Assembly: GCA_015231795.1 (NCBI GenBank)
Contig: JADGAX010000007.1
Coordinates: 1 to 64,000, forward strand
Direction: 5' to 3'
DNA from: Alphaproteobacteria bacterium
GTDB lineage: Bacteria > Pseudomonadota > Alphaproteobacteria > Rhodospirillales > WMHbin7
Length of the DNA stretch: 64,000 nucleotides
Every line of letters starts with the position of its first letter. The first letter of the stretch is position 1. Positions 1 to 64,000 of this stretch are shown here, one piece after another. A model generated the notes under the pieces. That model saw nothing but the letters and a program-made list of their open reading frames with translations, was not told the DNA's origin and did not search any database. The translations under genes and the position numbers were made by a program.

Positions 1-55
1 ATTGGCGGCTAGCTTTCCCGATCTCAATCGCGTCTCCTGCTACGCGCTTCCTGCC
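1..55. repeat. 55-base exact copy of 61856-61910
   Basis: Bases 1-55 are identical to 61856-61910, inside the radical SAM gene at 61575-62471, and identity stops abruptly at base 56 (g versus a). The copy has no gene context of its own and interrupts a lysozyme-like gene on the other strand. A length of exactly 55 equals a k-mer size commonly used by de Bruijn assemblers, so an assembly-graph overlap at a contig end is the simplest explanation; a real short duplication is the alternative. Confidence 0.9.
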
Positions 56-193
56 GATGCCGATGGTGATGATGCCCTTCTTGTCGAGATAGGGGTATTC
101 GACCGTGCCTTCGTTCCGGCGGATCAGGTCGCGCATCTTGGTCTTGGCGCTGTCGGGCAAGTTGTAGGCGGATTGCTGTGTGTTTTTCGTCAT
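1..193 (-). CDS. Truncated phage-type lysozyme-like protein (GH24), N-terminal fragment
   Basis: Read on the minus strand from ATG at 193, with a good ribosome binding site (TAGGAG about 8 bases upstream). The N-terminus contains MRDLIRRNEG, then YPYLDKKG and TIGIG, which match the E-G...Y-x-D-x-x-G...T-I-G-x-G pattern of T4/lambdoid lysozymes that cleave peptidoglycan; the catalytic Glu would be in RRNEG. Homology ends at base 56, where the sequence switches to a 55-base copy of an unrelated radical SAM gene, so the remaining codons to base 1 are not genuine lysozyme. No signal peptide is visible. It may be a prophage or cell-wall gene cut by the contig end. Family call fairly good, boundaries artificial. 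Confidence 0.6.
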   Translation of the reverse strand, partial: MTKNTQQSAYNLPDSAKTKMRDLIRRNEGTVEYPYLDKKGIITIGIGRKRVAGDAIEIGKASRQ

Positions 194-255
194 GATACGA
201 TCTCCTAAAGGTTGAGGGCGCGCCGAATCCGCCCTTGCCTCGCTGGGAGGAAAGG

Positions 256-936
256 ATGATGAGACGAGCCGTTCAGTTGAAAGTTGGATTAGTGCTTCTG
301 TTGGCGCTGCTTGCTCTGCCCCGGTCAGGGCAAGGCGAAGAAGACACAGAGGTGCGCCTGACCTATGTGCCCAACTGGGCCCCCATTCCCGGCAATCAGG
401 GAATGACGTGGTTTGCGAGCAAATCTTGGATGCCTGCGACGTTTCAAAGCCAGCAAGCAGTCGGCATCATGACCATCCATGAGGGCGGAACCATTACCTT
501 CGAAAAGAATCTCCGCCCCTGGTCCTACCGGGTGCTGGCGGAAAAGCCGGATTTCGTGCTGCTGTTCATGCGCATGAATCACACATATCCCGACGATAAA
601 ATATCCGACATCCGCTACAGTTTCGTCATCTTGGCACCTTACGTGTCCGAAATCGTCGGAACTCGCGATAAGCTGCCGCCTGACTTTCGCCCGCTCGCCA
701 TGCATTTCTTTTACTGCCTTGGCAATTACAGCCCACCTCACAGCGACGGCAGGGATGAATTCCGAACCCGTGAGGCGCATTGGAACATGCCGAAGGAAGA
801 TCTTTTGGCTTTCTGGCATCGCAACAAGTTGTGCAATCCGGTGGCGATGCATGCTGATTCGAAAGAGCTTGCAAAATACTTTCCGAACAAACCAGCCCCA
901 AACTGGGGCTGGGATTTTTATTCCGAATTACGGTAG
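256..936 (+). CDS. Exported protein of unknown function
   Basis: A 226-residue protein starting at ATG 256, chosen because GGGAGGAAAGG lies directly upstream; an in-frame ATG at 235 has no such site. Residues 1-27 form a typical Sec signal peptide (basic MMRR, hydrophobic GLVLLLALLAL, then a probable cut after SGQG). The mature part is rich in W, P and aromatic residues (for example YVPNWAPIPGNQGMTWF) and carries two cysteines late in the chain, with no motif I recognise. It probably acts in the periplasm or outside the cell. It stands alone between a minus-strand lysozyme-like fragment and a minus-strand micro-peptide. I do not recognise the family. Confidence 0.7.
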   Translation: MMRRAVQLKVGLVLLLALLALPRSGQGEEDTEVRLTYVPNWAPIPGNQGMTWFASKSWMPATFQSQQAVGIMTIHEGGTITFEKNLRPWSYRVLAEKPDFVLLFMRMNHTYPDDKISDIRYSFVILAPYVSEIVGTRDKLPPDFRPLAMHFFYCLGNYSPPHSDGRDEFRTREAHWNMPKEDLLAFWHRNKLCNPVAMHADSKELAKYFPNKPAPNWGWDFYSELR

Positions 937-965
937 CGCGATTGATCGTCTTTCCTTCTCGAGGC

Positions 966-1109
966 TCAGACAACCGACTTGATGTAGGCTTTCTCTTCCT
1001 TGCTCAGCTTCGGCGGCTTGTCGCCTTCAGCCCATGCTGATCCCAAATCCTGCAGCATGCGGACAACGGCGATCACGCAGAGCACAAGCAATCGGCGGCT
1101 TCGCTTCAT
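966..1109 (-). CDS. Possible 47-residue exported micro-peptide
   Basis: Minus-strand ORF from ATG 1109 to TGA 966. It reads MKRSRRLLVLCVIAVV..., with a basic start, a hydrophobic stretch and an AWA signal-peptidase-like site near residue 27, followed by a short charged tail (EGDKPPKLSKEEKAYIKSVV). That arrangement is unlikely by chance and resembles a secreted or periplasmic small peptide. The ribosome binding site is weak. The 19 bases around the start are repeated at 1282-1300. Function unknown; could be a non-coding coincidence. Confidence 0.45.
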   Translation of the reverse strand: MKRSRRLLVLCVIAVVRMLQDLGSAWAEGDKPPKLSKEEKAYIKSVV

Positions 1110-1300
1110 GACGGCGATCCATTCTGGGCGCAATAAGGGCGGTAATGAGGGCAGTATAGGTGGATGCTCGCAGTGGTGTCAATGACTAAATTCATTAAAA
1201 TCACTGATATTTTCCGCTTGCGGAATATTCCCCCATCATCCAGTTCAGCCCGCAGAAACATAGGACAGCAGCGGATTCGCGTCATGACGGCGATCCATTC
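1106..1300. repeat. 19-base direct repeat at 1106-1124 and 1282-1300
   Basis: TCATGACGGCGATCCATTC occurs at 1106-1124 and again at 1282-1300. The first copy covers the start codon of the micro-peptide gene on the minus strand, and the second gives the same GTC-ATG context to a downstream minus-strand frame that lacks a signal peptide. This may be a partial duplication of a small gene's 5' end with decay of one copy. Confidence 0.7.
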
Positions 1301-1426
1301 CATTTATCAGGTTGGAAGTGGGCATTGCCCTAATCTTGCCTGATTCCCCCTGTAGACAGGCGCTGGTACTTGACAGAAACCCGGTTCCGGCCCACAAACA
1401 CCCCATATCTGGGGAGGAAAAACGCA
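1110..1426. other. 317-base region without a confident gene, upstream of tolB
   Basis: Apart from the second 19-base repeat copy, I see no convincing gene here. A perfect TTGACA hexamer sits at 1370-1375, but no good -10 element follows at 16-18 bases. The tolB ribosome binding site GGGGAGG is at 1411-1417. In most relatives tolA would be immediately upstream of tolB; it is not present. Confidence 0.5.
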
Positions 1427-2740
1427 ATGCTCCGCAAGCTGTTGATCGTTGGATTGATGTTGCTCGCCGCACCGGCCATGGCCGAGGTGCGTATCGACAT
1501 CACGCAGGGCAATGTGAAGCCCTTGCCGGTCGCCATCGCCGACTTCCAAGGCGTCAAAGGCAACGAGGGCCAGCTGGGCCTGGATATCAGCCGCGTTATC
1601 GCCGCCGATTTGGAACGTTCGGGCCTGTTCAAGCCCATCGACAAGCGCGCCTTCATCCAGTCGGCCGAGTCGCTGGCCGTGCAGCCCCGTTTCGGCGATT
1701 GGCGCCAGATCAACGCCCAGGCCCTGGTCCAGGGCCGGGTCGAGGTGCAGCCCGATGGACGTTTGCGCACCGAGTTCCGTCTGTGGGACGTATATGCCGA
1801 ACAGCAGATGATCGGTCAGGCTTACTTTACGTCGCCCACCAACTGGCGTCGCGTCGCCCATATCGTCGCCGACGCCATCTACAAGCGTTTGACCGGCGAA
1901 GACGGCTATTTCGACACGCAGATCGTTTACGTCGCCGAGTCGGGACCCATGACCCGGCGCGTCAAGCGTCTGGCCATCATGGATCAGGATGGCGAGAATC
2001 ATAAGTTCCTGACAGACGGTTCCGATCTGGTGGTGACGCCGCGCTTTGCGCCCAATTTGCGTGAAATCACTTATCTGTCCTTCTATCGCAACACGCCCAG
2101 GGTCTACATTCTGAACATCGATACCGGACGTCGCGAAGTGGTGGGCGACTTCCCCGGCATGACCTATGCGCCCCGTTTTTCAGGCGATGGCAACAAAGTG
2201 GTGATGTCCGTTTCCGTCGATGGAAATTCCGAAATCTATGAAATGGATTTGCGCACGCGCCGTTCGCAGCGCCTGACGGATCATCCGTCCATCGACACGT
2301 CGCCCAGCTATTCTCCCGATGGATCGCAGATCACCTTCAACTCGGATCGCGGCGGCACGCAGCAGCTTTACGTCATGAACTCCGATGGCTCGAACGCGCG
2401 CCGCATTTCCTTCGGCGACGGGCGCTATGGCACGCCCGTCTGGTCGCCGCGTGGCGATCTGATCGCCTTCACCAAAATGAAGGGCGGCACCTTCTACATC
2501 GGCGTCATGCGCCCCGATGGATCGGGCGAGCGACTGCTGACCGAGGGCTATCTGGTCGAAGCGCCAACCTGGGCGCCCAATGGCCGCGTTCTCATGTTCT
2601 TCCGCCAGTCGCAGACGCGGGGAAAAGCGGGCAGCGACAGCTTCAAGCTCTATTCGATCGATCTGACCGGCTATAACGAACGCCAGGTCGTAACGCCGAT
2701 GGACGCTTCCGATCCGGCTTGGTCGCCGCTGATACCGTAG
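1427..2740 (+). CDS. tolB: Tol-Pal system beta-propeller protein TolB
   Basis: A 437-residue periplasmic protein of the Tol-Pal envelope complex, which links the inner membrane, peptidoglycan and outer membrane during division and binds Pal. Start at ATG 1427 follows GGGGAGG at 8-9 bases; a longer TTG frame from 1370 is disfavoured. Signal peptide [19 protein letters not shown], then the N-terminal TolB domain ([21 protein letters not shown]) and a six-bladed propeller built from repeats such as [48 protein letters not shown] and [14 protein letters not shown]. Length and domains are normal. Pal follows after a structured 170-base gap. Unusually, tolA is not the upstream neighbour. Confidence 0.97.
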
Positions 2741-2743
2741 CAA

Positions 2744-2772
2744 CATTGCAACAGTGTGTTGCTGTTGCAATG
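2744..2772. other. Perfect 11-bp hairpin after tolB
   Basis: CATTGCAACAG (2744-2754) and CTGTTGCAATG (2762-2772) form a perfect 11-bp stem with a 7-base loop, four bases after the tolB stop. There is no T-run behind it, so it is more likely an RNA-stability or processing element, or a protein-binding palindrome, than a classical intrinsic terminator. Confidence 0.6.
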
Positions 2773-2785
2773 AATTGAGAAAAAA

Positions 2786-2909
2786 TGCGGTTGACAATCG
2801 CACTGCAATATCGTTTTTTACCCCCTACGGGTTCCGCCCCATCGGGCGTAGCCCCCACGTATCAATTGATCCATGTCAATCAATCCCGTATCCGCTGAGG
2901 GGTAAAAAA
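2786..2909 (+). promoter_or_regulatory. Structured pal leader with an arm covering the pal ribosome binding site
   Basis: A near-palindrome TGCGGTTGACAATCGCA (2786-2802, one G/T mismatch) contains a perfect TTGACA -35-like hexamer, but no clear -10 was found. Further on, TTTTTTACCCC (2814-2824) is exactly complementary to GGGGTAAAAAA (2899-2909), and the second arm contains the pal Shine-Dalgarno GAGGGG and abuts the ATG at 2911. Small inner stems (CTACG/CGTAG; CGCCC/GGGCG) lie between. Together they suggest a folded leader that could hide the start site. Structure is seen; regulation is inferred. Confidence 0.4.
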
Positions 2910-2910
2910 A

Positions 2911-3384
2911 ATGAAGCTGCGTGTTCTGAGCCTGTTTGCGGCTCTTGCTATTCTGACCGCCTGCGAAACGGCCCCCACCACCACTGGTTCGGATGCCGGC
3001 AAGGGTACCCAGGTGAAGCAGGCTGCTCCTGGTTCCAAGGAAGATTTCATCGCCAACGTCGGCGATCGCGTGTTCTTCGACTATGACAAGTCGGATCTGC
3101 GCGCCGATGCCAAGGCCCAGCTGGACAAGCAGGTCGAGTGGCTGAAGAAATATCCCAATGCCAAGGCGCTGGTCGAAGGCCATTGCGATGAGCGCGGCAC
3201 CCGCGAATACAACTTCGGTCTGGGTGAGCGTCGCGCCAAGTCGATCGTCGAGCACCTGAAGGCCAAGGGCATTGCCGCCGCCCGCGTGCGCATGGTCTCC
3301 TATGGTAAGGAGCGCCCTGCCGTTCTCGGCTCGAACGATGCTTCGTGGGCCCAGAATCGCCGTGGCGTGACGGTGGTCGAGTAA
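2911..3384 (+). CDS. pal: Peptidoglycan-associated lipoprotein Pal
   Basis: A 157-residue outer-membrane lipoprotein that anchors the outer membrane to peptidoglycan and works with TolB. Signal peptide and lipobox LTAC with the lipidated cysteine at residue 18, a short Gly/Thr/Ala-rich linker, then an OmpA-like domain (residues about 50-157) with the diagnostic VFFDYDKSDL, EGHCDERGTREYN, LGERRA and QNRRGV segments that bind diaminopimelate in peptidoglycan. The start ATG 2911 follows GAGGGG. A hairpin terminator lies downstream at 3421-3462, before a second Pal-like gene. Confidence 0.96.
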   Translation: MKLRVLSLFAALAILTACETAPTTTGSDAGKGTQVKQAAPGSKEDFIANVGDRVFFDYDKSDLRADAKAQLDKQVEWLKKYPNAKALVEGHCDERGTREYNFGLGERRAKSIVEHLKAKGIAAARVRMVSYGKERPAVLGSNDASWAQNRRGVTVVE

Positions 3385-3420
3385 ATCTCGACCAACTCGC
3401 CTTCGGGTAATTTGCTTAAA

Positions 3421-3462
3421 TGCCTGGCTCTGTCTCTGGATTTCCAGAGACAGGCTGGGCAT
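3421..3462 (+). terminator. Terminator-like hairpin after pal
   Basis: CTGTCTCTGG (3430-3439) and CCAGAGACAG (3444-3453) form a perfect 10-bp stem with the loop ATTT, extended imperfectly outwards by TGCC/GGCA. It is followed by ATTAAGTATTTG, a weak T-rich tail. It lies 37 bases after the pal stop, so partial transcription termination between the two pal genes is likely. Confidence 0.7.
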
Positions 3463-3493
3463 TAAGTATTTGTGCCTTGAAAAGGCCTTAATT

Positions 3494-3513
3494 CAGCCCA
3501 ATTTGGGCTATGA
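3494..3513 (+). promoter_or_regulatory. Palindrome overlapping a -10-like element upstream of the second pal gene
   Basis: AGCCCAATTTGGGCT (3494-3508) is a 7+1+7 perfect palindrome and overlaps TATGAT (3508-3513), a good -10 hexamer. The -35 position reads CCTTAA, which is poor, so this may be an activator-dependent or weak promoter with an operator. Suggestive only. Confidence 0.35.
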
Positions 3514-3559
3514 TGCTTTGGCAGGATCCGCAAGTTACCGCGCATTCTTGTGACAACCA

Positions 3560-3597
3560 GGCGCTCTAAGCCGAACCGGCTTTCGGGCGCCGTTTTT
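3560..3597 (+). terminator. Intrinsic terminator or attenuator directly before the second pal gene
   Basis: GGCGC (3560-3564) pairs with GCGCC (3587-3591) around an inner perfect stem AAGCCG/CGGCTT (3568-3573/3577-3582), followed by GTTTTT (3592-3597). The ribosome binding site of the next gene (GGAGAAGGGG) starts right after the T-run. The position in the leader is typical of an attenuator, although it may simply stop read-through from pal. Confidence 0.65.
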
Positions 3598-3614
3598 GGA
3601 GAAGGGGAATCCCG

Positions 3615-4130
3615 ATGAAACGCTTTTCGTCTTTCGCCGTCGTTCTTGGAGCCGCGCTGGCTCTGGCCGCCTGTTCGTCCGATCCTGAAATCGGCAGCGA
3701 TGCCAAGGGGTCCGGCACCGGAATGGGTGGCGGCACCGGCGTTACGTCTGGCGTTGGACCCAGCGGAGTCGGAACTGGCAACAATCCCTTCTCGCAGGAA
3801 GGCGTTGCCGACCGCGTCTTTTTTGAGACGGATCGCTCTGATTTGACCGCCGACGCGCAGGCCACGCTGACCCGTCAGGCCGCCTGGATGGGCCGTAATC
3901 CCAGCGTCCGCGCCGTGATCGAGGGGCATTGCGACGAACGCGGCACGCGCGAATACAACTTTGCGCTCGGCGAGCGCCGCGCCAAGGCCGTGATCGAGTT
4001 TATGAAGGCGCGTGGCGTTGCCGCCGCCCGTCTGCGCATGGTGTCGTTCGGCAAGGAACGTCCGGTCGCTCTGGGTGCCACGGAAGAGGCGTGGGGCCAG
4101 AACCGTCGCGCCATGACGATCATCGAGTAA
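3615..4130 (+). CDS. Second Pal-like OmpA-domain lipoprotein
   Basis: A 171-residue paralogue of the preceding Pal. Signal peptide with lipobox LAAC (Cys20), then a longer glycine/serine/threonine-rich linker (residues about 30-60), then an OmpA-like peptidoglycan-binding domain with VFFETDRSDL, EGHCDERGTREYN, LGERRAKAVIEF and QNRRAM. The EGHCDERGTREYN block is identical to that of Pal. The start ATG 3615 follows GGAGAAGGGGAA. It has its own leader with a palindrome and a terminator-like hairpin, so it is probably regulated apart from pal. A tandem second Pal between pal and ybgF is not the usual arrangement; it could serve a different envelope site or growth state. Not annotated pal to avoid confusion. 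Confidence 0.93.
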   Translation: MKRFSSFAVVLGAALALAACSSDPEIGSDAKGSGTGMGGGTGVTSGVGPSGVGTGNNPFSQEGVADRVFFETDRSDLTADAQATLTRQAAWMGRNPSVRAVIEGHCDERGTREYNFALGERRAKAVIEFMKARGVAAARLRMVSFGKERPVALGATEEAWGQNRRAMTIIE

Positions 4131-4160
4131 TCGGCGCTTTGCGCTGCGATTTAGTCAATG

Positions 4161-4194
4161 AAAGAACTCTTCGGCCAAGGCCGGAGGGTTCTTT
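4161..4194. terminator. Long hairpin between the second pal gene and ybgF
   Basis: AAAGAACTCTTCGGCC and GGCCGGAGGGTTCTTT form an up to 16-bp stem (two G-T pairs) around AA, ending in TTCTTT. It lies 30 bases after the stop of the lipoprotein gene and 32 before the ybgF start. There is no long T-run beyond the stem, so it may act as a bidirectional terminator or an mRNA processing/stabilising structure. Confidence 0.6.
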
Positions 4195-4225
4195 CCCGGC
4201 CTTGCCGCTTAAGGGAATTGAAGGC

Positions 4226-5227
4226 ATGCCTTTGCGCGTTCTATCCGTTTCGATTGTAGCCGCTTCTTTGATGACGCTGGCTTTGGCTGGCGCTCCGGCC
4301 CACGCCCAGTCTGATGTGCGCCCACTTCTGGATCGCCTGGACCGTGTCGAGCGGGAAATGACCACCTTGCAGCGCCAAGTTTATCGCGGTGGCGGCGGAT
4401 CGTCTTCGTCGTCTCAGGCAGCACCCGTGGTGGGCGATTCCAGCGACGCCATCGTCTCCATCCAGGAGCGTTTGGAGCGAATCGAAGGCGAGATGCGCCG
4501 TCTGACCGGCAAGTTCGAAGAGTTGGGCCATGCCCAGACGCAGACCAGCCAGCGGATCGAACGCATGGGCAAGGACAACGACCTGCGTTTTTCAGAGATC
4601 GAGCAGAAACTGAGTGCGGCGCAGACGGCGGCCCAGGGGCCGCAGGCCGGCCCCGTGCCCCAACACAATCCGCCGCCTGAATTGATGCAGAATTCGCAGG
4701 CCAAGCCGGGCGAGGAAACCATTGTTCTAAAGCCGCCCGCGGGCGCTGACGCAGGCAAGGGCGGCACGTTGCAGGCTTCACAAGCCGCCAAGCCGCCGCC
4801 GCCAGCGGGCCAAGCGCCCACCACAGCCGCTTCCGGCAATGCGCAGGAGCAGTATGACAGGGCCTATGCGCAGTTGAAGGGCGGCAATTACGAAGCCGCC
4901 GAGAAGGCCTTCGCCGCTTTCGTGCAGGCGCATCCCAACGACGCCCTGGCGGGCAACGCCCAATATTGGCTGGGCGAGTCGTTCTATGTGCGCGGCGATC
5001 ATCAAAAAGCCGCCGCCGCCTTCGCCGAAGGCTATCTCAAATATCCCAAAAGCCCCAAGGCTTCCGACAATCTGCTGAAACTTGGTCTGTCGCTTGACCA
5101 GTTGGGGCAGAAAAAGGAAGCCTGCGCCAGTTACGCCCGGCTGGAGAAGGAATTCAAGTCGGTCTCTGGCGCCGATGCGGCCAAGCGCAAGGCAGCTTCG
5201 GAAATGCAGCGCCTGAACTGCAAGTAA
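4226..5227 (+). CDS. ybgF: Tol-Pal system protein YbgF/CpoB
   Basis: A 333-residue periplasmic protein that, in studied bacteria, coordinates outer-membrane constriction with peptidoglycan synthesis and interacts with TolA. Start at ATG 4226 (AAGG upstream) gives a clean signal peptide ending in APAHA; an open frame extends further upstream but only as an antisense-like shadow of the preceding lipoprotein gene. Domains: a coiled-coil trimerisation region (residues about 30-130, LLDRLDRVEREMTTLQRQV, ERLERIEGEMRRLTGKF), a Pro/Ala/Gly-rich linker, and C-terminal TPR repeats (residues about 205-330, YDRAYAQLKGGNYEAAEKAF, AQYWLGESFYVRGDHQKAA). Normal size for the family. Confidence 0.95.
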   Translation: MPLRVLSVSIVAASLMTLALAGAPAHAQSDVRPLLDRLDRVEREMTTLQRQVYRGGGGSSSSSQAAPVVGDSSDAIVSIQERLERIEGEMRRLTGKFEELGHAQTQTSQRIERMGKDNDLRFSEIEQKLSAAQTAAQGPQAGPVPQHNPPPELMQNSQAKPGEETIVLKPPAGADAGKGGTLQASQAAKPPPPAGQAPTTAASGNAQEQYDRAYAQLKGGNYEAAEKAFAAFVQAHPNDALAGNAQYWLGESFYVRGDHQKAAAAFAEGYLKYPKSPKASDNLLKLGLSLDQLGQKKEACASYARLEKEFKSVSGADAAKRKAASEMQRLNCK

Positions 5228-5305
5228 CCCTTCAGCCCCAGGCATCCGGCCCCACACTTTTTCTGTTCTTCGGCGCTGGAAGTGAATTTGTCGGATTTTT
5301 TAATC

Positions 5306-5400
5306 CGTCATGGCCGGGCTTGACCCGGCCATCCACGATTTTCTTTGCAAAAGCACCAGAAGGCAAGGCGTGGATGCCCGGCTCAAGGCCGGGCATGACG
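5306..5400. repeat. Interspersed palindromic repeat pair between ybgF and tilS
   Basis: Two 32-base units, 5306-5337 and 5369-5400, face each other. Each is itself nearly palindromic (GGCCGGG-CTTGA-CCCGGCC type), and the two arms are inverted copies differing by four compensating bases. The type (GTCATGGCCGGGCTTGACCC) and its spurious translation (VMPGLEPGIHA...GRVKPGHDG) are common between genes of many alphaproteobacteria. It fills most of the 260-base gap between ybgF and tilS and could also act as a bidirectional transcription stop. Confidence 0.85.
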
Positions 5401-5489
5401 ATGTGTTGAAAGATTGGCAAATCTACGCGAAACGTCGAGGAGCCGTTTTTTTCTTGCCGATGGCCGACGGCTGATGGCTGAATGCGCGC

Positions 5490-6800
5490 ATGATCGATCT
5501 TGCCGATTTCAGTCAGCGCTTGCAGGGTTTGGGACCTTTCGAAAACCGGCCGCGTCTTGCCGTTGCGGTTTCCGGCGGTTCCGACAGCATGGCGCTGACG
5601 CTGCTGGCCCATGAATGGGCGCAGGCCCGCGCCGGGCAAGTAACGGCGCTGATTGTCGATCACGCTTTGCGCCCTGGGTCGCGCGGCGAAGCCCTGCAGG
5701 TGAAACGTTGGCTGAAACGGCGCGGCATTCCTGCGCGGATTCTAACTTGGCAGGGCGAAAAGTCAGCCAACGGGCGCATGGCGGCGGCCAGAAGTGCCCG
5801 CTACGCCCTGCTGGAAGATGAATGTAAAAATCGGGGCATTCTGCATCTGCTCTTGGCCCATCAGTTGGAGGATCAGGCGGAAACCTGCCTGATGCGCATG
5901 GCGCGGGGCAGTGGCGCCGAGGGTTTGGCGGCCATGTCGCCTCTGGCCTATGCAAGGCATGTCCGCCTGCTGCGCCCCTTGCTGGGAGCGACGCGTCAAT
6001 CCTTGAAGGACTATCTGGAAAGCCGGGATCAAGATTGGATTTCCGATCCCAGCAACGACAATCCAAGTTACGAACGCGTGCGCCTGCGCCAGTCCTTGCC
6101 GCAATTGGCCGGGATCGGGCTGTCGGCGCAGGCCCTGGCGGCCAGCGCCGCCAAATTCCAGCGCTTGAAAAGGCATCTGGAAGACGAAACGGCCATCCTT
6201 TTGGCAAAGCATGTTTCTGTTGCCCATGTCGGCTATGCTTGGTTGGAGCCTGCCTTTCTGGATGAGCCATTGGAACCCCAGCGCTGGTCCTTGGCCCGTC
6301 TGCTGGCTTGCGTGGGAGGGGGAAGCTATCTGCCCGCCTCCCAGCAGGTCGAAAAATTGAGCATGGCCATGCAAGACAAAGCCTGGCGCGGGGCGACCCT
6401 GGGCGGCTGCCGCTTGCTGCGCCATCAGGGACGCATTCTCGTGACCCGCGAGGCGCAGGCCTGCCAAGCCCCCCTTCGCCTCGCCTCTGGCCTAGGCGGC
6501 CTTTGGGACGGGCGTTACCAATATCTTTGCTCGGCGGGTGTCAAGGGACGGGGGCTGACCCTGGGGGCGCTGGGAAGCCAGGGTGCTCAGCAATTGGCCC
6601 GTTTGGCCCCAGAGCTTAAGAAGAACGCCGGGGTTCCGTTCCAGGCCTGGGCCAGCTTGCCAGCTATTCGCGATGCAAGAGGTGTTTCCGCGCTTCCAGG
6701 ACTAGGGTATAAACGAGGCAGTCGATGCCTTGAACCTTTGACGGAATTGATCTTTCTGCCTAGACGGGCGCTTACGGGGTCAAGTCTGCTCTTGTCATAG
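5490..6800 (+). CDS. tilS: tRNA(Ile)-lysidine synthetase TilS
   Basis: A 436-residue cytoplasmic enzyme that uses ATP to attach lysine to C34 of tRNA-Ile2 (CAU anticodon), converting it to lysidine so that the tRNA reads AUA. The PP-loop ATP-binding motif SGGSDS is at residues 28-33, followed by the conserved VDHALRPGS and the LAHQLEDQAETCLMRMARGSG segment. The C-terminal TilS substrate-binding region follows with lower conservation. Its place between ybgF and ftsH is the standard alphaproteobacterial order. It follows a palindromic repeat, so it may have its own promoter, though none is obvious. Confidence 0.96.
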   Translation: MIDLADFSQRLQGLGPFENRPRLAVAVSGGSDSMALTLLAHEWAQARAGQVTALIVDHALRPGSRGEALQVKRWLKRRGIPARILTWQGEKSANGRMAAARSARYALLEDECKNRGILHLLLAHQLEDQAETCLMRMARGSGAEGLAAMSPLAYARHVRLLRPLLGATRQSLKDYLESRDQDWISDPSNDNPSYERVRLRQSLPQLAGIGLSAQALAASAAKFQRLKRHLEDETAILLAKHVSVAHVGYAWLEPAFLDEPLEPQRWSLARLLACVGGGSYLPASQQVEKLSMAMQDKAWRGATLGGCRLLRHQGRILVTREAQACQAPLRLASGLGGLWDGRYQYLCSAGVKGRGLTLGALGSQGAQQLARLAPELKKNAGVPFQAWASLPAIRDARGVSALPGLGYKRGSRCLEPLTELIFLPRRALTGSSLLLS

Positions 6801-6875
6801 GTTATTGGTTGACTATCTCTTGGTAATGGCTGGCCATGTGGTTGGCCGGTTTTCGTCTTTCAAAGGGTTCCTTCC

Positions 6876-8816
6876 TTGAACTTCAGCAAAAACATCGCCC
6901 TGTGGCTGGTTGTCGCTCTTGTCCTGGTCATGCTGTTCAACATGTTTCAGGCCCCCACCCACAAGGCGGGATTCAATACGCTCCCCTTCTCGGACTTTAT
7001 GGCCGAGGTCGATGGCAATCAGGTCAAGGAAGTGCTGATTCAGGGCAAGTCGATCAGCGGACGCTTGGCCGATGGGCGCACGTTCAACACCTACGCGCCC
7101 GACGATCCCTCTCTGGTCGCCAAGTTGAGGGACAGCGGCGTGCGCATTACGGCGGCTCCTTCCGATGAAAACGCCCCCACATTCTGGGGCGTGCTGATTT
7201 CCTGGTTCCCGGCCCTGCTGCTGATCGGTTTCTGGATTTTCTTCATGCGTCAGATGCAGGCAGGCAGCGGCAAGGCGATGGGTTTCGGCAAATCCAAGGC
7301 CCGCCTGCTGACCGAAAAGAGTGGCCGCGTGACCTTCGAAGACGTGGCGGGCATCGAGGAAGCCAAGCAGGAATTGCAAGAAATCGTCGAATTCCTGAAG
7401 GATCCGCAGAAATTCACCCGGCTGGGTGGCCGGATTCCCAAGGGCGTTTTGTTGGTTGGCCCCCCCGGCACGGGCAAGACGCTGCTGGCGCGCGCCATTG
7501 CAGGCGAAGCCAACGTGCCTTTCTTCACCATCTCGGGTTCAGACTTCGTTGAAATGTTTGTAGGCGTTGGCGCTTCTCGCGTGCGCGACATGTTCGAGCA
7601 GGGCAAGAAGAACGCGCCTTGCATCATCTTCATCGACGAAATCGATGCGGTCGGACGCCATCGCGGCGCAGGTCTTGGCGGCGGCAATGACGAGCGCGAG
7701 CAGACGCTGAACCAGTTGCTGGTCGAGATGGATGGTTTCGACGCCAATGAAGGCGTGATCCTGATCGCGGCCACCAACCGTCCCGACGTTCTGGACCCGG
7801 CGCTTTTGCGACCCGGCCGCTTCGATCGTCAGGTCGTGGTGCCCAATCCCGACATTCTGGGACGCGAGCAGATTCTGAAAGTGCATATGAAGAAGGTTCC
7901 GCTGGCTCCCGATGTGGAAGCGCGCGTGATCGCCCGTGGAACGCCCGGCTTTTCGGGCGCCGATCTGGCCAATCTGGTCAATGAGGCGGCCTTGCTGGCG
8001 GCGCGCCGGGGCAAGCGGGTCGTCACCATGAGCGAAATGGAAGACGCCAAGGACAAGGTGATGATGGGCGCCGAGCGCCGCTCGATGGTGATGACCGACA
8101 AGGAAAAGGAACTGACCGCCTATCACGAGGCCGGTCATGCTCTGGTCAATATTTTCCTGCCGGAATGCGATCCCCTGCACAAGGTGACCATCATTCCCAG
8201 AGGTCGGGCGCTGGGCGTGACGATGAGCTTGCCCGAGCGCGACCGGCTTAGCCATTCCAAGATCGAATTCAAGTCGCGCATCGCCATGACCTTTGGCGGA
8301 CGCGTGGCCGAGGAATTGGTTTTCGGCCCCGAAAAGGTCACGACCGGCGCAGGCAACGACATCATGCAGGCCACGCGCTTGGCTCGGGCCATGGTGACGG
8401 AATTCGGCATGAGCGACAAGCTGGGGCCGATCCGTTACAACGCCAACGAACAGGAAATCTTCCTGGGCCATTCGGTGACCCAAACCCAGAACGTGTCGGA
8501 AGCGACGGCGCAGGTAATCGACGAAGAGGTGCGCAAGCTGATCGAAGAGGGCGAGAGCACGGCCACGCGCATTCTGACCGAACATCTGGACGATCTGCAC
8601 AAACTGTCCAAGGCGTTGCTGGAATACGAAACACTTTCCGGCGACGAGGTGAAGGGTCTTTTGGCGGGCGAAGAGATTCACCGCCCCGATCCAAATGACA
8701 TCAAGCCGAGCGAGGGAGCGGGACGGCGTTCCAGCGTGCCCACTACGGCCAAGCCCAAGACCGGCGGAACGGGGCTTGAACCAGGGGCGGGGCCGGAACC
8801 GCAACCCGGCGCCTGA
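6876..8816 (+). CDS. ftsH: ATP-dependent zinc metalloprotease FtsH
   Basis: A 646-residue inner-membrane hexameric protease that extracts and degrades membrane and regulatory proteins. The start is TTG 6876 (AAAGGG upstream), which gives the standard N-terminus [13 protein letters not shown]. Two membrane segments (residues about 8-24 and 104-124) flank a periplasmic domain; the AAA+ module has Walker A GPPGTGKT (about 195-202), Walker [13 protein letters not shown] and the second region of homology [21 protein letters not shown]; the zinc site HEAGH is at 417-421. The C-terminal tail is Pro/Gly/Thr-rich. The TGA stop overlaps the folP ATG by one base, so translation is probably coupled. Confidence 0.97.
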
Positions 8817-9673
8817 TGGCGCAACCTACGCCGCCTTCCAGCTTTGCGGGCGTTCCATTGGGACGCCCGCTTCTTATGGGCATCGTCAACGTCACCCCGG
8901 ACAGTTTCCATGACGGAGGCCAGTATGCGCTTGCCGAGCAGGCGGTGGTCCATGGGCGCCGCCTGCTTGAGGAAGGCGCCGCCATTCTGGATGTCGGCGG
9001 CGAGTCGACCAGACCCGGAGCGGCCCAGGTTCTGGAAAGCGTCGAGAAGGAGCGGGTAATTCCGGTCGTGCGGGCCTTGGCCGGGCGCGGGGCTTTGGTC
9101 TCGATCGATACACGCCATCCTGGCGTGATGGTGGCCGCCATCAAGGTCGGCGCCAGAATCGTCAACGACATTTCTGGACTGAGCGATCCGGAAGCTAGGC
9201 GCATCGTGCGCGACTCCGGCGCCTATGCGGTGATCATGCATATGCAGGGCGAACCCGGCACCATGCAAGCCGAGCCGCATTACGATGATTGCCTTGCCGA
9301 GGTTTATGATTGGTTGGCCGCCCGCGTGGGCTTGTGCGTATCTGAAGGAATTCCCCGCGAGAAGATAGCCATCGATCCTGGAATCGGCTTTGGCAAGTCG
9401 CTTGAGCACAATCTGGCCCTTCTGAAGGGGCTTGGCAAATTCCAAGAGATCGGCTGCCCTGTTCTGCTGGGAGTCTCGCGTAAGAGCTTTATCGCCCAAC
9501 TTTGCGGGGGAATTCCCTCGACGGAGCGATTGCCGGGGTCATTGGCTGCGGCACTTTGGGGTGTCTCGCAAGGGGTTCAAATCCTTCGCGTTCACGACGT
9601 GGCCGAGACGGCGCAGGCGCTTACCGTGTGGACAAAGGTTGACGGGTTCTGCCAAACTGAACGGGATGAATAG
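8816..9673 (+). CDS. folP: Dihydropteroate synthase FolP
   Basis: A 285-residue TIM-barrel enzyme of folate synthesis that joins p-aminobenzoate to 6-hydroxymethyl-dihydropterin diphosphate. Signature regions: MGIVNVTPDSFHDGG (residues 21-35), GGESTRPGA (61-69), SIDTRHPGVM, VNDISGL and the C-terminal GVSRKSFI followed by LAAALWG and HDVAETAQAL. The start codon is within the TGATG overlap with ftsH. In most alphaproteobacteria glmM follows; here a methyltransferase of a glycan island begins eight bases after the stop. Confidence 0.97.
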   Translation: MAQPTPPSSFAGVPLGRPLLMGIVNVTPDSFHDGGQYALAEQAVVHGRRLLEEGAAILDVGGESTRPGAAQVLESVEKERVIPVVRALAGRGALVSIDTRHPGVMVAAIKVGARIVNDISGLSDPEARRIVRDSGAYAVIMHMQGEPGTMQAEPHYDDCLAEVYDWLAARVGLCVSEGIPREKIAIDPGIGFGKSLEHNLALLKGLGKFQEIGCPVLLGVSRKSFIAQLCGGIPSTERLPGSLAAALWGVSQGVQILRVHDVAETAQALTVWTKVDGFCQTERDE

Positions 9674-9681
9674 GGGGGCAT

Positions 9682-10452
9682 ATGGCTGGCCTTGACGACG
9701 TGCGGGAATACTGGAATCGAAGGCCTTGCAATATTCGCCATTCCCTCAAAGAGGTCGGCAGCCGGGACTATTTCGACGAGGTCGAGCAGCGCAAGTATTT
9801 CGTCGAGCCGCATATCCCGGGCTTTGCCGACTTCGCCCGCTGGCAGGGCCGCAAGGTGCTCGAGATCGGTTGCGGCATCGGCACCGACGCCATCAACTTC
9901 GCGCGCGCAGGGGCCGACTATTCGGCGGTCGAACTGTCGGCGACCAGCCTCGACTTGGCCCGCAAGCGCTTCGAAACCTACGGCCTTCAGGGCCGCCTGA
10001 TCGAGGGTAACGCCGAAAGTCTAGCCCCCCTGTTTCCTGGCGAACGCTTCGACCTGATCTATTCCTTCGGCGTCATCCACCACACGCCGGATCCGAAGGC
10101 GGCGATCCGCGAAATTCTCAAGATCATCCATCCCAACGGCGAATTGCGCCTGATGCTGTATGCGCGCAATTCCTGGAAGGCGTTCATGATCGAGGAAGGT
10201 TTCGACCAGCCCGAGGCGCAGTCAGGCTGCCCGATCGCCTTTACCTACTCTGAAGAGGATGTACGAAAGCTGCTGGACGGTTTCGACATCGTCGAGCTTC
10301 GTCAGGCACATATTTTTCCGTATGTCGTCGAAAGTTACGTCAAATACGAATACGAGGTCCAGCCCTGGTTCAAGGCCATGCCGCCCGCGATGTTCCAGGC
10401 CCTGGAGCGCCATCTGGGCTGGCACATGCTGATTACCGCAAGACCGAAGTAG
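9682..10452 (+). CDS. Class I SAM-dependent methyltransferase
   Basis: A 256-residue cytoplasmic protein with the SAM-binding motif I VLEIGCGIGTDAINFARAGA (residues about 59-78), motif II/III region (YSAVELSATSLDLARKRF) and the post-motif DLIYSFGVIHHTPDPKAAI typical of UbiE/Methyltransf_11 enzymes. The N-terminal VREYWNRRPCNIRHS resembles that of sugar or small-molecule methyltransferases found in polysaccharide clusters. GGGGGG precedes the ATG. It is the first gene of the accessory island, directly after folP, and its 3' end overlaps the convergent glycosyltransferase-like gene by 20 bases. Substrate unknown. Confidence 0.85.
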   Translation: MAGLDDVREYWNRRPCNIRHSLKEVGSRDYFDEVEQRKYFVEPHIPGFADFARWQGRKVLEIGCGIGTDAINFARAGADYSAVELSATSLDLARKRFETYGLQGRLIEGNAESLAPLFPGERFDLIYSFGVIHHTPDPKAAIREILKIIHPNGELRLMLYARNSWKAFMIEEGFDQPEAQSGCPIAFTYSEEDVRKLLDGFDIVELRQAHIFPYVVESYVKYEYEVQPWFKAMPPAMFQALERHLGWHMLITARPK

Positions 10453-11680
10453 GCTCCAGCACAGTTTCCGGAAGGAAGGCGTCGGCCAGCCCCCAATTGG
10501 CGTCGTTGAAGGCCGCACGCGTTCCCGCCAACTGGAAGCCTTCGACGATGTTCTCGACCTCTTCCCACAAGATGAACGGAATGCCGCGCTTGGCGACGCG
10601 TTCATACATTTGCCGCTCGCCCTCGGGCGTGAAGCCGGAACCGGCGCTGTGTTCGATATGGAAGTGGCGCAGCGGGAAGGGAAGCACCTCTTCGGTGACG
10701 TGTCCGCTGGCCACCGCGCCAAGCAGCAGCAGGCTGTCGATATGCATCGAGAAGCCGTCGTATTCCGGATAACCCTGCAGGGCGAACCACTTGTCGCGCG
10801 CCATCAGTTCGAAATCGCCGCAGGCGTTGGTGTGCGCCTGGACCTGGCTATCCTTCTTGCGCCACTGAAGACGCAAGTTGGTCGCAAAGGCCTCGAATTC
10901 CTTTCGCCACTGGCTGGCCACGGCGCCCAGCACGGAACCAGCCAGGGCCTTGCGCTGCGTGAAGGGTTGGTTTCCCGGCCCGGCCAGAATGCGTCCGGCC
11001 AGCAGCAGCCCCGAGGCGGCGGCCGGGGTTTGCCGGCTCAGTTCCTTCAAGAGCTTGACACCCAGCAAGGCGGCCCAGGCCAGTTTCGACGACGAGATGG
11101 CGAAAATGCCGCCATCGCGCAAATCGAAGGTCCAGTGCGCGCCGTTGATGCGGATGGGATGTTGTGCCGCATAGGCCAGCACCTCGCCGATCGGCCCACC
11201 ATCCGGCAGATCGGTGGGCACGTCGACGCGGTCGTTGCGGTACAGCCGGTCGGGGCGAAGCCGTCTGGCCGCCAGATGCTCCATCATCTCGTCCGAGAAC
11301 AGGATGTCAATGTTGCTGCACAGGACGTACTCGCCCTTGGCGCGGCGGATGCCGGCGTTCTTGGCGGTGAACTGGATCAAAGGCAGTTTGTCGGCGACTT
11401 GAAAACGGCCGTGGATCTCGGGCGGCACCTCGATGATCCGCAGCCGGCCCGGTCCCCGTTCAGCGGGCCAGCGAAGCGCGTCGATCAGGCGCTGGCGATC
11501 CTTTGGCGGATTCCATTCCACGAACACCAGTTCCGAGGGCAGGCCAAACCGCTTGACCTGGTGAAACCAGCCATCGACGAAAAACTGCATGCGCTGCATG
11601 ATGTTGAGTCCATGGTCGTCGTTGCGGCTGGTGACGACCAGGGACAAGTAAGGGGGCGATTCGTGGGGAGACGTGGTCAT
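10433..11680 (-). CDS. Glycosyltransferase-like protein (GT-A fold, GT2-like)
   Basis: A 415-residue protein beginning PPYLSLVVTSRNDDHG, the usual nucleotide-sugar-binding start of family 2 glycosyltransferases, followed by LVFVEWNPPKDRQRL, a segment KNAGIRRAKGEYVLCSNIDILFS that holds the position of the DXD metal site (here N-I-D), and an INACGDF-like block (HTNACGDFELMARDKWFALQGYPEY) seen again in the gene at 12788. No membrane segment is evident, so it probably acts at the cytoplasmic face, moving a sugar to a carrier or glycan. Converges with the methyltransferase gene and diverges from the epimerase at 11774. Donor and acceptor unknown. Confidence 0.75.
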   Translation of the reverse strand: MTTSPHESPPYLSLVVTSRNDDHGLNIMQRMQFFVDGWFHQVKRFGLPSELVFVEWNPPKDRQRLIDALRWPAERGPGRLRIIEVPPEIHGRFQVADKLPLIQFTAKNAGIRRAKGEYVLCSNIDILFSDEMMEHLAARRLRPDRLYRNDRVDVPTDLPDGGPIGEVLAYAAQHPIRINGAHWTFDLRDGGIFAISSSKLAWAALLGVKLLKELSRQTPAAASGLLLAGRILAGPGNQPFTQRKALAGSVLGAVASQWRKEFEAFATNLRLQWRKKDSQVQAHTNACGDFELMARDKWFALQGYPEYDGFSMHIDSLLLLGAVASGHVTEEVLPFPLRHFHIEHSAGSGFTPEGERQMYERVAKRGIPFILWEEVENIVEGFQLAGTRAAFNDANWGLADAFLPETVLEPTSVLR

Positions 11681-11773
11681 GACGCCAGCTTACCACGAAC
11701 AGAATTTGCTTGGCAGCCTGTGAGTTTGCCTTCAAAGTAAGGTTCATATCTGGCGAAGGGGTGGACGAATTCC

Positions 11774-12778
11774 GTGAATATCAATGATCTGATCGTCGTC
11801 ACCGGTGCGGGCGGCTTTATCGGCGGCCATTTGCTGGCCGAGCTGCGCGCCAAGGGGTTCAGGCGCCTCAGGGGCGTCGACATCAAGCCGTTCGACCTGT
11901 GGTTCCAGCGCTTCGACGACGTCGACAACCAGTCGGGCGATCTTAAGGACATTGCCGTCTGCAAGCGCGCCGCCGAAGGGGCGGACTATGTCTTCAACTT
12001 CGCCTGCGACATGGGCGGTATGGGCTTCATCGAGATCCACAAGGCTGAATGCATGTTGTCGGTGCTGATCAACACCCACATGCTGATGGCTGCCCGCGAG
12101 TCGGGCGTCAAGCGCTTCTTCTATTCCTCGTCGGCCTGTGTCTACGCCGCCGACAAGCAGACCGACGTCCATGTGACGGCGCTTAAGGAAGCCGATGCCT
12201 ATCCGGCCATGCCTGAGGACGGCTATGGCTGGGAGAAACTGTTCAGCGAGCGCATGTGCCGCCATTTCACCGAGGACTTCAAGCTGGAGACCCGGGTCGT
12301 GCGCTTTCACAATGTCTACGGGCCGTGGGGCACCTATGACGGCGGGCGCGAGAAGGCGCCAGCCGCGATCAGCCGCAAGGTGATCGCCGCCAAGCTGGCG
12401 GGCAAGCACGAGATCGAAATTTGGGGCGACGGCGAGCAGACGCGCAGCTTCATGTATATCGACGACGCGCTTTACGGCGTGCAGGCGGTGATGAACAGCG
12501 ACATCACCGAGCCGATCAACCTGGGCAGCGCCGAGTTGGTTAGCATCAACCAGTTGGTCGACATCGTCGAGGACATCGCCGGTATCAAGCTCGAGCGGCG
12601 CTACAATTTGAACGCCCCCAAGGGTGTCAGGGGCCGCAACAGCGACAACACGCTGATCGAAAGCCATCTCGGCTGGGAGCCCTCGACGCGTCTTAGAGAT
12701 GGCATGGCCAAGACCTATGCCTGGATCGAACGCATGATGACCAGCGGTGAGGACAACACCCGCTTCAAGCATTTCTGA
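11774..12778 (+). CDS. NAD-dependent sugar epimerase, GDP-mannose 3,5-epimerase-like
   Basis: A 334-residue extended-SDR protein starting at GTG 11774 (MNINDLIVVTGAGGFIGGHLL). The NAD(P) motif is TGAGGFIG (residues 10-17); ACDMGGMGFIE is close to the NLAADMGGMG hallmark of GDP-mannose 3,5-epimerases; the active-site serine block is SSSACVY and the catalytic pair is YGWEK. GDGEQTRSFMYIDD and NLGSAELVSINQLVDIV are typical of the C-terminal substrate domain. It likely inverts sugar stereocentres in an NDP-hexose, perhaps GDP-mannose to GDP-galactose type. Sits between two glycosyltransferase-like paralogues and likely shares an operon with the second. Confidence 0.85.
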   Translation: MNINDLIVVTGAGGFIGGHLLAELRAKGFRRLRGVDIKPFDLWFQRFDDVDNQSGDLKDIAVCKRAAEGADYVFNFACDMGGMGFIEIHKAECMLSVLINTHMLMAARESGVKRFFYSSSACVYAADKQTDVHVTALKEADAYPAMPEDGYGWEKLFSERMCRHFTEDFKLETRVVRFHNVYGPWGTYDGGREKAPAAISRKVIAAKLAGKHEIEIWGDGEQTRSFMYIDDALYGVQAVMNSDITEPINLGSAELVSINQLVDIVEDIAGIKLERRYNLNAPKGVRGRNSDNTLIESHLGWEPSTRLRDGMAKTYAWIERMMTSGEDNTRFKHF

Positions 12779-12787
12779 TTCTGGATC

Positions 12788-13972
12788 ATGAACGCGCCTG
12801 CGGCCAAGGAGGATTTCGGCCCCTATCTCTCGGTCGTTCTGGCGGCCCGCAACGGGTCTGACGAGGTTTTGCGCCGATTGAACCTAACGGTCGAGTCCTG
12901 GCTTGCGCATAGCCAGCGCACCGGTCTGGCCTTGGAAATCATCGTCGTCGAATGGAATCCCGATGCCGCCCGCTCGGGGCTGGAAAAGTGTCTTCCCGCC
13001 GGGCAGGGCGCTTGCCGGGTGGGCGTCGTCACCGTGTCGCCCGAGGTGCATCAGGCTTTCCCCGGCAGCGAATGCTGCGACCTGTTCGAGCATTTGGCGT
13101 TGAACGTGGGGATCGTCAGGGCCAAAGGGCGTTTCGTGCTGGCGACCCGCTCGGGCGTTTTGCCGTCGGTCGAGCTTGCGGATTTCCTTGCCCAACAGCG
13201 GCTGCTGGCGGGAACGCTTTACCGTTGCGACGGCTGGCAGGTGCCGTTGCCTGAGAAGGATGACGGTTTCGACCCGGCAAGCCAACCGGTGCACAAGGTC
13301 TTCCGGCGCCGTGAAACGCTCGATCTCAAAACACAGCGGGTGGCCCTCAATTACCAGCGTCCCCTGGCGATCTGGTGGGAAACGCTTAACCCCATCCTCA
13401 ACTTCACGATTTTCTTCCTCGACGCGTTGCCTGACCTTTTCAGGCAGGTCTTGGAACGCTTTAAGGCGTCCAGGAAACGGGCGCAGTCCTCTTATGTTGC
13501 GGAAGTCAAACTGTTGCTGCGCAATCTACTCCGCACGCCAGTTTTCATCTTCGACAAGGGGATTTACCAATTCCGGGTGCGGCGCATGACCTGGCTTTAT
13601 TTCTGGCCCTGTCACGTCAACGCTTGCGGCGACTTCATTTTGATGGAGTGCTCGCTTTGGCAGCGCTTGAGAGGATTTCCCGAATTCCATGGCAGTGCCC
13701 AGAATACCGATGTCGCCTTTCTATTAAGCGCCCTGTCTGCCAAAGATGCCAGGGAATGTGGACTGGCTTGGCCCAAACGGGTTTTCAAGCTGGCAAGCTC
13801 AGAAGCCGACGTCGCTACGACACCGCCGGGTTTGCCGGCCATGGATTTCCTGGCCGCCGCTAAAATGGCCGACGAGCGGCGTTGCCAAGCCTCGCCCGGT
13901 CCGCTGAACGGAGAGGAGTGGGGTCTTGGACCTCTGATGCTGCGCGAGCGTTTTTTGAAGGGCGCGGCATAA
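12788..13972 (+). CDS. Glycosyltransferase-like protein, paralogue of the gene at 10433
   Basis: A 394-residue protein with the same plan as the minus-strand neighbour at 10433-11680: GPYLSVVLAARNGSDEVLRRL at the start, IIVVEWNPDAA, LALNVGIVRAKGRFVLATRSGVLPS in the DXD region (the acidic metal-binding residue is not preserved there), and HVNACGDFILMECSLWQRLRGFPEF near residue 280. A hydrophobic segment around NPILNFTIFFLDALP and basic stretch may contact the membrane. Nine bases separate it from the epimerase, so co-transcription is expected. The altered DXD position suggests a changed donor or metal need. Function inferred from fold similarity only. Confidence 0.65.
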   Translation: MNAPAAKEDFGPYLSVVLAARNGSDEVLRRLNLTVESWLAHSQRTGLALEIIVVEWNPDAARSGLEKCLPAGQGACRVGVVTVSPEVHQAFPGSECCDLFEHLALNVGIVRAKGRFVLATRSGVLPSVELADFLAQQRLLAGTLYRCDGWQVPLPEKDDGFDPASQPVHKVFRRRETLDLKTQRVALNYQRPLAIWWETLNPILNFTIFFLDALPDLFRQVLERFKASRKRAQSSYVAEVKLLLRNLLRTPVFIFDKGIYQFRVRRMTWLYFWPCHVNACGDFILMECSLWQRLRGFPEFHGSAQNTDVAFLLSALSAKDARECGLAWPKRVFKLASSEADVATTPPGLPAMDFLAAAKMADERRCQASPGPLNGEEWGLGPLMLRERFLKGAA

Positions 13973-13989
13973 ACCGCCTGTGCCGCAGG

Positions 13990-15462
13990 TTAGGCGCCCT
14001 GCTGGGGTATCTCTGGCGGTAGCAGCCCCTGGCGGATCATCTCCTGGCGCAGCCGTTCGGTTTCCCTGGCTTGCATACGGCTGATCGTCTCCTCTCGCGC
14101 TTTCAGGGTCACCTGAAGATTCTCGACCATCTGTTCGAGATTGGTGATGCGCCGGCCATGCCAGCCAAGGGCCTTCAGGTCGCGGTCGAAGAGACTTCCG
14201 GTTTCACCGGTTGCCGGCGCCTTGTCCTGGCTGGCTAGCGGCGCTTGCCCGTCTTGGCGCTCCAGGTTCCAGCTTGCCGCCAGAAAGTCGCCGATGGCCT
14301 GGGCCATGATCCGGTAGCCTTTGCTTTCGCCGTTGGGTTCGGTAACGCAGTGAATCCAGTCGGCATAAACACGCTCGGCTTCGTTATTGAAAATGTGGGT
14401 CAGGCTGTGGATATTGAGCCCCTGGGACCGAAGTTCGAGCAGTTGATCGCGCATGGCTTCGTAAGCGCCGGCCATGCCTGGATTGGCTTCTGCGGTTTCC
14501 TCGGGCGAGAGTGGCTTGTCGATGGCTGGGATGGGCTGGATGAAGTATGCGGATTTCAGGGCGAAGCGGCGCGCCATGTCCTCCATGGTCAGCATAAACG
14601 ATTTGTACTGGACCATTTGGTAAGTGCGGCACATTTCTTCCGGCCAAGTGTCCGGCAGGGCGAACAGCGAGTCGATAGTGGTTTTCCAGGAACCGCGTGG
14701 TCGATGCACCCACCGCCTGGCGATCCAGTCTGCCGTTCCCGACAAGACCAGCATGGCTAGAAAGGACGAGCGCAAAACGGGCGTTGCGACAAGCAGGCGC
14801 TTCAGGGCGGTGGACAGGCTACGCCCAATCAGACTTGAGCGCGTATTGGCGGCCAACGGACTGACCGCTTGGAAGTTGTCGGCCGGTTTGGCGAGGCTGC
14901 TATGGCCGCCCAGAAGCCAGTACTCATTGAATCCTTCGAGGGAGACGATGGCATCGACTGCGTTGGCATACAACAGCAACATGATGGCCTGCTGGGGTTG
15001 TTTCCATGCGCCGTCACCGCCATTCAGGGTACGGAAGGGCTTGCCGTTGGGGCTTTTGTAATGCCGGTTGAGATGTTCTTCAAGAAACAGCGGCCCGTTC
15101 GGAAATATCTGGCCAAACTGGGCAGCCACCGAGCCGCCGGTAATCAGGATGGTAAAATAATCCTCGTCGCGGACGAGCGGGAAATCGCGGCCAAACAGGC
15201 CAATATTGTTGATGTGAGGCAGGCTGTGTGGCGGATTGGCGTGATGGACGAATCCCAGCCAGGGATGGGGAAAGACGGTTTCGTAGTACGAAGCCGTCAA
15301 GGGGATGATACCCTTGACGGTCATGCTGCCGCCCAACAGGGTTTCCCGCCGCTTGGCCATCGGGATGAAGCGGCCATCGCGGACAAGGAAATAGATCAGC
15401 GCTCCTAGTTCCGTCACTCCGGCCGCCACAGCAAGCGAGGCAAGAAGGACGAGGGCTGTCAT
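13990..15462 (-). CDS. Membrane-anchored SGNH/GDSL-type hydrolase-like protein
   Basis: A 490-residue protein. An N-terminal membrane segment (residues about 2-28) is followed by an SGNH-like domain: nucleophile block ILITGGS (Ser111), SLEGFNEYW (Asn179, the G-x-N block) and DWIH (about 368-371) as the Asp/His block. SGNH proteins of surface-glycan loci usually remove or transfer acyl groups on sugars. The C-terminal 80 residues contain a probable coiled coil (NLEQMVENLQVTLKAREETISRMQARETERLRQEM). It lies six bases downstream of a micro membrane protein gene, so the two are probably made together. A related SGNH protein with its own micro-protein neighbour is at 34211. Confidence 0.7.
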   Translation of the reverse strand: MTALVLLASLAVAAGVTELGALIYFLVRDGRFIPMAKRRETLLGGSMTVKGIIPLTASYYETVFPHPWLGFVHHANPPHSLPHINNIGLFGRDFPLVRDEDYFTILITGGSVAAQFGQIFPNGPLFLEEHLNRHYKSPNGKPFRTLNGGDGAWKQPQQAIMLLLYANAVDAIVSLEGFNEYWLLGGHSSLAKPADNFQAVSPLAANTRSSLIGRSLSTALKRLLVATPVLRSSFLAMLVLSGTADWIARRWVHRPRGSWKTTIDSLFALPDTWPEEMCRTYQMVQYKSFMLTMEDMARRFALKSAYFIQPIPAIDKPLSPEETAEANPGMAGAYEAMRDQLLELRSQGLNIHSLTHIFNNEAERVYADWIHCVTEPNGESKGYRIMAQAIGDFLAASWNLERQDGQAPLASQDKAPATGETGSLFDRDLKALGWHGRRITNLEQMVENLQVTLKAREETISRMQARETERLRQEMIRQGLLPPEIPQQGA

Positions 15463-15468
15463 CCTGCT

Positions 15469-15597
15469 CTACCAGAGCGGATAAAGCTGGTCGGTGGTCG
15501 GCGCCTTACGCTTTCGCTTGGCGCGCAAGCCCAGCACGACGGCGACAATGGCCACCAGTACGACGGCACCTGCGATGGCGGCAAGAATCTCAAGCAT
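15469..15597 (-). CDS. Micro membrane protein, 42 residues
   Basis: Starts at ATG 15597 on the minus strand (MLEILAAIAGAVVLVAIVAVV...), one transmembrane helix of about 20 residues followed by a basic stretch (LRAKRKRKAP) and a short polar tail ending YPLW. By the positive-inside rule the C-terminus would face the cytoplasm. A longer frame to ATG 15651 is possible but adds a non-conserved-looking polar stretch. Immediately upstream of the SGNH hydrolase gene. Could be an accessory subunit of that hydrolase. Function unknown. Confidence 0.6.
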   Translation of the reverse strand: MLEILAAIAGAVVLVAIVAVVLGLRAKRKRKAPTTDQLYPLW

Positions 15598-15678
15598 GGC
15601 ACATTGTCCAAAATGAGCGGCTTTCTCATTTTTCCATGTTTGCCCAGCCATGACAATGGAGCTGTGACCCTTGGCGGG

Positions 15679-17061
15679 TCATGGATTATCGGCCTCAATC
15701 GCGGCGCACATGTCTTCGAATGCCGGTTGGATGACCTCCAGCCGGTCGTCGTCCCAGACCCAGCGCTGAAACCGGGTCGCGTGCGGGGGCGACTGGCCGG
15801 GGTAATAACAGCGTTCGATTTGTGAGGCGAGATCGCTTTCCCGGCTGCTGGAGACAATCGGCTTGAAATACAGATACCGGCACAGGTCGTTGTACTGGCA
15901 TAGCTGGATCGGCCCCCCCGTCGTCAAAAGATTGAGGTAGGATGCTTCGTAGAGGGCCATGCGAAGCCCCAGGTTGAAGGCCGCTTCAGTAAAAAAGGCA
16001 AAGCCCGCCAGTTCTGGCAGCGGCGGCGCCAAGGCGGCATCGGTGTCAGGGACGATGATGGGCAGATAGCGGCTGAGGTCGAGAGACCTAGCAAAACCAG
16101 CCCAAGCCGCGATGTCGCTGTTGCGTTCGGGTGTCTTTTGCGACTGGCGCAAGGTGATGGTGACCGGCTTGCGTCCCTTAAGGCGGGACGCAATCCATTG
16201 TCCGACATAGGCGTGCCCCTGCGACGCCGCCCTGAAACGCAAGGTGCCCGGCGTTTGGCAAAGCTTGGGAATGACCTTCTGGTACAGTTCCGCCAAGGAC
16301 AATTTACGGAATGACAGCCGGTCGGGAAACACGGCGCTGGCTTGGCTGGCCTCAAGATAGGCGTCCTCGCGCCGGGCTGTGATCTGAACCGATTCCACGC
16401 TAGGCAAAAGGCTAGCCATGGGAATCAACAAATTGTCCAACCGCCAATGCCGGTTTTCCACCGGCAAGCAGGCTACGGTCTCCTCCTCCTCGCGGCGCAG
16501 GCTTTGATCACGCCCCAAGACAAAGGTCAGGCGGATTGAGGGCAGATTCATCTCGGCCCGCATCATCTCGGCTCCCATCAGGAAGGTGCACAAGTCGAAG
16601 CTGGCCGGCATCCAGTCCAGATCGTAAAAGGCATGGACGGCATCGTCGGGGGGTGCAGCTAGCTTGTCTGCAGACAGGCTGATGATTTCCACTCGTGCCC
16701 TGGGATCCGTCTTGCCGGTCGCCTTCAAGGCCAGGCACAGAATGTCGGACAGGGCGCAGGCGTTCAGCTTGAAGGGTTGGGGCTTGGACCCGGCCTTAAG
16801 GACGACCTGATCGATGTCCGTCGTCTCGTCCCTCGCAATCAGGCTAAAGGCGGCCTCGCCTTCATGGACCTGAACGGTTCCCATGACCGTGAAGGGTTCC
16901 CACAAGTCCTTTGGTTGGGTGGCCCGATCGGCGCCCAGCATCCAGACGGTGGAAATTGCCCAGGGATGAGGGCTTGCCGTCACCAGCAGATGGCCACCGT
17001 CCTTTTGCGCCTCGGCCCCGCCAAGCAGCGAGCAGGCGGCCGGATCGATCTGTCCAGGCAT
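15679..17061 (-). CDS. Uncharacterised glycan-island protein, family member 1 (glycosyltransferase-like?)
   Basis: A 460-residue soluble-looking protein. It shares with the genes at 17278, 49159 and 50129 a core with FYDLDWMPASFDLCTFLMGAEMMRAEM, a WRLDNLLIPMASLLPSV block, VTITLRQSQKTPERNSDIAAWAGFARSLDLSRYLPIIVPDTDAAL and FNLGLRMALYEASYLNLLTTGGPIQLCQYN. An N-terminal module (residues about 1-140) is beta-rich and probably carbohydrate-binding or structural. The pattern of an Arg/Asn block, a DTD block and a late N-x-x-GP-like block recalls O-fucosyltransferase-type glycosyltransferases, but I cannot confirm that. AGGGA precedes the start. Divergent from its paralogue at 17278. Confidence 0.6.
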   Translation of the reverse strand: MPGQIDPAACSLLGGAEAQKDGGHLLVTASPHPWAISTVWMLGADRATQPKDLWEPFTVMGTVQVHEGEAAFSLIARDETTDIDQVVLKAGSKPQPFKLNACALSDILCLALKATGKTDPRARVEIISLSADKLAAPPDDAVHAFYDLDWMPASFDLCTFLMGAEMMRAEMNLPSIRLTFVLGRDQSLRREEEETVACLPVENRHWRLDNLLIPMASLLPSVESVQITARREDAYLEASQASAVFPDRLSFRKLSLAELYQKVIPKLCQTPGTLRFRAASQGHAYVGQWIASRLKGRKPVTITLRQSQKTPERNSDIAAWAGFARSLDLSRYLPIIVPDTDAALAPPLPELAGFAFFTEAAFNLGLRMALYEASYLNLLTTGGPIQLCQYNDLCRYLYFKPIVSSSRESDLASQIERCYYPGQSPPHATRFQRWVWDDDRLEVIQPAFEDMCAAIEADNP

Positions 17062-17183
17062 AACGGAATCCCTGTTTCCACTCTTCAGGTCTTGAAAGAT
17101 AACAGAGAAATTAGTGATGAATACCGGAAAAAGCGCAAGTGACTCGCCTACGGCCAGACGAGGCCGGATCTTGAACAGACCGC

Positions 17184-17212
17184 TTGGCGAACCCGCTGGG
17201 CCAACCTATGAT
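17184..17212 (+). promoter_or_regulatory. Candidate sigma-70 promoter for the gene at 17278
   Basis: TTGGCG (17184-17189) and TATGAT (17207-17212) are separated by 17 bases, in the 216-base gap between the divergent paralogues at 15679 and 17278. Transcription would begin near 17219 and run into the plus-strand gene. No clear promoter for the minus-strand gene was recognised. Confidence 0.45.
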
Positions 17213-17277
17213 TAATCTATTGGGGAGCCAGGAAAATTCTTTGCCGCACGTCAGATTCGTTTAGGGGGCCAAGCGAC

Positions 17278-18666
17278 ATGAGGGGCGTGATACCGGAAGC
17301 CATCGGGCTGAATGTGGTTCGCCACTATGCCGGCGAAGTTGAGCTGTCTGGTGAAACTCTGGTCATCCAAACGCCGCCCGAACAATGGAACTATGCCGTC
17401 GCCTTGCCGGTGCGCCATGAAATTCTTGAGAAGGCCGGTTGCGCGCGCTCTCCGGCGCGGATCGAACTTGAGGTGATCGTTCACGCCGGGCGCCTGGGAA
17501 TCGGTTGCGCCAACAAGAGTGGTAGCGGATTTCTCGACCAGACAATGCTGGAACCTGCCGCGGAACCTAAGCTTATCGAGTTGACGGTCCACGATATCAG
17601 CCAATGCAGTGCCCTGGTCCTGCGCAACGACTGGAACCAGAATAAGCCGACATTGGCTTCCGTCTTGTCCGTCAAGGTATCGTGCCAGGAGAATTCGCAA
17701 GAAGACGTGCTGTTCGCTTTCTACGATCTGAACTGGATGCCGGCCAGCTTCGACTTCGCCTCGTTCCTGATGGATGCTGAAATCGCCCGCGTTAAGGCGG
17801 GATTGGCGCGAATTCACGTCGTCGTCATTCCCGGCAACCTCGACAACAACAAACTGGTCAACGACGACCAGGAAGCCGCCGTGGATCAATTTTCGCGGCG
17901 CTGGCGGCTGCACAATCTTTTGCTGCCCTTGTTGCCTTTCTATCCGTCCGTCAGCGGGTTTGCCGTGGCGGAACCCCGCCTTGAGGCGATGCGGATGCTG
18001 GCCAGCTGCAAACATACCTATCCTGTGCGCGAGGAGTTGGGCGTGAAGGACATTGCGGCGATCTTTCAAAGTCTGATGCTGAACCTTGCGTCGTGCGATG
18101 GCTGCCTGCGTCCCGAAGCACCTTTTCAAGGCAAACGCTATGTCCGCCATTGGATGGACCGTCATCTGGGCCAAGGACGTCTTCCCATCGCCATTACCCT
18201 GCGCGATGCCGGCTACAGTCCAGAGCGCAACAGCAACATCGAGGTTTGGGGGGAATTCGCCCGAGGGCTGGATTCCACCCGCTACGCCCCCTTCTTTATT
18301 CCGGACACGGATACCGCTTTTCTGGGGCCGCCGCAGGCGCTTGCGGGATTTCCCTGGTTTTCGGACGCCTCGTTCAACTTAGGCCTGCGTTTCGCGGCAA
18401 ACGAGATGGCATATCTTAATCTTCTGACCAGCGGCGGCGCATCGACGCTCTGCTCGTACAGCAAGTCTGTGCGTTATCTCTATCTCAAGCAGGTCGTAGC
18501 CGAGGCTGCCGAGGCGTCGGAAGCGTATTTGCGCCGATTGGGGCATACGCCAGGGCAAAACGTACCTTTTGCCGGTCCTTTTCAGAAATGGATTTGGCAA
18601 GACGATACCTTGGAGGTCATCGAAAGCGAGTTCCACGCCATGGTGGCACTTATCGGGCCGCCGTGA
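17278..18666 (+). CDS. Uncharacterised glycan-island protein, family member 2
   Basis: A 462-residue paralogue of the products at 15679, 49159 and 50129. The N-terminal module starts VVRHYAGEVELSGETLVIQTPPEQWNYAVALPVRHE and continues with a beta-rich HAGRLGIGCANKSGSGFLDQ stretch, which resembles a carbohydrate-associated beta-sandwich. The core has FYDLNWMPASFDFASFLMDAEIARVKAGL, WRLHNLLLPLLPFYPSV, ITLRDAGYSPERNSNIEVWGEFARGLDSTRYAPFFIPDTDTAFLGPP and YLNLLTSGGASTLCSYS, ending with FAGPFQKWIWQDDTLEVIESEFHAM. No signal peptide, so probably cytoplasmic. A role as glycosyltransferase or glycan-processing protein is an inference from context. Confidence 0.6.
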   Translation: MRGVIPEAIGLNVVRHYAGEVELSGETLVIQTPPEQWNYAVALPVRHEILEKAGCARSPARIELEVIVHAGRLGIGCANKSGSGFLDQTMLEPAAEPKLIELTVHDISQCSALVLRNDWNQNKPTLASVLSVKVSCQENSQEDVLFAFYDLNWMPASFDFASFLMDAEIARVKAGLARIHVVVIPGNLDNNKLVNDDQEAAVDQFSRRWRLHNLLLPLLPFYPSVSGFAVAEPRLEAMRMLASCKHTYPVREELGVKDIAAIFQSLMLNLASCDGCLRPEAPFQGKRYVRHWMDRHLGQGRLPIAITLRDAGYSPERNSNIEVWGEFARGLDSTRYAPFFIPDTDTAFLGPPQALAGFPWFSDASFNLGLRFAANEMAYLNLLTSGGASTLCSYSKSVRYLYLKQVVAEAAEASEAYLRRLGHTPGQNVPFAGPFQKWIWQDDTLEVIESEFHAMVALIGPP

Positions 18667-18742
18667 TAAATCTGTGCGACGCCTCGATTCGGCTGCAGGA
18701 AACGCCGAGCCGGATGGCTCAATAGGGGGTAACGGATCGTAC

Positions 18743-19603
18743 ATGCGGATATTGGTAACGGGCGCCGGAGGGTTTATCGGAGCAAGGCTTGTCGCCGATT
18801 TGATCGCCTCTGGCTTTGACGTTGTCGCACACAGCCGTAAGCCCAAGCCGTCCAACGCCCTCGGCATTCAGTGGATCTCCGGAGACTTGGGAAAACCCAT
18901 CACCGAGGCGTTGGCGCTGGATGCCATCGTCCATTGCGCCTCGCGCAACCGTTTGCCTGCCGCGCTGCCCAGCGAGTATCTGAACGACAATGTCCGCGCG
19001 ATGGAACGGTTGCTGGAGCTGGCGGCTCGGACAGAGGTCAAGAAATTCATCTTTCTATCCTCGATTTCCGTCTATGGCCGGGTAACCGATCCTGTGCTGG
19101 ACGAGGCTACGCCCTGCCGTTTCGAAACAGATTTCGGCTTGAGCAAGCTGATGTGCGAGCGTCTGTTAGCCGAGTCCAGCACCCAATTTTCGGCCATCGC
19201 GCTCAGGCTGCCTGGCGTCGTCGGCCCAGGGGCGCACCATGTTTGGCTGGCCAGGTTGTGCCAGTCCTTGCGCCAAAACGATTCGGTGGCGATCCAGAAT
19301 CCCGAGTCCATGCACAACAATCTCCTGCATGTCGCCGATCTGTCCCGTTTCGTGGGTCAACTTCTGGCCGGGAAAGATTGGCAGGGATTCGAGGCCGTCA
19401 ACCTGGCGGTCGACGAGGCCTGGCCAGTGCGCCAGGTGGCGGAAACCCTGAAGCGGGCCGTGGGTTCGGACTCGCCGATCATCGTCGAGGAATCTCAATC
19501 CTTACCCTATGTGATTGATTCGACTCTGGCCCGAAAGAGTTTCGGATTTTGCACCATGCCGATGCTGGAGACGCTGACCCGCTTTGCCAAGGAGCCCCGA
19601 TGA
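18743..19603 (+). CDS. NAD-dependent epimerase/dehydratase-like protein lacking the catalytic tyrosine
   Basis: A 286-residue extended-SDR protein. Start at ATG 18743 places TGAGGFIG at residues 6-13; an open frame reaches further upstream but without homology. The usual serine block is present (FLSSISVYG), but the catalytic Tyr-x-x-x-Lys reads F-G-L-S-K (Phe131, Lys135). The rest is typical (LRLPGVVGPGAH, HVADLSRFVGQLL, NLAVDEAWPVRQVAETL). Such a protein may bind NDP-sugar without turning it over, or may use another proton donor. The stop overlaps the start of the methyltransferase gene (ATGA), so they are translationally coupled. Confidence 0.8.
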   Translation: MRILVTGAGGFIGARLVADLIASGFDVVAHSRKPKPSNALGIQWISGDLGKPITEALALDAIVHCASRNRLPAALPSEYLNDNVRAMERLLELAARTEVKKFIFLSSISVYGRVTDPVLDEATPCRFETDFGLSKLMCERLLAESSTQFSAIALRLPGVVGPGAHHVWLARLCQSLRQNDSVAIQNPESMHNNLLHVADLSRFVGQLLAGKDWQGFEAVNLAVDEAWPVRQVAETLKRAVGSDSPIIVEESQSLPYVIDSTLARKSFGFCTMPMLETLTRFAKEPR

Positions 19604-20283
19604 CCAAGATGCCGTCACTTCATTCCGAGGCCCAGGATCTGACCGGCAGCCAAGGACTGCAATCCCTGGGACTGGGCAGCAGTTGGGCCTATCACGACGA
19701 TCCCCGCCATCTTCTGTTCTCGATGGCGCGCTACAAATTCGTGGCCAAAATGTTTCTGGGACTAAGCAATGTTCTGGAGGTCGGCTGCGCTGACGGTTTC
19801 TTCACGCGCATCGTCCTGCAAGCGGTCGGGCGGGTGACGGGGATCGACATCGACGGGGCGATGATCGAGTCTGCCAGTCAAATCATGAGTCCGCGCTGGC
19901 CGTTTACCGCCTTGCGTCACGACATTCTGGAAAGGCCGGTGGAAGGACTTTTTGACGGCGCCTACTCGCTTGACGTTCTTGAACATATCCCGGCCAGCCA
20001 GGAAGAGCTTTTTATCATGAATATCCTGGCCTCGCTCAAGCCCGAGGCGTCGCTGATCGTCGGCATGCCGTCCCTGCAGTCGCAGGCCCACGCCTCGCAG
20101 GTCAGCCGGGCCCATCACGTCAATTGCAAGGACCAGCCCGAACTTAAGACTCTGTTGAGCAAGTTCTTCCATAATGTCTTCCTCTTTTCCATGAACGACG
20201 AAATCGTCCATACTGGCTTCCATCCCATGTCGCATTACAATCTCGCTCTGTGCTGCCACCGCAAGGAAACGCCGCCATGCTGA
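19600..20283 (+). CDS. Class I SAM-dependent methyltransferase
   Basis: A 227-residue protein starting at ATG 19600, which overlaps the previous stop and has AAGGAG six bases upstream. SAM-binding motif VLEVGCADGFFTRIVLQA (residues about 60-77), acidic-loop ID-ID at the end of strand 2 (GRVTGIDIDGAMIESAS), and YSLDVLEHIPASQEELFIMNI at motif post-II are typical of small-molecule or sugar methyltransferases. The end shows HTGFHPMSHYNLALC. It overlaps the carbamoyltransferase start by seven bases. Likely methylates a sugar or carrier-linked intermediate of the island; the acceptor is unknown. Confidence 0.8.
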   Translation: MTKMPSLHSEAQDLTGSQGLQSLGLGSSWAYHDDPRHLLFSMARYKFVAKMFLGLSNVLEVGCADGFFTRIVLQAVGRVTGIDIDGAMIESASQIMSPRWPFTALRHDILERPVEGLFDGAYSLDVLEHIPASQEELFIMNILASLKPEASLIVGMPSLQSQAHASQVSRAHHVNCKDQPELKTLLSKFFHNVFLFSMNDEIVHTGFHPMSHYNLALCCHRKETPPC

Positions 20284-21911
20284 TCCTTGGCCTTCATGGT
20301 GGCATTACCCAGCTTCAGCACGACCCTTCGGCAACCCTGATCGGCGATGGTCTGATTCTGGCCGCCGCCGAGGAAGAGCGCTTTAGCCGCGTTAAATCGG
20401 CGCTGGGTCAGTTGCCGATCTACGCCACCGCCGCCTGCCTGAAGCAGGCCGGTGTTACGATGAAGGATGTCGACCTAGTCGTGCATTCCGGTTCGACCTT
20501 TGCCGATTTGGAAGAACGGATCCGCCGTTACCTGATCCATTATTTTGGCCTTGCTCCGAAAATCCTGATGGTCCGCCATCAGGAAGCTCACTTGGCTTCG
20601 GCTTATTACGGCTCGGGATTCGACCGCGCCATGGTGTTGTCGGCGGACGGCTATGGTGATCAGGAAAGCGGGGCCTTCGCCATTGGTGAGGGGCGGGAGT
20701 TGACCTTGTTGGAAGGGCGGGGGGCAGACGTTTCGCTGGGTCAGTTCTACGCCGCCATCACTTCGTATCTTGGCTTTTCGGTCAACGAGGACGAGTACAA
20801 GGTCATGGGGTTGGCCCCTTACGGCAAGCCGGGGGTCGACCTGTCGCGCTATCTTGAGGTGGGTGAAGACGACTACCGGATTGACTCGTCTCTGTGGGAA
20901 CGCAAGCCCAAGCCGATGTCGCGCTACGAGTCCTGGTATAACGACAGTTTGGTCGAACATCTAGGGCCGGCCAGGAGACGCGACGACCCGCTGACCGACC
21001 GGCACCGTGACCTCGCCTATGCCACGCAGGAAGTCTTCGAGCGGGCGATGGTCGCTTTGGTCACGCGTCTGCACAGGCAAACCGGGATGGACAGCCTGTG
21101 CCTGGCCGGCGGCTGCGCCCTCAACTGTTCGGCTAACCGGGTGCTGGCCGAACTGCCTTTCGTCCGCCGCCTGTTTGTGCAGCCTGCCGCTTCGGACCGC
21201 GGCATCAGTCTGGGCTGCGCGCTTCTGGGGGCGGCTCAAAGCGGCATCGAGATGCCGCCGGCGCTTCGCCATGTCTATCTGGGGCCCGATTACCCCGGCG
21301 AATCGCTTCTCGGCGCTCTCAAGCTGACCGGCCATGCCTATTCGCAGCCGCAGGACCTAGCCTCGGTTGCCGCCCGTCTGCTCGCCAAAGGCAAGATCGT
21401 CGCCCGATTTGAGGGGCGGGCGGAATACGGCCCCAGGGCCTTGGGCAACCGGACGATCATGGCCGATCCCAGGTCCGCCGAAATGAAGGACGTCATCAAC
21501 AGCAAGGTGAAGTTCCGCGAGGAATTCCGGCCTTTCGCGCCCGCCGTGCTGGCAGAGCGTTGCCCCGAAATCTTTGAAATACCGATTGAAAACGGCGCCT
21601 CGCCTTTCATGACCATGGCGCTGCCGGTCAAGCCCGGTTGGCTGGGCAAGCTGAAGGCGGTTACCCATGTCCAGGGAACGGCGCGCGTGCAGGCCGTGTA
21701 CCGCGACGTGTCGCCTGGTTTTTATGATGTGATATCCGCCTTCGACCGGCTGACTGGTGTTCCGGCCTTGCTCAATACCAGCTTCAACGTGCGCGGAGAG
21801 CCGATTGTGGAAACCCCCTTGAACGCATTGGCCACCTTTGCGGCGACTGGAATCGATGCCCTGCTGCTGGGGCCGTATCTGCTTGTTAAGCCAGGTGTCG
21901 ATGCGGGTTGA
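20277..21911 (+). CDS. Carbamoyltransferase, NodU/CmcH type (first copy)
   Basis: A 544-residue enzyme of the family that uses carbamoyl phosphate and ATP to place a carbamoyl group on a hydroxyl, often of a sugar (NodU, CmcH, TobZ). Start at ATG 20277 (AAGGAAA upstream). The N-terminal ASKHA/Kae1-like domain has LGLHGGITQLQHDPSATLI, AAAEEERFSRVK, VRHQEAHLASAYYGSGF and NEDEYKVMGLAPYGKPG; a Cys/Gly-rich CLAGGCALNCSANRVL block follows; the C-terminal YrdC-like domain has EYGPRALGNRTIMADPR and KFREEFRPFAPAVL. All key segments are present, so it is probably active. It likely carbamoylates a sugar of the glycan. Confidence 0.9.
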   Translation: MLILGLHGGITQLQHDPSATLIGDGLILAAAEEERFSRVKSALGQLPIYATAACLKQAGVTMKDVDLVVHSGSTFADLEERIRRYLIHYFGLAPKILMVRHQEAHLASAYYGSGFDRAMVLSADGYGDQESGAFAIGEGRELTLLEGRGADVSLGQFYAAITSYLGFSVNEDEYKVMGLAPYGKPGVDLSRYLEVGEDDYRIDSSLWERKPKPMSRYESWYNDSLVEHLGPARRRDDPLTDRHRDLAYATQEVFERAMVALVTRLHRQTGMDSLCLAGGCALNCSANRVLAELPFVRRLFVQPAASDRGISLGCALLGAAQSGIEMPPALRHVYLGPDYPGESLLGALKLTGHAYSQPQDLASVAARLLAKGKIVARFEGRAEYGPRALGNRTIMADPRSAEMKDVINSKVKFREEFRPFAPAVLAERCPEIFEIPIENGASPFMTMALPVKPGWLGKLKAVTHVQGTARVQAVYRDVSPGFYDVISAFDRLTGVPALLNTSFNVRGEPIVETPLNALATFAATGIDALLLGPYLLVKPGVDAG

Positions 21912-21977
21912 ACTGGTGCCTAGCTGCTAAGGCGTGATAGTCTGACATTCTAGGAACCCAAGAACCTGGTGGAAATG

Positions 21978-22982
21978 ATGAGCAATCCAGTCGCGGTCGT
22001 TACCGGGGGAGCAGGTTTCATAGGAAGCCATATGGTCGACCTCTTGCTGGACGAAGGCTACAACGTCCGGGTGATCGATAACTTTTCGGGTGGACATGAA
22101 CGGAATTTGGCCCATCACGCTGGCAATCCCCGCTTGGCGATCGAACGGGCGGACATCCTGACGCTTGAACCCCAGGCTTCCGTTTTCAAGGATGCCGCCT
22201 GCCTGTTCCATTTCGCCGGCATCGGCGACATTGTGCCTTCGATCGAACGGCCGACCGATTACCTCAACACCAACGTCCAAGGGACCGTGCGGGTCCTTGA
22301 AGGAGCGCGGGCGGGCGGCATTGGCAAGGTCGTCTATGCCGCCTCGTCGTCCTGCTACGGGCTGGCGGCAACCCCGACCGGCGAGGATCATCCCATCGCT
22401 CCCCAATATCCCTATGCGCTGTCGAAATATCAGGGCGAGCAATGCGTTCTGCACTGGCATCAAGTCTACCGGCTGCCGGTCAATTCCATCCGCATCTTCA
22501 ACGCCTATGGGCCGCGGGTGCGCACGACCGGCGCCTATGGGGCCGTCTTCGGCGTCTTCTTGCGCCAGAAGCTGGCAGCAAAGCCCTTCACGGTGGTGGG
22601 CGATGGCACGCAAAAACGTGACTTCGTCTATGTCACCGATGTGGCACGGGCCTTTTTCCTGGCCTCGCAAACGCCGCTGGCGGGGCGGATATGGAACCTC
22701 GGTACTGGCAATCCGCAATCGGTCCTGCGACTGGTCGAACTGCTGGGCGGGCCGGTGACCCATGTTCCCAGGCGCCCCGGCGAACCCGACGCCACCTGGG
22801 CGGATATTGGTGCCATCACGCGCGATCTGGGTTGGGCGCCGAGGGTCAGCTTCGAAGAGGGGGTCGGGCACATGCTGGACGATATTGAGGTCTGGCGGGA
22901 CGCCCCATTGTGGGATCCCGATTCCATCAAGACGGCCACGAAAACCTGGTTCGACTTTCTTGGTACGGAAAAAACCGCATGA
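21978..22982 (+). CDS. NDP-sugar 4-epimerase/dehydratase family protein
   Basis: A 334-residue extended SDR. I prefer ATG 21978 (GGTGGAA six bases upstream; two other start codons lie within nine bases). NAD motif TGGAGFIGSHMV, aromatic-rich FHFAGIGDIVPSIERPTDYLNTNVQGT, serine block AASSSCYG, catalytic Y-A-L-S-K and the R-F-N-A-Y-G-P loop (RIFNAYGPRVRTTGAYGAVF) are all intact. The pattern is closest to UDP-glucose/UDP-GlcNAc 4-epimerases and related decarboxylases. The stop overlaps the start of the next gene by four bases, opening a tightly coupled run of genes to 30966. Confidence 0.85.
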   Translation: MSNPVAVVTGGAGFIGSHMVDLLLDEGYNVRVIDNFSGGHERNLAHHAGNPRLAIERADILTLEPQASVFKDAACLFHFAGIGDIVPSIERPTDYLNTNVQGTVRVLEGARAGGIGKVVYAASSSCYGLAATPTGEDHPIAPQYPYALSKYQGEQCVLHWHQVYRLPVNSIRIFNAYGPRVRTTGAYGAVFGVFLRQKLAAKPFTVVGDGTQKRDFVYVTDVARAFFLASQTPLAGRIWNLGTGNPQSVLRLVELLGGPVTHVPRRPGEPDATWADIGAITRDLGWAPRVSFEEGVGHMLDDIEVWRDAPLWDPDSIKTATKTWFDFLGTEKTA

Positions 22983-24529
22983 CTCTGACCTTGGCATCGA
23001 AATACGGCAACAAGATCAAGACGGCCGAGGAACTGATCGAACTGATCGGCCCCAGGCCGCGCAAGCACTCCGTGGTCATGTGTCACGGCGTTTTCGATCT
23101 GGTGCATCCCGGCCATATCCGCCATCTGCTGTACGCTAAAAGCAAGGCCGACATCCTGGTTGCCAGCCTGACCGCCGATCAGCACATCAACAAGGCCCAA
23201 TACCGCCCGTTCGTGCCGCAGGATCTGCGCGCCCTTAACCTGGCGGCGCTGGAAATGGTCGATTACGTCGTCATCGACCCTGATCCGACGCCTCTTGCCA
23301 ACATCGCACACATTCAGCCCGACCTTTTCGCCAAGGGCTACGAATACCAGGATACCGGCATTCATCCCAAGACGCAGGAGGAACTGGACCTCGTCACCTC
23401 CTACGGCGGCGAGATGCTGTTTACGCCGGGCGACATCGTATATTCCTCGTCGGCGATCATCGAGACGGTTCCGCCCAATCTGACCGTCGATAAGCTGGTC
23501 ACGTTGATGGAGGCCGAGAACATCACCTTCGACCGGCTGCGCCAGACCCTGGCCAAGGCCAAGGGAATCCCGGTGCATGTCGTCGGCGACACCATCGTCG
23601 ACAGCCTGACCTACACGACCTTGATTGGCGGTATGACCAAGTCGCCGACCCCGTCGGTACGCTTCGACCGCAAGGTGGATTTCATTGGCGGCGCTGCTGT
23701 CGTGGCCAGGCATCTCAGGGCGGCGGGGGCACAGGTGTCGCTCTCGACTGTGCTGGGAAAGGACGAGTTTAAGAAGTTTGTGTTGGACGGCTTGGCCCAA
23801 GACGGTATCACCTGCCAGGCGGTGATCGACCGCACGCGTCCCACCACCAACAAGAACGCCATCGTTTGCGGCGGCTATCGCCTTTTGAAGGTGGACAACG
23901 TCGACACTCGTCCCGTGATGGGGCCGATTCTCGACAAGCTGGTCAAGCAGATCGCCGAGACGCCAGCCAAGGGCGTGGTGTTCAGCGATTTTCGCCACGG
24001 CATCTTCAACCGGCGCACCATTCCCGTGCTGGCTGGCGCCATTCCTGCCGGGGTCCTGCGCGTTGCCGACAGTCAAGTGGCCAGCCGCTGGGGCAACATC
24101 CTGGAATTCGAGGGCTTCGACCTCATCACTCCCAACGAGCGCGAGGCTCGTTTCGCCCTGGCCGATCAGGACAGCGGCGTCCGTCCCCTTGCTTCCAGTC
24201 TGTTCGAGGCCGCCAAATGCGGCACGCTGATCTTGAAACTAGGCGAGCGCGGCATCATCACTTGGCGTTCGACGGCCGACCATGCGGGCCGCCCCTTCCT
24301 GGTGCTGGACAGCTTTGCCGACCGGGTGGTCGATCCGGTGGGGGCGGGCGACGCCCTGCTGGCCTATTCGACGCTGGCCATGCTGGTCGGCGAATCGGAG
24401 GCGGTGGCCTCGATCCTGGGCTCGATCGCCGCCGCCCTGGAATGCGAGCATGACGGAAATATCCCGATCGGAATCGACAAAATGCTGGAAAGCATCGCCT
24501 CGATCGAGAAGTGCGCGGAGTTCCGCTGA
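22979..24529 (+). CDS. Bifunctional nucleotidyltransferase-PfkB kinase, HldE-like with reversed domain order (copy 1)
   Basis: A 516-residue protein in which a cytidylyltransferase-like domain comes first (GVFD at 37-40, HPGH at 43-46, and a C-terminal YSSSAII block near 157) and a PfkB-family sugar kinase second (residues about 200-516, ending in the anion-hole motif GAGD near 455-458). E. coli HldE has the kinase first. HldE phosphorylates heptose-7-phosphate at C1 and then adds a nucleotide. The present protein probably phosphorylates and activates a sugar phosphate in the same way, but the substrate may differ. It overlaps the previous and next genes and a transketolase is encoded 5 kb downstream in the same run. 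Confidence 0.85.
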   Translation: MTLTLASKYGNKIKTAEELIELIGPRPRKHSVVMCHGVFDLVHPGHIRHLLYAKSKADILVASLTADQHINKAQYRPFVPQDLRALNLAALEMVDYVVIDPDPTPLANIAHIQPDLFAKGYEYQDTGIHPKTQEELDLVTSYGGEMLFTPGDIVYSSSAIIETVPPNLTVDKLVTLMEAENITFDRLRQTLAKAKGIPVHVVGDTIVDSLTYTTLIGGMTKSPTPSVRFDRKVDFIGGAAVVARHLRAAGAQVSLSTVLGKDEFKKFVLDGLAQDGITCQAVIDRTRPTTNKNAIVCGGYRLLKVDNVDTRPVMGPILDKLVKQIAETPAKGVVFSDFRHGIFNRRTIPVLAGAIPAGVLRVADSQVASRWGNILEFEGFDLITPNEREARFALADQDSGVRPLASSLFEAAKCGTLILKLGERGIITWRSTADHAGRPFLVLDSFADRVVDPVGAGDALLAYSTLAMLVGESEAVASILGSIAAALECEHDGNIPIGIDKMLESIASIEKCAEFR

Positions 24530-25443
24530 TGCGCGTCGTCGTCGCCGGCATGGGCGTCCAGGGCAGAAAGCGCAAGACCATCGCCGCCGCCGACGTGGTG
24601 GCCACCGTCGATCCGGTGGTCGAAGGCGTGGACCATAAGCGGATCGAAGATGTCAATCCAGCCAGTTACGATGCCGTCTTGTTGTGCGTCCCCGATCCAG
24701 AAAAGCCCACCCTGCTGCCTTGGCTGCTGGAGCGCGGCAAGCATGTCCTGGTCGAAAAGCCGTTGGAACTTGGCGACGGCGACTTCGTGGCGCTCGAAGC
24801 GCTGTCGCGCCGTCACGGAGCGTTACTTCAGGTTGGCTACAACCACCGCTACGAGCCGCATGTCGCCCGCATGCGCGAAACCCTGGCCTCGGGCGTTTTG
24901 GGTAGAATTTATTATTGCCGTTTCTTTTACGGCAACGGCACGGCGCGCGACGTGCGCAATTCTGCCTGGCGCGATCAGGGCTCGGGCGTTGTCGCCGACC
25001 TGGCCTCGCACCTTCTGGATACCGCCTGGGAATGGTTTGGGGATCTGCCGGCGCCGTTTAAGCTGATCTCGGCGCACCGGTTCGAGAACCGCGCCCCGGA
25101 TCATGCCGTGATGGCCTGCGGGGGCGGCATCCCCATCGAAATGGAAGTGTCCCTGGTTTCCTGGCGCAATCATTTTTCCGCCCTGGTGGTGGGCGAGAAG
25201 GGCAGCGCCGAGATCGACTCGCTGTGTAAATGGGGACCGTCCAGCTTTAGCCTGCGTACCCGCGTCCTGCCCAGCGGACGTCCGCCCGAGGAATGCGTCA
25301 CCCTGGTTCAGCCCGACCCCAGCTGGGCACTTGAATATGCTCATTTTAAAAAGGCCTGCCAGGCTCCGGCGCCCTACGATTCCAGCCGCGACCGGCGGAT
25401 TGCCTGTCTGCTAGAAGGTATTGCCAAGGAATGCCTGGCATGA
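24529..25443 (+). CDS. Gfo/Idh/MocA-family oxidoreductase
   Basis: A 304-residue NAD(P)-dependent sugar or cyclitol dehydrogenase. Start at ATG 24529 within TGATG. Rossmann start MRVVVAGMGVQGRKRK, acidic loop (VVATVDPVVEG), VLLCVPDP, the catalytic-lysine block VLVEKPLEL and the QVGYNHRYEPHV stretch are typical. The C-terminal alpha/beta domain has GSGVVADLASHLLDTAWEWFG, in which the Asp-x-x-x-His motif of the active site is visible. Such enzymes oxidise a ring hydroxyl, for example to a 3-keto sugar, giving a handle for amino transfer or rearrangement. Four-base-overlap operon with the UGD-like gene downstream. Confidence 0.85.
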   Translation: MRVVVAGMGVQGRKRKTIAAADVVATVDPVVEGVDHKRIEDVNPASYDAVLLCVPDPEKPTLLPWLLERGKHVLVEKPLELGDGDFVALEALSRRHGALLQVGYNHRYEPHVARMRETLASGVLGRIYYCRFFYGNGTARDVRNSAWRDQGSGVVADLASHLLDTAWEWFGDLPAPFKLISAHRFENRAPDHAVMACGGGIPIEMEVSLVSWRNHFSALVVGEKGSAEIDSLCKWGPSSFSLRTRVLPSGRPPEECVTLVQPDPSWALEYAHFKKACQAPAPYDSSRDRRIACLLEGIAKECLA

Positions 25444-26726
25444 AACCTCGCATTGCTTTTGCTGGCATGACCCATCTGGGCCTGGTGTCCAGCGTCGCTG
25501 CCGCTGCCAAGGGGTTCGAGGTGCTGGGTTTCGATCCTGACGCCGCTTTGGTCGGGGCTTTGCAAGCCGGGCGCCTGCCGATCGTCGAGCCGGATCTTGA
25601 CGACACCCTGGCCGCCAACGCCGAGCGTCTGGCCTTTACCAGCCGGATCGAGGACCTGGCGGGTTGCAACGTGGTTTTCCTGTCCGCCGACGTGCCGACC
25701 GGAGACGACGGGGGCAGCGATCTGTCCCCCATCCGCCGGTTGATCGAGACGGTTCTGCCGCATCTTGGCGCCGATGCCGTTTTCGTCGTCCTGTGCCAAG
25801 TGCCGCCCGGCTTCACGCGGACCGTGGGACGTGATGGGGCGCATCTGTTCTATCAGGTCGAGACGCTGATTTTTGGCCGCGCCATGGAACGCGCCTTACT
25901 GCCTGAACGCATTATCGTCGGCAAGAGCGACAGCGGGCTTGCTCTGCCCCCAGCCTATCGGGCCTATCTCGACGCCTTCGGCTGTCCCGTTCTGCCGATG
26001 GTCTACGAAAGTGCCGAATTGGCCAAGATCGCCATCAACTGTTTCTTGGTCGCCCAGGTCACCACCACCAACACGCTGGCCGGCCTGGCCGAACGGATCG
26101 GCGCCGACTGGGGTGAAATCGCCCCGGCCTTAAGGCTCGACGCCCGCATCGGCCCCAAGGCCTATCTGGGGCCAGGGCTTGGGCTGGCTGGCGGCAATCT
26201 CGAGCGCGATCTGGCGACGGTGCAGGCGCTGGCCTGCCAGTTCGGCAGCGAGGCGGGGCTGATCGACGCCATGACCGCCAACAGCAGCCTGCGCAAGGAC
26301 TGGATGCTGACCACCCTGCACCGCGAGGTGCTGTCCAAGATGCCCAACCCCGTGATTGCCGTGCTGGGCCTGGCTTACAAGGAAAACACCCGTTCGACCA
26401 AGAACTCGCCGTCGCTGGCTTTGATCTCCTGCCTGAAGGATTGGCAAGTTAGGGTGTTCGATCCCGTGGTCGATCCTGAAGTGCTGACTCATCCCAAACT
26501 GGTTGCGGCCCCGTCGGCGCTGGCGGCGGCCCAAGGGGCCGACGTTCTTGTCATCGCCACCGCCTGGCCCGAATTCCGCTCGCTGACCGGCGAGGTCCTT
26601 GAAAAGGTCATGCGCGGGCGTACAGTCATCGATCCCTGGCGCGTGCTGGCGTCGGCGCCGGGCTTCGATCATTTCGTTTTGGGTGTGCCGCCCCGAAGGG
26701 AGGCTTCGCTTGCTGCGTCATCATAA
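25440..26726 (+). CDS. UDP-glucose/GDP-mannose dehydrogenase homologue without the catalytic cysteine
   Basis: A 428-residue protein. Start at ATG 25440 (AAGGA nine bases upstream). It has the N-terminal NAD domain (RIAFAGMTHLGLVSS), the central helical domain (YESAELAKIAINCFLVAQVTTTNTLAGLAERIG) and the C-terminal UDP-binding domain (VIAVLGLAYKENTRSTKNSPSLALI, ATAWPEFRSL). In active enzymes the catalytic loop reads GGSCFPKD; here it is GGNLERD, with Asn253 in place of the nucleophilic cysteine. It therefore cannot form the thioester needed for two-step oxidation, and may act as a single-step dehydrogenase, an epimerase-like or a binding protein. An intact cysteine-containing UGD is at 52837. 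Confidence 0.85.
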   Translation: MKPRIAFAGMTHLGLVSSVAAAAKGFEVLGFDPDAALVGALQAGRLPIVEPDLDDTLAANAERLAFTSRIEDLAGCNVVFLSADVPTGDDGGSDLSPIRRLIETVLPHLGADAVFVVLCQVPPGFTRTVGRDGAHLFYQVETLIFGRAMERALLPERIIVGKSDSGLALPPAYRAYLDAFGCPVLPMVYESAELAKIAINCFLVAQVTTTNTLAGLAERIGADWGEIAPALRLDARIGPKAYLGPGLGLAGGNLERDLATVQALACQFGSEAGLIDAMTANSSLRKDWMLTTLHREVLSKMPNPVIAVLGLAYKENTRSTKNSPSLALISCLKDWQVRVFDPVVDPEVLTHPKLVAAPSALAAAQGADVLVIATAWPEFRSLTGEVLEKVMRGRTVIDPWRVLASAPGFDHFVLGVPPRREASLAASS

Positions 26727-27579
26727 CAGCGCACCCTCGATGCCCAAGCGGGCCGTCGTCGTCGGCGGTGGCGGCTTCGTGGGCAGGGCCATCGTCAACG
26801 CTCTGCGGGCCAAGGGTTGCGAAACCGACGCCGTATTGAAAAGTGAGATCGACCTGCTGGCCGAAGACGCGCCCCAGCGCCTGGCTGCACGCATCCAGGA
26901 CGGCGATGCGCTTATCCTGGTTTCGTTTCCAGCCCCGGCCCGCACGCATCAGGCCATGCTGGACGCCCTTCGCATGACGGCGGCCATGATCGACGCCATC
27001 AAGGGCAGGAAGTTAGCGCAACTGGTGGCGATCTCCAGCGATGCCGTCTACGCTTCCGCGCTCAGCCGCATCGACGAGCGGACCTGCCGCCAGCCCGACA
27101 GCTTTCACGGCATGGCCCATGCGGCGCGCGAATTGATGCTGGCCCAGGCCGCCAGCGCGCCTTTCGCCGTTCTCAGGCCCTGCTTGATCTATGGCGCCAA
27201 GGATCCCCATAACGGATACGGCCCCAACCGTTTCATGCGTCTTGCCGAAGCGGGCAAGCCGATCACCCTTTCCGGCCAGGGCGAGGAGTTGCGCGATCAC
27301 ATTTTCATCGAGGATGTTGCCGAGCTGGCAGCGCTTAGCGCCTTGTGGCGCTCATCGGGGTCGTTGAATCTGGCTACGGGCCATAGCGTGTCCTTTGCCG
27401 AAGTGGCTCAGATTTTGTCGGGCTTGATGCCCGGGCGGGTCCGCATCGAAACCCAGCCCAGGACACAGCCGGTCACCTACCGTCATTTCAGCGTCGAGGA
27501 GAGGATCAAGGCCTTTCCGGATTTCCAGCCGACGCCGCTGGCGTTAGGTTTGTCTCACGTCGTCAAGGAAGGACGCTGA
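26710..27579 (+). CDS. Degenerate NAD-dependent epimerase/dehydratase-like protein
   Basis: A 289-residue SDR-type protein. TTG 26710 is chosen because GGGAGG lies about seven bases before it; ATG 26740 is an alternative without a visible site. The nucleotide-binding glycines are present (VVVGGGGFVGRAIV), as are IHIEDV-like and NLATGHSVSFAEVAQIL regions. The catalytic Tyr-x-x-x-Lys is replaced: SFHGMAHAARE has His133 and His137 at those positions. It may bind a nucleotide sugar without the standard chemistry. It overlaps the previous gene, and its last base is the first base of the next start codon. Confidence 0.75.
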   Translation: MLRHHNSAPSMPKRAVVVGGGGFVGRAIVNALRAKGCETDAVLKSEIDLLAEDAPQRLAARIQDGDALILVSFPAPARTHQAMLDALRMTAAMIDAIKGRKLAQLVAISSDAVYASALSRIDERTCRQPDSFHGMAHAARELMLAQAASAPFAVLRPCLIYGAKDPHNGYGPNRFMRLAEAGKPITLSGQGEELRDHIFIEDVAELAALSALWRSSGSLNLATGHSVSFAEVAQILSGLMPGRVRIETQPRTQPVTYRHFSVEERIKAFPDFQPTPLALGLSHVVKEGR

Positions 27580-28241
27580 TGGCCGAAGTCGATTTGCTGG
27601 CCAAACTGCCCAAAAGCAAGGGAACGCGTGATCTGGCGGCGCGCAAAGCCGCTCTGACGGCAGAAAACATCCGCCTGTCGCGCGAATACGGTTGGGCCTA
27701 TTTCGACGGCCCGCGCGAGATCGGCTATGGTGGTTACCGCTATGACGGGCGGTGGATTCCGGTGGCCGAGGACATCGTGCGCCATTTCGGTCTGAAGGCG
27801 GGCGATAGGGTGCTTGACGTCGGCTGCGCCAAGGGATTCCTGGTCAAGGACTTGATGACGGCGTGTCCAGGCCTTGAGGCTTTCGGCCTCGACATTTCCG
27901 AATATGCGGTGACCCACTGCGAGCCCGAAGTGGTGGGCCGCCTGCATATCGGCAACGCGCTCAGCCTGCCCTTCCCCGACGCTAGTTTTCAGGTCGTGAT
28001 TTCCATCAACGCCATCCACAACCTGCCCCGCGATGGCGTAGTGCAGGCCCTGAAGGAAGTCCAGCGCTTGAGTGGCGGCAAGGCCTTTGTGCAGGTCGAT
28101 TCCTACCGAACGCCCGAGCAGCGTGCCTTGTTCCTGGATTGGGTGCTGACCGCCGAATTCCACGATTACCCTGAAGGCTGGTTCAAGCTGTTCGACGAGG
28201 CCGGCTACACCGGCGACTGGTATTGGACAATTCTGGAGTAG
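27579..28241 (+). CDS. Class I SAM-dependent methyltransferase (copy A of a pair)
   Basis: A 220-residue protein with the distinctive N-terminal block REYGWAYFDGPREIGYGGYRYDGRWIPVAEDIVRHFGLKAGDRVLDVGCAKGFLVKDLM, in which the SAM motif is VLDVGCAKGFL. ISINAIHNLPRDGVVQALKEVQR follows at the catalytic region. The paralogue at 36896 shares YGGYAYDGRW, SINVLHNLYNY and the VESYR-like strand. The Tyr/Gly-rich motif is known from methyltransferases of polysaccharide loci. The start overlaps the previous stop by one base. Probably methylates a nucleotide-bound sugar made in this operon. Confidence 0.8.
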   Translation: MAEVDLLAKLPKSKGTRDLAARKAALTAENIRLSREYGWAYFDGPREIGYGGYRYDGRWIPVAEDIVRHFGLKAGDRVLDVGCAKGFLVKDLMTACPGLEAFGLDISEYAVTHCEPEVVGRLHIGNALSLPFPDASFQVVISINAIHNLPRDGVVQALKEVQRLSGGKAFVQVDSYRTPEQRALFLDWVLTAEFHDYPEGWFKLFDEAGYTGDWYWTILE

Positions 28242-28250
28242 AGACGCGAC

Positions 28251-29243
28251 ATGGCAAAAACCTATGCGATCCTGGGTGCCGCGGGCTGTTTTTCCGTGCA
28301 GACCGCACTTTGGCTTCTTGACCATGCCGAACCGTCCAAGGTGATCGGCGTTGGCCGCCATCCCTTGCCCGAGGACTCCTTCTCGCTGGGCGTTCACCGG
28401 CGCAAGGGCTACGAATACCACGCCTACCACGTCACCTATGAATGGGAAGAGCTACTGGAACTGCTCGACCGCGAGCGGCCCGAGGTCATCATCAATTTCG
28501 CTGCCCAGGGCGAGGGGGCACTTTCCTGGAAGAAGTCGTGGCGCTATTTCGAAACCAACTGCGTTGGGCTGACCAGGCTGGTCGAGCATTTGGGAAAGCG
28601 CGATTGGTTGGAACGCTTCATCCATATTGGTACCTCCGAACTGTATGGTTCGGTCGGCCATGCGGTGAACGAGGACCATCCCATCAAGCCCACTAATCCC
28701 TATGCTGTTTCAAAGGCCGCCTTTGACATGCATTTGGAATGCATCCGCGACGTGCTGGGTTTTCGGATGAACATCATCCGCCCTTCCAACGCCTATTGCC
28801 CGGCCCAGCGCCTGCACCGCGTTATCCCCAAGGCGGTGGTGCTGGGGCTGCAGGGTAAAAAGTTGCCGCTGCAGGGCGGCGGCGCGGTCCGCAAATCCTA
28901 TTTCCATGCCCGAGACCTAGCTCGCGCGATCTATCTGGTGTCCGAGAAGGCGCCCTTGGGCGCCATCTACAACTGTGGACCCAAGGAGCCTATATCGATC
29001 CGTGAGATCGTCGAGAAGACCGCCCAGGCCTTGGGTATGCCGTTCGACGATCTGGTCGAGATGGCGCCCGCCCGCCAGGGCGAGGATGCCTGCTATTGGC
29101 TGGATTCGTCGCGTCTCATGCGCGACACCGGATGGGCGCCGCAAATCAGCCTGGAAGAAGGATTGGCCGAGATGGTCGAATGGGGCCGCGCTTATCTTGG
29201 CAATTTGCAGGAATATCCGACAGACTATGTGTTAAGAGCATGA
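28251..29243 (+). CDS. NDP-sugar 4,6-dehydratase family protein (GDP-mannose dehydratase-like)
   Basis: A 330-residue extended SDR. NAD motif is slightly unusual (AILGAAGCFSVQTALWLL), the serine block is HIGTSELYG, and the catalytic Y-A-V-S-K is intact (NPYAVSKAAFDMHLE). The dehydratase-type RPSNAYCPAQRLHRVIPKAVVLGLQGKKLPLQGGG arm and YFHARDLARAIYLV fit GDP-mannose or dTDP-glucose 4,6-dehydratases, which form the 4-keto-6-deoxy sugar that later steps alter. Nine bases after the methyltransferase gene, and its stop overlaps the transketolase start (ATGA). Confidence 0.85.
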   Translation: MAKTYAILGAAGCFSVQTALWLLDHAEPSKVIGVGRHPLPEDSFSLGVHRRKGYEYHAYHVTYEWEELLELLDRERPEVIINFAAQGEGALSWKKSWRYFETNCVGLTRLVEHLGKRDWLERFIHIGTSELYGSVGHAVNEDHPIKPTNPYAVSKAAFDMHLECIRDVLGFRMNIIRPSNAYCPAQRLHRVIPKAVVLGLQGKKLPLQGGGAVRKSYFHARDLARAIYLVSEKAPLGAIYNCGPKEPISIREIVEKTAQALGMPFDDLVEMAPARQGEDACYWLDSSRLMRDTGWAPQISLEEGLAEMVEWGRAYLGNLQEYPTDYVLRA

Positions 29244-30046
29244 CCAGGGCTAACGATTTCGATACGGTGGCGGCAAGGCTGCGCTGCCTGAGCTACCGGC
29301 GGCGCATCCTCGGCGTAGCGCATGCCGTGCAGGCGGCGCATGTGGCGCCCGCCTTCTCGTGTCTCGAGATGGTCGATGCCATCTATTACGGCCTGAAGGG
29401 TGAGCACGATCATTTCCTGATCTCGAAGGGGCACGGGGTGCTGGCCCAGTATGCGGTGCTGGAGGGGCTGGGCATCCTGTCACCTGAGGAACTCGACCGA
29501 TACGACACGTTGGATGGCCGCCTGGCCGCCCATCCCGACCGCGGCGTTCCGGGCATCGAAGCCTCGACCGGCTCCCTGGGCCATGGCATGGCCCTGGCGG
29601 CGGGCATGGCCCTGGCGGAACGCCTGCAAGGAACCATGGGATCTATTCACGTCCTGTTGTCAGACGGCGAATTCCAGGAAGGCTCGACCTGGGAAGCGAT
29701 GATGATGGCCGCCAATCTCAAGCTTGGCAATCTGGTAGCCTATCTCGACCTCAACGATTTTCAGGGGCTGGGGCGGACCAGCCAAACCCATCCCGCCTTC
29801 TATCCGGTGCTGGACAAAGTGCGCGCCTTCGGCTGGGAAGCCCAGGAAGCCAACGGGCACGACGCGGGCATGGTGGTCTCGAAGGTGCGCGACCGGCAGG
29901 GCGGCAAGCCCTTCTTGCTGGTCGGGAAAACGGTGAAGGGGCGCGGCGTGTCCTTTATGGAGAACCAGCCGATCTGGCATTACCGCTCGCCCAATGACCA
30001 GGAGTACCGGCAAGCGCTCGACGAGTTGCATGAGGTCTCGTCATGA
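29240..30046 (+). CDS. Transketolase, N-terminal (thiamine-diphosphate) subunit, copy 1
   Basis: A 268-residue half-transketolase. ATG 29240 overlaps the previous stop. The ThDP-binding half shows SKGHGVLAQYAVL (62-74), EASTGSLGHGM and the metal/ThDP motif S-D-G at 141-143 followed by the N of D-L-N at 170-172 (normal G-D-G is S-D-G here). The other half is the next gene, which overlaps by four bases; the two should assemble as an alpha2-beta2 enzyme. Split transketolases in sugar clusters transfer two-carbon units to make longer or branched ketose phosphates. A second split pair is at 44635-46370. Confidence 0.9.
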   Translation: MTRANDFDTVAARLRCLSYRRRILGVAHAVQAAHVAPAFSCLEMVDAIYYGLKGEHDHFLISKGHGVLAQYAVLEGLGILSPEELDRYDTLDGRLAAHPDRGVPGIEASTGSLGHGMALAAGMALAERLQGTMGSIHVLLSDGEFQEGSTWEAMMMAANLKLGNLVAYLDLNDFQGLGRTSQTHPAFYPVLDKVRAFGWEAQEANGHDAGMVVSKVRDRQGGKPFLLVGKTVKGRGVSFMENQPIWHYRSPNDQEYRQALDELHEVSS

Positions 30047-30966
30047 GAAACAATTTCGCCGCTGCCTTCCACGAAGCCGCCGGGCAGGATCCGCGCCTGT
30101 GCCTGCTGGTGGCCGATATTTCGCCCGCCGGTTCCATTCAGGCCTTCCGCGAGGCCTATCCCGACCGCTTCATCAATACCGGCGTTGCCGAGCAGGTGAT
30201 GATCGGCATGGCCGCCGGTATGGCCATGCGTGGCTTGCGTCCCTTCGCCTATACCATTGCTCCGTTCGCGCTCTACCGGCCCTTCGAAATGATCCGGGTC
30301 GACCTGGCTTACCAGAATCTGCCCGTCACCGTGGTCGGCATCGGCGGCGGCGTCACCTATTCCGTTCTGGGCGGAACCCACCATGCCCAGGAAGATGTCG
30401 CCATCGCCTGCGCCGTGCCCAATATGGCCGTCATCGCCCCTTGCGATCCACTGGAAACGCGCGAGGCCACCAAGTGGTGCGCCGGGCAGGAACGGGGGCC
30501 GGTCTATCTGCGCCTGGGCAAGGCGGGCGAGCCGGATCTGACCTCGCAGACCAGCGAGCCATTCGTCTTCGGCAAGCTTAGGTTTTTGACCAAGGGCAGC
30601 GACGTCGCCGTTCTGTCCTACGGCCCGATCCTTAAGATGGGGGCCGAGATCGCTAACCGCTTTCGCCAAGAGGGCACTTCGGTCTCGCTGATTTCTGCCC
30701 ATACGCTGAAACCCTTCGACACCGAGGGCGTGGCCGACCTGCTGGCGAATTGCCGCCGGGTTGTGGTGATCGAAGAGATGGTGCCGCATGGCGGCCTAGC
30801 CGACCGGGTGAAGGTGCTCGCCTGGGAACGGAAAGCCACCTGCCGCATCGACACCTTCACGCTGGACGATGCCTTCCACCACCGCTACGGCACACATGCC
30901 GAACTGCTGGCCGTTCACGGATTGGAGCTGGAGCGGATTTGGCAGAGTCTTAAACAAGATTCCTGA
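30043..30966 (+). CDS. Transketolase, C-terminal subunit, copy 1
   Basis: A 307-residue partner of the gene upstream (four-base overlap). The pyrimidine-binding domain contains the catalytic glutamate in NTGVAEQVMIGMAAGMAM (Glu50), followed by the conserved GGGVTYSVLGGTHHAQEDVAIACAVPNMAVIAPCDPLETREA and the C-terminal regulatory domain (VAVLSYGPILKMGAEIANRF, TLKPFDTEGVADLL, VVVIEEMVPHGGLADRVKVL). The set is close to 1-deoxyxylulose-5-phosphate synthase and transketolase C-termini. Ends the tightly overlapping run that begins at 21978. Substrates unknown. Confidence 0.9.
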   Translation: MRNNFAAAFHEAAGQDPRLCLLVADISPAGSIQAFREAYPDRFINTGVAEQVMIGMAAGMAMRGLRPFAYTIAPFALYRPFEMIRVDLAYQNLPVTVVGIGGGVTYSVLGGTHHAQEDVAIACAVPNMAVIAPCDPLETREATKWCAGQERGPVYLRLGKAGEPDLTSQTSEPFVFGKLRFLTKGSDVAVLSYGPILKMGAEIANRFRQEGTSVSLISAHTLKPFDTEGVADLLANCRRVVVIEEMVPHGGLADRVKVLAWERKATCRIDTFTLDDAFHHRYGTHAELLAVHGLELERIWQSLKQDS

Positions 30967-31021
30967 TGACCGGGTGGAATGTCATGATCCTGCAGCGCAG
31001 CGCCAACCCGTTGGAGGGAGC

Positions 31022-32161
31022 ATGAGTGCCGAGCAATTCTGCCGCCTGTGTGAAGGCGGCCTTGATCTGCTGGCAGACTTTACTGTGCTGCCCAGGGTGA
31101 CCTCGGATGCCCGGCCCTGGCCGGCCGGGGGAGAGTTGGCCGTCTGCCGAGACTGCGGCTTGGTCCAGCATCCCGACACTTTGTCCTGGCGGGCCGAAGC
31201 CGCCGCCATCTATGCGGAATACGGTTTCTATCTTCAGGCAGATGGGGCAGAGCAGGCGGTCTTCGTCTCGGGACAGCCCAGGCGCCGTTCGGAACAGGTG
31301 CTGGATAGCGCTCTAGCGGTGCTGGCGCTGCCTGAACAGGGGCGTGCGGTGGACATCGGCTGCGGCAACGGCGGCATGCTGACGGCATTGTCATCGCGGC
31401 TGCCGGGATGGCGATTGACGGGGTACGACCAGGATAATCGCAGCGCTAAATTGGTCGAAGCCATTCCCGGCGTGGAGGTGCTTCATGTCGGCCCTCTCGG
31501 CAGCTTAGCGGGGCTGTTCGATTTTGCCACCCTGGCGCATTCCCTCGAGCATTTTCAGCACCCGGCAAAGACGCTGGCGGCGATCCGCCGCCAGTTGACT
31601 CCCGACGGCGCCCTGTTGGTCGAGGTTCCCGATCATCGCGCCAATCCCTTCGATCTCGTTTTGGCGGACCACGCCTGTCATTTCTCCCCAGCCACCCTCG
31701 ACGCCACCTTGCGAGCCGGCGGCTTTGACCCCCTGACGGTGACCTGCGCCTGGGTGCCCAAGGAACTTTCTGCCGTGGCGCGGCCCGGGCCGCCGCAAGC
31801 CCCAGGACCAGCGGAATGCGGCGCAAGGAAGGGAGCCGAGGCGGGCGTCGCCTGGCTGAGCGCCCTAGCCGCTCAAGCGCGTGCTGCAGCTTCAACAAGC
31901 AAGGGCGTGGCGGTGTTCGGATCGTCGATCGGCGCTAGCTGGATGGTGGGGCTGCTGGGCGAGGCGGTGACGCTGCTGGTCGACGAAGACACTACGCGCC
32001 TCGGCCATTTCCATCTCGGCCGCCCAATCGTCTTGCCTGCCCAGGTTCCCGATGGAACCACCGTGTTGGTTCCTCTGGCGCCTGCCGTCGGCGCTGCCGT
32101 CGTCGCCCGGCTGGGGCAGGGGCCTGGAGAGTGGCTGGCCCCGCCCAGACTCACTTCCTAG
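31022..32161 (+). CDS. Zinc-ribbon C-methyltransferase-like protein
   Basis: A 379-residue protein with an N-terminal zinc-binding Cys7/Cys10 and Cys42/Cys45 pair (CRLC...CRDCGLVQHP), a SAM-binding domain (AVDIGCGNGGMLTALSS, residues about 108-124; TLAHSLEHFQHPAKTLAAIRRQL) and a C-terminal Rossmann-like domain (VAVFGSSIGASWMVGLLGEAVTLLVDED...HLGRPIV). This three-part layout is that of TylCIII/NovU-type sugar C-methyltransferases, which add a methyl group to a carbon next to a keto group on an NDP-sugar. A GGAGGGAG site lies five bases before the ATG. A palindromic element follows directly at its stop. Confidence 0.8.
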   Translation: MSAEQFCRLCEGGLDLLADFTVLPRVTSDARPWPAGGELAVCRDCGLVQHPDTLSWRAEAAAIYAEYGFYLQADGAEQAVFVSGQPRRRSEQVLDSALAVLALPEQGRAVDIGCGNGGMLTALSSRLPGWRLTGYDQDNRSAKLVEAIPGVEVLHVGPLGSLAGLFDFATLAHSLEHFQHPAKTLAAIRRQLTPDGALLVEVPDHRANPFDLVLADHACHFSPATLDATLRAGGFDPLTVTCAWVPKELSAVARPGPPQAPGPAECGARKGAEAGVAWLSALAAQARAAASTSKGVAVFGSSIGASWMVGLLGEAVTLLVDEDTTRLGHFHLGRPIVLPAQVPDGTTVLVPLAPAVGAAVVARLGQGPGEWLAPPRLTS

Positions 32162-32222
32162 AGCGGGTCGTCTGAAATCGAAGCCGTTAAACGGCTTCGA
32201 TTGAGGGCGTGAATCCGCTCTA
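32159..32222. repeat. Palindromic element at the end of the C-methyltransferase gene
   Basis: Outer arms TAGAGCGG and CCGCTCTA (8 bp) enclose an inner inverted repeat AATCGAAGCCGTT (32176-32188) and AACGGCTTCGATT (32190-32202), 13 bp around one base. The element starts at the TAG stop codon of the upstream gene. This kind of palindrome is scattered in alphaproteobacterial genomes and can act as a terminator. Its right half supplies the -35-like TTGAGG of the next promoter. Confidence 0.7.
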
Positions 32223-32230
32223 CATATAAT
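32201..32230 (+). promoter_or_regulatory. Candidate sigma-70 promoter for the second carbamoyltransferase operon
   Basis: TTGAGG (32201-32206) and a perfect TATAAT (32225-32230) are separated by 18 bases. The -35 lies in the palindromic element. The implied transcript has a leader of roughly 210 bases before the ATG at 32447, with a small inverted repeat GTCACAAAGTGAC (32259-32271). The 285-base gap holds no gene that I can support. Confidence 0.5.
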
Positions 32231-32446
32231 TTAGGGAACGATGTACATTTTAATCCGTGTCACAAAGTGACTCGGGTTAATACGATCGTGCGCTAGGCCG
32301 TTGCCTTGCCATGAACGATACGTTACCCTCCAAGGGGATGCTTTCTATTGCAAGACCGGACCGTTGATGCTCAAAGCACCTCGTTTTCGCCTTCAGCGCC
32401 GCTGGAATTCCCTTCAGCTTGCGATCTTGGCCCAGGTTGAAGCGGC

Positions 32447-34210
32447 ATGAATGTTCTTGGCCTCTCTTTCGATTATCACGATGCCGCTGCGGCCCTGCTG
32501 GTGAAGGGGGAAATCGTTGCCGCCGCAGAAGAAGAGCGGTTCTCGCGCAAGAAGCATGACGCGTCGTACCCGGCCCGGGCCGTGGCCTTCTGCCTGGAAC
32601 AGGCGGGAATTGGTGCCGGCGAGCTGGATGCCGTCGTCTTCTACGAATTCCCCTTCCTGAAATTCGAGCGCATTCTCGACCGGGCGATCCGCACCTTTCC
32701 AAAAAGTCTAGGCTACATCAAAAAAGCCTCCGAGAGCTGGTTTCGCACCGACAAGTTCGATGTCGCCGCACGCATTTCCGCCGACCTGGGGATCGGCCGC
32801 GACAAGATCCATTTCGTTCGCCACCACGCTTCGCATGCGGCGGCAGCCTTTTATTGTTCCCCTTTCGAAGAGGCGACCATCGTTACCCTTGATGGCGCCG
32901 GAGAGTTCGAAACGGCCACGATGGGGCTTGGCGACGCACAAGGGCTGCGGGTTCTGAACCGTTTTTGTTATCCGCATTCCGTCGGGCTGTTTTACAGCGC
33001 CATGACGGCTTTTCTTGGCTTTGAAGTCAACGAAGGCGAATACAAGGTCATGGGTATGGCGGGATTCGGAAGGCCCACGCAAACCGACAAGATCAGAAAA
33101 CTGGTCCGCTATTCCGGCAAACGTTTCCGGGTGGACCTGTCCTATTTCAACTTCGACACGCCCGCCGATTCTTTTGCCAAGCCCAAGCTGAACGAGCTTT
33201 TGGGCACGCCCAGGATTCCCGAAAGCCCCTTCGATGTCGGCGATCCGGCCCTGCCCGAGGTTGACGATCCTGTGCAGACGTCCAGCCGTCATTACGCCGA
33301 CATCGCCGCCAGCCTGCAACGCGTGACAGAGGACATCATTCTTGAAATCGTCAAGGACGCTGTCATGGAAACCGGAATCCGCAATGTCGTTTTGGCCGGT
33401 GGCGTGGCGCTGAACTCGCTGGCCAATGGGCGGATCATCCGGGAACTTGGCTATCCGCTCTATGTCCATCCTGCGGCGGGCGATGCTGGCGGCGCGCTGG
33501 GGGCGGCCCTTCATCACTATGTTTGCACGCACCGGCAGCCAAGGCCGAAGCCCCTGACCCGCGCCTTTCTTGGCAAGGGTTACGACGATGCGCTAATCCG
33601 CGACACGCTGGAACGTTCGGCAGTGTCCAGCGTGTCTTACGTCGATGATGATGAAGAGCTGTTGGCAAGAACGGCCAAATTGTTGCAGGATGGCCATGTT
33701 GTTGGCTGGTTTCAGGACCGCTTCGAGTGGGGGCCGCGCGCCTTGGGGGCTCGCAGCATTCTGGGCAATCCGGCCATTTCCGGCATGCGGCGCACCATCA
33801 ACGAGAAAATCAAGTTCCGCGAACCTTTCCGCCCCTTCGCTCCGGCGGTTCTCGCCGAACGGGCCGCTGACTTCTTCGAAATGGATGCGCCCAAGACCCT
33901 TAGCCAGCCCGAGAATTTCATGCTGGCCGTCCACCGTGTCCGTCCCGAGATGCAAGCGGTCATTCCGTCGGTTACTCATGTCGACGGCACAGCCAGGGTG
34001 CAACTGCTGTGGCCTGATCAAAACCGTTTTCGCAAGCTTGTCGAGGCTTTTGACCGTCTGACGGGCATTCCCGTCATCTTGAATACGTCGTTTAACCGGC
34101 GCGGCGAGCCGATCGTCGCTTCGCCGCAGGACGCCTTGACGACCTTCTCCTGGAGCGGCATGGACTATCTGGTCATGTCCAATTTCATCATTGGAAAGGA
34201 CGTTCTGTAA
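32447..34210 (+). CDS. Carbamoyltransferase, NodU/CmcH type (second copy)
   Basis: A 587-residue paralogue of the gene at 20277 with all hallmark blocks: VLGLSFDYHDAAAALLVKGEIVAAAEEERFSRKKHD, VRHHASHAAAAFY, LDGAGEFETATMG, NEGEYKVMGMAGFG, VLAGGVALNSLANGRI, EWGPRALGARSILGNP and FREPFRPFAPAVLAE. The two proteins share order of motifs but differ clearly in length and in the middle region, so they probably act on different hydroxyls or sugars. It starts a new operon with an SGNH hydrolase and a micro membrane protein. Product would be a carbamoyl ester on a glycan. Confidence 0.9.
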   Translation: MNVLGLSFDYHDAAAALLVKGEIVAAAEEERFSRKKHDASYPARAVAFCLEQAGIGAGELDAVVFYEFPFLKFERILDRAIRTFPKSLGYIKKASESWFRTDKFDVAARISADLGIGRDKIHFVRHHASHAAAAFYCSPFEEATIVTLDGAGEFETATMGLGDAQGLRVLNRFCYPHSVGLFYSAMTAFLGFEVNEGEYKVMGMAGFGRPTQTDKIRKLVRYSGKRFRVDLSYFNFDTPADSFAKPKLNELLGTPRIPESPFDVGDPALPEVDDPVQTSSRHYADIAASLQRVTEDIILEIVKDAVMETGIRNVVLAGGVALNSLANGRIIRELGYPLYVHPAAGDAGGALGAALHHYVCTHRQPRPKPLTRAFLGKGYDDALIRDTLERSAVSSVSYVDDDEELLARTAKLLQDGHVVGWFQDRFEWGPRALGARSILGNPAISGMRRTINEKIKFREPFRPFAPAVLAERAADFFEMDAPKTLSQPENFMLAVHRVRPEMQAVIPSVTHVDGTARVQLLWPDQNRFRKLVEAFDRLTGIPVILNTSFNRRGEPIVASPQDALTTFSWSGMDYLVMSNFIIGKDVL

Positions 34211-35554
34211 ATGGCGGTTCTGCTGATCCTGCCGGAATTCGAAATCGGTCAGCGCGATTTCTGCCGCTTTCTTGTTTCCTTGTCGCTAAACATGCCTGAC
34301 CAGTCTGTGACCGTCGCCGCTGCCCCAACCTGGGCGCCTCGCCATAGCCTCAACCTTGGCCGCGATGTCGAGTATCTTGATCCAAGACGGATTGCGGGCA
34401 GCTTTCAGCATCTGGTCTTCGTCGTCAAAGACAACGGCAAGGAACCGCCGTTCGACGTGGCGAAGGCCCTGGGTCCAGCCTTGACTGAGATGCATCTATA
34501 TCGATTTACCCTGTGCTACCCTTATTTCAGGGCCCGTCTGGAATGGCTCTCCGGCCCCGATTATGCCGCCGCCTATCCGGCCATTGACAAGCATGTTTTC
34601 AACCGCCTTTCCCCTTATGGAACAGATTTTTTCTATTATTTTCCATATGCCTATTTGTTCCGCGAGTTGGGCGTCGGGCCCTTGAACGAATTCGGCATGC
34701 GCATCGATAAGAAGCTCGGCGCTTTTTCCAATCGTGCGTCGAATCATAAGCTGGTTGTCGTCTACGGTGGCTCCGCCGCCTGGAGTCTCGACTGCCTTCA
34801 CAGCGAAATGTTTTCCTTCCGCCTTGAAGTGAAGCTGAACGAATGGGCGGCGGCCTCGTCGCGCGGCATGACGTTTTCCGTGTTGAACATGGGACAGCAT
34901 GGCAATGTGGTGATGAATGAGATTATTAATCATGTCCTGTTTGCCGATCAACTGGCGCCGGATATCGTCATTGCTCATGACGGGTTTAACGATCTGGTCT
35001 ATGGCGTGGTTTGCGATACGGCGCTGCTTAGCCAGCATCAGATTTGCTACCAGCACAATCTCGAGGAATGGTCGCAGATTCTGCATGCGACCGGCGACCG
35101 GCCAGGCAATCACCAGGGCGAGAAGATCTACGCAATCAAGAATACGCCGCACGCCATTCTGTCAGCTTACCTGAATAGAAAGAAGCAATTGTCGGATATG
35201 GTGACGGCGAAAGGCGGAAAGTTCATCTGGGGGCTTCAGCCTTTTGTCGAAAGCAAGGCCGAGATGCATCCTGAAGAGATAGCATGGAAAAACCGCGCAC
35301 AAGACGATCAACGCGATCTGGGTAACGGTTTTGCCAATGCAAAAATGCTGCTCGACGCGCTTAGCGGCCATCTGTCGAAAATGGATATCGACAACGTAGA
35401 CCTTCACCGCAGCTTTCAGCGCCTAGGCGCCGAGCAGCACATTTTCGTTGATAATGTTCATCTTTCGCCCGAGGGCGACGACCTGATCGCCGATGAATAT
35501 TTCTCTTTCATCCGGCAACGGATAGAAAATGGACGCTGGTTTGCAGATGCTTAA
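34211..35554 (+). CDS. SGNH-type hydrolase-like protein
   Basis: A 447-residue protein beginning right after the carbamoyltransferase stop (ATG 34211). The SGNH catalytic set is complete: nucleophile VVVYGGS (Ser187), HDGFNDLVYG (Asn260) and DNVH (Asp414, His417). It has no obvious signal peptide or long hydrophobic segment, unlike the SGNH protein at 13990. Such enzymes remove or transfer acyl or acetyl groups on glycans, lipids or lipopolysaccharide. Adjacent to a carbamoyltransferase, it may deacylate a carrier-bound intermediate. It is followed by a micro membrane protein gene 11 bases downstream. Confidence 0.75.
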   Translation: MAVLLILPEFEIGQRDFCRFLVSLSLNMPDQSVTVAAAPTWAPRHSLNLGRDVEYLDPRRIAGSFQHLVFVVKDNGKEPPFDVAKALGPALTEMHLYRFTLCYPYFRARLEWLSGPDYAAAYPAIDKHVFNRLSPYGTDFFYYFPYAYLFRELGVGPLNEFGMRIDKKLGAFSNRASNHKLVVVYGGSAAWSLDCLHSEMFSFRLEVKLNEWAAASSRGMTFSVLNMGQHGNVVMNEIINHVLFADQLAPDIVIAHDGFNDLVYGVVCDTALLSQHQICYQHNLEEWSQILHATGDRPGNHQGEKIYAIKNTPHAILSAYLNRKKQLSDMVTAKGGKFIWGLQPFVESKAEMHPEEIAWKNRAQDDQRDLGNGFANAKMLLDALSGHLSKMDIDNVDLHRSFQRLGAEQHIFVDNVHLSPEGDDLIADEYFSFIRQRIENGRWFADA

Positions 35555-35565
35555 GGAGGGCTGAC

Positions 35566-35745
35566 ATGCTGAAAAGAGATGCGAAACGCCTGTTCGGTTT
35601 GCTTGTTATGGCGGCAAATGCCGGTCAGTGGCGGACCATTCTGTTCTTTCTGCTCGGATTTCCTTGGCTGCTTGGGCTATTGGCGAAAATCCGAGCAAAT
35701 CGTGAAGGAGAAAAAATCTCGCCTTTTATTTATACTATTCATTGA
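35566..35745 (+). CDS. Micro membrane protein, 59 residues
   Basis: Starts at ATG 35566 with a near-consensus AAGGAGGG five bases upstream. It has a basic N-terminus (MLKRDAKR), a hydrophobic middle and a strong helix TILFFLLGFPWLLGLLA (residues about 24-40), followed by a basic polar tail (KIRANREGEK). One or two transmembrane helices are likely. It lies 11 bases after the SGNH gene, mirroring the micro-protein beside the SGNH gene at 13990, which supports a real, functionally linked protein. Sequence homology to the other micro-protein is not evident. The strong ribosome binding site makes it a good gene. Confidence 0.75.
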   Translation: MLKRDAKRLFGLLVMAANAGQWRTILFFLLGFPWLLGLLAKIRANREGEKISPFIYTIH

Positions 35746-35774
35746 TTGAAACGCTTTCTGAGATCTCTTATCTT
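35746..35774 (+). promoter_or_regulatory. Candidate promoter for the radical SAM operon
   Basis: TTGAAA (35746-35751) and TATCTT (35769-35774) are separated by 17 bases, right after the micro-protein stop. The surroundings are A+T-rich (by direct count, bases 35701-35820 have 45 G/C of 120), unlike the genes around. Transcription would enter the radical SAM gene at 35815. Confidence 0.5.
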
Positions 35775-35814
35775 TTCTATATAGGGTTTCGGTCTTGGAG
35801 AAACTGCATCGGTC

Positions 35815-36885
35815 ATGTCGGGCCTCGTTTATAGCCATCTGAAGTTCGTCAACTTTCCCGACCGGATTGCGGCCTTGCAGGCCGGAAAGCTGGCGGCTCC
35901 CGTGCATGTCCGCATCAAGCCGATCAACCGCTGCAATCACAATTGCTGGTACTGCGCCTATCGTAAGAACAACCTGCAGCTAGGCCAGGACATGAGCGAG
36001 CAGGACGTCCTGCCCGAAGCCAAGATGTTTGAAATCGCCGATGACCTTTCGCAAATGGGGGTCCGCGCAGTGACGTTCTCGGGCGGCGGAGAGCCCTTGT
36101 TGTACAAGAAGCTGCCCGAGCTGATCGAACTGCTGGACAAGGGCGGCATCAGGGTTGCGGCGCTGACCAACGGAACAGCCTTGTCCGGGCGCAATGCCGA
36201 AGCTTTCGCCCGCCATGGAACATGGGTGCGCATTTCCATCGACGCTTGGGATGATGCATCATACGCGCTTGCGCGGGGCATCAAGGACAAGGAATTCACC
36301 CGGGTTGTCGACAATATCCGCGATTTTGCGGCGCGGAAAAGCCGCTGTCTGCTGGGTATCAGCATTATCGTCACCAAGGACAATTACCGGCATCTGTCCG
36401 GGATGATCTCTCTGTTCAAGTCGCTTGGCGTCAACCATGTCAGCCTGTCGGGCGTCGTAATCGACAACGATGGAAGGGCCAACAACGCTTACCATGCCCC
36501 ATTCTATGAAGAGGTGACGAAATCCATTCTGGACTGTCAGAAGCGGCTAAGCAGCGATGATTTTCGCATCGTGAATTATTATCACGAAATCGAGGAGCGC
36601 TTTGACAAGGCCTATACCTTCTGCCCGTTCCAGCAGTTCCAAACCGTCATTGGCGCCGATGCCACGGTTTATACCTGCCATGACAAGGCTTATACCGCCA
36701 AGGGCGTCCTGGGCTCGATCAAGGACCGTTCGTTCAAGGATTTTTGGTTCTCCGACGAGTGCCGCGAGAAATTATGGGCAATCAATCCAAGCCTTGACTG
36801 CAGGCACCACTGCGTCGCGCACAAGCGCAATCTGATCTTGACCGAGATTCTCAGCCTCGACCAAGACCACAGCTGCTTCGTATAG
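35815..36885 (+). CDS. Radical SAM protein with SPASM-like C-terminus (island copy 1)
   Basis: A 356-residue iron-sulfur enzyme. The 4Fe-4S-binding motif is Cys40-x3-Cys44-x2-Cys47 (CNHNCWYC), followed by GGGEPLL and further radical SAM barrel features (SIDAW). The C-terminal region has additional cysteines (FCPFQQF, VYTCHDK, CRHHC) that could bind auxiliary clusters, as in SPASM proteins that modify peptides, sugars or cyclitols. Directly followed by a methyltransferase gene. In a sugar cluster, radical SAM enzymes of this type can epimerise, dehydrogenate or rearrange a ring. Actual substrate unknown. Confidence 0.85.
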   Translation: MSGLVYSHLKFVNFPDRIAALQAGKLAAPVHVRIKPINRCNHNCWYCAYRKNNLQLGQDMSEQDVLPEAKMFEIADDLSQMGVRAVTFSGGGEPLLYKKLPELIELLDKGGIRVAALTNGTALSGRNAEAFARHGTWVRISIDAWDDASYALARGIKDKEFTRVVDNIRDFAARKSRCLLGISIIVTKDNYRHLSGMISLFKSLGVNHVSLSGVVIDNDGRANNAYHAPFYEEVTKSILDCQKRLSSDDFRIVNYYHEIEERFDKAYTFCPFQQFQTVIGADATVYTCHDKAYTAKGVLGSIKDRSFKDFWFSDECREKLWAINPSLDCRHHCVAHKRNLILTEILSLDQDHSCFV

Positions 36886-36895
36886 CGGATACGTC

Positions 36896-37558
36896 ATGCC
36901 GGAAATCGATTTCCTGACCTCGGTCCACAACTGCACGAAGCGCGATTATCTGGCCCGTGTCAATGTCTTCGACAAGTCGGAATGCGCTGTCATTGCCAAG
37001 CAGTTCGGCTACGACTATTGGGATGGCGACCGCCGTTTTGGCTATGGTGGATATGCTTACGATGGCCGCTGGCGTCCGGTCGCCGAGGCCATGGCCCGTC
37101 ATTATGGCCTCAAGGCTCAAGACAAGGTTCTTGATATTGGCTGCGGCAAGGCCCACCTTCTCTTGGAGCTGACCCGTGCGGTGCCTGGCCTTGTGGTGGC
37201 TGGTCTCGATTTGTCCGCTTATGCCATCGAGAATGCGCCCGAGGAAATCAGGCCCAATCTGCGTCAAGGATGTGCGACATCGCTTCCCTGGCCTGACAAG
37301 GAGTTCGACCTCGTCTTCTCCATCAATGTTTTGCACAACCTATATAATTACGACCTTGTCGCGGCTTTGAGGGAGATCACGCGCACTTCGAACAAAGGCG
37401 CCTATGTCTGCGTCGAATCCTACCGGAGCGAACGCGAGAAAATGAATCTGCTGTACTGGCAATTGACCTGTGAATGCTTCTATACGCCAAAAGAGTGGCT
37501 ATGGCTGTTCGGTCAGGCCGGATACAATGGCGATTACGGTTTCGTGTATCATGAGTAA
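36896..37558 (+). CDS. Class I SAM-dependent methyltransferase (copy B of a pair)
   Basis: A 220-residue paralogue of the gene at 27579. It has FGYDYWDGDRRFGYGGYAYDGRWRPVAEAMARHYGLKAQDKVLDIGCGKAHLLLEL, with SAM motif VLDIGCGKAHL, and SINVLHNLYNYDLVAALREITR. Equal length and shared blocks show a common origin. It overlaps the FkbM gene downstream by eight bases and is 11 bases from the radical SAM gene upstream, so it belongs to that operon. Confidence 0.8.
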   Translation: MPEIDFLTSVHNCTKRDYLARVNVFDKSECAVIAKQFGYDYWDGDRRFGYGGYAYDGRWRPVAEAMARHYGLKAQDKVLDIGCGKAHLLLELTRAVPGLVVAGLDLSAYAIENAPEEIRPNLRQGCATSLPWPDKEFDLVFSINVLHNLYNYDLVAALREITRTSNKGAYVCVESYRSEREKMNLLYWQLTCECFYTPKEWLWLFGQAGYNGDYGFVYHE

Positions 37559-38444
37559 ACAAGCAGAGAGCAGTGGTTTTGACGCCAACAGTGCAAGTGC
37601 GGCGCTTGACGATTTGATTCATTGTTTACCGGATATTCACGCCTATCATGCTTCGACAACGCACCTGCACCGGCTTTTGTCACCGATAGCATTGCAGGCG
37701 GCGCACGCTTTGTTCCGCGACCCGAACATGCAGTCCAAGAGCTTTTCCGTATTCGGCGATGTCGTGATGCCCTATGTCGAAATGGGAAAAGTCGATTCTG
37801 TCGATATTCTTAATTTGAACGAACTTATTTTGTTCTCCTTTTATTGGAAGAACCGTCACATCTACAGTCACGCCGCCGACCTTGGCGCCAATATCGGCTG
37901 GCACAGCCTGCTTCTTTCACGGGTGGGCTATGAGGTGCGCGCCTGGGAGCCTGACCCCGGCACTTTCGCCCTTCTTCGGCGCAACCTTGATGCCAATCGA
38001 TGCGCCAGCGTAACCCCTTATTGCAGTGCCGTTTCAGTGCATGATGGTACGGCGCGCTTCGTCCGCGTTCTCGGCAACCTGACGTCAAGCCACATTGAGG
38101 GTTCGAAGACGGCTCCCTATGGTGAGTTGGAAATGTTCGACGTTCCGCTGACGGCTTTTTCTCCGATCGCCGCGTGGGCTGATTTGGTCAAAATCGATAT
38201 CGAAGGACATGAGGCCGACCTGCTCTGCTCGACCGATGCCTCCGTCTGGCAAGCAACCGACGCCCTGGCCGAGATTGGAACGCATGAGAACGCCCAGCGG
38301 TTATTCGAGCATTTCAATCGGATCGGCGTTTCCATCTTCAGCCAGAAGATTGGCTGGCAGCGCGTGCGCAGTGCCGACGACATTCCGGTTCACTATAGCG
38401 AGGGCAGCGTTTTCATTTCAACGAAGGCGGCAATGCCATGGTAG
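37551..38444 (+). CDS. FkbM-family O-methyltransferase
   Basis: A 297-residue protein; ATG 37551 overlaps the previous gene by eight bases. The middle has HAADLGANIGWHSLLLSRVGYEVRAWEPDPGTFALLRRNL (SAM-binding, residues about 106-145) and the FkbM signature LVKIDIEGHEADLL. FkbM enzymes methylate hydroxyls of macrolides or sugars; many sit in glycan clusters. An N-terminal extension of about 100 residues is not recognised. A start at 37470 is possible but less likely. Confidence 0.85.
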   Translation: MSKQAESSGFDANSASAALDDLIHCLPDIHAYHASTTHLHRLLSPIALQAAHALFRDPNMQSKSFSVFGDVVMPYVEMGKVDSVDILNLNELILFSFYWKNRHIYSHAADLGANIGWHSLLLSRVGYEVRAWEPDPGTFALLRRNLDANRCASVTPYCSAVSVHDGTARFVRVLGNLTSSHIEGSKTAPYGELEMFDVPLTAFSPIAAWADLVKIDIEGHEADLLCSTDASVWQATDALAEIGTHENAQRLFEHFNRIGVSIFSQKIGWQRVRSADDIPVHYSEGSVFISTKAAMPW

Positions 38445-38475
38445 GCGCCTTGTCATTCAGGGAAAGCGTGACGCC

Positions 38476-39972
38476 ATGATGCGGGTCATGCTGGTCATCC
38501 CGAATTCGGAATGGTATGCCCCGGGGACCTTTTGGCACCTTCATCCCTATCCCCTGGCCTTGCTGGCAGCGATGCTGGACCGTAACGACCACGTCATTCA
38601 TATTCTCGATGCCAATGCCGATGCTCTGACGCCAGGGCAATTCGAGGCAGCCGTAAGGGACTGGCAGCCCGATGTCGTCGGTGTTTCGGTTCTGGCCAAC
38701 GAGTTCGCGGTTACAGGCCATGTCGCCTGCAGTTGCGTCAAGAATGTATCGAAAACCATTGTAACCGTGCTTGGCGGCGTCTACCCGACTTCACGCCCAG
38801 CTGATGCCATCAAGGATTCGCATGTTGACTTCGTGGCGATTGGTGAAGGCGAATATTTGTTTCCTCAGTTGTTGGACCACCTTGCCGGAAAGGCGCCACT
38901 TCCAGACAAAGGACTGGCCTATCTGAAGGATGGGCGCGCCGTCGTCCAGGAGCGCGCCCCTTTCATTCAGGACCTGGATGCCATTCCCTATCCTGCTTAC
39001 GATCTTATCGACTTTAATCGCTATGCGACGAAGGTCTATAAGTACATTGTCGATGCCCCGCGCGCTCTTCCCTACGCTAAACTCGTGACAAGCCGCGGCT
39101 GCCCGATTGGTTGCACCTTTTGTCAGGTTGAAACCATCTCCGGAAAAATGACCAGGTATCAATCGCCCGCCCGGGTTGTCGACGAGATGGAATGGCTGGT
39201 CGGCACTTATGGCGTCAAGGCCTTCGAATTCCTGGACGACAATTTTCTGGGCCACCGTGGTCGAGCACTGGCTATTTTCAACGAAATGATCCGCCGGCAG
39301 CTTCCCGTCGTTTGGAACGCTATGAATGTCAGCGCCTTTTATCTTTCAGAAGAGATGCTGGAAGTGATGAGGGCTTCGGGCTGCCGGTATGTTTCGATTG
39401 CAGTCGAGTCCGGCGTTCAAAGGGTTCTGAAAGAGATTATTCGAAAGCCAATTGACCTAGCCCATGTCAAGCGCCTGATTGCCAAAGCCAAAAGCCTTGG
39501 CATGGATACAAGCACGCTTTGGGTTATCGGCTCGCCCGGCGAGACGTGGGATGAAATCCGCACGACTTTGACCGTCGCCGAGGAGATCGACGCCCACTAT
39601 GTGAAAATCAACTTGGCAACCCCTTATCCGGGCACAAAACTTTTCGATATGGCGGTCAGCGGGGGGTATCTTCCTGAAGACTTTTCATTCGACGACATCG
39701 CCTGGGGTCAGGCCAGTTTCCAGACGGAAGAATTCTCAAAAGCCGAGCTGACGGTTCTTCGCGCCTTCGAATGGGACAGAATCAATTTTTCGAATGCCGA
39801 CAGGTGCCGTGAAATCGCCCGGATGATGGGAATTGGCGAGGATCGCTTGGCCGAAATTCGCCGCTCTACCCGCGAGAATGCCCTCAAGATACTCCCTGGC
39901 CTTGGATCGAAGCAGACGGTGAACCAGCCACCGACTTGCGTTGGCGACTTGTCGATCTCGACGAACACCTAG
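38476..39972 (+). CDS. B12-binding-domain radical SAM protein
   Basis: A 498-residue protein. Start at ATG 38476; the open frame begins further upstream as a shadow of the FkbM gene. The N-terminal half (residues about 1-150) has the cobalamin-binding Rossmann pattern (VMLVIPNSEWY, ILDANADALTPGQFEAAVRDWQPDVVGVSVLANEF, VTVLGGVYPTSRPADAI, VDFVAIGEGEYLFPQLL) but not a typical DxHxxG, so cobalamin binding is uncertain. The radical SAM site is Cys209-x3-Cys213-x2-Cys216 (CPIGCTFC), with FLDDNF, VWNAMN, AVESGVQRVLKEI and WVIGSPGET. Members methylate or ring-contract sugars, lipids or antibiotics. Confidence 0.85.
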   Translation: MMRVMLVIPNSEWYAPGTFWHLHPYPLALLAAMLDRNDHVIHILDANADALTPGQFEAAVRDWQPDVVGVSVLANEFAVTGHVACSCVKNVSKTIVTVLGGVYPTSRPADAIKDSHVDFVAIGEGEYLFPQLLDHLAGKAPLPDKGLAYLKDGRAVVQERAPFIQDLDAIPYPAYDLIDFNRYATKVYKYIVDAPRALPYAKLVTSRGCPIGCTFCQVETISGKMTRYQSPARVVDEMEWLVGTYGVKAFEFLDDNFLGHRGRALAIFNEMIRRQLPVVWNAMNVSAFYLSEEMLEVMRASGCRYVSIAVESGVQRVLKEIIRKPIDLAHVKRLIAKAKSLGMDTSTLWVIGSPGETWDEIRTTLTVAEEIDAHYVKINLATPYPGTKLFDMAVSGGYLPEDFSFDDIAWGQASFQTEEFSKAELTVLRAFEWDRINFSNADRCREIARMMGIGEDRLAEIRRSTRENALKILPGLGSKQTVNQPPTCVGDLSISTNT

Positions 39973-39983
39973 ATGGTTCGAAC

Positions 39984-40847
39984 ATGACAGTTCTTCTTCT
40001 TGGCGGCAGCGGAAAAATCGGAACGGCACTCAGGCATGCCACAACGAATAGGCACGTTCTGTTCTCTCCAAGTTCGTCCGAGCTTGATTGCGCGGATTTC
40101 AACGAGCTTGACCGCATTGTCGACGCCTGCCAGCCAAGGGCGATTATCAACGCCGTCGTGTTCGGCAGTGTCGACGCCTGCGAGAACAACCCACAGCGAG
40201 CCCTGAAATTGAATGCCTTCCTGCCCCGCCATCTGGCAAGAAGATGCGCCAAGGATGGAATTCACCTCATCCATTTCAGCACGGATGTCGTATATTCCGG
40301 CTTGAGCAATCGCGCCCCTTATCGCGAGGATGACAGCCCGGATCCAATTAACACTTATGGCATGACCAAATATCTTGGGGACATCTTCATCCAGGAAGAA
40401 GCCAAGAACTATCACATTCTGCGGATTGGCGTGCTGTTCGGAAACAATCGTAAAGGCCATCAGTTTTTCGAGAAGATGGTCGTGCGTGCGAAGCGTGGCG
40501 AGGCCCTGAAGGCGGCAACGGATGTCGTTACCTCGCCGACATCAGCTATGGACGTTGCTGAACTGGTTTGTGCGCTTTTGGAAGGGGCCTGCATCTATCC
40601 CCCCCTTCTACATGCGGCGAATTCCGGCTCGGCAAGTCTTTACGACTTCCTGTCCTATGGGCTGTCCTGCCTGAATATCACGGCCAAGGTGGACCCTGTT
40701 TTGGCTTCGGCGTTCCCATCGGTTGCCCGGCGCTCACTGGCTACGCCACTTGCATCGAATTTCATCGTCAGAAGACCCTGGCAAGAAGCTCTGCTAGACT
40801 ATTGCCAGGCGACTTTGAATGCGATCTCATCTGCCAAGGACGAATGA
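39984..40847 (+). CDS. RmlD-like NAD(P)-dependent sugar reductase
   Basis: A 287-residue SDR with LLLGGSGKIGTALR as nucleotide site, SSSELDCADFNELDRIVDACQPRAIINAV, HFSTDVVYSG and the catalytic Y-G-M-T-K (INTYGMTKYLGDIF), followed by the RmlD-like ILRIGVLFGNN. It resembles dTDP-4-dehydrorhamnose reductase and would reduce a 4-keto group of a nucleotide sugar, matching the dehydratases upstream. ATG 39984 lies 11 bases after the radical SAM stop, so it belongs to the same operon. The symbol is withheld because the actual substrate is unknown. Confidence 0.85.
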   Translation: MTVLLLGGSGKIGTALRHATTNRHVLFSPSSSELDCADFNELDRIVDACQPRAIINAVVFGSVDACENNPQRALKLNAFLPRHLARRCAKDGIHLIHFSTDVVYSGLSNRAPYREDDSPDPINTYGMTKYLGDIFIQEEAKNYHILRIGVLFGNNRKGHQFFEKMVVRAKRGEALKAATDVVTSPTSAMDVAELVCALLEGACIYPPLLHAANSGSASLYDFLSYGLSCLNITAKVDPVLASAFPSVARRSLATPLASNFIVRRPWQEALLDYCQATLNAISSAKDE

Positions 40848-40848
40848 C

Positions 40849-41937
40849 ATGGCCGATATCTATAATATGAACGGCAGCAAGGTTTTGCATCATCTTGACC
40901 GTGTCTTGGCCTGGAAGGAAGGCAAGCGGATTCCTCCTGTTCACATTGATGTTGGCCTGTCGAAGGGGTGCAATATCCACTGTAACTACTGTTACGGCAT
41001 CACCCAGGCCAACGAATTCAAGAAAGGGGCCAAGAAATGGTTTCCTGAAGACCGCCTGCTTGCCTATATGCGCGATGCGGCGAAGGCCGGTGTACGTTCT
41101 ATGGCGCTGGTTGGCGAGGCCGAGCCGACACTCAACCCGGCGGTCTACGATGCCATTATTGCCGGCAAAACGAACGGTGCCGACATGGCCATGGCAACGA
41201 ATGGCATTCTCTACGACGATGGCGCCAAAGGGCAAGCGGCGCTTGAGTATCTGACCTGGCTTCGTTTCAACATATCTGCCGCCAGCGATTCCGCCTATCG
41301 GCGTATTCATGCCAGCAAGGAATTCGACACGGCGTGCCGGAAGATAGCGTTCACCGTCGAACAGAAACGCAAGAAGAAGCTGGATGTCACCATTGGTCTG
41401 CAAATGGTTCTGACACCTGATAATGTTGGCGAAGCCGTGCCTCTTGCTAAACTCGGACGTGAGTTGGGTGTCGACTATCTGGTCATCAAGCAGTGCGGCG
41501 ACACCGTTAGCAATAAACTGGGCATTTACGACCGTCTTTCAGAATACAGCGCCTTCGACGACCTTCTGATGGAGGCGGAAAGCTTGAGCACGCCTGGGTA
41601 TGACATCATCGTCAAATGGCAGAAGATCCAGTCAGCTGGCAAGAGAAGCTACGACGCCTGTTTGGGGGCGCCATTTCTTTTGTATTCGAGCGGAGACGGC
41701 AAGCTATACCCCTGCGGCATGTTCTTCGACTGGAGAAGCGACGAATTTCTCATGGGAGATTTGTGCGAACAAAGCTTCGGCGATATTCTGGCCAGTGACC
41801 GCTATTGGCAGGTCATCGACAAGGTTGCCAAGACGATGGACGTGCACAAGGAGTGTTATGCGAATTGCCGAACAAATGAAATTAACAATATTTTGTGGCA
41901 ACTTACCCATCCGCCAAAGCACGTCAATTTCATTTAG
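40849..41937 (+). CDS. Radical SAM/SPASM protein (island copy 2)
   Basis: A 362-residue protein with Cys41-x3-Cys45-x2-Cys48 (CNIHCNYC) as radical SAM cluster site and a cysteine-rich C-terminal half (ACLGAPFLLY, LYPCGMFF, ECYANC) typical of SPASM or twitch domains. AAGGA lies eight to nine bases before ATG 40849. The extreme C-terminus, LTHPPKHVNFI, closely matches that of the minus-strand radical SAM gene at 51645 (LLHPPPHSNFI), showing a shared origin. The TAG stop codon is followed at once by a 17-base IS-type inverted-repeat end. Substrate unknown. Confidence 0.85.
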   Translation: MADIYNMNGSKVLHHLDRVLAWKEGKRIPPVHIDVGLSKGCNIHCNYCYGITQANEFKKGAKKWFPEDRLLAYMRDAAKAGVRSMALVGEAEPTLNPAVYDAIIAGKTNGADMAMATNGILYDDGAKGQAALEYLTWLRFNISAASDSAYRRIHASKEFDTACRKIAFTVEQKRKKKLDVTIGLQMVLTPDNVGEAVPLAKLGRELGVDYLVIKQCGDTVSNKLGIYDRLSEYSAFDDLLMEAESLSTPGYDIIVKWQKIQSAGKRSYDACLGAPFLLYSSGDGKLYPCGMFFDWRSDEFLMGDLCEQSFGDILASDRYWQVIDKVAKTMDVHKECYANCRTNEINNILWQLTHPPKHVNFI

Positions 41938-41953
41938 GGTCTGTTGAGTATCA
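41935..41953 (+). repeat. IS-like terminal repeat, first copy
   Basis: TAGGGTCTGTTGAGTATCA is exactly the reverse complement of 51629-51647. In both places it starts at the TAG stop codon of a radical SAM gene ending in HPP-x-H-x-NFI. The GGGTCTGTTGAGTATCA part is the kind of end seen in IS5-type elements with TA target repeats. No second end or transposase gene was found nearby; the rest of the 41938-42111 gap holds nothing else I can support. Confidence 0.75.
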
Positions 41954-42111
41954 GCACGCATAATTTGTCAGCATGATGCCGACAGCCCGGGCAGCTGCTG
42001 CTTTGCGGCGTACACGTATGATGTGCTATTCAACCTTTCGGTTGGCCTGGAATCGAGTTATTCTGCGCCAATCAGGAGCGAATGGGCACCGATCGGAAGT
42101 GAAGGTTCGTG

Positions 42112-42798
42112 ATGCAAATTAGTATCGATGGGTATGAGAACGAAATTGGTCAGAAACTCTTCAATGGTGTTCTGGCGGTTTACGCAGGGGCGGTCAGGGG
42201 CCACATAGCGGAGTTTGGCACTATGAGCGGCAAGACGGCTGAAGTTCTTGCTTTTGGCGTAGCTCACGGCGAAAAGCTATTTCACTCACACAATGTGCTA
42301 TCCCAGACGATCGGCAAGGAACTTCATTTGTTTGATAGTTTCGAGGGGCTGCCTAAGATCGACAACGCGGCTGATGTCGATTCTCCGCACGTCCGGGATG
42401 GGGTCTGGGGATCTGGTTCCTGTAAGGGAGTCAGCCCAGAAGCATTGCGGGAAATCACGGAAAGACACCTTTCTCCCGGCGGGCGGATCAAGATTTTTGA
42501 AGGATGGTATAGCGAAACCGTCCCCGCTCTCGACAAGAATACGCTTTACGCGCTGATCCATGTGGATTGCGACCTGTATTCGTCTGCCATGGATGTTCTG
42601 GACAATCTTTTTTCCCGTCACATGATCGCGCGTGGGGCATATGTTTTCTTCGACGATTACAACTGTAACTGTGCCGACCCAAAATTTGGAGAGCGCCGCG
42701 CCTGGGCTGAGTGCGTCGACAAATTCCATATTAAATTTTCGGATGAAGGAAGTTACGGATTGTTGTCGCACAAATTCATCGTCCACGACTACACGTAA
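42112..42798 (+). CDS. TylF/MycF-type macrocin O-methyltransferase-like protein
   Basis: A 228-residue protein with the TylF-family features HIAEFGTMSGKTAEVLAF, LFDSFEGLPKID, IFEGWYSETVP, LIHVDCDLYSSAMDVLDNLFS and YVFFDDYN, in which the acidic residues bind metal and SAM. Such metal-dependent enzymes methylate sugar hydroxyls. ATG 42112 is preferred (GAAGG at 42101-42105); a GTG at 42109 is also in frame. It lies just downstream of the IS-like end, in a segment of the island before the strand switch. Acceptor unknown. Confidence 0.85.
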   Translation: MQISIDGYENEIGQKLFNGVLAVYAGAVRGHIAEFGTMSGKTAEVLAFGVAHGEKLFHSHNVLSQTIGKELHLFDSFEGLPKIDNAADVDSPHVRDGVWGSGSCKGVSPEALREITERHLSPGGRIKIFEGWYSETVPALDKNTLYALIHVDCDLYSSAMDVLDNLFSRHMIARGAYVFFDDYNCNCADPKFGERRAWAECVDKFHIKFSDEGSYGLLSHKFIVHDYT

Positions 42799-42854
42799 CT
42801 TGCATTTCTCGAATGGAGGGACAATCGGTCCCGAACCGAGGGGATGTCGTTTAA

Positions 42855-43934
42855 ATGCCAGGGAAAATGCAGATGCCGGGGCTGGAAATCGTCAATGTCG
42901 TCTATGGCGACAAGTTCACGGAATTTTTCACCGAAATCAGCCTTGCCTCGCAGCTGTCAGCCCGTAACATTCCGGCGCTAAGCGCGCCCACCAGAACGAC
43001 CTATCATATTTACACCACGAAGACAGACGCCGAAGCGATACGCCGCTCGGGCGCGTTCAAGAAACTGCAATGCCTGATTAACACGAACATAGTCACTTTT
43101 CCGACCGACGATATTCGTGATCAGGCCTACAGAAAGCAGAACAAGTCTTCTGTCTGGGATGTGCTTTGCGATTCCCACCGGCATGCCATCCAAAATGTGA
43201 CCAACGACCATATTGTTTTTCTGGCGCCAGACTGGGTTATCGCCGACGGCACCTTTCAGAACATCGAGAAACGTCTACATGAGGGGTACAAGACGGTGGT
43301 CATTTCCGGCCCCCGCATCGAATGGGAGACCAGTTTTTCCTATTTCCAGGGCTTGGTCGACGCGCAACATGTTCTGACCGCTACAGGACGGATGCTTGTA
43401 GACGCAGTCCTTAAATACAAACCCCCTATAATGGATGCCTTCATGTTTGGGCCGGAATGGCAGGCTGACGTTTTCAAATCGTCATGGCCCTCCATTCTTA
43501 TCTGGCAGGACGAGAATATTGGCTTCATCTCACATAGTGGCCACTTGCACCCGATTGCCGTCAACCGTTCGCATGTCAATAGCAACTTTAAAGGCACGAT
43601 CGACAGCGATCTTCTAAACACATTCGAGCCCGGATCGGACGAAATATATTTCGCCCAGGATTCTGACGAGATTTGCATTGCGGACATTTCAGCGCGCGAA
43701 CGGGCCATCGAGACCGTACTCAGCGAGCCGCGAGGGGTTTTTTTCATGGCGGAATGGCTTGCTGTTCATCTTGGTGGTCAGATTAACCGATGGTTTTTAG
43801 AAAAGCCTTTCGTTTTCCGTTCCAGCAGATGTATTGATGCTCTCGTCAAAAGGCGCTGCATGGATACAGCCGTTCATACGCTGAACTTGTTGGTCATATC
43901 TGACATCCTGCACAAACAGCTGGCCGATCACTGA
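42855..43934 (+). CDS. Uncharacterised protein, possible glycosyltransferase
   Basis: A 359-residue protein (start 42855; ATG 42873 with AGGGA upstream is an alternative). The N-terminal LEIVNVVYGDKFTEFFTEISLASQLSARNIPAL and the middle block NDHIVFLAPDWVIADGTFQNIEKRL resemble a nucleotide-sugar GT-A fold with a displaced acidic loop, and IQNVTNDHIVFLAPDW fits glycosyltransferase-like hypotheticals of sugar loci. No membrane helix. It converges with the minus-strand methyltransferase-like gene, overlapping by seven bases. Function is an inference; I do not recognise the family firmly. Confidence 0.5.
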   Translation: MPGKMQMPGLEIVNVVYGDKFTEFFTEISLASQLSARNIPALSAPTRTTYHIYTTKTDAEAIRRSGAFKKLQCLINTNIVTFPTDDIRDQAYRKQNKSSVWDVLCDSHRHAIQNVTNDHIVFLAPDWVIADGTFQNIEKRLHEGYKTVVISGPRIEWETSFSYFQGLVDAQHVLTATGRMLVDAVLKYKPPIMDAFMFGPEWQADVFKSSWPSILIWQDENIGFISHSGHLHPIAVNRSHVNSNFKGTIDSDLLNTFEPGSDEIYFAQDSDEICIADISARERAIETVLSEPRGVFFMAEWLAVHLGGQINRWFLEKPFVFRSSRCIDALVKRRCMDTAVHTLNLLVISDILHKQLADH

Positions 43935-44641
43935 CTTGGCCAAGTCACTTTCGCGCAATGCCGGATTTTCTTGGCGAAAACATTAACCATGTATTCGCAT
44001 CCTCTTTCGCCGCACATGAGTAGAGTTCTCGAATCGGGGGGGAAGCCATTCCAGATTTGCAGGCCGCTGCTGTTATGTTGGCAGACAAAGCTTGAGCACA
44101 TCTCAAATCCATTGGCTTCGTAGAACTTCTCGTAGAAGATCGGATTCATGTTGTAAAACCCATGATTCAAGGCGAATAACGGGTTTCCATTGGTTGCAAC
44201 GCCCCCGACCCTTGTTGCAAGGGCCATATTGGCAATCGCCTGCGCGACATTGAAGCAGTGCTCGATGGTTCCGCCGTCGATAACAGCATCGAACTTTTGA
44301 TGAAAGTCCTGAGGGATGGGCTCATTCAGGTCGATTTTCAAGGCATCGGGTGACGGATCGTACAAGTCGATGAACGTGGTTTCGAAGCCGAAGAGACGGT
44401 AAAACGCCGTCGGGTTCAGGCGCAACCGCCGTCCCTCTCCTTTTTCGTTTTCTTCAGCGATTTCCGCGCCGATCGGCGATTTATCCGTCATTCGCGACGA
44501 TAAGGTCATCAGGACCCGCTCACTCAGCAGGATGTCGGTGTAGCCCAAGGCAAGCAGCTTGATTCCCTTGTTCACGCCAAGCAACTTATGGATTTGCTCG
44601 AAAACGAAGATCGAGAAATCTGCGTTGGCCTCTGTTAGCAC
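43928..44641 (-). CDS. Methyltransferase-like protein
   Basis: A 237-residue protein with a SAM-methyltransferase-like core: LLALGYTDILLSERVL as a motif I region without the glycine-rich loop, then FHQKFDAVIDGGTIEHCFNVAQAIANMALATRVGGVA, a typical motif post-I/post-II pattern with an I-E-H block, and GFYNMNPIFYEKFYEANGFEM. It may therefore be a degenerate or specialised methyltransferase. It overlaps the convergent gene at its 3' end by seven bases and its start overlaps the transketolase stop by seven bases. Last gene of the minus-strand half of the island. Confidence 0.55.
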   Translation of the reverse strand: MLTEANADFSIFVFEQIHKLLGVNKGIKLLALGYTDILLSERVLMTLSSRMTDKSPIGAEIAEENEKGEGRRLRLNPTAFYRLFGFETTFIDLYDPSPDALKIDLNEPIPQDFHQKFDAVIDGGTIEHCFNVAQAIANMALATRVGGVATNGNPLFALNHGFYNMNPIFYEKFYEANGFEMCSSFVCQHNSSGLQIWNGFPPDSRTLLMCGERGCEYMVNVFAKKIRHCAKVTWPSQ

Positions 44642-45561
44642 TGAGAAATCTCCCTAAGCGCCGTTTCATGTATTTGGTCTGAAGTCAGGCCGGCATCACG
44701 CAGCAAATCAGCCTGCGAGCCGTAGTTATGGGAAAACGCGTCAGGCAAGCCAAGCCGCTTAAATCTCGTCAGCGGCATGGCATTATCGACTAAAGCTTCA
44801 AGGACAGCGGAGCCTAATCCCCCCGCCAGCACGTTCTCTTCGACGGTTAGAATCGTTTGGCTGCTTCTGGCCAGTGTCCATAAGGCATCAATATCAAGCG
44901 GCTTCACGGTCGGCACATGCAGGACGCCGCAGGGCCGCCCCTCGGCGGCTAGCCGCAAGGCAACCTGACGGCAGGCCTCGGTCATGATTCCGGTCGATAC
45001 GAAATTCGTTGCCTCAGGAGGCAAGACCCAATAGGCACGCCCGATTTCAAAGCCGTTGCGCTCGATCGGCACGACCGGATCCCCGCCTTTTCCGAAACGG
45101 ATATAAAGCGGCCCTGCGTGGGCCAGCGAGCTTTCCATTGTCAGGCGCATTTCATGCGCATCAGATGGAGCGATAACCGTCATGTTCGGAACAGCCCGCA
45201 GGATGGATAGATCCTCTATGGCCAAATGGGTTGGTCCCAGCGGGGCGTAGACCAAGCCACCACCGGATGACAACAGGCGAAGGGGAAGATTGTGCAGGCA
45301 GGCGTCAACAACAATTTGTTCGAAACAGCGGCGGCTAAGAAACGTGGCAATGGTATTGACGTAAGGAATGAATCCTTCCAGTGCTAGGCCCGATGCCAAG
45401 CCGATCAAATTCTGCTCAGCCACGCCCTCCATGAACCATCGGTCTGGAAATTCCTCACGGAAATTCTGCAATGTTCCAGCCCCCAGATCAGAGCCGATGA
45501 ATACGACCCTCTGGTCAAGCCGCGCCAATTCGTGAACCATGTTAAGCGCTGTCTGGCGCAT
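44635..45561 (-). CDS. Transketolase, C-terminal subunit, copy 2
   Basis: A 308-residue C-terminal half-transketolase with the catalytic glutamate in MEGVAEQNLIGLASGLAL (Glu49), followed by PLGPTHLAIEDLSILRAVPNMTVIAPSDAHEMR and C-terminal VLHVPTVKPLDIDALWTLARSSQTILTVEENVLAGGLGSAVLEAL. Its start overlaps the stop of the N-terminal half by one base. With that gene it forms a complete ThDP enzyme. It is clearly distinct from the split pair at 29240-30966. Confidence 0.9.
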   Translation of the reverse strand: MRQTALNMVHELARLDQRVVFIGSDLGAGTLQNFREEFPDRWFMEGVAEQNLIGLASGLALEGFIPYVNTIATFLSRRCFEQIVVDACLHNLPLRLLSSGGGLVYAPLGPTHLAIEDLSILRAVPNMTVIAPSDAHEMRLTMESSLAHAGPLYIRFGKGGDPVVPIERNGFEIGRAYWVLPPEATNFVSTGIMTEACRQVALRLAAEGRPCGVLHVPTVKPLDIDALWTLARSSQTILTVEENVLAGGLGSAVLEALVDNAMPLTRFKRLGLPDAFSHNYGSQADLLRDAGLTSDQIHETALREISQC

Positions 45562-46370
45562 TATCCGCCTCCCAGGCAGGCGCGCATAGCCGCAATATCG
45601 TCGTCGGACACTTTCGATTTATGATGCCACGCAGCTACGTTCTCGGCAAAGGGCACGCCTTTCCCCTTGACCGTATGGCACACGACCAGTCTCGGCTTTC
45701 CAGTAGCGAAGTTATGAGCTTGCAGCGCAGCTGATAGGGCGGAACAATCGTGGCCGTCGACTTCGGAAACGTTAAAGCCAAAACTTCTCCACTTGTCGGC
45801 CAAAGGCTCCAATGGCATGACGTCGTCAACCGGGCCGTAGGATTGCAGCTTGTTGTAATCGACTAGGGCCGTCAGGTTGTCCAGGCTATGTTTAGCCGCA
45901 GACATGGCAGCCTCCCATACAGATCCTTCGTTTATCTCGCCGTCGCCCATGACGACATAAACGCGGGCTGGATTTTTTTTCAGCCGCAGGCCAAGCGCCA
46001 TGCCGACGGCGATCGGCAGGCCATGTCCCAGCGCCCCTGTCGAGGCCTCGACGCCTGGGGTTCTTCCTGCCTCGGGGTGTCCGCCCAGGAAGGTTCCATA
46101 ACGGCAGAAATGGCGCAATTCATGGGGGTCGAAAAACCCCTTGTCGGCCAGAATTGCATAAAGCGCCAAGCATCCGTGCCCTTTGGACAAAATGAATCTG
46201 TCGCGCTGCTCCGACTTAGGGTTGGCTGGATCGAATTTCAGAATCTCGTCGTAAAGAACTCTCAGGATTTCAACCAAGGAAAGGGCCGAGCCAAGATGGC
46301 CCCGCCCACCGCCTTCCAGGGCCGTCACGATCAAGCGCCGCAAATATAGCGACCGGCTGTCGAGGTTCAT
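45561..46370 (-). CDS. Transketolase, N-terminal (thiamine-diphosphate) subunit, copy 2
   Basis: A 269-residue half-transketolase; ATG 46370 overlaps the upstream kinase stop by four bases. Canonical features are present: GGGRGHLGSALS, RFILSKGHGCLALYAIL, the ThDP/metal motif GDG at 142-144 with N of DYN at 171-173 (GDGEINEGSVWEAAMSA), and CHTVKGKGVPFAENVAAWHHK. Probably joins two-carbon units to an aldose phosphate together with the partner gene. It is more canonical than copy 1, where GDG reads SDG. Confidence 0.92.
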   Translation of the reverse strand: MNLDSRSLYLRRLIVTALEGGGRGHLGSALSLVEILRVLYDEILKFDPANPKSEQRDRFILSKGHGCLALYAILADKGFFDPHELRHFCRYGTFLGGHPEAGRTPGVEASTGALGHGLPIAVGMALGLRLKKNPARVYVVMGDGEINEGSVWEAAMSAAKHSLDNLTALVDYNKLQSYGPVDDVMPLEPLADKWRSFGFNVSEVDGHDCSALSAALQAHNFATGKPRLVVCHTVKGKGVPFAENVAAWHHKSKVSDDDIAAMRACLGGG

Positions 46371-47389
46371 ATCGCCAGGCTTTCGTTTTTCAGCATGGCT
46401 CTGGCCTTGGCAAGTTGGCGGGCTTTGACTGCCGGCCAGTTCGTTTGTCCGGCCAGTTCGCGGCAAGCCCATTTATGCGGAAAGAATTCATTCAGCAGAA
46501 TCATGCTCCATCTTAGTGCATACAGCGGGTAAAGCAAAGCGAGCCTGATTTCGAAATTCGGGTCCCCATGAAAGCAGGGACTCATCTTCTGCAAAAACAT
46601 GCGCTTTCTCTCGACGCTCAAGTTCATGCCAGGATGCAGGAAAAAGTCACAGAGCATTTTTATAGGATCGTCCCAGCCAAAATATTCAAAATCGATAAAG
46701 AACAGCCCGCCCGGTGTTCGAATGGCGTTGTGCAGGCCGAAGTCGGAAGGATTGAGAGTTCGATGCTTCCTCGGCAGATCATCCTGCCAGCTCTGACCTG
46801 TTTCAAGGCAGGCGTTCTTTGCAGCCCTCAAGCGTTCCGACAAAGCCGGAGCAAATTCGTTTGCGAGATAAGATGCCAACTCGGGTTCTTGTTTCAAAGC
46901 CGACAGTTTTTCAAAGCGCACCAGTATTTGCCGCTCGATTTCCCAGGCAGACAGGCAGGCTTCGCTGGCCAGGGGAACGCTCCCGGCTTCTTGCTGATCA
47001 CCAAGATTCTTTAAGGTAGCTAGAAAGTCAGCGGCCTGACCGATGTCGTCATCGCATGGATTGTCGTTGGCTGGCTCACCTTCCTGCCAGTCATAGACGG
47101 CAACCCTTGCTTCGAAATCCACCCCGACAGGACGAGGAACGATTTCAATTCCGAAGGACCGCATGAAAACAAGCGCTCGGTATTCAGTGCCGATTCTGTC
47201 ACGGCAGTCATGCCCAGGCGGCGCGTAGGATTTAAGAATGTAGTTGTCACCGTTCGCCGTTTCGACCCGGAACACGCGGTTGTTGCCTTTTGACGCCAGC
47301 AATCGAAGAGGCAACACAGGCTGGCCAATAAGTCTGCCTGCGATTATTTCCAACGCAGCTTGAGCTATTATCGGTTCGGCGGCTGTCAT
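46367..47389 (-). CDS. Aminoglycoside-phosphotransferase-like kinase
   Basis: A 340-residue protein. ATG 47389 is chosen (AGGA about seven bases upstream); longer in-frame starts at 47443 and GTG 47479 lack a site. The kinase-like fold shows NRVFRVETANGDNYILKSY (nucleotide-binding lysine), a catalytic-loop variant LNPSDFGLHNAI and the metal-binding LFFIDFEYFGWDDP. Such proteins phosphorylate small molecules such as choline, sugars or antibiotics. Situated between the HldE-like and transketolase genes, it may phosphorylate the sugar that enters this module. No sign of antibiotic resistance. Confidence 0.7.
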   Translation of the reverse strand: MTAAEPIIAQAALEIIAGRLIGQPVLPLRLLASKGNNRVFRVETANGDNYILKSYAPPGHDCRDRIGTEYRALVFMRSFGIEIVPRPVGVDFEARVAVYDWQEGEPANDNPCDDDIGQAADFLATLKNLGDQQEAGSVPLASEACLSAWEIERQILVRFEKLSALKQEPELASYLANEFAPALSERLRAAKNACLETGQSWQDDLPRKHRTLNPSDFGLHNAIRTPGGLFFIDFEYFGWDDPIKMLCDFFLHPGMNLSVERKRMFLQKMSPCFHGDPNFEIRLALLYPLYALRWSMILLNEFFPHKWACRELAGQTNWPAVKARQLAKARAMLKNESLAI

Positions 47390-47482
47390 GTCCGTCCTGT
47401 TAATATCCCAACCTATATCGAATGGATCGACCGCATTTGTCATCAAGCAGTTTGCGCGGCCATTCCTGTCACTCAACACAGT

Positions 47483-49042
47483 TCATTTCAACAAAGCTGT
47501 GACAAATTTCAGCACTTTTTCCTTCTCGACCGAACGTCTGTGTCCGACGATTCCAACCTTGATAGCGCCGACCGCGTTGCCAACGAATCCAACGACGCTC
47601 ATATCGCCGCCGGCAGCCACCAAAGGCGCGGTAACGGCAAAGAAAGCGTCTCCGGCGCCCACCGTGTCGACGACGGTCTTGGTGAAGGCGGGCACTTGGT
47701 GGCATCCATGCTCGGGTTGCCAGGTCATGCAGCCGTGAACGCCTTGAGTGATAATTGCGCAGGTACAGGCGACGACTTTATGGAAATGCTCCGACACCAG
47801 AAGGCCAATATCTGAATACTTGTCGCCCATGGACAGACGTAGTTCTGGAGTGTCGATGCAGACATAGTCAGCTTTTGGATATTTCGTGACCAGATTAAAG
47901 CCCAGATTGGCGCTGTTCGACTGGGCGTTTAGGGCAAAGAAGCGGGCGTGTTTTGTGATGGCCTGGCGGCATTCGGCGGTCAGCAGGCCATGTCCGAAGT
48001 CGGTAACGACTGTCAGATCGCATCGCGGGGCCAAATCGGCGATTAGGGCCAGAAGTTCCTCTTCCAGGGGGCGGCCCATATAGCTGTCATCCATCTCGTA
48101 GACTTCGAACAGCTTACGCATATAACCCAAATCGACGAACCGTGTCTTGCGGGTTGTCGGCACGTTAGGCCTAGTCACGAGGTGTAAGCGGACATTGGGA
48201 AGCAAGCTCTTGCGAATGACCTCTTCGTCTTGTGAACTGGCCCCGCCAATCATGGTGATGACATCGACCTGGCTGCAAAAGCTGGCGACATGATTGGCGG
48301 CGGCGATGACCCCGCCTGCAAAGACCTCGCTGTCTTTGTAGATGGTGGCGATCATGTTCTCCTTGGGCGACTTGCCCAGCGGTTGAACGTAGCGGTATTC
48401 GTCTATGATGGCATCGCCGACGAGAAGAACGCGAAACCCTTGAACGCGCTCCATCAACCCATTTATCTGGTGCAGGATATCCTTCTCGCGCGCCGTCTCG
48501 AGATAGCAGCGCAGTTCGGGATCGTAGACATCGAAATATCTATTGATCAGCGACGATGAACTGAAGGTGATGCCTTTGGTAAAGGCGATTTCACCCCCGC
48601 AGGCCTCAACTTCGCCGCGTTCGGATTCGATTTTTCCCGTTATGTCGCTGCCGGCGTCTTCGTAGTCGGAGCCTTTCACGTAGACATGGGGGCGGATGGC
48701 GCGGATGGCCGTTTCTGCCGAGGGATGACGGTTGATGGCAACCGCGTCGACATAGCCGATGGCTGCGACCATTTCCGCACGCAACAGCTCGGGAAAGATT
48801 GGCCGCCCAGGCCCCTTGTTGACGTGCGCATCTTCGGTCAGAGTCACGACCAGGAAGTCTCCGTGCTGCCGGGCCTCTTCGAAATGGCGGACATGGCCCA
48901 TATGGAGAAGGTCAAAAACGCCATGGCAGTGAACGACCCGCTGCCCCTTCTGGCGGACTGCTACGCAAAGTGCCGCCGCATCGTCCAGCGATGTTATCTT
49001 GTCGCGGGCCTTGGCGATTCCTGAATCGTCCTGGCGGGTCAT
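47483..49042 (-). CDS. Bifunctional nucleotidyltransferase-PfkB kinase, HldE-like with reversed domain order (copy 2)
   Basis: A 519-residue paralogue of the gene at 22979, on the minus strand. The cytidylyltransferase-like domain comes first (GVFD at 41-44, HMGH at 47-50, SSSSLINRYF later), and the PfkB kinase second, ending in VDTVGAGDAFFA (GAGD at 462-465). AGGAGAA lies seven bases before ATG 49042. It heads a run that continues with a small-molecule kinase-like gene and a split transketolase. The two paralogues differ widely in the middle, suggesting different sugars. The domain order is opposite to E. coli HldE. Confidence 0.85.
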   Translation of the reverse strand: MTRQDDSGIAKARDKITSLDDAAALCVAVRQKGQRVVHCHGVFDLLHMGHVRHFEEARQHGDFLVVTLTEDAHVNKGPGRPIFPELLRAEMVAAIGYVDAVAINRHPSAETAIRAIRPHVYVKGSDYEDAGSDITGKIESERGEVEACGGEIAFTKGITFSSSSLINRYFDVYDPELRCYLETAREKDILHQINGLMERVQGFRVLLVGDAIIDEYRYVQPLGKSPKENMIATIYKDSEVFAGGVIAAANHVASFCSQVDVITMIGGASSQDEEVIRKSLLPNVRLHLVTRPNVPTTRKTRFVDLGYMRKLFEVYEMDDSYMGRPLEEELLALIADLAPRCDLTVVTDFGHGLLTAECRQAITKHARFFALNAQSNSANLGFNLVTKYPKADYVCIDTPELRLSMGDKYSDIGLLVSEHFHKVVACTCAIITQGVHGCMTWQPEHGCHQVPAFTKTVVDTVGAGDAFFAVTAPLVAAGGDMSVVGFVGNAVGAIKVGIVGHRRSVEKEKVLKFVTALLK

Positions 49043-49158
49043 GCTTTCTTCTCCTGCCCTGGATATTTGAACCGTTTAACCGCATCGTGAGCGGTACCGG
49101 TTACTTGCGCTTTCATGGAGCATCTCTTGTCCCCATGAGATTGAAAAACCCTATCTTT

Positions 49159-50145
49159 TTAGCACGACCGTTCTATCGACGCTACCATCGCTTCGAACTC
49201 GCGCCAGACGACGCCGGGGTCGTCATCCTCCCACACCCATTTCTGGAAAGGTCCGGCGAAGGGCAGGTTCTTGCCGATGTCATAGCCATACGCCGCAAGA
49301 TGCCGTTTGGTGCTTTCCGGCGCGTCTTCGACGATGATCTTGAAGAACAGATAGCGGATGTCGGGGCTGTAATAGCAAAGGGCGGAGGGCCCATTCGATG
49401 TCAGAAGGTTCAGATATGCCAGCTCATAGACGGCAAAGCGCAATCCCAGGTGGAAAGCTGCGGAAGAAAACCAGGGAAAATCCTCCAAGACCTTTGGCGG
49501 CCCCTGAAACGCCGTCTGGGTATCGGGAACGAAAACGGGGCAGAATTTGTCTCTATCCAGGCTTTGGGCAAAACCAGCCCAGGTCTCCAGGTTGCTGTTG
49601 CGGATTTGGCTATAGCCGGCGTCGCGCAGCGTAATGACGATGGGCAGGAGGCCAGAGGGCACATGCATCTTCAGCCATTGCCGGGCCAGGGTTACGGCAG
49701 CGCCGTCGGCGCGCGGAAAGGCAACAGGTGGCTTTCGGACAAGGCCGGCCACCAGCTCTTGCGACATAGATGCAATGTTCATCTGCCCCAGCATTCCGGG
49801 GGGCGGAAAAACATGCTCGGCCTCGTGGTGAAGCCCTACCGCCTCGGCGGAACTGTCTGCCTGACGAAAGCCGGAAACCCTGGGAAAAAAGGCAAGCATG
49901 GGCAGCAGGATATTGCTCACGCGCCAACGGCGCTCCTCAGCGCCGAAATATGAGGAATCGGACTGGCAAGTGGTCGGATGGACCAACACGATAAAAACGT
50001 CATCGAGTCCGGACTGGGCGCGCGCCAACTCGGCGTTCATGAGAAATGTCATGAAATCGAAGCTGACCGGCATCTGCGCAAGGTCGTAAAAGGCGGTGAG
50101 GCGGCTCGTCGAACCGCTCCTTGGAGCTTTAGTTGCAAGCGGCAT
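49159..50145 (-). CDS. Uncharacterised glycan-island protein, family member 3, lacking the N-terminal module
   Basis: A 328-residue protein that corresponds only to the core of the family members at 17278 and 50129: AFYDLAQMPVSFDFMTFLMNAELARAQSGL, WRVSNILLPMLAFFPRV, ITLRDAGYSQIRNSNLETWAGFAQSLDRDKFCPVFVPDTQTAFQGPP, YLNLLTSNGPSALCYYS and FAGPFQKWVWEDDD. The beta-rich N-terminal module is absent. Its frame opens inside the last codons of the gene at 50129 (17-base overlap) and no ribosome site precedes the ATG, so it may be a truncated duplicate or a coupled second subunit. An internal start is possible. Confidence 0.6.
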   Translation of the reverse strand: MPLATKAPRSGSTSRLTAFYDLAQMPVSFDFMTFLMNAELARAQSGLDDVFIVLVHPTTCQSDSSYFGAEERRWRVSNILLPMLAFFPRVSGFRQADSSAEAVGLHHEAEHVFPPPGMLGQMNIASMSQELVAGLVRKPPVAFPRADGAAVTLARQWLKMHVPSGLLPIVITLRDAGYSQIRNSNLETWAGFAQSLDRDKFCPVFVPDTQTAFQGPPKVLEDFPWFSSAAFHLGLRFAVYELAYLNLLTSNGPSALCYYSPDIRYLFFKIIVEDAPESTKRHLAAYGYDIGKNLPFAGPFQKWVWEDDDPGVVWREFEAMVASIERSC

Positions 50146-51457
50146 CGATCAACCCCGCCATGGCATGGAACTCGCTCTCGATCACTTCAAGCCCGGCACT
50201 CTCACATATCCGTTTCTGAAATAGACCTACGAAGGGATCGCCACAGTCCGGATCGTGCCCGAAACAAAGAAACCGCACGGCCGGGTTAAAGGAACAGATT
50301 GCCGAAGGCCCTCCCATGGGCATCAGATTGAGATAGGCCATCTCGTTGGCAGCAAAATGCAGGCCGGCCGTGATCGCCGCCTCGGAAAACCAGGAAAAGG
50401 CCTGCAGGCTAGGGGGCGGCCCCAGAAGCGCCGTACCGGTATCCGGAATGAAGAAAGGGGCATAAATGGATTTGTCCAGGCGCTCTGCGAAGGCGGCCCA
50501 GGTCTTGAGATTGTCGTCGCGGTCCAGACAGTCCGCATCGCGCAGGGTGATGGCAATCCACTTGCGCTCGGCTGGGCAATGACGCTCAAGCCACTGGCGG
50601 ACATAGCGGCGGGCTTGCTCTGGGGCGGCAGGGAGCCGTACGCCATTTAGATTCTTCAGCAGGTTTCTGGACAGGGCAGGCACGTCGCACAAGCCGGTTT
50701 CCTTGCAGTCGGGGTAGACATGTGCAAGCCCCGTCATCATTCCTATCGCCTCGGTGTGCGACGCGGCAAACGTCACGTTGGAAACGGATGGAAAGAACGA
50801 CAGAAGCTGCAAGAGATGGTTACTCATGCCCCTGCGCCAGGAGAACGCATCGACGGTATCGCCCTTCTCAGCGTCCGAAGCGTCACGCGCTTTGGCCTCA
50901 TTCGGCGCCAAAATCACATGCAGGCTTTCCAGCCCGAGCCGGGCACGCTCGATTTCAGCACCCATGACGAGGCTGGCGAAGTCGATGCCAATCGGCAAAA
51001 CGTTTAGGTCGAAGAGAACGTGCAGCCTGCGGTCCGCAAAGGGGGCTAGACGGAACGCCTGGGCCGATGAAATGGCGGCAATCGTTGGACGTCCTGTGTC
51101 CCCGTCGTTACGAAAGATCAGGGAATTGCACTGCCGCAAGTTGAAGGCCGTAAGGTCGACGGTAACCGGCTCGGGCGCAGGCTCCACCGTCGTCTGATCC
51201 AGGAACTCCTGAAGGCCGGGGTCTGCGCAGGCAATCCCCAACTTTCCTTCGTAAACCTGAACTTGAAGGCGAAACAGAGCCGGCGCATCCAGGTCCTCAG
51301 GCAGGCTTACCATTTCGTGGCGGACTGGAAGGCCGATAGCGTAGGACCATTGCTTGACGGGTGTTTGAACGATCAAAGTCTCGCCAGACAGCTCCACTTC
51401 GCCGCCATACTGGCGCACAACGTCAAGAACGACTACGCCGGGCAGTTCCTGGGTCAT
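50129..51457 (-). CDS. Uncharacterised glycan-island protein, family member 4
   Basis: A 442-residue full-length paralogue. N-terminal module: VVLDVVRQYGGEVELSGETLIVQTPVKQWSYAIGLPVRHEM, then a beta-rich YEGKLGIACADPGLQEFLDQ segment; core: FDLNVLPIGIDFASLVMGAEIERARLGL, MSNHLLQLLSFFPSV, ITLRDADCLDRDDNLKTWAAFAERLDKSIYAPFFIPDTGTALLGPP, and YLNLMPMGGPSAICSFN. No Shine-Dalgarno is seen before the ATG at 51457; the IS-like element ends 14 bases upstream, so its control region may have been replaced by the element. The adjacent truncated copy suggests tandem duplication. Confidence 0.6.
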   Translation of the reverse strand: MTQELPGVVVLDVVRQYGGEVELSGETLIVQTPVKQWSYAIGLPVRHEMVSLPEDLDAPALFRLQVQVYEGKLGIACADPGLQEFLDQTTVEPAPEPVTVDLTAFNLRQCNSLIFRNDGDTGRPTIAAISSAQAFRLAPFADRRLHVLFDLNVLPIGIDFASLVMGAEIERARLGLESLHVILAPNEAKARDASDAEKGDTVDAFSWRRGMSNHLLQLLSFFPSVSNVTFAASHTEAIGMMTGLAHVYPDCKETGLCDVPALSRNLLKNLNGVRLPAAPEQARRYVRQWLERHCPAERKWIAITLRDADCLDRDDNLKTWAAFAERLDKSIYAPFFIPDTGTALLGPPPSLQAFSWFSEAAITAGLHFAANEMAYLNLMPMGGPSAICSFNPAVRFLCFGHDPDCGDPFVGLFQKRICESAGLEVIESEFHAMAGLIDAACN

Positions 51458-51470
51458 CGCCGCATTGCTC

Positions 51471-51647
51471 TAGAGCCTGTCGAGTATCAGTACACGGCCG
51501 TGACGACAGCCAATTTGGCGTCCTTGCAGGAACGAAAGGCGCGTTGGCTTTGCCGACAGAGCCATATCTATGCTCATCGCTTTTCTCGTATCATGCGGCC
51601 ATATTCTCCACAAGCGCGGCTCGCGCGGTGATACTCAACAGACCCTA
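51471..51647. mobile_element. MITE-like element of about 173 bases with IS-type ends
   Basis: GAGCCTGTCGAGTATCA (51473-51489) and, on the other strand, GGGTCTGTTGAGTATCA (51645 to 51629) are 17-base inverted ends with three mismatches. TA flanks the element on both sides (51471-51472, 51646-51647), a TA target duplication typical of IS5-type elements. The interior carries no complete transposase frame. It fills the gap between the radical SAM gene at 51645, whose stop codon takes its last base from the element, and the gene at 50129. Type assignment is by ends only. Confidence 0.6.
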
Positions 51648-52703
51648 GATGAAATTGGAGTGGGGCGGCGGATGCAGCAAATCCCACAGCATTCGGTTGA
51701 TCTGGTCGGGCCTGCAATGGGGCATGCAAACATGATCGAGATCGGGAATGGCCTGCACGTGCGCCTCGACTTTTGCACGGTTTTCATGGCTCCACAGCGT
51801 CCTAAAGTCCATGTCGTAGATCGAGCCATAGCGATAGTCGGGTTCGCCAACATGTGGGCCGCAACTATAGACGTCGCCATTGGAGACGATTTCCGTGATA
51901 AAAGGCAGAGCCAAACAACGCTTATAAGGCCGCTTCCAATCCGCTTCGACCATGCCAAAGCGCAGCGTGACTTGGAAAGAGTCGGTGGCGCAGTCCTCGA
52001 CGCCCGCGAAGGCTTCGGGCGGCGGCACATCAAACTTCATCTGGGTAAGCGGCGAGAGTTCGTGAGGATTGAACTGCTTGACGGTGAAATAATCGGCTCC
52101 CGTTTCGCGCACCCGGCGGCACAAGGCGACGACATCCTCGGGGCTCTGCCCTGTGTAAATGAACTGAACGCCGATGGCTATTGGCAGGCCTTCAGACTTC
52201 TTAAAAGCCGCCGCTGCCGCTACGTTGTCCAGCACATGCTCGAAATCGGCCTCTTTGGTCTGGTGCACGCGGGCGTAATCGGCGGCGTTAACTCCATTGA
52301 GGCTGATCCGAATCCACTCCAGATGCGGCAGGATGCGGCGCATGACCGCGCCGCGCAGAGGAGTCGCATTGGTGTTGACGGCAAGGCTTAAACCCGCTTT
52401 TCCCGCATACTCGATAATCTCGGGCAGTTGTTTGTGCAGCAACGGCTCGCCCTCGCCCGAAAAGAACAGGGCCTTCGTTCCCAATTCGCGCACCTCATCG
52501 ACCAGCCTGATCAGCCGTTCCGCATCGAGGTAGTCGTGGCGCTTGTGGACTTCATGGTAGTAGCAGAACAGGCAAGCGTGATTGCAGACGCTGACCGGAC
52601 TTATCTGGATGAGAAGAGGATAGACGACCTTGCCTTCCCTAAAGCGTGCCAGCGCTTCGGGATGATAGTAAAGTTTCGTGCCATCAAGCCTGAATTTTTC
52701 CAT
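51645..52703 (-). CDS. Radical SAM protein (island copy 3)
   Basis: A 352-residue protein with Cys40-x3-Cys44-x2-Cys47 (CNHACLFC), a SGEGEPLLHKQLPEIIEY block (the GGE-like motif), and a C-terminal cysteine set (RCLALPFITEI, VYSCGPHVG, HVCMPHC) typical of SPASM domains. The end, LLHPPPHSNFI, matches the gene at 40849, and both are followed by the same IS-type end. No close Shine-Dalgarno was recognised. It may act on a peptide, sugar or cyclitol of the same pathway. The 133-base gap to the UGD gene upstream holds no gene I can support. Confidence 0.85.
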   Translation of the reverse strand: MEKFRLDGTKLYYHPEALARFREGKVVYPLLIQISPVSVCNHACLFCYYHEVHKRHDYLDAERLIRLVDEVRELGTKALFFSGEGEPLLHKQLPEIIEYAGKAGLSLAVNTNATPLRGAVMRRILPHLEWIRISLNGVNAADYARVHQTKEADFEHVLDNVAAAAAFKKSEGLPIAIGVQFIYTGQSPEDVVALCRRVRETGADYFTVKQFNPHELSPLTQMKFDVPPPEAFAGVEDCATDSFQVTLRFGMVEADWKRPYKRCLALPFITEIVSNGDVYSCGPHVGEPDYRYGSIYDMDFRTLWSHENRAKVEAHVQAIPDLDHVCMPHCRPDQINRMLWDLLHPPPHSNFI

Positions 52704-52836
52704 GTAGCTATAATAAGTTAATCGTCATTCCAAGCCAAGGACACAGTTAACCGGCTGCCGGTGACGGATTCGACATGACGGGTATTCCATGAGCGGCATG
52801 GAATTGGGATTGTTGAGTGTTATCGCGTGAACTGGA

Positions 52837-54150
52837 CTACCCTTGGCCAGACGCGAAATACCGGCAGCCTGCGCGTTCGAAGTCTTGGCGCGGCAGGATG
52901 CGCCAATAATCGAACAGCACCACATCCTTGCCCTGGTTTTTCAATTGCTTCGGGGTTAGGGATTTAAATTCCGGCCAGGCAACCAACACGGCCAGCAAGT
53001 CGGCTTGGGCGGCGCACTCGGCCATCGCGGGCACGTAGACGATGCCTTCTGAAATCTGCCGCTGGGCTTCTGGCATGGCCTGCGGGTCGTAGGCGACGAC
53101 CGGCACTGAACGAGCGATCAGCAGGCGGGCCAGCTTCAGGCTGGGCGAGGCTTCGACGACGCTGGTTTCAGGCTTGTAGGATAGGCCGAGAAGGCCGATC
53201 GTTCCTCCTGCCGGCAGGTGCTTTTGCATTTTCTCGGCAAGATAGGCTAGGTAACTGTCGTTGATGTAGTCGGTCGTGGTGGCGATCGGCGCTTCGGTGC
53301 CGTTGTTGAGGGCCAGTTTCGAAAAGGCGATGTTGTCGCGCGGAAAGCAGGGGCCGCCGAAGCTGACCGCGCCTTTCAGGTATTTCTTGCCGATGCGGCT
53401 GTCCAGCCCCAAGGCGCCGGTAACGACGTCAACGTCGGCGCCGGGCAGATGGTCGCAAAGCCGGGCCAACTGGTTGGCAAAGGAGATGCGCAAGGTCACA
53501 TAGCTGTTGAGCGAGATCTTTGACAACTCCGCATTGATGAAGTTCATGCGGGCGAAGGTCGGCGGTTTGTCGCAAGAGACGTTGTAAATGCTTTCCACAA
53601 TGTCGCCGGCGTGGGGGTCCGACTGGCCGATCAGGATGAAGTCGGGGTTCAGCATGTCGTTGATCACGTTGCCAAGGGCGATGAATTCCGGGTTGTAGCA
53701 CAGGCCGAAATCCTGGCCGCATTTCTTGCCCGATACCTTCTCAAGCAGCGGCTTTACGTGTTTTTCCGTGTCGCCAGGCATCACGGTGCTGGTCAGCGAC
53801 ACCAAGTGGTAACTGGATTTCTTGGCAATGGCCTTGGCGATTTGCTCGGCGGCGGCCAGCACGTAATCGATCACGAAGGTGCCGTCGGGTCCGGTGGGGG
53901 TCGGAACGATGATAAAGGATGCTTCAGTCTTGAGCGCCGCTTCTTCCACCGAGGTTGTCGCCGAAAGCCGCGATGCCCCGATGTCGATCTTTTCCTGAAG
54001 GCGCGGTTCGACCACTGGGGCTTTGCCCTGGTTGATGGCGTCCACGAAACCCTGGTTCAGGTCGGCGCCGACCACCTCGAATCCCTTGCTGGACAGGACG
54101 GCGGCCAAAGGTGCCCCAAGCTTGCCAAGGCCGATTACAGAAATTCGCAT
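52837..54150 (-). CDS. UDP-glucose/GDP-mannose-type dehydrogenase, catalytically complete
   Basis: A 437-residue enzyme that oxidises the C6 hydroxyl of an NDP-hexose to a uronic acid in two NAD-dependent steps. ATG 54150 is chosen because AAGGAGAAGGA lies in front; the longer frame from 54207 has no site. NAD motif VIGLGKLGAPLAAVL, VPTPTGPDGTF, STVMPGDTE, the catalytic loop GGPCFPRD with Cys268, and the C-terminal LGLSYKPETSVVEASPSLKLARLL. It probably supplies a uronic or aminouronic acid. It is the last clear sugar gene of the island and is intact, unlike the homologue at 25440. Confidence 0.92.
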   Translation of the reverse strand: MRISVIGLGKLGAPLAAVLSSKGFEVVGADLNQGFVDAINQGKAPVVEPRLQEKIDIGASRLSATTSVEEAALKTEASFIIVPTPTGPDGTFVIDYVLAAAEQIAKAIAKKSSYHLVSLTSTVMPGDTEKHVKPLLEKVSGKKCGQDFGLCYNPEFIALGNVINDMLNPDFILIGQSDPHAGDIVESIYNVSCDKPPTFARMNFINAELSKISLNSYVTLRISFANQLARLCDHLPGADVDVVTGALGLDSRIGKKYLKGAVSFGGPCFPRDNIAFSKLALNNGTEAPIATTTDYINDSYLAYLAEKMQKHLPAGGTIGLLGLSYKPETSVVEASPSLKLARLLIARSVPVVAYDPQAMPEAQRQISEGIVYVPAMAECAAQADLLAVLVAWPEFKSLTPKQLKNQGKDVVLFDYWRILPRQDFERAGCRYFASGQG

Positions 54151-54314
54151 GCGTCCTTCTCCTTGTCGCTGGGTCTGCCCAGAGATTAAGCCCATTATGT
54201 TCGTCAAGTCTTAGCAGAAAAATGCTTCCATATTTGTTAAGGCTTGCGCGGCCCTGGAAGGTGCCGGCCCCTCGGGCTCCGGAAAGACAGCAAAATCCAA
54301 TTCGGTCTTGACGA

Positions 54315-54923
54315 TTATTTCTCTACCTTGCTCCCTGCTGGCGCGATGTGGGTGTAAGGCGGCATGCGCTTGCGCCCCTCGTCGACGGCGCTTAAGGATT
54401 CTACCGCTTTCATGCCGTCTTTGCAGCGTTTGGTCAGGTGCTGGTATTCCTGGGTGCCCTGGGTTTTGCGCGTGATTCGTTCCGGTGAAATGTCGCCCAC
54501 GATGCGGGCCGGAATGCCGGTGACCAGGGTGCGCGGCGGCACCTTGAAATCGGCCTTGATGAAGGATTGCGCGCCCACCATCGCCTCGCTGCCGATTTCG
54601 GCCCGGTCCATCACCACGGCGCCGATGCCAACCATGGCGTTTTTGCGCACGAAGCAGCAATGCAGCACCGCGCTGTGGCCGATATGGCTGTTTTCTTCCA
54701 GCAGCGTATCCCATCCTGGGTCGGTATGAATGACGACATTGTCCTGGATATTGCAGCCCTTCTCGACGATCAGGCGTCCGAAGTCGCCGCGCAGGCAGGC
54801 GCAGGGGCCGATATAGCAGTCGGGTCCGATGATGACGTCGCCGATCAGGACGGCGCTGGGATGGACGAAACTGCTGGGATCGATGACGGGCGTGATCCCG
54901 TCCAATGCATAAACCAAGGGCAT
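54315..54923 (-). CDS. PaaY-like left-handed beta-helix protein (gamma-carbonic-anhydrase family)
   Basis: A 202-residue trimeric hexapeptide-repeat protein: VIDPSSFVHPSAVLIGDVIIGPDCYIGPCACLRGDFGRLIVEKGCNIQDNVVIHTDPGWDTLLEENSHIGHSAVLHCCFVRKNAMVGIGAVVMDRAEIG, with the zinc-binding histidine positions seen in VVIH and SHIGHSAVLHC. ATG 54923 follows GAGAGG. In several proteobacteria paaY lies with phenylacetate-degradation genes and encodes a thioesterase for toxic CoA intermediates. Here paaG- and paaJ-type genes follow 1-2 kb away, which fits that role, although a carbonic-anhydrase or acyltransferase role remains possible. Confidence 0.75.
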   Translation of the reverse strand: MPLVYALDGITPVIDPSSFVHPSAVLIGDVIIGPDCYIGPCACLRGDFGRLIVEKGCNIQDNVVIHTDPGWDTLLEENSHIGHSAVLHCCFVRKNAMVGIGAVVMDRAEIGSEAMVGAQSFIKADFKVPPRTLVTGIPARIVGDISPERITRKTQGTQEYQHLTKRCKDGMKAVESLSAVDEGRKRMPPYTHIAPAGSKVEK

Positions 54924-55102
54924 TGCGGCCTCTCTCAACCTAAGGGAAGTAAAAGAACAGATGTTTACATTTACTGGTGGATGAATGGATGCGCAAGTTT
55001 TGTCGATTATCTAAAAAAAATGCTTTCCGGGCAACCTTCGGGATGGTGCAATTATCATAAGTAAAACGCGCATAGGTGGAGCGCATCTTGAGGGATGGGA
55101 AT

Positions 55103-55960
55103 ATGCGCCACTTCGTCAAAGCATCGATACTCGGCTTACTAGCTCTGTATCCGTCTAAAGCCTTTTGTGCTTGTCCAGGACCAGAGTTAATCGCCTCATA
55201 TGTCACTGAATTCGAGGCGGCAAAAACAAGCCAGGGGTTTGGCAAGGATATTTCCCTTGCCGAGGCCCAATGCGCCAAGTCAAAACTTGCCCAAGCGCTG
55301 ACGCCCATCCTGGGAGCGCCGGTCGGCTACAAGGCGGTTTTCACCAATCCGGATGCGCAGAAACGTTTCGGTGTCCCGGGGCCGGCCTGGGGGGTGATGT
55401 ATGGCCGTTGGATGTTCAATAGTAACGCCAAGCTGCCCAAGGGCCTTGGCGCTTTGCAACGCTACGAATCGGATTTTATCGTAATCGTCAAAGATGCGGG
55501 CTTGGCCGAAGCCCGCTCACCCCTCCAGGCGCTCCAACACATTAGCGCGTTGACGCCTTTTGTTGAACTGCCCGACATGATGCTGGACGGCAAGATCACC
55601 GGTCCCGAACTGATCGCCACCAACTCGGCTTTCCGGGGCGGCGTGTTGGGCGCGCCGATTCAGGTGGTTGCCAAGCCAGAATTGTTGCAGGCCTTGGCAG
55701 AGATGGAGATCGTGGTCACCAACGAAACCACCGGCCAGGAAATCGGCCGCGAAAGAGGCCGCGTTTTGATGGATCAGCCGATCAAGGCCGCCATGTGGCT
55801 GGCCAAGGCCTTGAAGAAGGACGGCATCAGGCTGAAGCCGGGCGACATGCTCAGCCTGGGTGGCTTCCTGGCCTCGAAGCCCATTCTGCCGGGCTCCGCG
55901 GTATCGGTGCAGTACAAGGGATTGCCGGGCGATCCCAAGGTCCTGCTGGCCTTTGAATAA
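55103..55960 (+). CDS. Exported 2-oxopent-4-enoate hydratase-like protein
   Basis: A 285-residue protein. ATG 55103 (GAGGGA upstream) gives a signal peptide of about 23 residues (MRHFVKASILGLLALYPSKAFC, then a CP pair). The rest has the fold of the 2-keto-4-pentenoate hydratase/2-oxohepta-3-ene-1,7-dioate hydratase family: AQALTPILGAPVGYKAVFTNPDAQKRFGVPGPAWGVMYGRWM, YESDFIVIVKDAG, ATNSAFRGGVLG, DMLSLGG and SAVSVQYKGLPG. These enzymes normally sit in the cytoplasm in aromatic catabolism. The N-terminal export signal is therefore odd. A cytoplasmic start further down is less likely because the family core begins at about residue 25. Confidence 0.7.
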   Translation: MRHFVKASILGLLALYPSKAFCACPGPELIASYVTEFEAAKTSQGFGKDISLAEAQCAKSKLAQALTPILGAPVGYKAVFTNPDAQKRFGVPGPAWGVMYGRWMFNSNAKLPKGLGALQRYESDFIVIVKDAGLAEARSPLQALQHISALTPFVELPDMMLDGKITGPELIATNSAFRGGVLGAPIQVVAKPELLQALAEMEIVVTNETTGQEIGRERGRVLMDQPIKAAMWLAKALKKDGIRLKPGDMLSLGGFLASKPILPGSAVSVQYKGLPGDPKVLLAFE

Positions 55961-56038
55961 GGCGGCCAATTCCAGGCTTTGACATCCAAATCGGTAAAAC
56001 GGTATTGTAAGGCCGAATTAACCGAGGGGAGCCCGCGC

Positions 56039-56830
56039 ATGTCCGAATCAACCGTCGCCCTGACCGTTGGCGAAGGCGTGGCGACGATCACGCTCAACCG
56101 GCCCGACAAGCTGAACAGTTTTACCGAAGTCATGCATGGCGAACTGCTGTCTATCGTCAGCAACGTGGCGGCCGACGCGGGTGTTCGCTGCGTTTTGTTG
56201 ACGGGTGCGGGGCGCGGATTCTGCGCTGGGCAGGATTTAAGCGATCCAGTGATGCGCACTGGCCCGGATGCCGTCGATATGGGCGAAACCATCGAGCGTC
56301 TTTACAACCGCTTGATCAGGGCCGTGCGCTCGATCCAAGCGCCGGTGGTCTGCGCGGTGAACGGCGTCGCCGCCGGGGCGGGGGCCAATCTGGCTCTGTC
56401 TTGCGATATCGTCCTGGCGGCGCGCGGCGCCAGCTTCATCCAGGCCTTTTCGAAGATCGGGTTGGTGCCGGATTCCGGTGGCACTTGGTTCCTGCCGCGT
56501 CTGGTGGGACCCGCCAGGGCCATGGCGCTTTCCCTGTTGGGCGAGAAGATTTCCGCCGAGCAGGCCCAGCAATGGGGCATGATCTGGAAAGTAGTGGATG
56601 ACGCCTTGCTGATGGACGAAGCGACGGCGCTGGCCAAGCATCTGGCCAGCCAGCCCACCAAGGCCTTGGGCTTGATCAAGCAGGCGCTGAACGCCAGTTG
56701 GTCGAACACGCTGGATCAGCAGCTTGATCTGGAACGCGATCTTCAGCGTACGGCTTCGCAAAGTCCCGATTACGCCGAGGGCGTGGCCGCCTTTCTGGCC
56801 AAGCGCCCAGCCCAATTTTCTGGAAAGTAG
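56039..56830 (+). CDS. PaaG-like enoyl-CoA hydratase/isomerase
   Basis: A 263-residue crotonase-fold enzyme. ATG 56039 has GAGGGGAG eight bases upstream. The N-terminal ATITLNRPDKLNSFT, oxyanion-hole LTGAGRGFCAGQDLSDP and NGVAAGAGANLALSCDIVLAARGASFIQAFSKIGLVPDSGGTWFLPRLVG are typical of the PaaG group, which isomerises ring-1,2-epoxyphenylacetyl-CoA to the oxepin. Neighbours are a thiolase 12 bases downstream and a PaaY-like gene upstream. Annotation to PaaG rather than another hydratase is by pattern and context. Confidence 0.75.
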   Translation: MSESTVALTVGEGVATITLNRPDKLNSFTEVMHGELLSIVSNVAADAGVRCVLLTGAGRGFCAGQDLSDPVMRTGPDAVDMGETIERLYNRLIRAVRSIQAPVVCAVNGVAAGAGANLALSCDIVLAARGASFIQAFSKIGLVPDSGGTWFLPRLVGPARAMALSLLGEKISAEQAQQWGMIWKVVDDALLMDEATALAKHLASQPTKALGLIKQALNASWSNTLDQQLDLERDLQRTASQSPDYAEGVAAFLAKRPAQFSGK

Positions 56831-56842
56831 GAGATAAACATC

Positions 56843-58045
56843 ATGCGTGACGCCTTCATCTGCGACGCGGTTCGCACCCCCATTGGGCGCCATGCCGGGG
56901 CGCTGTCGCCGGTTCGCACCGACGATCTGGCGGCCATTCCCGTCAAAGCCCTGATGGAGCGCAACGGCGGCGTCGATTGGACGAAGCTGGACGAATTGCT
57001 GTTGGGCTGCGCCAACCAGGCGGGCGAAGACAACCGCAACGTGGCGCGCATGGCGGTGCTGCTGTCGGGCCTGCCCGATACGGTGGCCGGGGCCACCATC
57101 AACCGCCTGTGCGGTTCGGGCATGGATGCGGTGGGGACGGCGGCCAGGGCCATTCGGTTAGGCGAAATCGACATCGCGATTGCAGGCGGCGTCGAAAGCA
57201 TGAGCCGCGCCCCTTTCGTCATTCCAAAATCGGACAGTGCTTGGTCGAGGGATGCGGCTATCTACGACACCACCATCGGCTGGCGTTTCGTGAACCCCAT
57301 CATCAAGGCGCAGTACGGCATCGATTCCATGCCCGAGACCGCCGAGAACGTGGCCGAGGAATGGAAGATTTCCCGCGAGGATCAGGACGCTTTCGCGATT
57401 CGCAGCCAGCAAAAGGCGGGTGCTGCGATGGCAAGCGGGCGCTTCAAACATGAAATCGCGCCGGTGGTCATCAAGGGCCGCAAGGGCGACACGGTGATTG
57501 ATGCCGACGAGCATCCGCGCCCCGACACCACGGCCGAGCAATTGGCCAAGTTGAAGGCGCCATTTCGCCAAGGTGGATCGGTGACGGCGGGCAATGCTTC
57601 GGGCGTGAACGACGGTGCTGCGGCCTTGATCGTCGCCAGCGAGGCGGCGGTGAAGGCTTATGGCCTTACTCCCAAGGCGCGCATCCTGGGTATGGCGACG
57701 GCAGGCGTTGCGCCCCGCGTCATGGGCATCGGCCCGGTGCCCGCCACCAGAAAGTTGCTGGAGCGACTGAAGCTGGACATGTCGAAAATCGACGTGATCG
57801 AGTTGAACGAGGCTTTCGCTGCGCAGGGCTTGGCTTGCCAGCGCGAATTGGGCATTGCCGATGACGACCCGCGCGTGAATCCCAATGGCGGCGCGATCGC
57901 ACTTGGCCATCCTTTGGGCATGACCGGAGCGCGCCTTGTCGGCACGGCGGCTTGGGAATTGCAGATTTCCGGCAAAAGGTTGGCCCTGTGCACGATGTGC
58001 ATCGGCGTCGGCCAGGGAATCTCGATGGCGATTGAAAGAGTCTAA
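56843..58045 (+). CDS. 3-oxoadipyl-CoA-type thiolase (PcaF/PaaJ)
   Basis: A 400-residue thiolase that cleaves beta-ketoadipyl-CoA to succinyl-CoA and acetyl-CoA. TAGGAGA precedes ATG 56843. [33 protein letters not shown], the catalytic cysteine block [12 protein letters not shown] (Cys about 92), [57 protein letters not shown] (His) and the second cysteine [14 protein letters not shown] are all intact. The [16 protein letters not shown] region matches the beta-ketoadipyl subgroup. Its 3' end overlaps the convergent radical SAM gene by four bases. Confidence 0.85.
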
Positions 58046-59121
58046 ACGCGCACGGCCATTCTTTTGGCGCCCCAATCGCCGGGCCTTTCTTGGAAGCGCC
58101 CGGCGATTTTGTGCCCGCAGAATTTGCACTTGGCGTCCCTGTTCAGGTTCCAGTCTCCCAGCACGAACCAGTCGCGCTCGATCAGCAACTGGCCGCAGGA
58201 CGGGCACCATGTGCTGCCGCCCTTCGGGTCGTGGACGTTTCCGGTGTAGACGTAATGCAGCCCTTCGCCAAGGGCGATATTGCGGGCGCGCGTCAGCGTC
58301 GCCGCCGGTGTATTGGGCAGTTCGGTCATTTTCCAATCGGGATGGAAGGCGGTGAAATGCAGCGGCACGTCGGGTCCAAGATCCTTGGCGATCCAGCCCG
58401 CCAGCGCCTTCAATTCCTCGTCGCCATCATTCTGGCCTGGAATGAGAAGCGTGGTGATTTCCACCCAGACTCCGCTTTCTCGCAACAGCCATGTCAGCGT
58501 GTCTTTTACCGGCTGCAAATGGCCGTTGCATAGGCGGTGATAGAAATCCTCGGAGAAAGCCTTCAAATCGACATTAGCCGCGTCGATATGTTCGAAGAAA
58601 TCTGGCCGCGCCTGGGCGGTGATATAGCCCGCCGTCACGGCCACCGTCTTGATGCCCAACTCATGGCAAGCCTTGGCGGTATCGACGGCATATTCCAAGA
58701 AGATGACGGGATCGTTGTAGGTAAAGGCGACGGACGAACATCCGCTGTCCCTGGCGGCTTGCGCAATTCGTTCCGGGCTGGCTCGGCTGGTCAGGCGGTC
58801 GAATTCCTTGGCCTTTGAAATGTCCCAATTCTGGCAGAATTTGCAGGTTAAGTTGCAGCCAGCCGTGCCAAAGGACAGGATGGGGGTTCCAGGCAAGAAG
58901 TGATTGAGCGGCTTTTTTTCGATGGGGTCGATGCAAAAGCCCGATGAGCGGCCATAAGTGGTAAGAACCATGCCGCTTTCATCGGCGGCTCGTACAAAGC
59001 ACACGCCGCGCTGCCCGGGCTTTAACGCACAGGCCCTGGGGCAGAGGTCACAACGAACGCGGCCATCGTCAAGTCGGGTCCAATGGCGGGCTGGAACCGT
59101 ATCCGACGCTAAAGTTTCCAT
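58042..59121 (-). CDS. AmmeMemoRadiSam system radical SAM enzyme (AmrS-like)
   Basis: A 359-residue radical SAM protein with an N-terminal cysteine block ([22 protein letters not shown]) and the 4Fe-4S site Cys89-x3-Cys93-x2-Cys96 (CNLTCKFC). [21 protein letters not shown] and [27 protein letters not shown] are hallmarks of the AmmeMemoRadiSam-system radical SAM family, related to glycyl-radical activases. It faces away from, and shares a short intergenic region with, the MEMO1-family gene at 59219; the AMMECR1-family gene follows. The three-gene system is widely conserved but its product is not established. Confidence 0.9.
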
Positions 59122-59193
59122 AGGTTAATTTTAACGAAGTTTGACTGCACTGTCATTAACCGGTGATTGAAGAATTCCAATTTGAGGAGAATA

Positions 59194-59268
59194 ATGGGCA
59201 CAGATTGGAAGGTGCGCCATGATCGAGGTGCGGAAGCCTGCCGTGGCAGGGACGTTTTACCCAGATGA
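59194..59268 (+). CDS. Possible 24-residue leader ORF overlapping the MEMO-family start
   Basis: ATG 59194 is preceded by GAGGAG at a 4-5-base spacing and reads 24 codons to TGA 59266-59268, overlapping the first 50 bases of the MEMO-family gene in another frame. It could be a translated leader that influences the downstream start, or a chance frame. Confidence 0.3.
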   Translation: MGTDWKVRHDRGAEACRGRDVLPR

Positions 59269-60025
59269 TGCGGCTGAGTTGAAAGCCGCCGTGTGCGGCT
59301 ATCTGGAGGGCGCCGCAGCGCTAGGCCAGGATGTTCCCAAGGCGCTGATCGCCCCGCATGCGGGCTATATTTATTCAGGTCCGGTCGCCGCCAGCGCCTA
59401 TGCGCAGCTGCGTCCATTGAAAGGCAAGATTTCCCGCGTCGTGCTGATCGGGCCGTCGCATCGCGTCGGCTTCAGGGGATTGGCCCTGTGCACCGCATCG
59501 GCCTATGCCATTCCAGGCAAGACCATTGCGCTTGATCTGGAGACCGAGGCGCGGCTGGCCAGTCTGCCGGGTGTCGGCATGTTGGACAGCGCCCACGCTT
59601 CGGAGCACAGTTTGGAAGTGCATCTGCCCTTCCTGGTCGAGGCGCTGGGCGATTTCCGTCTTGTTCCCATCGTGGCCGGACAGGCCGACCGGACCATCGT
59701 GGCGGATGTGCTGGAAGCTGCCTGGGGTGGGCTGGAAACTTTGATCGTGGTCAGCACCGACCTGTCGCATTTTCATGACTATGACGAGGCGCGGGGAATA
59801 GATCGCAAAACGGTCGATGCCATCGAACAGCTTAACGCCGATTTCATGGATGGCAATCATGCCTGCGGCGCCGTTCCGGTGGCGGGACTTTTGGAACTGG
59901 CCAAGCGCAAATCGCTGGCCGTCAAAACGCTGGACGTGCGCAATTCCGGTGATACGGCGGGGCCGCATGACCGCGTCGTGGGCTATGGCGCCTGGGCTTT
60001 CTATGAAGGGGGTGCGCATGCTTGA
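59219..60025 (+). CDS. MEMO1-family protein of the AmmeMemoRadiSam system (AmrB-like)
   Basis: A 268-residue protein homologous to human MEMO1 and to extradiol-dioxygenase-like folds: RKPAVAGTFYPDDAAELKAAV, IAPHAGYIYSGPVAASAYAQL, VLIGPSHRVGFRGLAL, EHSLEVHLPFL, STDLSHFHDYDEA and HACGAVPVAGLLELAKR. The conserved His of APHAGY, H of GPSH and the other metal-type ligands are present. GGAAGG lies six bases before the ATG. Its 3' end overlaps the AMMECR1-family start by eight bases, so translation is coupled. Confidence 0.9.
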   Translation: MIEVRKPAVAGTFYPDDAAELKAAVCGYLEGAAALGQDVPKALIAPHAGYIYSGPVAASAYAQLRPLKGKISRVVLIGPSHRVGFRGLALCTASAYAIPGKTIALDLETEARLASLPGVGMLDSAHASEHSLEVHLPFLVEALGDFRLVPIVAGQADRTIVADVLEAAWGGLETLIVVSTDLSHFHDYDEARGIDRKTVDAIEQLNADFMDGNHACGAVPVAGLLELAKRKSLAVKTLDVRNSGDTAGPHDRVVGYGAWAFYEGGAHA

Positions 60026-60575
60026 GGCATTGGGGCCGGTCCTGATTGATCTGGCCAAAAGGTCGATCGAACAGGGACTGAACGAGGGGCGCTTCAAGGA
60101 CATTGATCTTGCGGGGCTGCCGCACGAACTGGAACAGCCGGGGGCCGTCTTCGTGACCTTGAAGAAATCCGGCGACTTGCGCGGCTGCATCGGCTCGCCC
60201 ATGGCTTGGCGTCCTTTGGGCCAGGATGTGGTCGAGAACGCCTATAAGGCGGCATTCGAAGATCCCAGATTCCCGCCCCTGACCAAGGCGGAGTGGGGCG
60301 TGGTCAATCTGTCGGTGTCGATCCTGACGCCGCCTGTCCGCATGGATATCGAGAACGAGGCTGATCTGCTAACTCAACTGCGCCCTGGGGTGGACGGGTT
60401 GATCATCGAGGATGCGGGACGGCGCGCCCTGTTCTTGCCTGCGGTGTGGGAAGCGCTGCCCGATCCCAAATCATTTTTGGCGCATTTGAAGGTGAAGGCT
60501 GGCTTGCCTTCAACGCATTGGTCGCCCGGCTTCAAAGCCAGCCGCTTCGAAGCCGTTGAAGTGGATGCGGATTGA
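60018..60575 (+). CDS. AMMECR1-family protein of the AmmeMemoRadiSam system (AmrA-like)
   Basis: A 185-residue protein with FVTLKKSGDLRGCIGSPMAWRPLGQDVVENAYKAAFEDPRFPPLTKAEW, the family signature LRGCIG at about residue 53 and a VNLSVSILTPPV strand. ATG 60018 has AAGGGGG five to six bases upstream and lies eight bases inside the MEMO-family gene. It completes the trio with the radical SAM gene on the other strand. In the family, the human homologue is linked to disease but its chemistry is unknown. Confidence 0.9.
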   Translation: MLEALGPVLIDLAKRSIEQGLNEGRFKDIDLAGLPHELEQPGAVFVTLKKSGDLRGCIGSPMAWRPLGQDVVENAYKAAFEDPRFPPLTKAEWGVVNLSVSILTPPVRMDIENEADLLTQLRPGVDGLIIEDAGRRALFLPAVWEALPDPKSFLAHLKVKAGLPSTHWSPGFKASRFEAVEVDAD

Positions 60576-60577
60576 AA

Positions 60578-61573
60578 ATGATGATGCGTTTTCTGTTGGC
60601 TTTTTGCCTCTTCGCTTCGCTATCGTCGGCGGTCTTGGCCGAACCTTTCGAGTTTTCTTCCCGCACCTATGCCGGGTTTGGGCAATTGCTGCGCCAAGAA
60701 ACGTCGGGCGAGGTTTCCATCAAGGCCATTCTTGATGTGCCCCCCGGCACAGGGCCGCACCCCGTCTTGGTGGTGGCGCATAGCTGCGCCGGCTTGAACG
60801 CCAGCGGTCACGGCGAGAAACTGATCAGGGATGCCGCCCGCGAGGCGGGCTTTGCGACGCTGCTTTACGACAGTTTTGATCCCAGGAACTGGCAAAATGT
60901 TTGTACTGGATCGGCGGGTCCGGCGGGAACCCCGTCAGTGATCGCCGACGCCTTTGCCGCCCTTGATGCCTTGTCAGCGGATGGCCGCTTTCGCAAGGAA
61001 GGCATCTTCATCGCGGGCGCTTCGATGGGCGGCATGACGTCCTGGTTTTCCGCTCTGGAACCCTTGCGCAATCGTTTGGTCAAAAGTAATGCCCGGTATG
61101 CTGGACATAGCGCCTTTTATCCGTCGGGCGATCATGGCTTTATCGCCGACAAAGTCTTTGCGGGCGGCGACGTGCTGGTGATGTTTGGTCAAGACGATGA
61201 TTGGACGCCGCCCAAGCGCGTACGCTTGATGATGGAGCGCCAAAAGTCCTATTCCAAGGTCGAGACGCCGGAAATTCGCTTTGTCGACTATGAGGGGGCG
61301 CGCCATGGCTGGTTGAACGTTGATATCCGCAATGCCAAGAATCTGCCGATGGCCTCGACGCGCCTGAATTGCCCGATCATCTATTATCAACTGAGCGATA
61401 CCGTTCATTTGCTCTGGGTCGATGGGCGTGAAATGGAGGCGCCCATCGCAGCACTTGGCAAACATCTGTCCGGTTGCGCGGTGCCGGGCGTCACCATCGA
61501 AGGCAATATGGCGGTAACGGCCAAATCGCTGGCCGAGATGACGTCCTTCATGAAGCGGGTTCTCGGCAAATAG
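60578..61573 (+). CDS. Secreted dienelactone-hydrolase-like alpha/beta hydrolase
   Basis: A 331-residue protein; ATG 60578 (TTG 60572 is possible) gives the signal peptide MMMRFLLAFCLFASLSSAVLA. The alpha/beta-hydrolase domain has VLVVAHSCAGLNASG as oxyanion region, the nucleophile elbow GASMGG, and the acid/His part in MFGQDDDW and YEGARHGW. Similar proteins belong to the dienelactone hydrolase/acetyl-xylan esterase group. Export suggests action on an extracytoplasmic ester. It follows the AMMECR1-family gene with three bases and lies next to a radical SAM gene. Confidence 0.8.
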   Translation: MMMRFLLAFCLFASLSSAVLAEPFEFSSRTYAGFGQLLRQETSGEVSIKAILDVPPGTGPHPVLVVAHSCAGLNASGHGEKLIRDAAREAGFATLLYDSFDPRNWQNVCTGSAGPAGTPSVIADAFAALDALSADGRFRKEGIFIAGASMGGMTSWFSALEPLRNRLVKSNARYAGHSAFYPSGDHGFIADKVFAGGDVLVMFGQDDDWTPPKRVRLMMERQKSYSKVETPEIRFVDYEGARHGWLNVDIRNAKNLPMASTRLNCPIIYYQLSDTVHLLWVDGREMEAPIAALGKHLSGCAVPGVTIEGNMAVTAKSLAEMTSFMKRVLGK

Positions 61574-61574
61574 C

Positions 61575-62471
61575 ATGTACGAGGATCCGGAAGGCTTCGA
61601 TTACGACTATCCCTTATGGCGTCCTCCTTCCGAGGGCGACAATCTGATCATCCAGGCCACGCTGGGATGCAGTTGGAACCGTTGCCGATTTTGCTCGATG
61701 TACAGGTCGAAGCGCTTCATGCCGCGCCCGCTTGCGCAAGTGTTCGCCGATATCGACAACTGGGGACGAAGCTGGCCAGACGCCAGACGGGTGTTTCTGG
61801 CCGATGGCGACGCCATGTGCCTGCCCACCGATCATCTGCTGGAGATACTTGAAAAATTGGCGGCTAGCTTTCCCGATCTCAATCGCGTCTCCTGCTACGC
61901 GCTTCCTGCCAATCTGCTTAGAAAATCAGTTCAGGAACTGGCCGTCTTGAAGGCGGCAAAATTGTCGTTGGTTTATGTGGGAATTGAAAGCGGATCGCCC
62001 AATATCCTGAAGCGGATCGCCAAGGGAGTCACTCAGCGTCAAATGATCGAGGCGCTGAAAAAGCCTGGTCTGGCGGGCATTAAGGTGTCGGCCACGGTGG
62101 TTTTGGGGGTGGGCGGTCAAGCCTTGTGGCAGGACCATATCGATGGCACCATCGATGTCGTGAATGCGGCGCCGCCGGAATTTTTGTCTACCTTGCAATT
62201 GGGCGTCGCTTCGGAAGTGACGCAAGATTTCGCCAAGGCCTATCCGGAGGGGTTTGAATTTCAAGATGATCTGGGCATGTTGGCCGAACAGGAGCGTCTG
62301 ATCGCAGGGCTTGATCCGTCCCGCCCCATCATCTTCCGCTCCAATCACGCATCAAACGCCCTGGCCCTAGCGGGAAATTTGCCCAAGGACAAAGAGAAAC
62401 TGTTGGCCGTGCTTTCTCAGGCTCGCGAGGGTTTGCGCCCCCTAAGGGCGCGGTTCTTAAGAGGGCTGTAG
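61575..62471 (+). CDS. Radical SAM protein with CX4CX2C cluster motif
   Basis: A 298-residue radical SAM protein. The cluster site is Cys32-x4-Cys37-x2-Cys40 (CSWNRCRFC), which has one residue more in the first spacing than the canonical CX3CX2C; the GCSWNRCRFCSMY block is nevertheless found in several family members. VYVGIESGSPNILKRIAKGVT and MIEALKK fit the Elp3/MiaB-type barrel. Bases 61856-61910 of this gene are copied at the start of the window. It sits one base after the secreted hydrolase stop. Substrate unknown. Confidence 0.8.
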   Translation: MYEDPEGFDYDYPLWRPPSEGDNLIIQATLGCSWNRCRFCSMYRSKRFMPRPLAQVFADIDNWGRSWPDARRVFLADGDAMCLPTDHLLEILEKLAASFPDLNRVSCYALPANLLRKSVQELAVLKAAKLSLVYVGIESGSPNILKRIAKGVTQRQMIEALKKPGLAGIKVSATVVLGVGGQALWQDHIDGTIDVVNAAPPEFLSTLQLGVASEVTQDFAKAYPEGFEFQDDLGMLAEQERLIAGLDPSRPIIFRSNHASNALALAGNLPKDKEKLLAVLSQAREGLRPLRARFLRGL

Positions 62472-62479
62472 AAGCGTTT

Positions 62480-62779
62480 TTATACGAAGCGCGTTTCCTG
62501 TCCGCAGGTGTCGCATTTGATCCTCGTGGCGCTTTGCTTCAGCGTGTATTTGCCGCAAGCCTTGCAAGGTTGTTTTTCATATCCCTTGGCATGGGCCTGA
62601 GCCGACTGATTGGCCAAGAATGAGTCAAGCCGTCGCAGAGCCAGACTTTCCATGTCCTTGCGGCTGGATTTTCCTGGGCAAATGATCGAAATCTCGGTCA
62701 GGGTCTGGGTGTCCGTGGCGGTCACCTTGACCATGTTGCCCATGCGTGTGAACTCGAACAGCACTTCCCGCATGGCCAT
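62480..62779 (-). CDS. Small conserved protein with C-terminal zinc ribbon
   Basis: A 99-residue protein from ATG 62779 (62773 is possible). The first 60 residues are REVLFEFTRMGNMVKVTATDTQTLTEISIICPGKSSRKDMESLALRRLDSFLANQ, resembling a small uncharacterised alphaproteobacterial family (DUF6898-like). The C-terminal half has CKACGKY...IKCDTCGQE, two Cys-x2-Cys pairs of a zinc ribbon, which is an addition to that core. It lies 14 bases after the acyl-CoA dehydrogenase stop on the same strand and may be in the same operon. Confidence 0.65.
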   Translation of the reverse strand: MAMREVLFEFTRMGNMVKVTATDTQTLTEISIICPGKSSRKDMESLALRRLDSFLANQSAQAHAKGYEKQPCKACGKYTLKQSATRIKCDTCGQETRFV

Positions 62780-62793
62780 GTTTGCGCCCACGG

Positions 62794-64000
62794 CTAGAAC
62801 TCTTCTTCGTCCAGTCCCATCACGGCATCCTTGCCCGCCATCGCTGCCGTCTTCAAGGCGTGAGCTTGCGTCAGATATTGTTCGGCAAAGAAGCGCGCCG
62901 TCATCGCCTTGGCTTTGATAAATGAGGGGCTGCCGTCTTTGCCCGCCTCGGCAGCCAGAACGCCGCGGGCCAACAGCCAGCCGCCCGCCACGATGCCCCA
63001 CAGATTGAGATAGGCAAACGACCCGGCTGCCGTAGCGACGGGATCGCTGGCATAGGTTTCCGCCACCCAGTCAGTGGCCGCCGACAAGGCTTCAAGGGCC
63101 ATGGCCAGATGCCCGCGCAACAGATGGCATGTTTCGCTTTTGCTGGCCTCCAGTTCGGCTTCCGTGGCCCACATGCGCGTGATCATGGCCCTGGCCGCCG
63201 CCCCCTTATCGCGTCCCACCTTGCGACCCACAAGGTCGTTGGCCTGGATGCCGTTGGTGCCTTCGTAGATGGCGGTGATTCTGGCGTCGCGCAGATATTG
63301 CGCCGCTCCCGCTTCTTCGATGAATCCCATGCCGCCATGCACCTGCACGCCCTGATTGGCGACGTAAATGCCGGTTTCCGAGCACCAGCCCTTGACCACC
63401 GGAATCATCAGATCGACCACGCGCTGCCATTCCTGGCGCTCGACCTCGTTATTGAGGTGGTGGGCGCGGTCGATGGCCCCTGCGGCATAATAGGCCAGCG
63501 CCCTGGCGGCTTCAGTGCGGCTGCGCATATCCATCAGCATGCGCCGCACATCGGCATGCGCGATGATGGTGGCCCCCGGTTTGGCGTTCGCGCCCAGCGG
63601 CCTGCTTTGCACGCGCAGGCGGGCATAGTCGACGGCGTGCTGATAGGCCCGCTCAGCGATGGCGACACCTTCCAGGCCAACGGCAAGACGGGCGTTGTTC
63701 ATCATGGTGAACATGTATTCCAGGCCGCGATTTTCCTCGCCGACCAGGAAACCCACAGCGCCATCGTGATCGCCGAAGGACATGACGCAGGTGGGGCTGG
63801 CATGAATGCCCAGCTTATGTTCCAGCGAGACGCATCTGGCGTCGTTGCGCACACCCGGCGTCCCATCGTTCTTGGGCAGGAATTTGGGAACGATGAAAAG
63901 CGAGATGCCCTTGACCCCCAAAGGGGCGTCGGGCAGGCGGGCCAGCACGAAATGGACGATGTTCTCGGCCATTTCATGATCGCCATAGGTAATGAAGATC
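62794..64000 (-). CDS. Acyl-CoA dehydrogenase, C-terminal portion (runs off the window)
   Basis: The reading frame enters from beyond base 64000 and continues to TGA-type stop at 62794. Visible parts are IFITYGDHEMAENIVHFVLARLPDAPLGVKGISLFIVPKFLP (FAD-binding middle domain), MNNARLAVGLEGVAIAERAYQHAVDYARLRVQSR, and GGMGFIEEAGAAQYLRDARITAIYEGTNGIQANDLVGRKV with the catalytic-glutamate loop YEGTNGIQANDL. It is closest to the DmdC/3-methylmercaptopropionyl-CoA and related short-chain acyl-CoA dehydrogenases, which oxidise acyl-CoA and pass electrons to ETF. The N-terminal part is missing only because the window ends. Confidence 0.9.
   Translation of the reverse strand, partial: IFITYGDHEMAENIVHFVLARLPDAPLGVKGISLFIVPKFLPKNDGTPGVRNDARCVSLEHKLGIHASPTCVMSFGDHDGAVGFLVGEENRGLEYMFTMMNNARLAVGLEGVAIAERAYQHAVDYARLRVQSRPLGANAKPGATIIAHADVRRMLMDMRSRTEAARALAYYAAGAIDRAHHLNNEVERQEWQRVVDLMIPVVKGWCSETGIYVANQGVQVHGGMGFIEEAGAAQYLRDARITAIYEGTNGIQANDLVGRKVGRDKGAAARAMITRMWATEAELEASKSETCHLLRGHLAMALEALSAATDWVAETYASDPVATAAGSFAYLNLWGIVAGGWLLARGVLAAEAGKDGSPSFIKAKAMTARFFAEQYLTQAHALKTAAMAGKDAVMGLDEEEF

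What the first reader, a model, noticed from the sequence alone, without database searches (positions are those of the whole stretch)
22979..49042. Two modules that pair a permuted HldE-like protein with a split transketolase
At 22979 and 47483 the nucleotidyltransferase domain precedes the PfkB kinase, opposite to E. coli HldE. Each is on the same strand and within a few kilobases of a two-gene transketolase (29240-30966 and 44635-46370). A transketolase could make a dedicated long-chain ketose phosphate and the fused protein could phosphorylate and activate it. Duplicate but divergent modules in one island would give two different activated sugars. No gmhA or gmhB partner is seen. The combination is not one I know as a described pathway.
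Basis: partly seen in the sequence, partly recalled or inferred. Interest (0 to 1): 0.78.

Follow-up and report, generated by a model that had tools for sequence, protein, structure and literature searches.

The report
Two modules for unusual branched sugars
This bacterial sugar-making island carries two conserved gene sets that each pair a rearranged long-sugar activating enzyme with a two-part thiamine enzyme; comparison with relatives suggests that the second enzyme adds a two-carbon branch to an unusual sugar for the cell surface, a chemistry proposed but not yet shown for such enzymes.

Summary
Both proteins have the nucleotidyltransferase (NT) domain before the PfkB kinase, each on the same strand as a nearby split transketolase (TK). 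The pairing is conserved: of 76 fetched NT-PfkB loci of the order, 61 hold both subunits of a two-subunit thiamine enzyme within about 9 kb. Type 1 pairs with TK subfamily 1 (11 of 11), type 2 with subfamily 2 (38 of 39). A prediction noted before fetching 20 loci outside the order was met in 12.

The proposed chemistry is partly right. (1) Type-1 relatives carry GmhA- and GmhB-like genes and a transaldolase beside NT-PfkB, so it probably activates a heptose- or octose-like aldose, as in the lincosamide route. (2) In 13 loci a full E1-type (acetyl-transfer) pair occurs, in 12 of them without TK; type-1 loci keep the supply genes. (3) All 51 TK C-halves examined lost two acceptor-side residues of canonical TK but keep catalytic ones. 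This favours TK as a C2-branching enzyme on an activated keto-sugar, proposed but unproven for miharamycin, over TK as maker of the ketose phosphate. No activity was tested. Interest 0.6; new variant of a known kind.

The parts
21969..22982 (+). SDR-B, NAD-dependent epimerase/dehydratase family; overlaps the NT-PfkB1 start by 4 bases
   Evidence: PF01370 8e-57; SDR-B homologue in 18 of 20 type-1 and 44 of 56 type-2 loci
22979..24529 (+). NT-PfkB1: nucleotidyltransferase domain then PfkB kinase domain
   Evidence: HPGH and GAGD motifs visible
24511..25443 (+). GFO/IDH/MocA oxidoreductase (start uncertain)
   Evidence: in 19 of 20 type-1 loci
25431..26726 (+). NDP-sugar dehydrogenase (UGD family)
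   Evidence: TIGR03026 214.5 bits, cut-off 189.8; in 19 of 20 type-1 loci
26599..27579 (+). SDR, 'EPIM1' (start uncertain, probably near 26713)
   Evidence: PF01370; in 17 of 20 type-1 loci
27579..28241 (+). SAM methyltransferase, 'MT5' family
   Evidence: in 15 of 20 type-1 loci
28251..29243 (+). SDR with motif GTSELYG, read here as 4,6-dehydratase-like (recalled), directly before TKN1 (4-base overlap)
29240..30046 (+). TKN1, N-terminal (ThDP-binding) half of split transketolase 1
   Evidence: PF00456, start
30043..30966 (+). TKC1, C-terminal half of split transketolase 1
   Evidence: PF02779 + PF02780; H461 to G and D469 to L relative to the genome's full-length TK
47483..49042 (-). NT-PfkB2: nucleotidyltransferase domain then PfkB kinase domain
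   Evidence: structure model
46367..47479 (-). APH-family kinase between NT-PfkB2 and TKN2 (start uncertain)
   Evidence: PF01636; family in 34 of 37 TK-only type-2 loci, 0 of 9 E1-only type-2 loci, 0 of 20 type-1 loci
45561..46370 (-). TKN2, N-terminal half of split transketolase 2
   Evidence: PF00456; closest solved structure by sequence 6yak, a split TK
44635..45561 (-). TKC2, C-terminal half of split transketolase 2
   Evidence: PF02779 + PF02780; closest solved structure by sequence 6yaj; acceptor residues changed
35815..36885 (+). radical SAM/SPASM protein of the rSAM14 family that accompanies TK in many type-2 loci
   Evidence: rSAM14 in 18 of 37 TK-only type-2 loci; 62% match
36896..37558 (+). 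MT5-family methyltransferase, second copy
   Evidence: MT5 in 27 of 37 TK-only type-2 loci; 66% match

Best explanation
Each module makes an unusual nucleotide-activated sugar for a surface glycan. NT-PfkB acts as a permuted HldE: the PfkB half phosphorylates C1 of a heptose- or octose-type aldose phosphate, a HAD phosphatase removes the far phosphate, and the NT half forms the NDP-sugar. SDR, GFO and UGD enzymes then oxidise or epimerise it to a keto-sugar. The split transketolase transfers a two-carbon hydroxyacetyl unit to that ketone, giving a branched-chain sugar that is then methylated. In sister loci a two-subunit E1-type ThDP enzyme takes the slot and would give an acetyl branch. Shown here: domains, conserved order, TK/E1 alternation, residue changes. 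Inferred: substrates, the order of steps, the branch and the surface location.
For: Heptose/octose side: HldE and rfaE_dom_I/II are the best NCBIfam hits of both proteins, below cut-off; the PfkB half of P0002 is closest to HldA by fold; type-1 loci carry transaldolase (15 of 20), GmhB-like HAD (15 of 20) and GmhA-like SIS (8 of 20), roles also found in the lincosamide octose route as tabulated in PMC4351081 (passages). C2-branch side: both subunits of TK or of E1 in 61 of 76 loci (TK 49, E1 13, both kinds 1); counting single subunits 63 of 76 with 2 holding both kinds, one-sided Fisher p 0.026 for type 1 and 1.3e-4 for type 2; transaldolase 4/4, GmhB 4/4, SIS 3/4 kept in type-1 E1 loci; H461 to G in 51/51 and D469 to L or Q in 51/51 TK C-halves while R358, E411 and H473 are 51/51 and H26, H66, H261 71/71 in N-halves (48/48 and 68/68 without repeated contigs); a dehydratase-like SDR abuts TKN1. 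Precedent: split-gene TKs are proposed to transfer hydroxyacetyl to keto-sugars, and alpha-keto-acid-dehydrogenase-type pairs add C2 branches (PMC12247030, passages, section 2.3).
Against: No activity data, and no glycan structure from these organisms was looked up. In type-2 loci supply genes are rare: transaldolase 1, GmhB-like 0, SIS 5 of 56. HAD8 and APH, which in type-2 loci come only with TK, have no assigned reaction. 10 of 44 close TKN2 orthologs have no NT-PfkB2 within 12 kb (six of the ten on contigs shorter than 12 kb). 8 of 20 loci outside the order have neither TK nor E1, and the exclusivity there is not significant (p 0.14). The E1 link was noticed in the same data that gave the counts; related loci are not independent. 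SDR-A and SDR-B carry epimerase-like rather than dehydratase-like motifs (reading of motifs recalled). By sequence the NT half of P0002 matches cytidylyltransferases of other substrates at least as well as an LPS enzyme. The window has no TAL, GmhB, SIS, HAD8 or DegT match. R520 and S385 of canonical TK are not kept in the alignment as made, so donor-phosphate binding is not settled.
Confidence: 0.46

Rival explanations
1. One reading: the split TK (with transaldolase in type-1 relatives) makes a heptulose or octulose phosphate, which an isomerase turns into the aldose phosphate that NT-PfkB phosphorylates and activates.
For: Transaldolase, SIS and GmhB-like genes beside NT-PfkB1 in relatives; TK and transaldolase can both form octulose phosphates (PMC5854111, passages); R358, which binds substrate phosphate in TK (recalled), is kept in 51 of 51.
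Against: In type-1 loci E1 stands in for TK while the supply genes stay; a 1-deoxyketose from an E1-type reaction could not be isomerised by the SIS enzyme (inference); H461 and D469 are lost in 51 of 51; the genome has a full-length TK and one transaldolase elsewhere.
Confidence: 0.28
2. The genes are neighbours only because both belong to one surface-glycan island; NT-PfkB and TK serve different sugars of the same glycan.
For: TKN2 without NT-PfkB2 within 12 kb in 10 of 44 cases; 8 of 20 loci outside the order with neither TK nor E1; HAD8-APH with TK also occurs apart from or inverted against NT-PfkB, e.g. L092, L115, L121 and TK loci L143, L146, L147.
Against: Type-to-subfamily pairing, 11 of 11 and 38 of 39, and conserved gene order in 11 of 11, 27 of 38 and 8 of 9 loci with TKN are more than loose co-location gives.
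Confidence: 0.18

Closest known systems
HldE (bifunctional heptose 7-phosphate kinase / heptose 1-phosphate adenylyltransferase)
   Same: PfkB and NT domains in one protein; HldE, rfaE_dom_I and rfaE_dom_II are the best NCBIfam hits; HldA is the closest solved fold of the kinase half; type-1 relatives sit beside GmhB-like and often GmhA-like genes
   Different: Domain order reversed; scores far below the HldE cut-off (147.6 and 143.7 against 521 bits); the genome has a separate canonical-order HldE
[quoted passage not shown]
   Same: Two-gene TK beside sugar oxidoreductases; ketone acceptor inferred
   Different: The review counts 13 such sequences, all from Streptomycetes (PMC12247030 section 2.3); these are from Pseudomonadota sugar islands. 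No sequence comparison with them was made
Split transketolase of Carboxydothermus hydrogenoformans (6yaj, 6yak)
   Same: Closest solved structures of both TK2 halves by sequence
   Different: It keeps H and D in the stretch ATHAGLTVGEDGASH (alignment), which these TKs lost
Alpha-keto-acid-dehydrogenase-type (E1 alpha/beta) sugar-branching enzymes, e.g. of aldgamycin and kibdelomycin (PMC12247030 passages)
   Same: An E1a/E1b pair takes the place of TK in sister loci
   Different: The window has the TK form; no sequence comparison with the known enzymes was made
Lincosamide octose pathway (LmbR, N, P, K, O, M, L, Z, S)
   Same: Across type-1 relatives the same nine roles occur: transaldolase, SIS, kinase, HAD, NT, SDR, UGD, GFO, DegT (Lmb roles from PMC4351081 passages)
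   Different: Kinase is PfkB-type and fused to NT; plus split TK or E1; no sequence comparison was possible

Membership tests
HldE | PfkB kinase and cytidylyltransferase-like domains in one chain | tested here: met
HldE | kinase domain N-terminal, NT domain C-terminal | tested here: not met
   NT first in both
HldE | score above the curated NCBIfam cut-off | tested here: not met
   147.6 and 143.7 bits, cut-off 521; the cut-off assumes the usual domain order
HldE | heptose 7-phosphate kinase and nucleotidyl transfer activity | not testable with these tools
   HxGH and GAGD-type motifs in the window proteins; in relatives of 480 aa or more HxGH-type found in 17 of 19 (type 1) and 57 of 63 (type 2), D..GAGD/GSGD in 19 of 19 and 63 of 63
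Transketolase (pentose phosphate type) | ThDP-binding and donor-side residues | tested here: met
   H26, H66, H261 71/71, H100 70/71, E411 and H473 51/51 (E. coli numbering and roles recalled)
Transketolase (pentose phosphate type) | acceptor-side H461 and D469 | tested here: not met
   G in 51/51 and L or Q in 51/51
C2-branching split TK (miharamycin type) | two-gene TK beside enzymes able to act on NDP-sugars | tested here: met
C2-branching split TK (miharamycin type) | hydroxyacetyl transfer to a ketone | not testable with these tools
   pending for the known cases too
C2-branching split TK (miharamycin type) | sequence kinship with the miharamycin TK | not tested
   no such sequence was at hand
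Lincosamide-like octose pathway | all nine roles in one cluster | tested here: inconclusive
   found across type-1 relatives; the window itself has kinase, NT, SDR, UGD, GFO; SIS, GmhB-like and transaldolase matches lie on contig C2; no DegT match in the window

The most novel reading that the evidence does not exclude
Pseudomonadota surface-glycan islands hold interchangeable ThDP cassettes: a split transketolase or a split E1 enzyme adds a hydroxyacetyl or an acetyl branch to the same kind of NDP-heptose/octose keto-sugar, made by a permuted HldE, giving a family of branched sugars of nine or ten carbons; the TK cassettes would be the first such class described outside Streptomyces.
Probability: 0.33. 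Interest if true: 0.78.

Novelty: new variant of a known kind. Interest (0 to 1): 0.6.

Why it matters
Whether transketolases can use ketone acceptors to make branched sugars is open: the 2025 review says experimental evidence is still needed and counts 13 candidates, all from Streptomycetes. These loci give dozens of candidates in Pseudomonadota, with a natural experiment (TK and an E1 enzyme alternating beside the same sugar-activating genes) and named partner genes. They also suggest a dedicated route to long-chain sugars that uses a permuted HldE.

Tried and rejected
Considered and rejected or left open. (1) Chance neighbours: set aside because of conserved order and subfamily pairing. (2) NT-PfkB as the genome's LPS-core HldE: unlikely, a canonical-order HldE beside a gmhA match exists. 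(3) Split TK as the housekeeping enzyme: a full-length TK exists. (4) My first annotation of 21927-22997 (minus) gave no Pfam hit; the plus-strand SDR-B 21969-22982 is the gene. (5) HAD8, without Pfam hits in three relatives and without NCBIfam hits in one, was folded (pLDDT 92.3): HAD fold, best match 3bwv, deoxyribonucleotidase-like, E 3.4e-07; its substrate stays unknown. (6) In the structure comparison of whole NT-PfkB2 the rows shown cover about residues 184-519 only; the NT half was barely tested there and is assigned by sequence. (7) Papers: ten searches, of which searches listed nothing; no listed title or abstract start describes the NT-PfkB plus split-TK pairing. Most subscription journals are not held. 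Opened: PMC12247030 (passages and section 2.3), PMC4351081 and PMC5854111 (passages).

Rows dropped before counts. One search counted the 44 of 80 non-window TKN2 matches at 60% identity or more. Type-2 counts use 56 loci (L070-L125) of the 73 non-window places: L024 and L028 were fetched but are under 5 kb and left out, 15 were not fetched (14 lie within about 3 kb of a contig start; G187:C402 was simply not taken). Type-1 counts use 20 of 26 non-window places; six at 30-34% identity were left out, although all six lie in loci fetched for other reasons (L092, L100, L126, L127, L146, L147). 'Neither' loci: type 1 five (L051, L054, L067 with short downstream flanks), type 2 eight (L074, L084, L089, L114, L125 with a short flank on at least one side). 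L066 and L091 show only E1a, L115 only TKC.

Outside the order: 20 loci named before looking; 9 with TK, 3 with E1, none with both, 8 with neither; a looser filter finds 10 with TK. Five of the nine TK loci are from one genus and L188 is a 34%, opposite-strand match, so this is weak support.
Full report
OBSERVATION. Pfam places the nucleotidyltransferase (CTP_transf_like) domain before PfkB in both proteins: 22979-24529 (+) and 47483-49042 (minus). NCBIfam gives HldE, rfaE_dom_I and rfaE_dom_II as best hits, all far below cut-off. The two are 30% identical. Motifs HPGH / HMGH in the NT half and GAGD in the kinase half are present. The TKs are split into an N-half and a C-half; the closest solved sequences of TK2 are the split TK 6yak / 6yaj. 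In module 1 the genes overlap or nearly abut from SDR-B (21969) through TKC1 (30966), all on the plus strand. In module 2 the order is NT-PfkB2, APH kinase, TKN2, TKC2 on the minus strand. The genome has a canonical-order HldE beside a gmhA match on contig C1 and a full-length TK on C6, so these copies are extra.

IS THE PAIRING CONSERVED? Of 317 genomes searched in the order (the window's own included), 70 have a P0002 match at 1e-60 and 26 a P0001 match. I fetched the surroundings of 20 type-1 and 56 type-2 loci and mapped gene families by tblastn. TK occurs in 11 of 20 and 39 of 56. Type-1 loci with TK all hold TK subfamily 1 (11 of 11), type-2 loci subfamily 2 (38 of 39; L112 is the exception). 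All 11 type-1 TK loci keep NT-PfkB1-GFO-UGD-EPIM1-MT5 with TKN-TKC on the same strand (upstream instead of downstream in L056); 27 of 38 type-2 loci with TKN keep NT-PfkB2-(SDR-A)-HAD8-APH-TKN-TKC. In the other direction 34 of 44 close TKN2 orthologs lie within 12 kb of NT-PfkB2; at genome level 37 have both, 6 TKN2 only, 32 NT-PfkB2 only, 241 neither. Six of the ten exceptions lie on contigs under 12 kb; L130, L131, L132 and L135 are true exceptions with longer flanks. Loci are related, so p-values overstate independence.

WHAT NT-PfkB WORKS ON. In type-2 loci these are rare (transaldolase 1, GmhB-like 0, SIS 5 of 56), though L008 and L009 have a SIS-family gene directly after NT-PfkB2. With UGD, GFO and DegT, type 1 matches the roles of the lincosamide octose route: transaldolase LmbR, isomerase LmbN, kinase LmbP, phosphatase LmbK, guanylyltransferase LmbO, epimerase LmbM, dehydrogenase LmbL, oxidoreductase LmbZ, aminotransferase LmbS (PMC4351081, table seen as a passage). 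By fold, the kinase half of P0002 is closest to HldA (Z 31.5, rmsd 2.9, 303 aligned; next family 28.4); the model is of middling quality (pLDDT 77). By sequence its NT half matches cytidylyltransferases such as 3elb (59.8 bits) as well as the 5x9q enzyme (47.1), so the nucleotide is not decided. A C7 or C8 aldose phosphate is the likely substrate; which one is open. In this genome the transaldolase and the GmhB-like/SIS matches nearest to the type-1 families lie on contig C2, where SIS and one GmhB-like HAD belong to a separate GHMP-kinase type set.

WHAT THE TK DOES. Three results point away from making the ketose phosphate. First, an E1a/E1b pair (PF00676; transketolase-like C-half) occurs: at least one subunit in 4 of 20 type-1 and 11 of 56 type-2 loci, together with TK in 0 and 2; both subunits in 3 and 10, with a full TK in 0 and 1. 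L091 has only a lone 35% E1a match; L096 has an E1 pair next to NT-PfkB2 and a divergent TK further off. In 8 of the 11 type-2 cases (L072, L081, L085, L094, L096, L103, L119, L120) E1 follows NT-PfkB2 on its strand with nothing mapped between but SDR-A or SIS. Second, the four type-1 E1 loci keep transaldolase (4), GmhB (4) and SIS (3), so sugar supply there does not need TK. Third, against the genome's full-length TK, all 51 C-halves changed H461 to G and D469 to L or Q, while E411, H473 and R358 are kept in all 51 and H26, H66, H261 in all 71 N-halves (repeated contigs removed, 48 and 68; residue numbers and roles recalled). S385 is G in 38 and S in only 5 of 51, and the R520 column reads K in 48, though an R stands close by in the RLGK/RFGK stretch, so donor-phosphate binding is unsettled. 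The E1b proteins share the G at 461 (10 of 10). The Carboxydothermus split TK keeps the H and D (alignment). So the enzyme looks catalytically able but with a changed acceptor site. A dehydratase-like SDR (GTSELYG) abuts TKN1.

PRECEDENT. A 2025 review (PMC12247030; passages, section 2.3 whole) states that TKs were proposed to transfer hydroxyacetyl to a keto-sugar in miharamycin and amipurimycin, that 13 candidates exist, all split-gene and from Streptomycetes, and that none is characterised in vitro; alpha-keto-acid-dehydrogenase-type pairs add C2 branches in several antibiotics; YerE-like decarboxylases are the class mainly tied to LPS. The TK/E1 alternation seen here fits that chemistry and would extend it to Pseudomonadota sugar islands.

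TEST OUTSIDE THE ORDER. I noted beforehand that most NT-PfkB2 loci outside the order should hold TK or E1 and rarely both. Of 20, 9 had TK, 3 E1, 0 both, 8 neither (exclusivity p 0.14): a majority, not a strong one, and five TK loci are from one genus. Of the eight, L176, L177, L178, L180 and the short L183 show no other module family at all; neighbours scanned from L176, L177, L178 and L180 gave an ArgZ-like domain, a glycosyltransferase, a phosphate cotransporter, Sel1 repeats and five without a Pfam match. NT-PfkB2 therefore also works in other settings.

WHAT REMAINS OPEN. HAD8 (HAD fold, DFDNT motif) and APH occur in 33 and 34 of 37 TK-only and 0 of 9 E1-only type-2 loci; HAD8 may play GmhB's part, APH's substrate is unknown. 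HAD8 was not found in the window. That the product enters a surface glycan is inferred from gene content. GC of 0.61-0.64 over module 1 against 0.51-0.55 over most of module 2, and absence of both from three same-genus genomes at 1e-60, suggest horizontal gain.

VERDICT. Observation confirmed; interpretation partly supported. Best reading: permuted HldE-like activation of a long aldose plus ThDP-dependent C2 branching, 0.46. On re-checking I lowered the first from 0.48 because of the S385/R520 result, the rarity of supply genes in type 2 and the non-significant exclusivity outside the order.

Noticed in passing
G000:C2 about 94.5-101.6 kb (L166:11528-18612, minus): A separate NDP-heptose/octose-like set: SDR, UGD, short-chain dehydrogenase, GFO, GHMP kinase, an NTP_transferase-SIS fusion and a GmhB-like HAD.
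   Followed up: partly
L156:8021-9747 (contig C18 of the genome): A third split transketolase beside B12-binding radical SAM matches; no NT-PfkB match on this 14.9-kb contig.
   Followed up: no
window 34000-48000: GC falls to 0.51-0.55 around module 2 against 0.61-0.64 over module 1, suggesting separate acquisition.
   Followed up: partly
window 20250-21911 and 32447-34210: Two carbamoyltransferases (Pfam Carbam_trans_N/C) in the same island.
   Followed up: no
window 35815-36885, 38209-41937 and 51645-52703: Three radical SAM proteins with SPASM matches (weak at 51645) and one B12-binding radical SAM protein in one island; rSAM14 is found in TK loci of type 2 (18 of 37, 0 of 9 E1-only), rSAM34 mainly in E1 loci (6 of 9, 4 of 37 TK-only).
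   Followed up: partly
window 10433-18666, 34211-35554, 42855-43934, 49159-51457: ORFs of 330-490 aa without a Pfam match. Some may be wrong-strand ORFs: 11744-12772 (minus) overlaps a plus-strand SDR match at 11795-12706.
   Followed up: no
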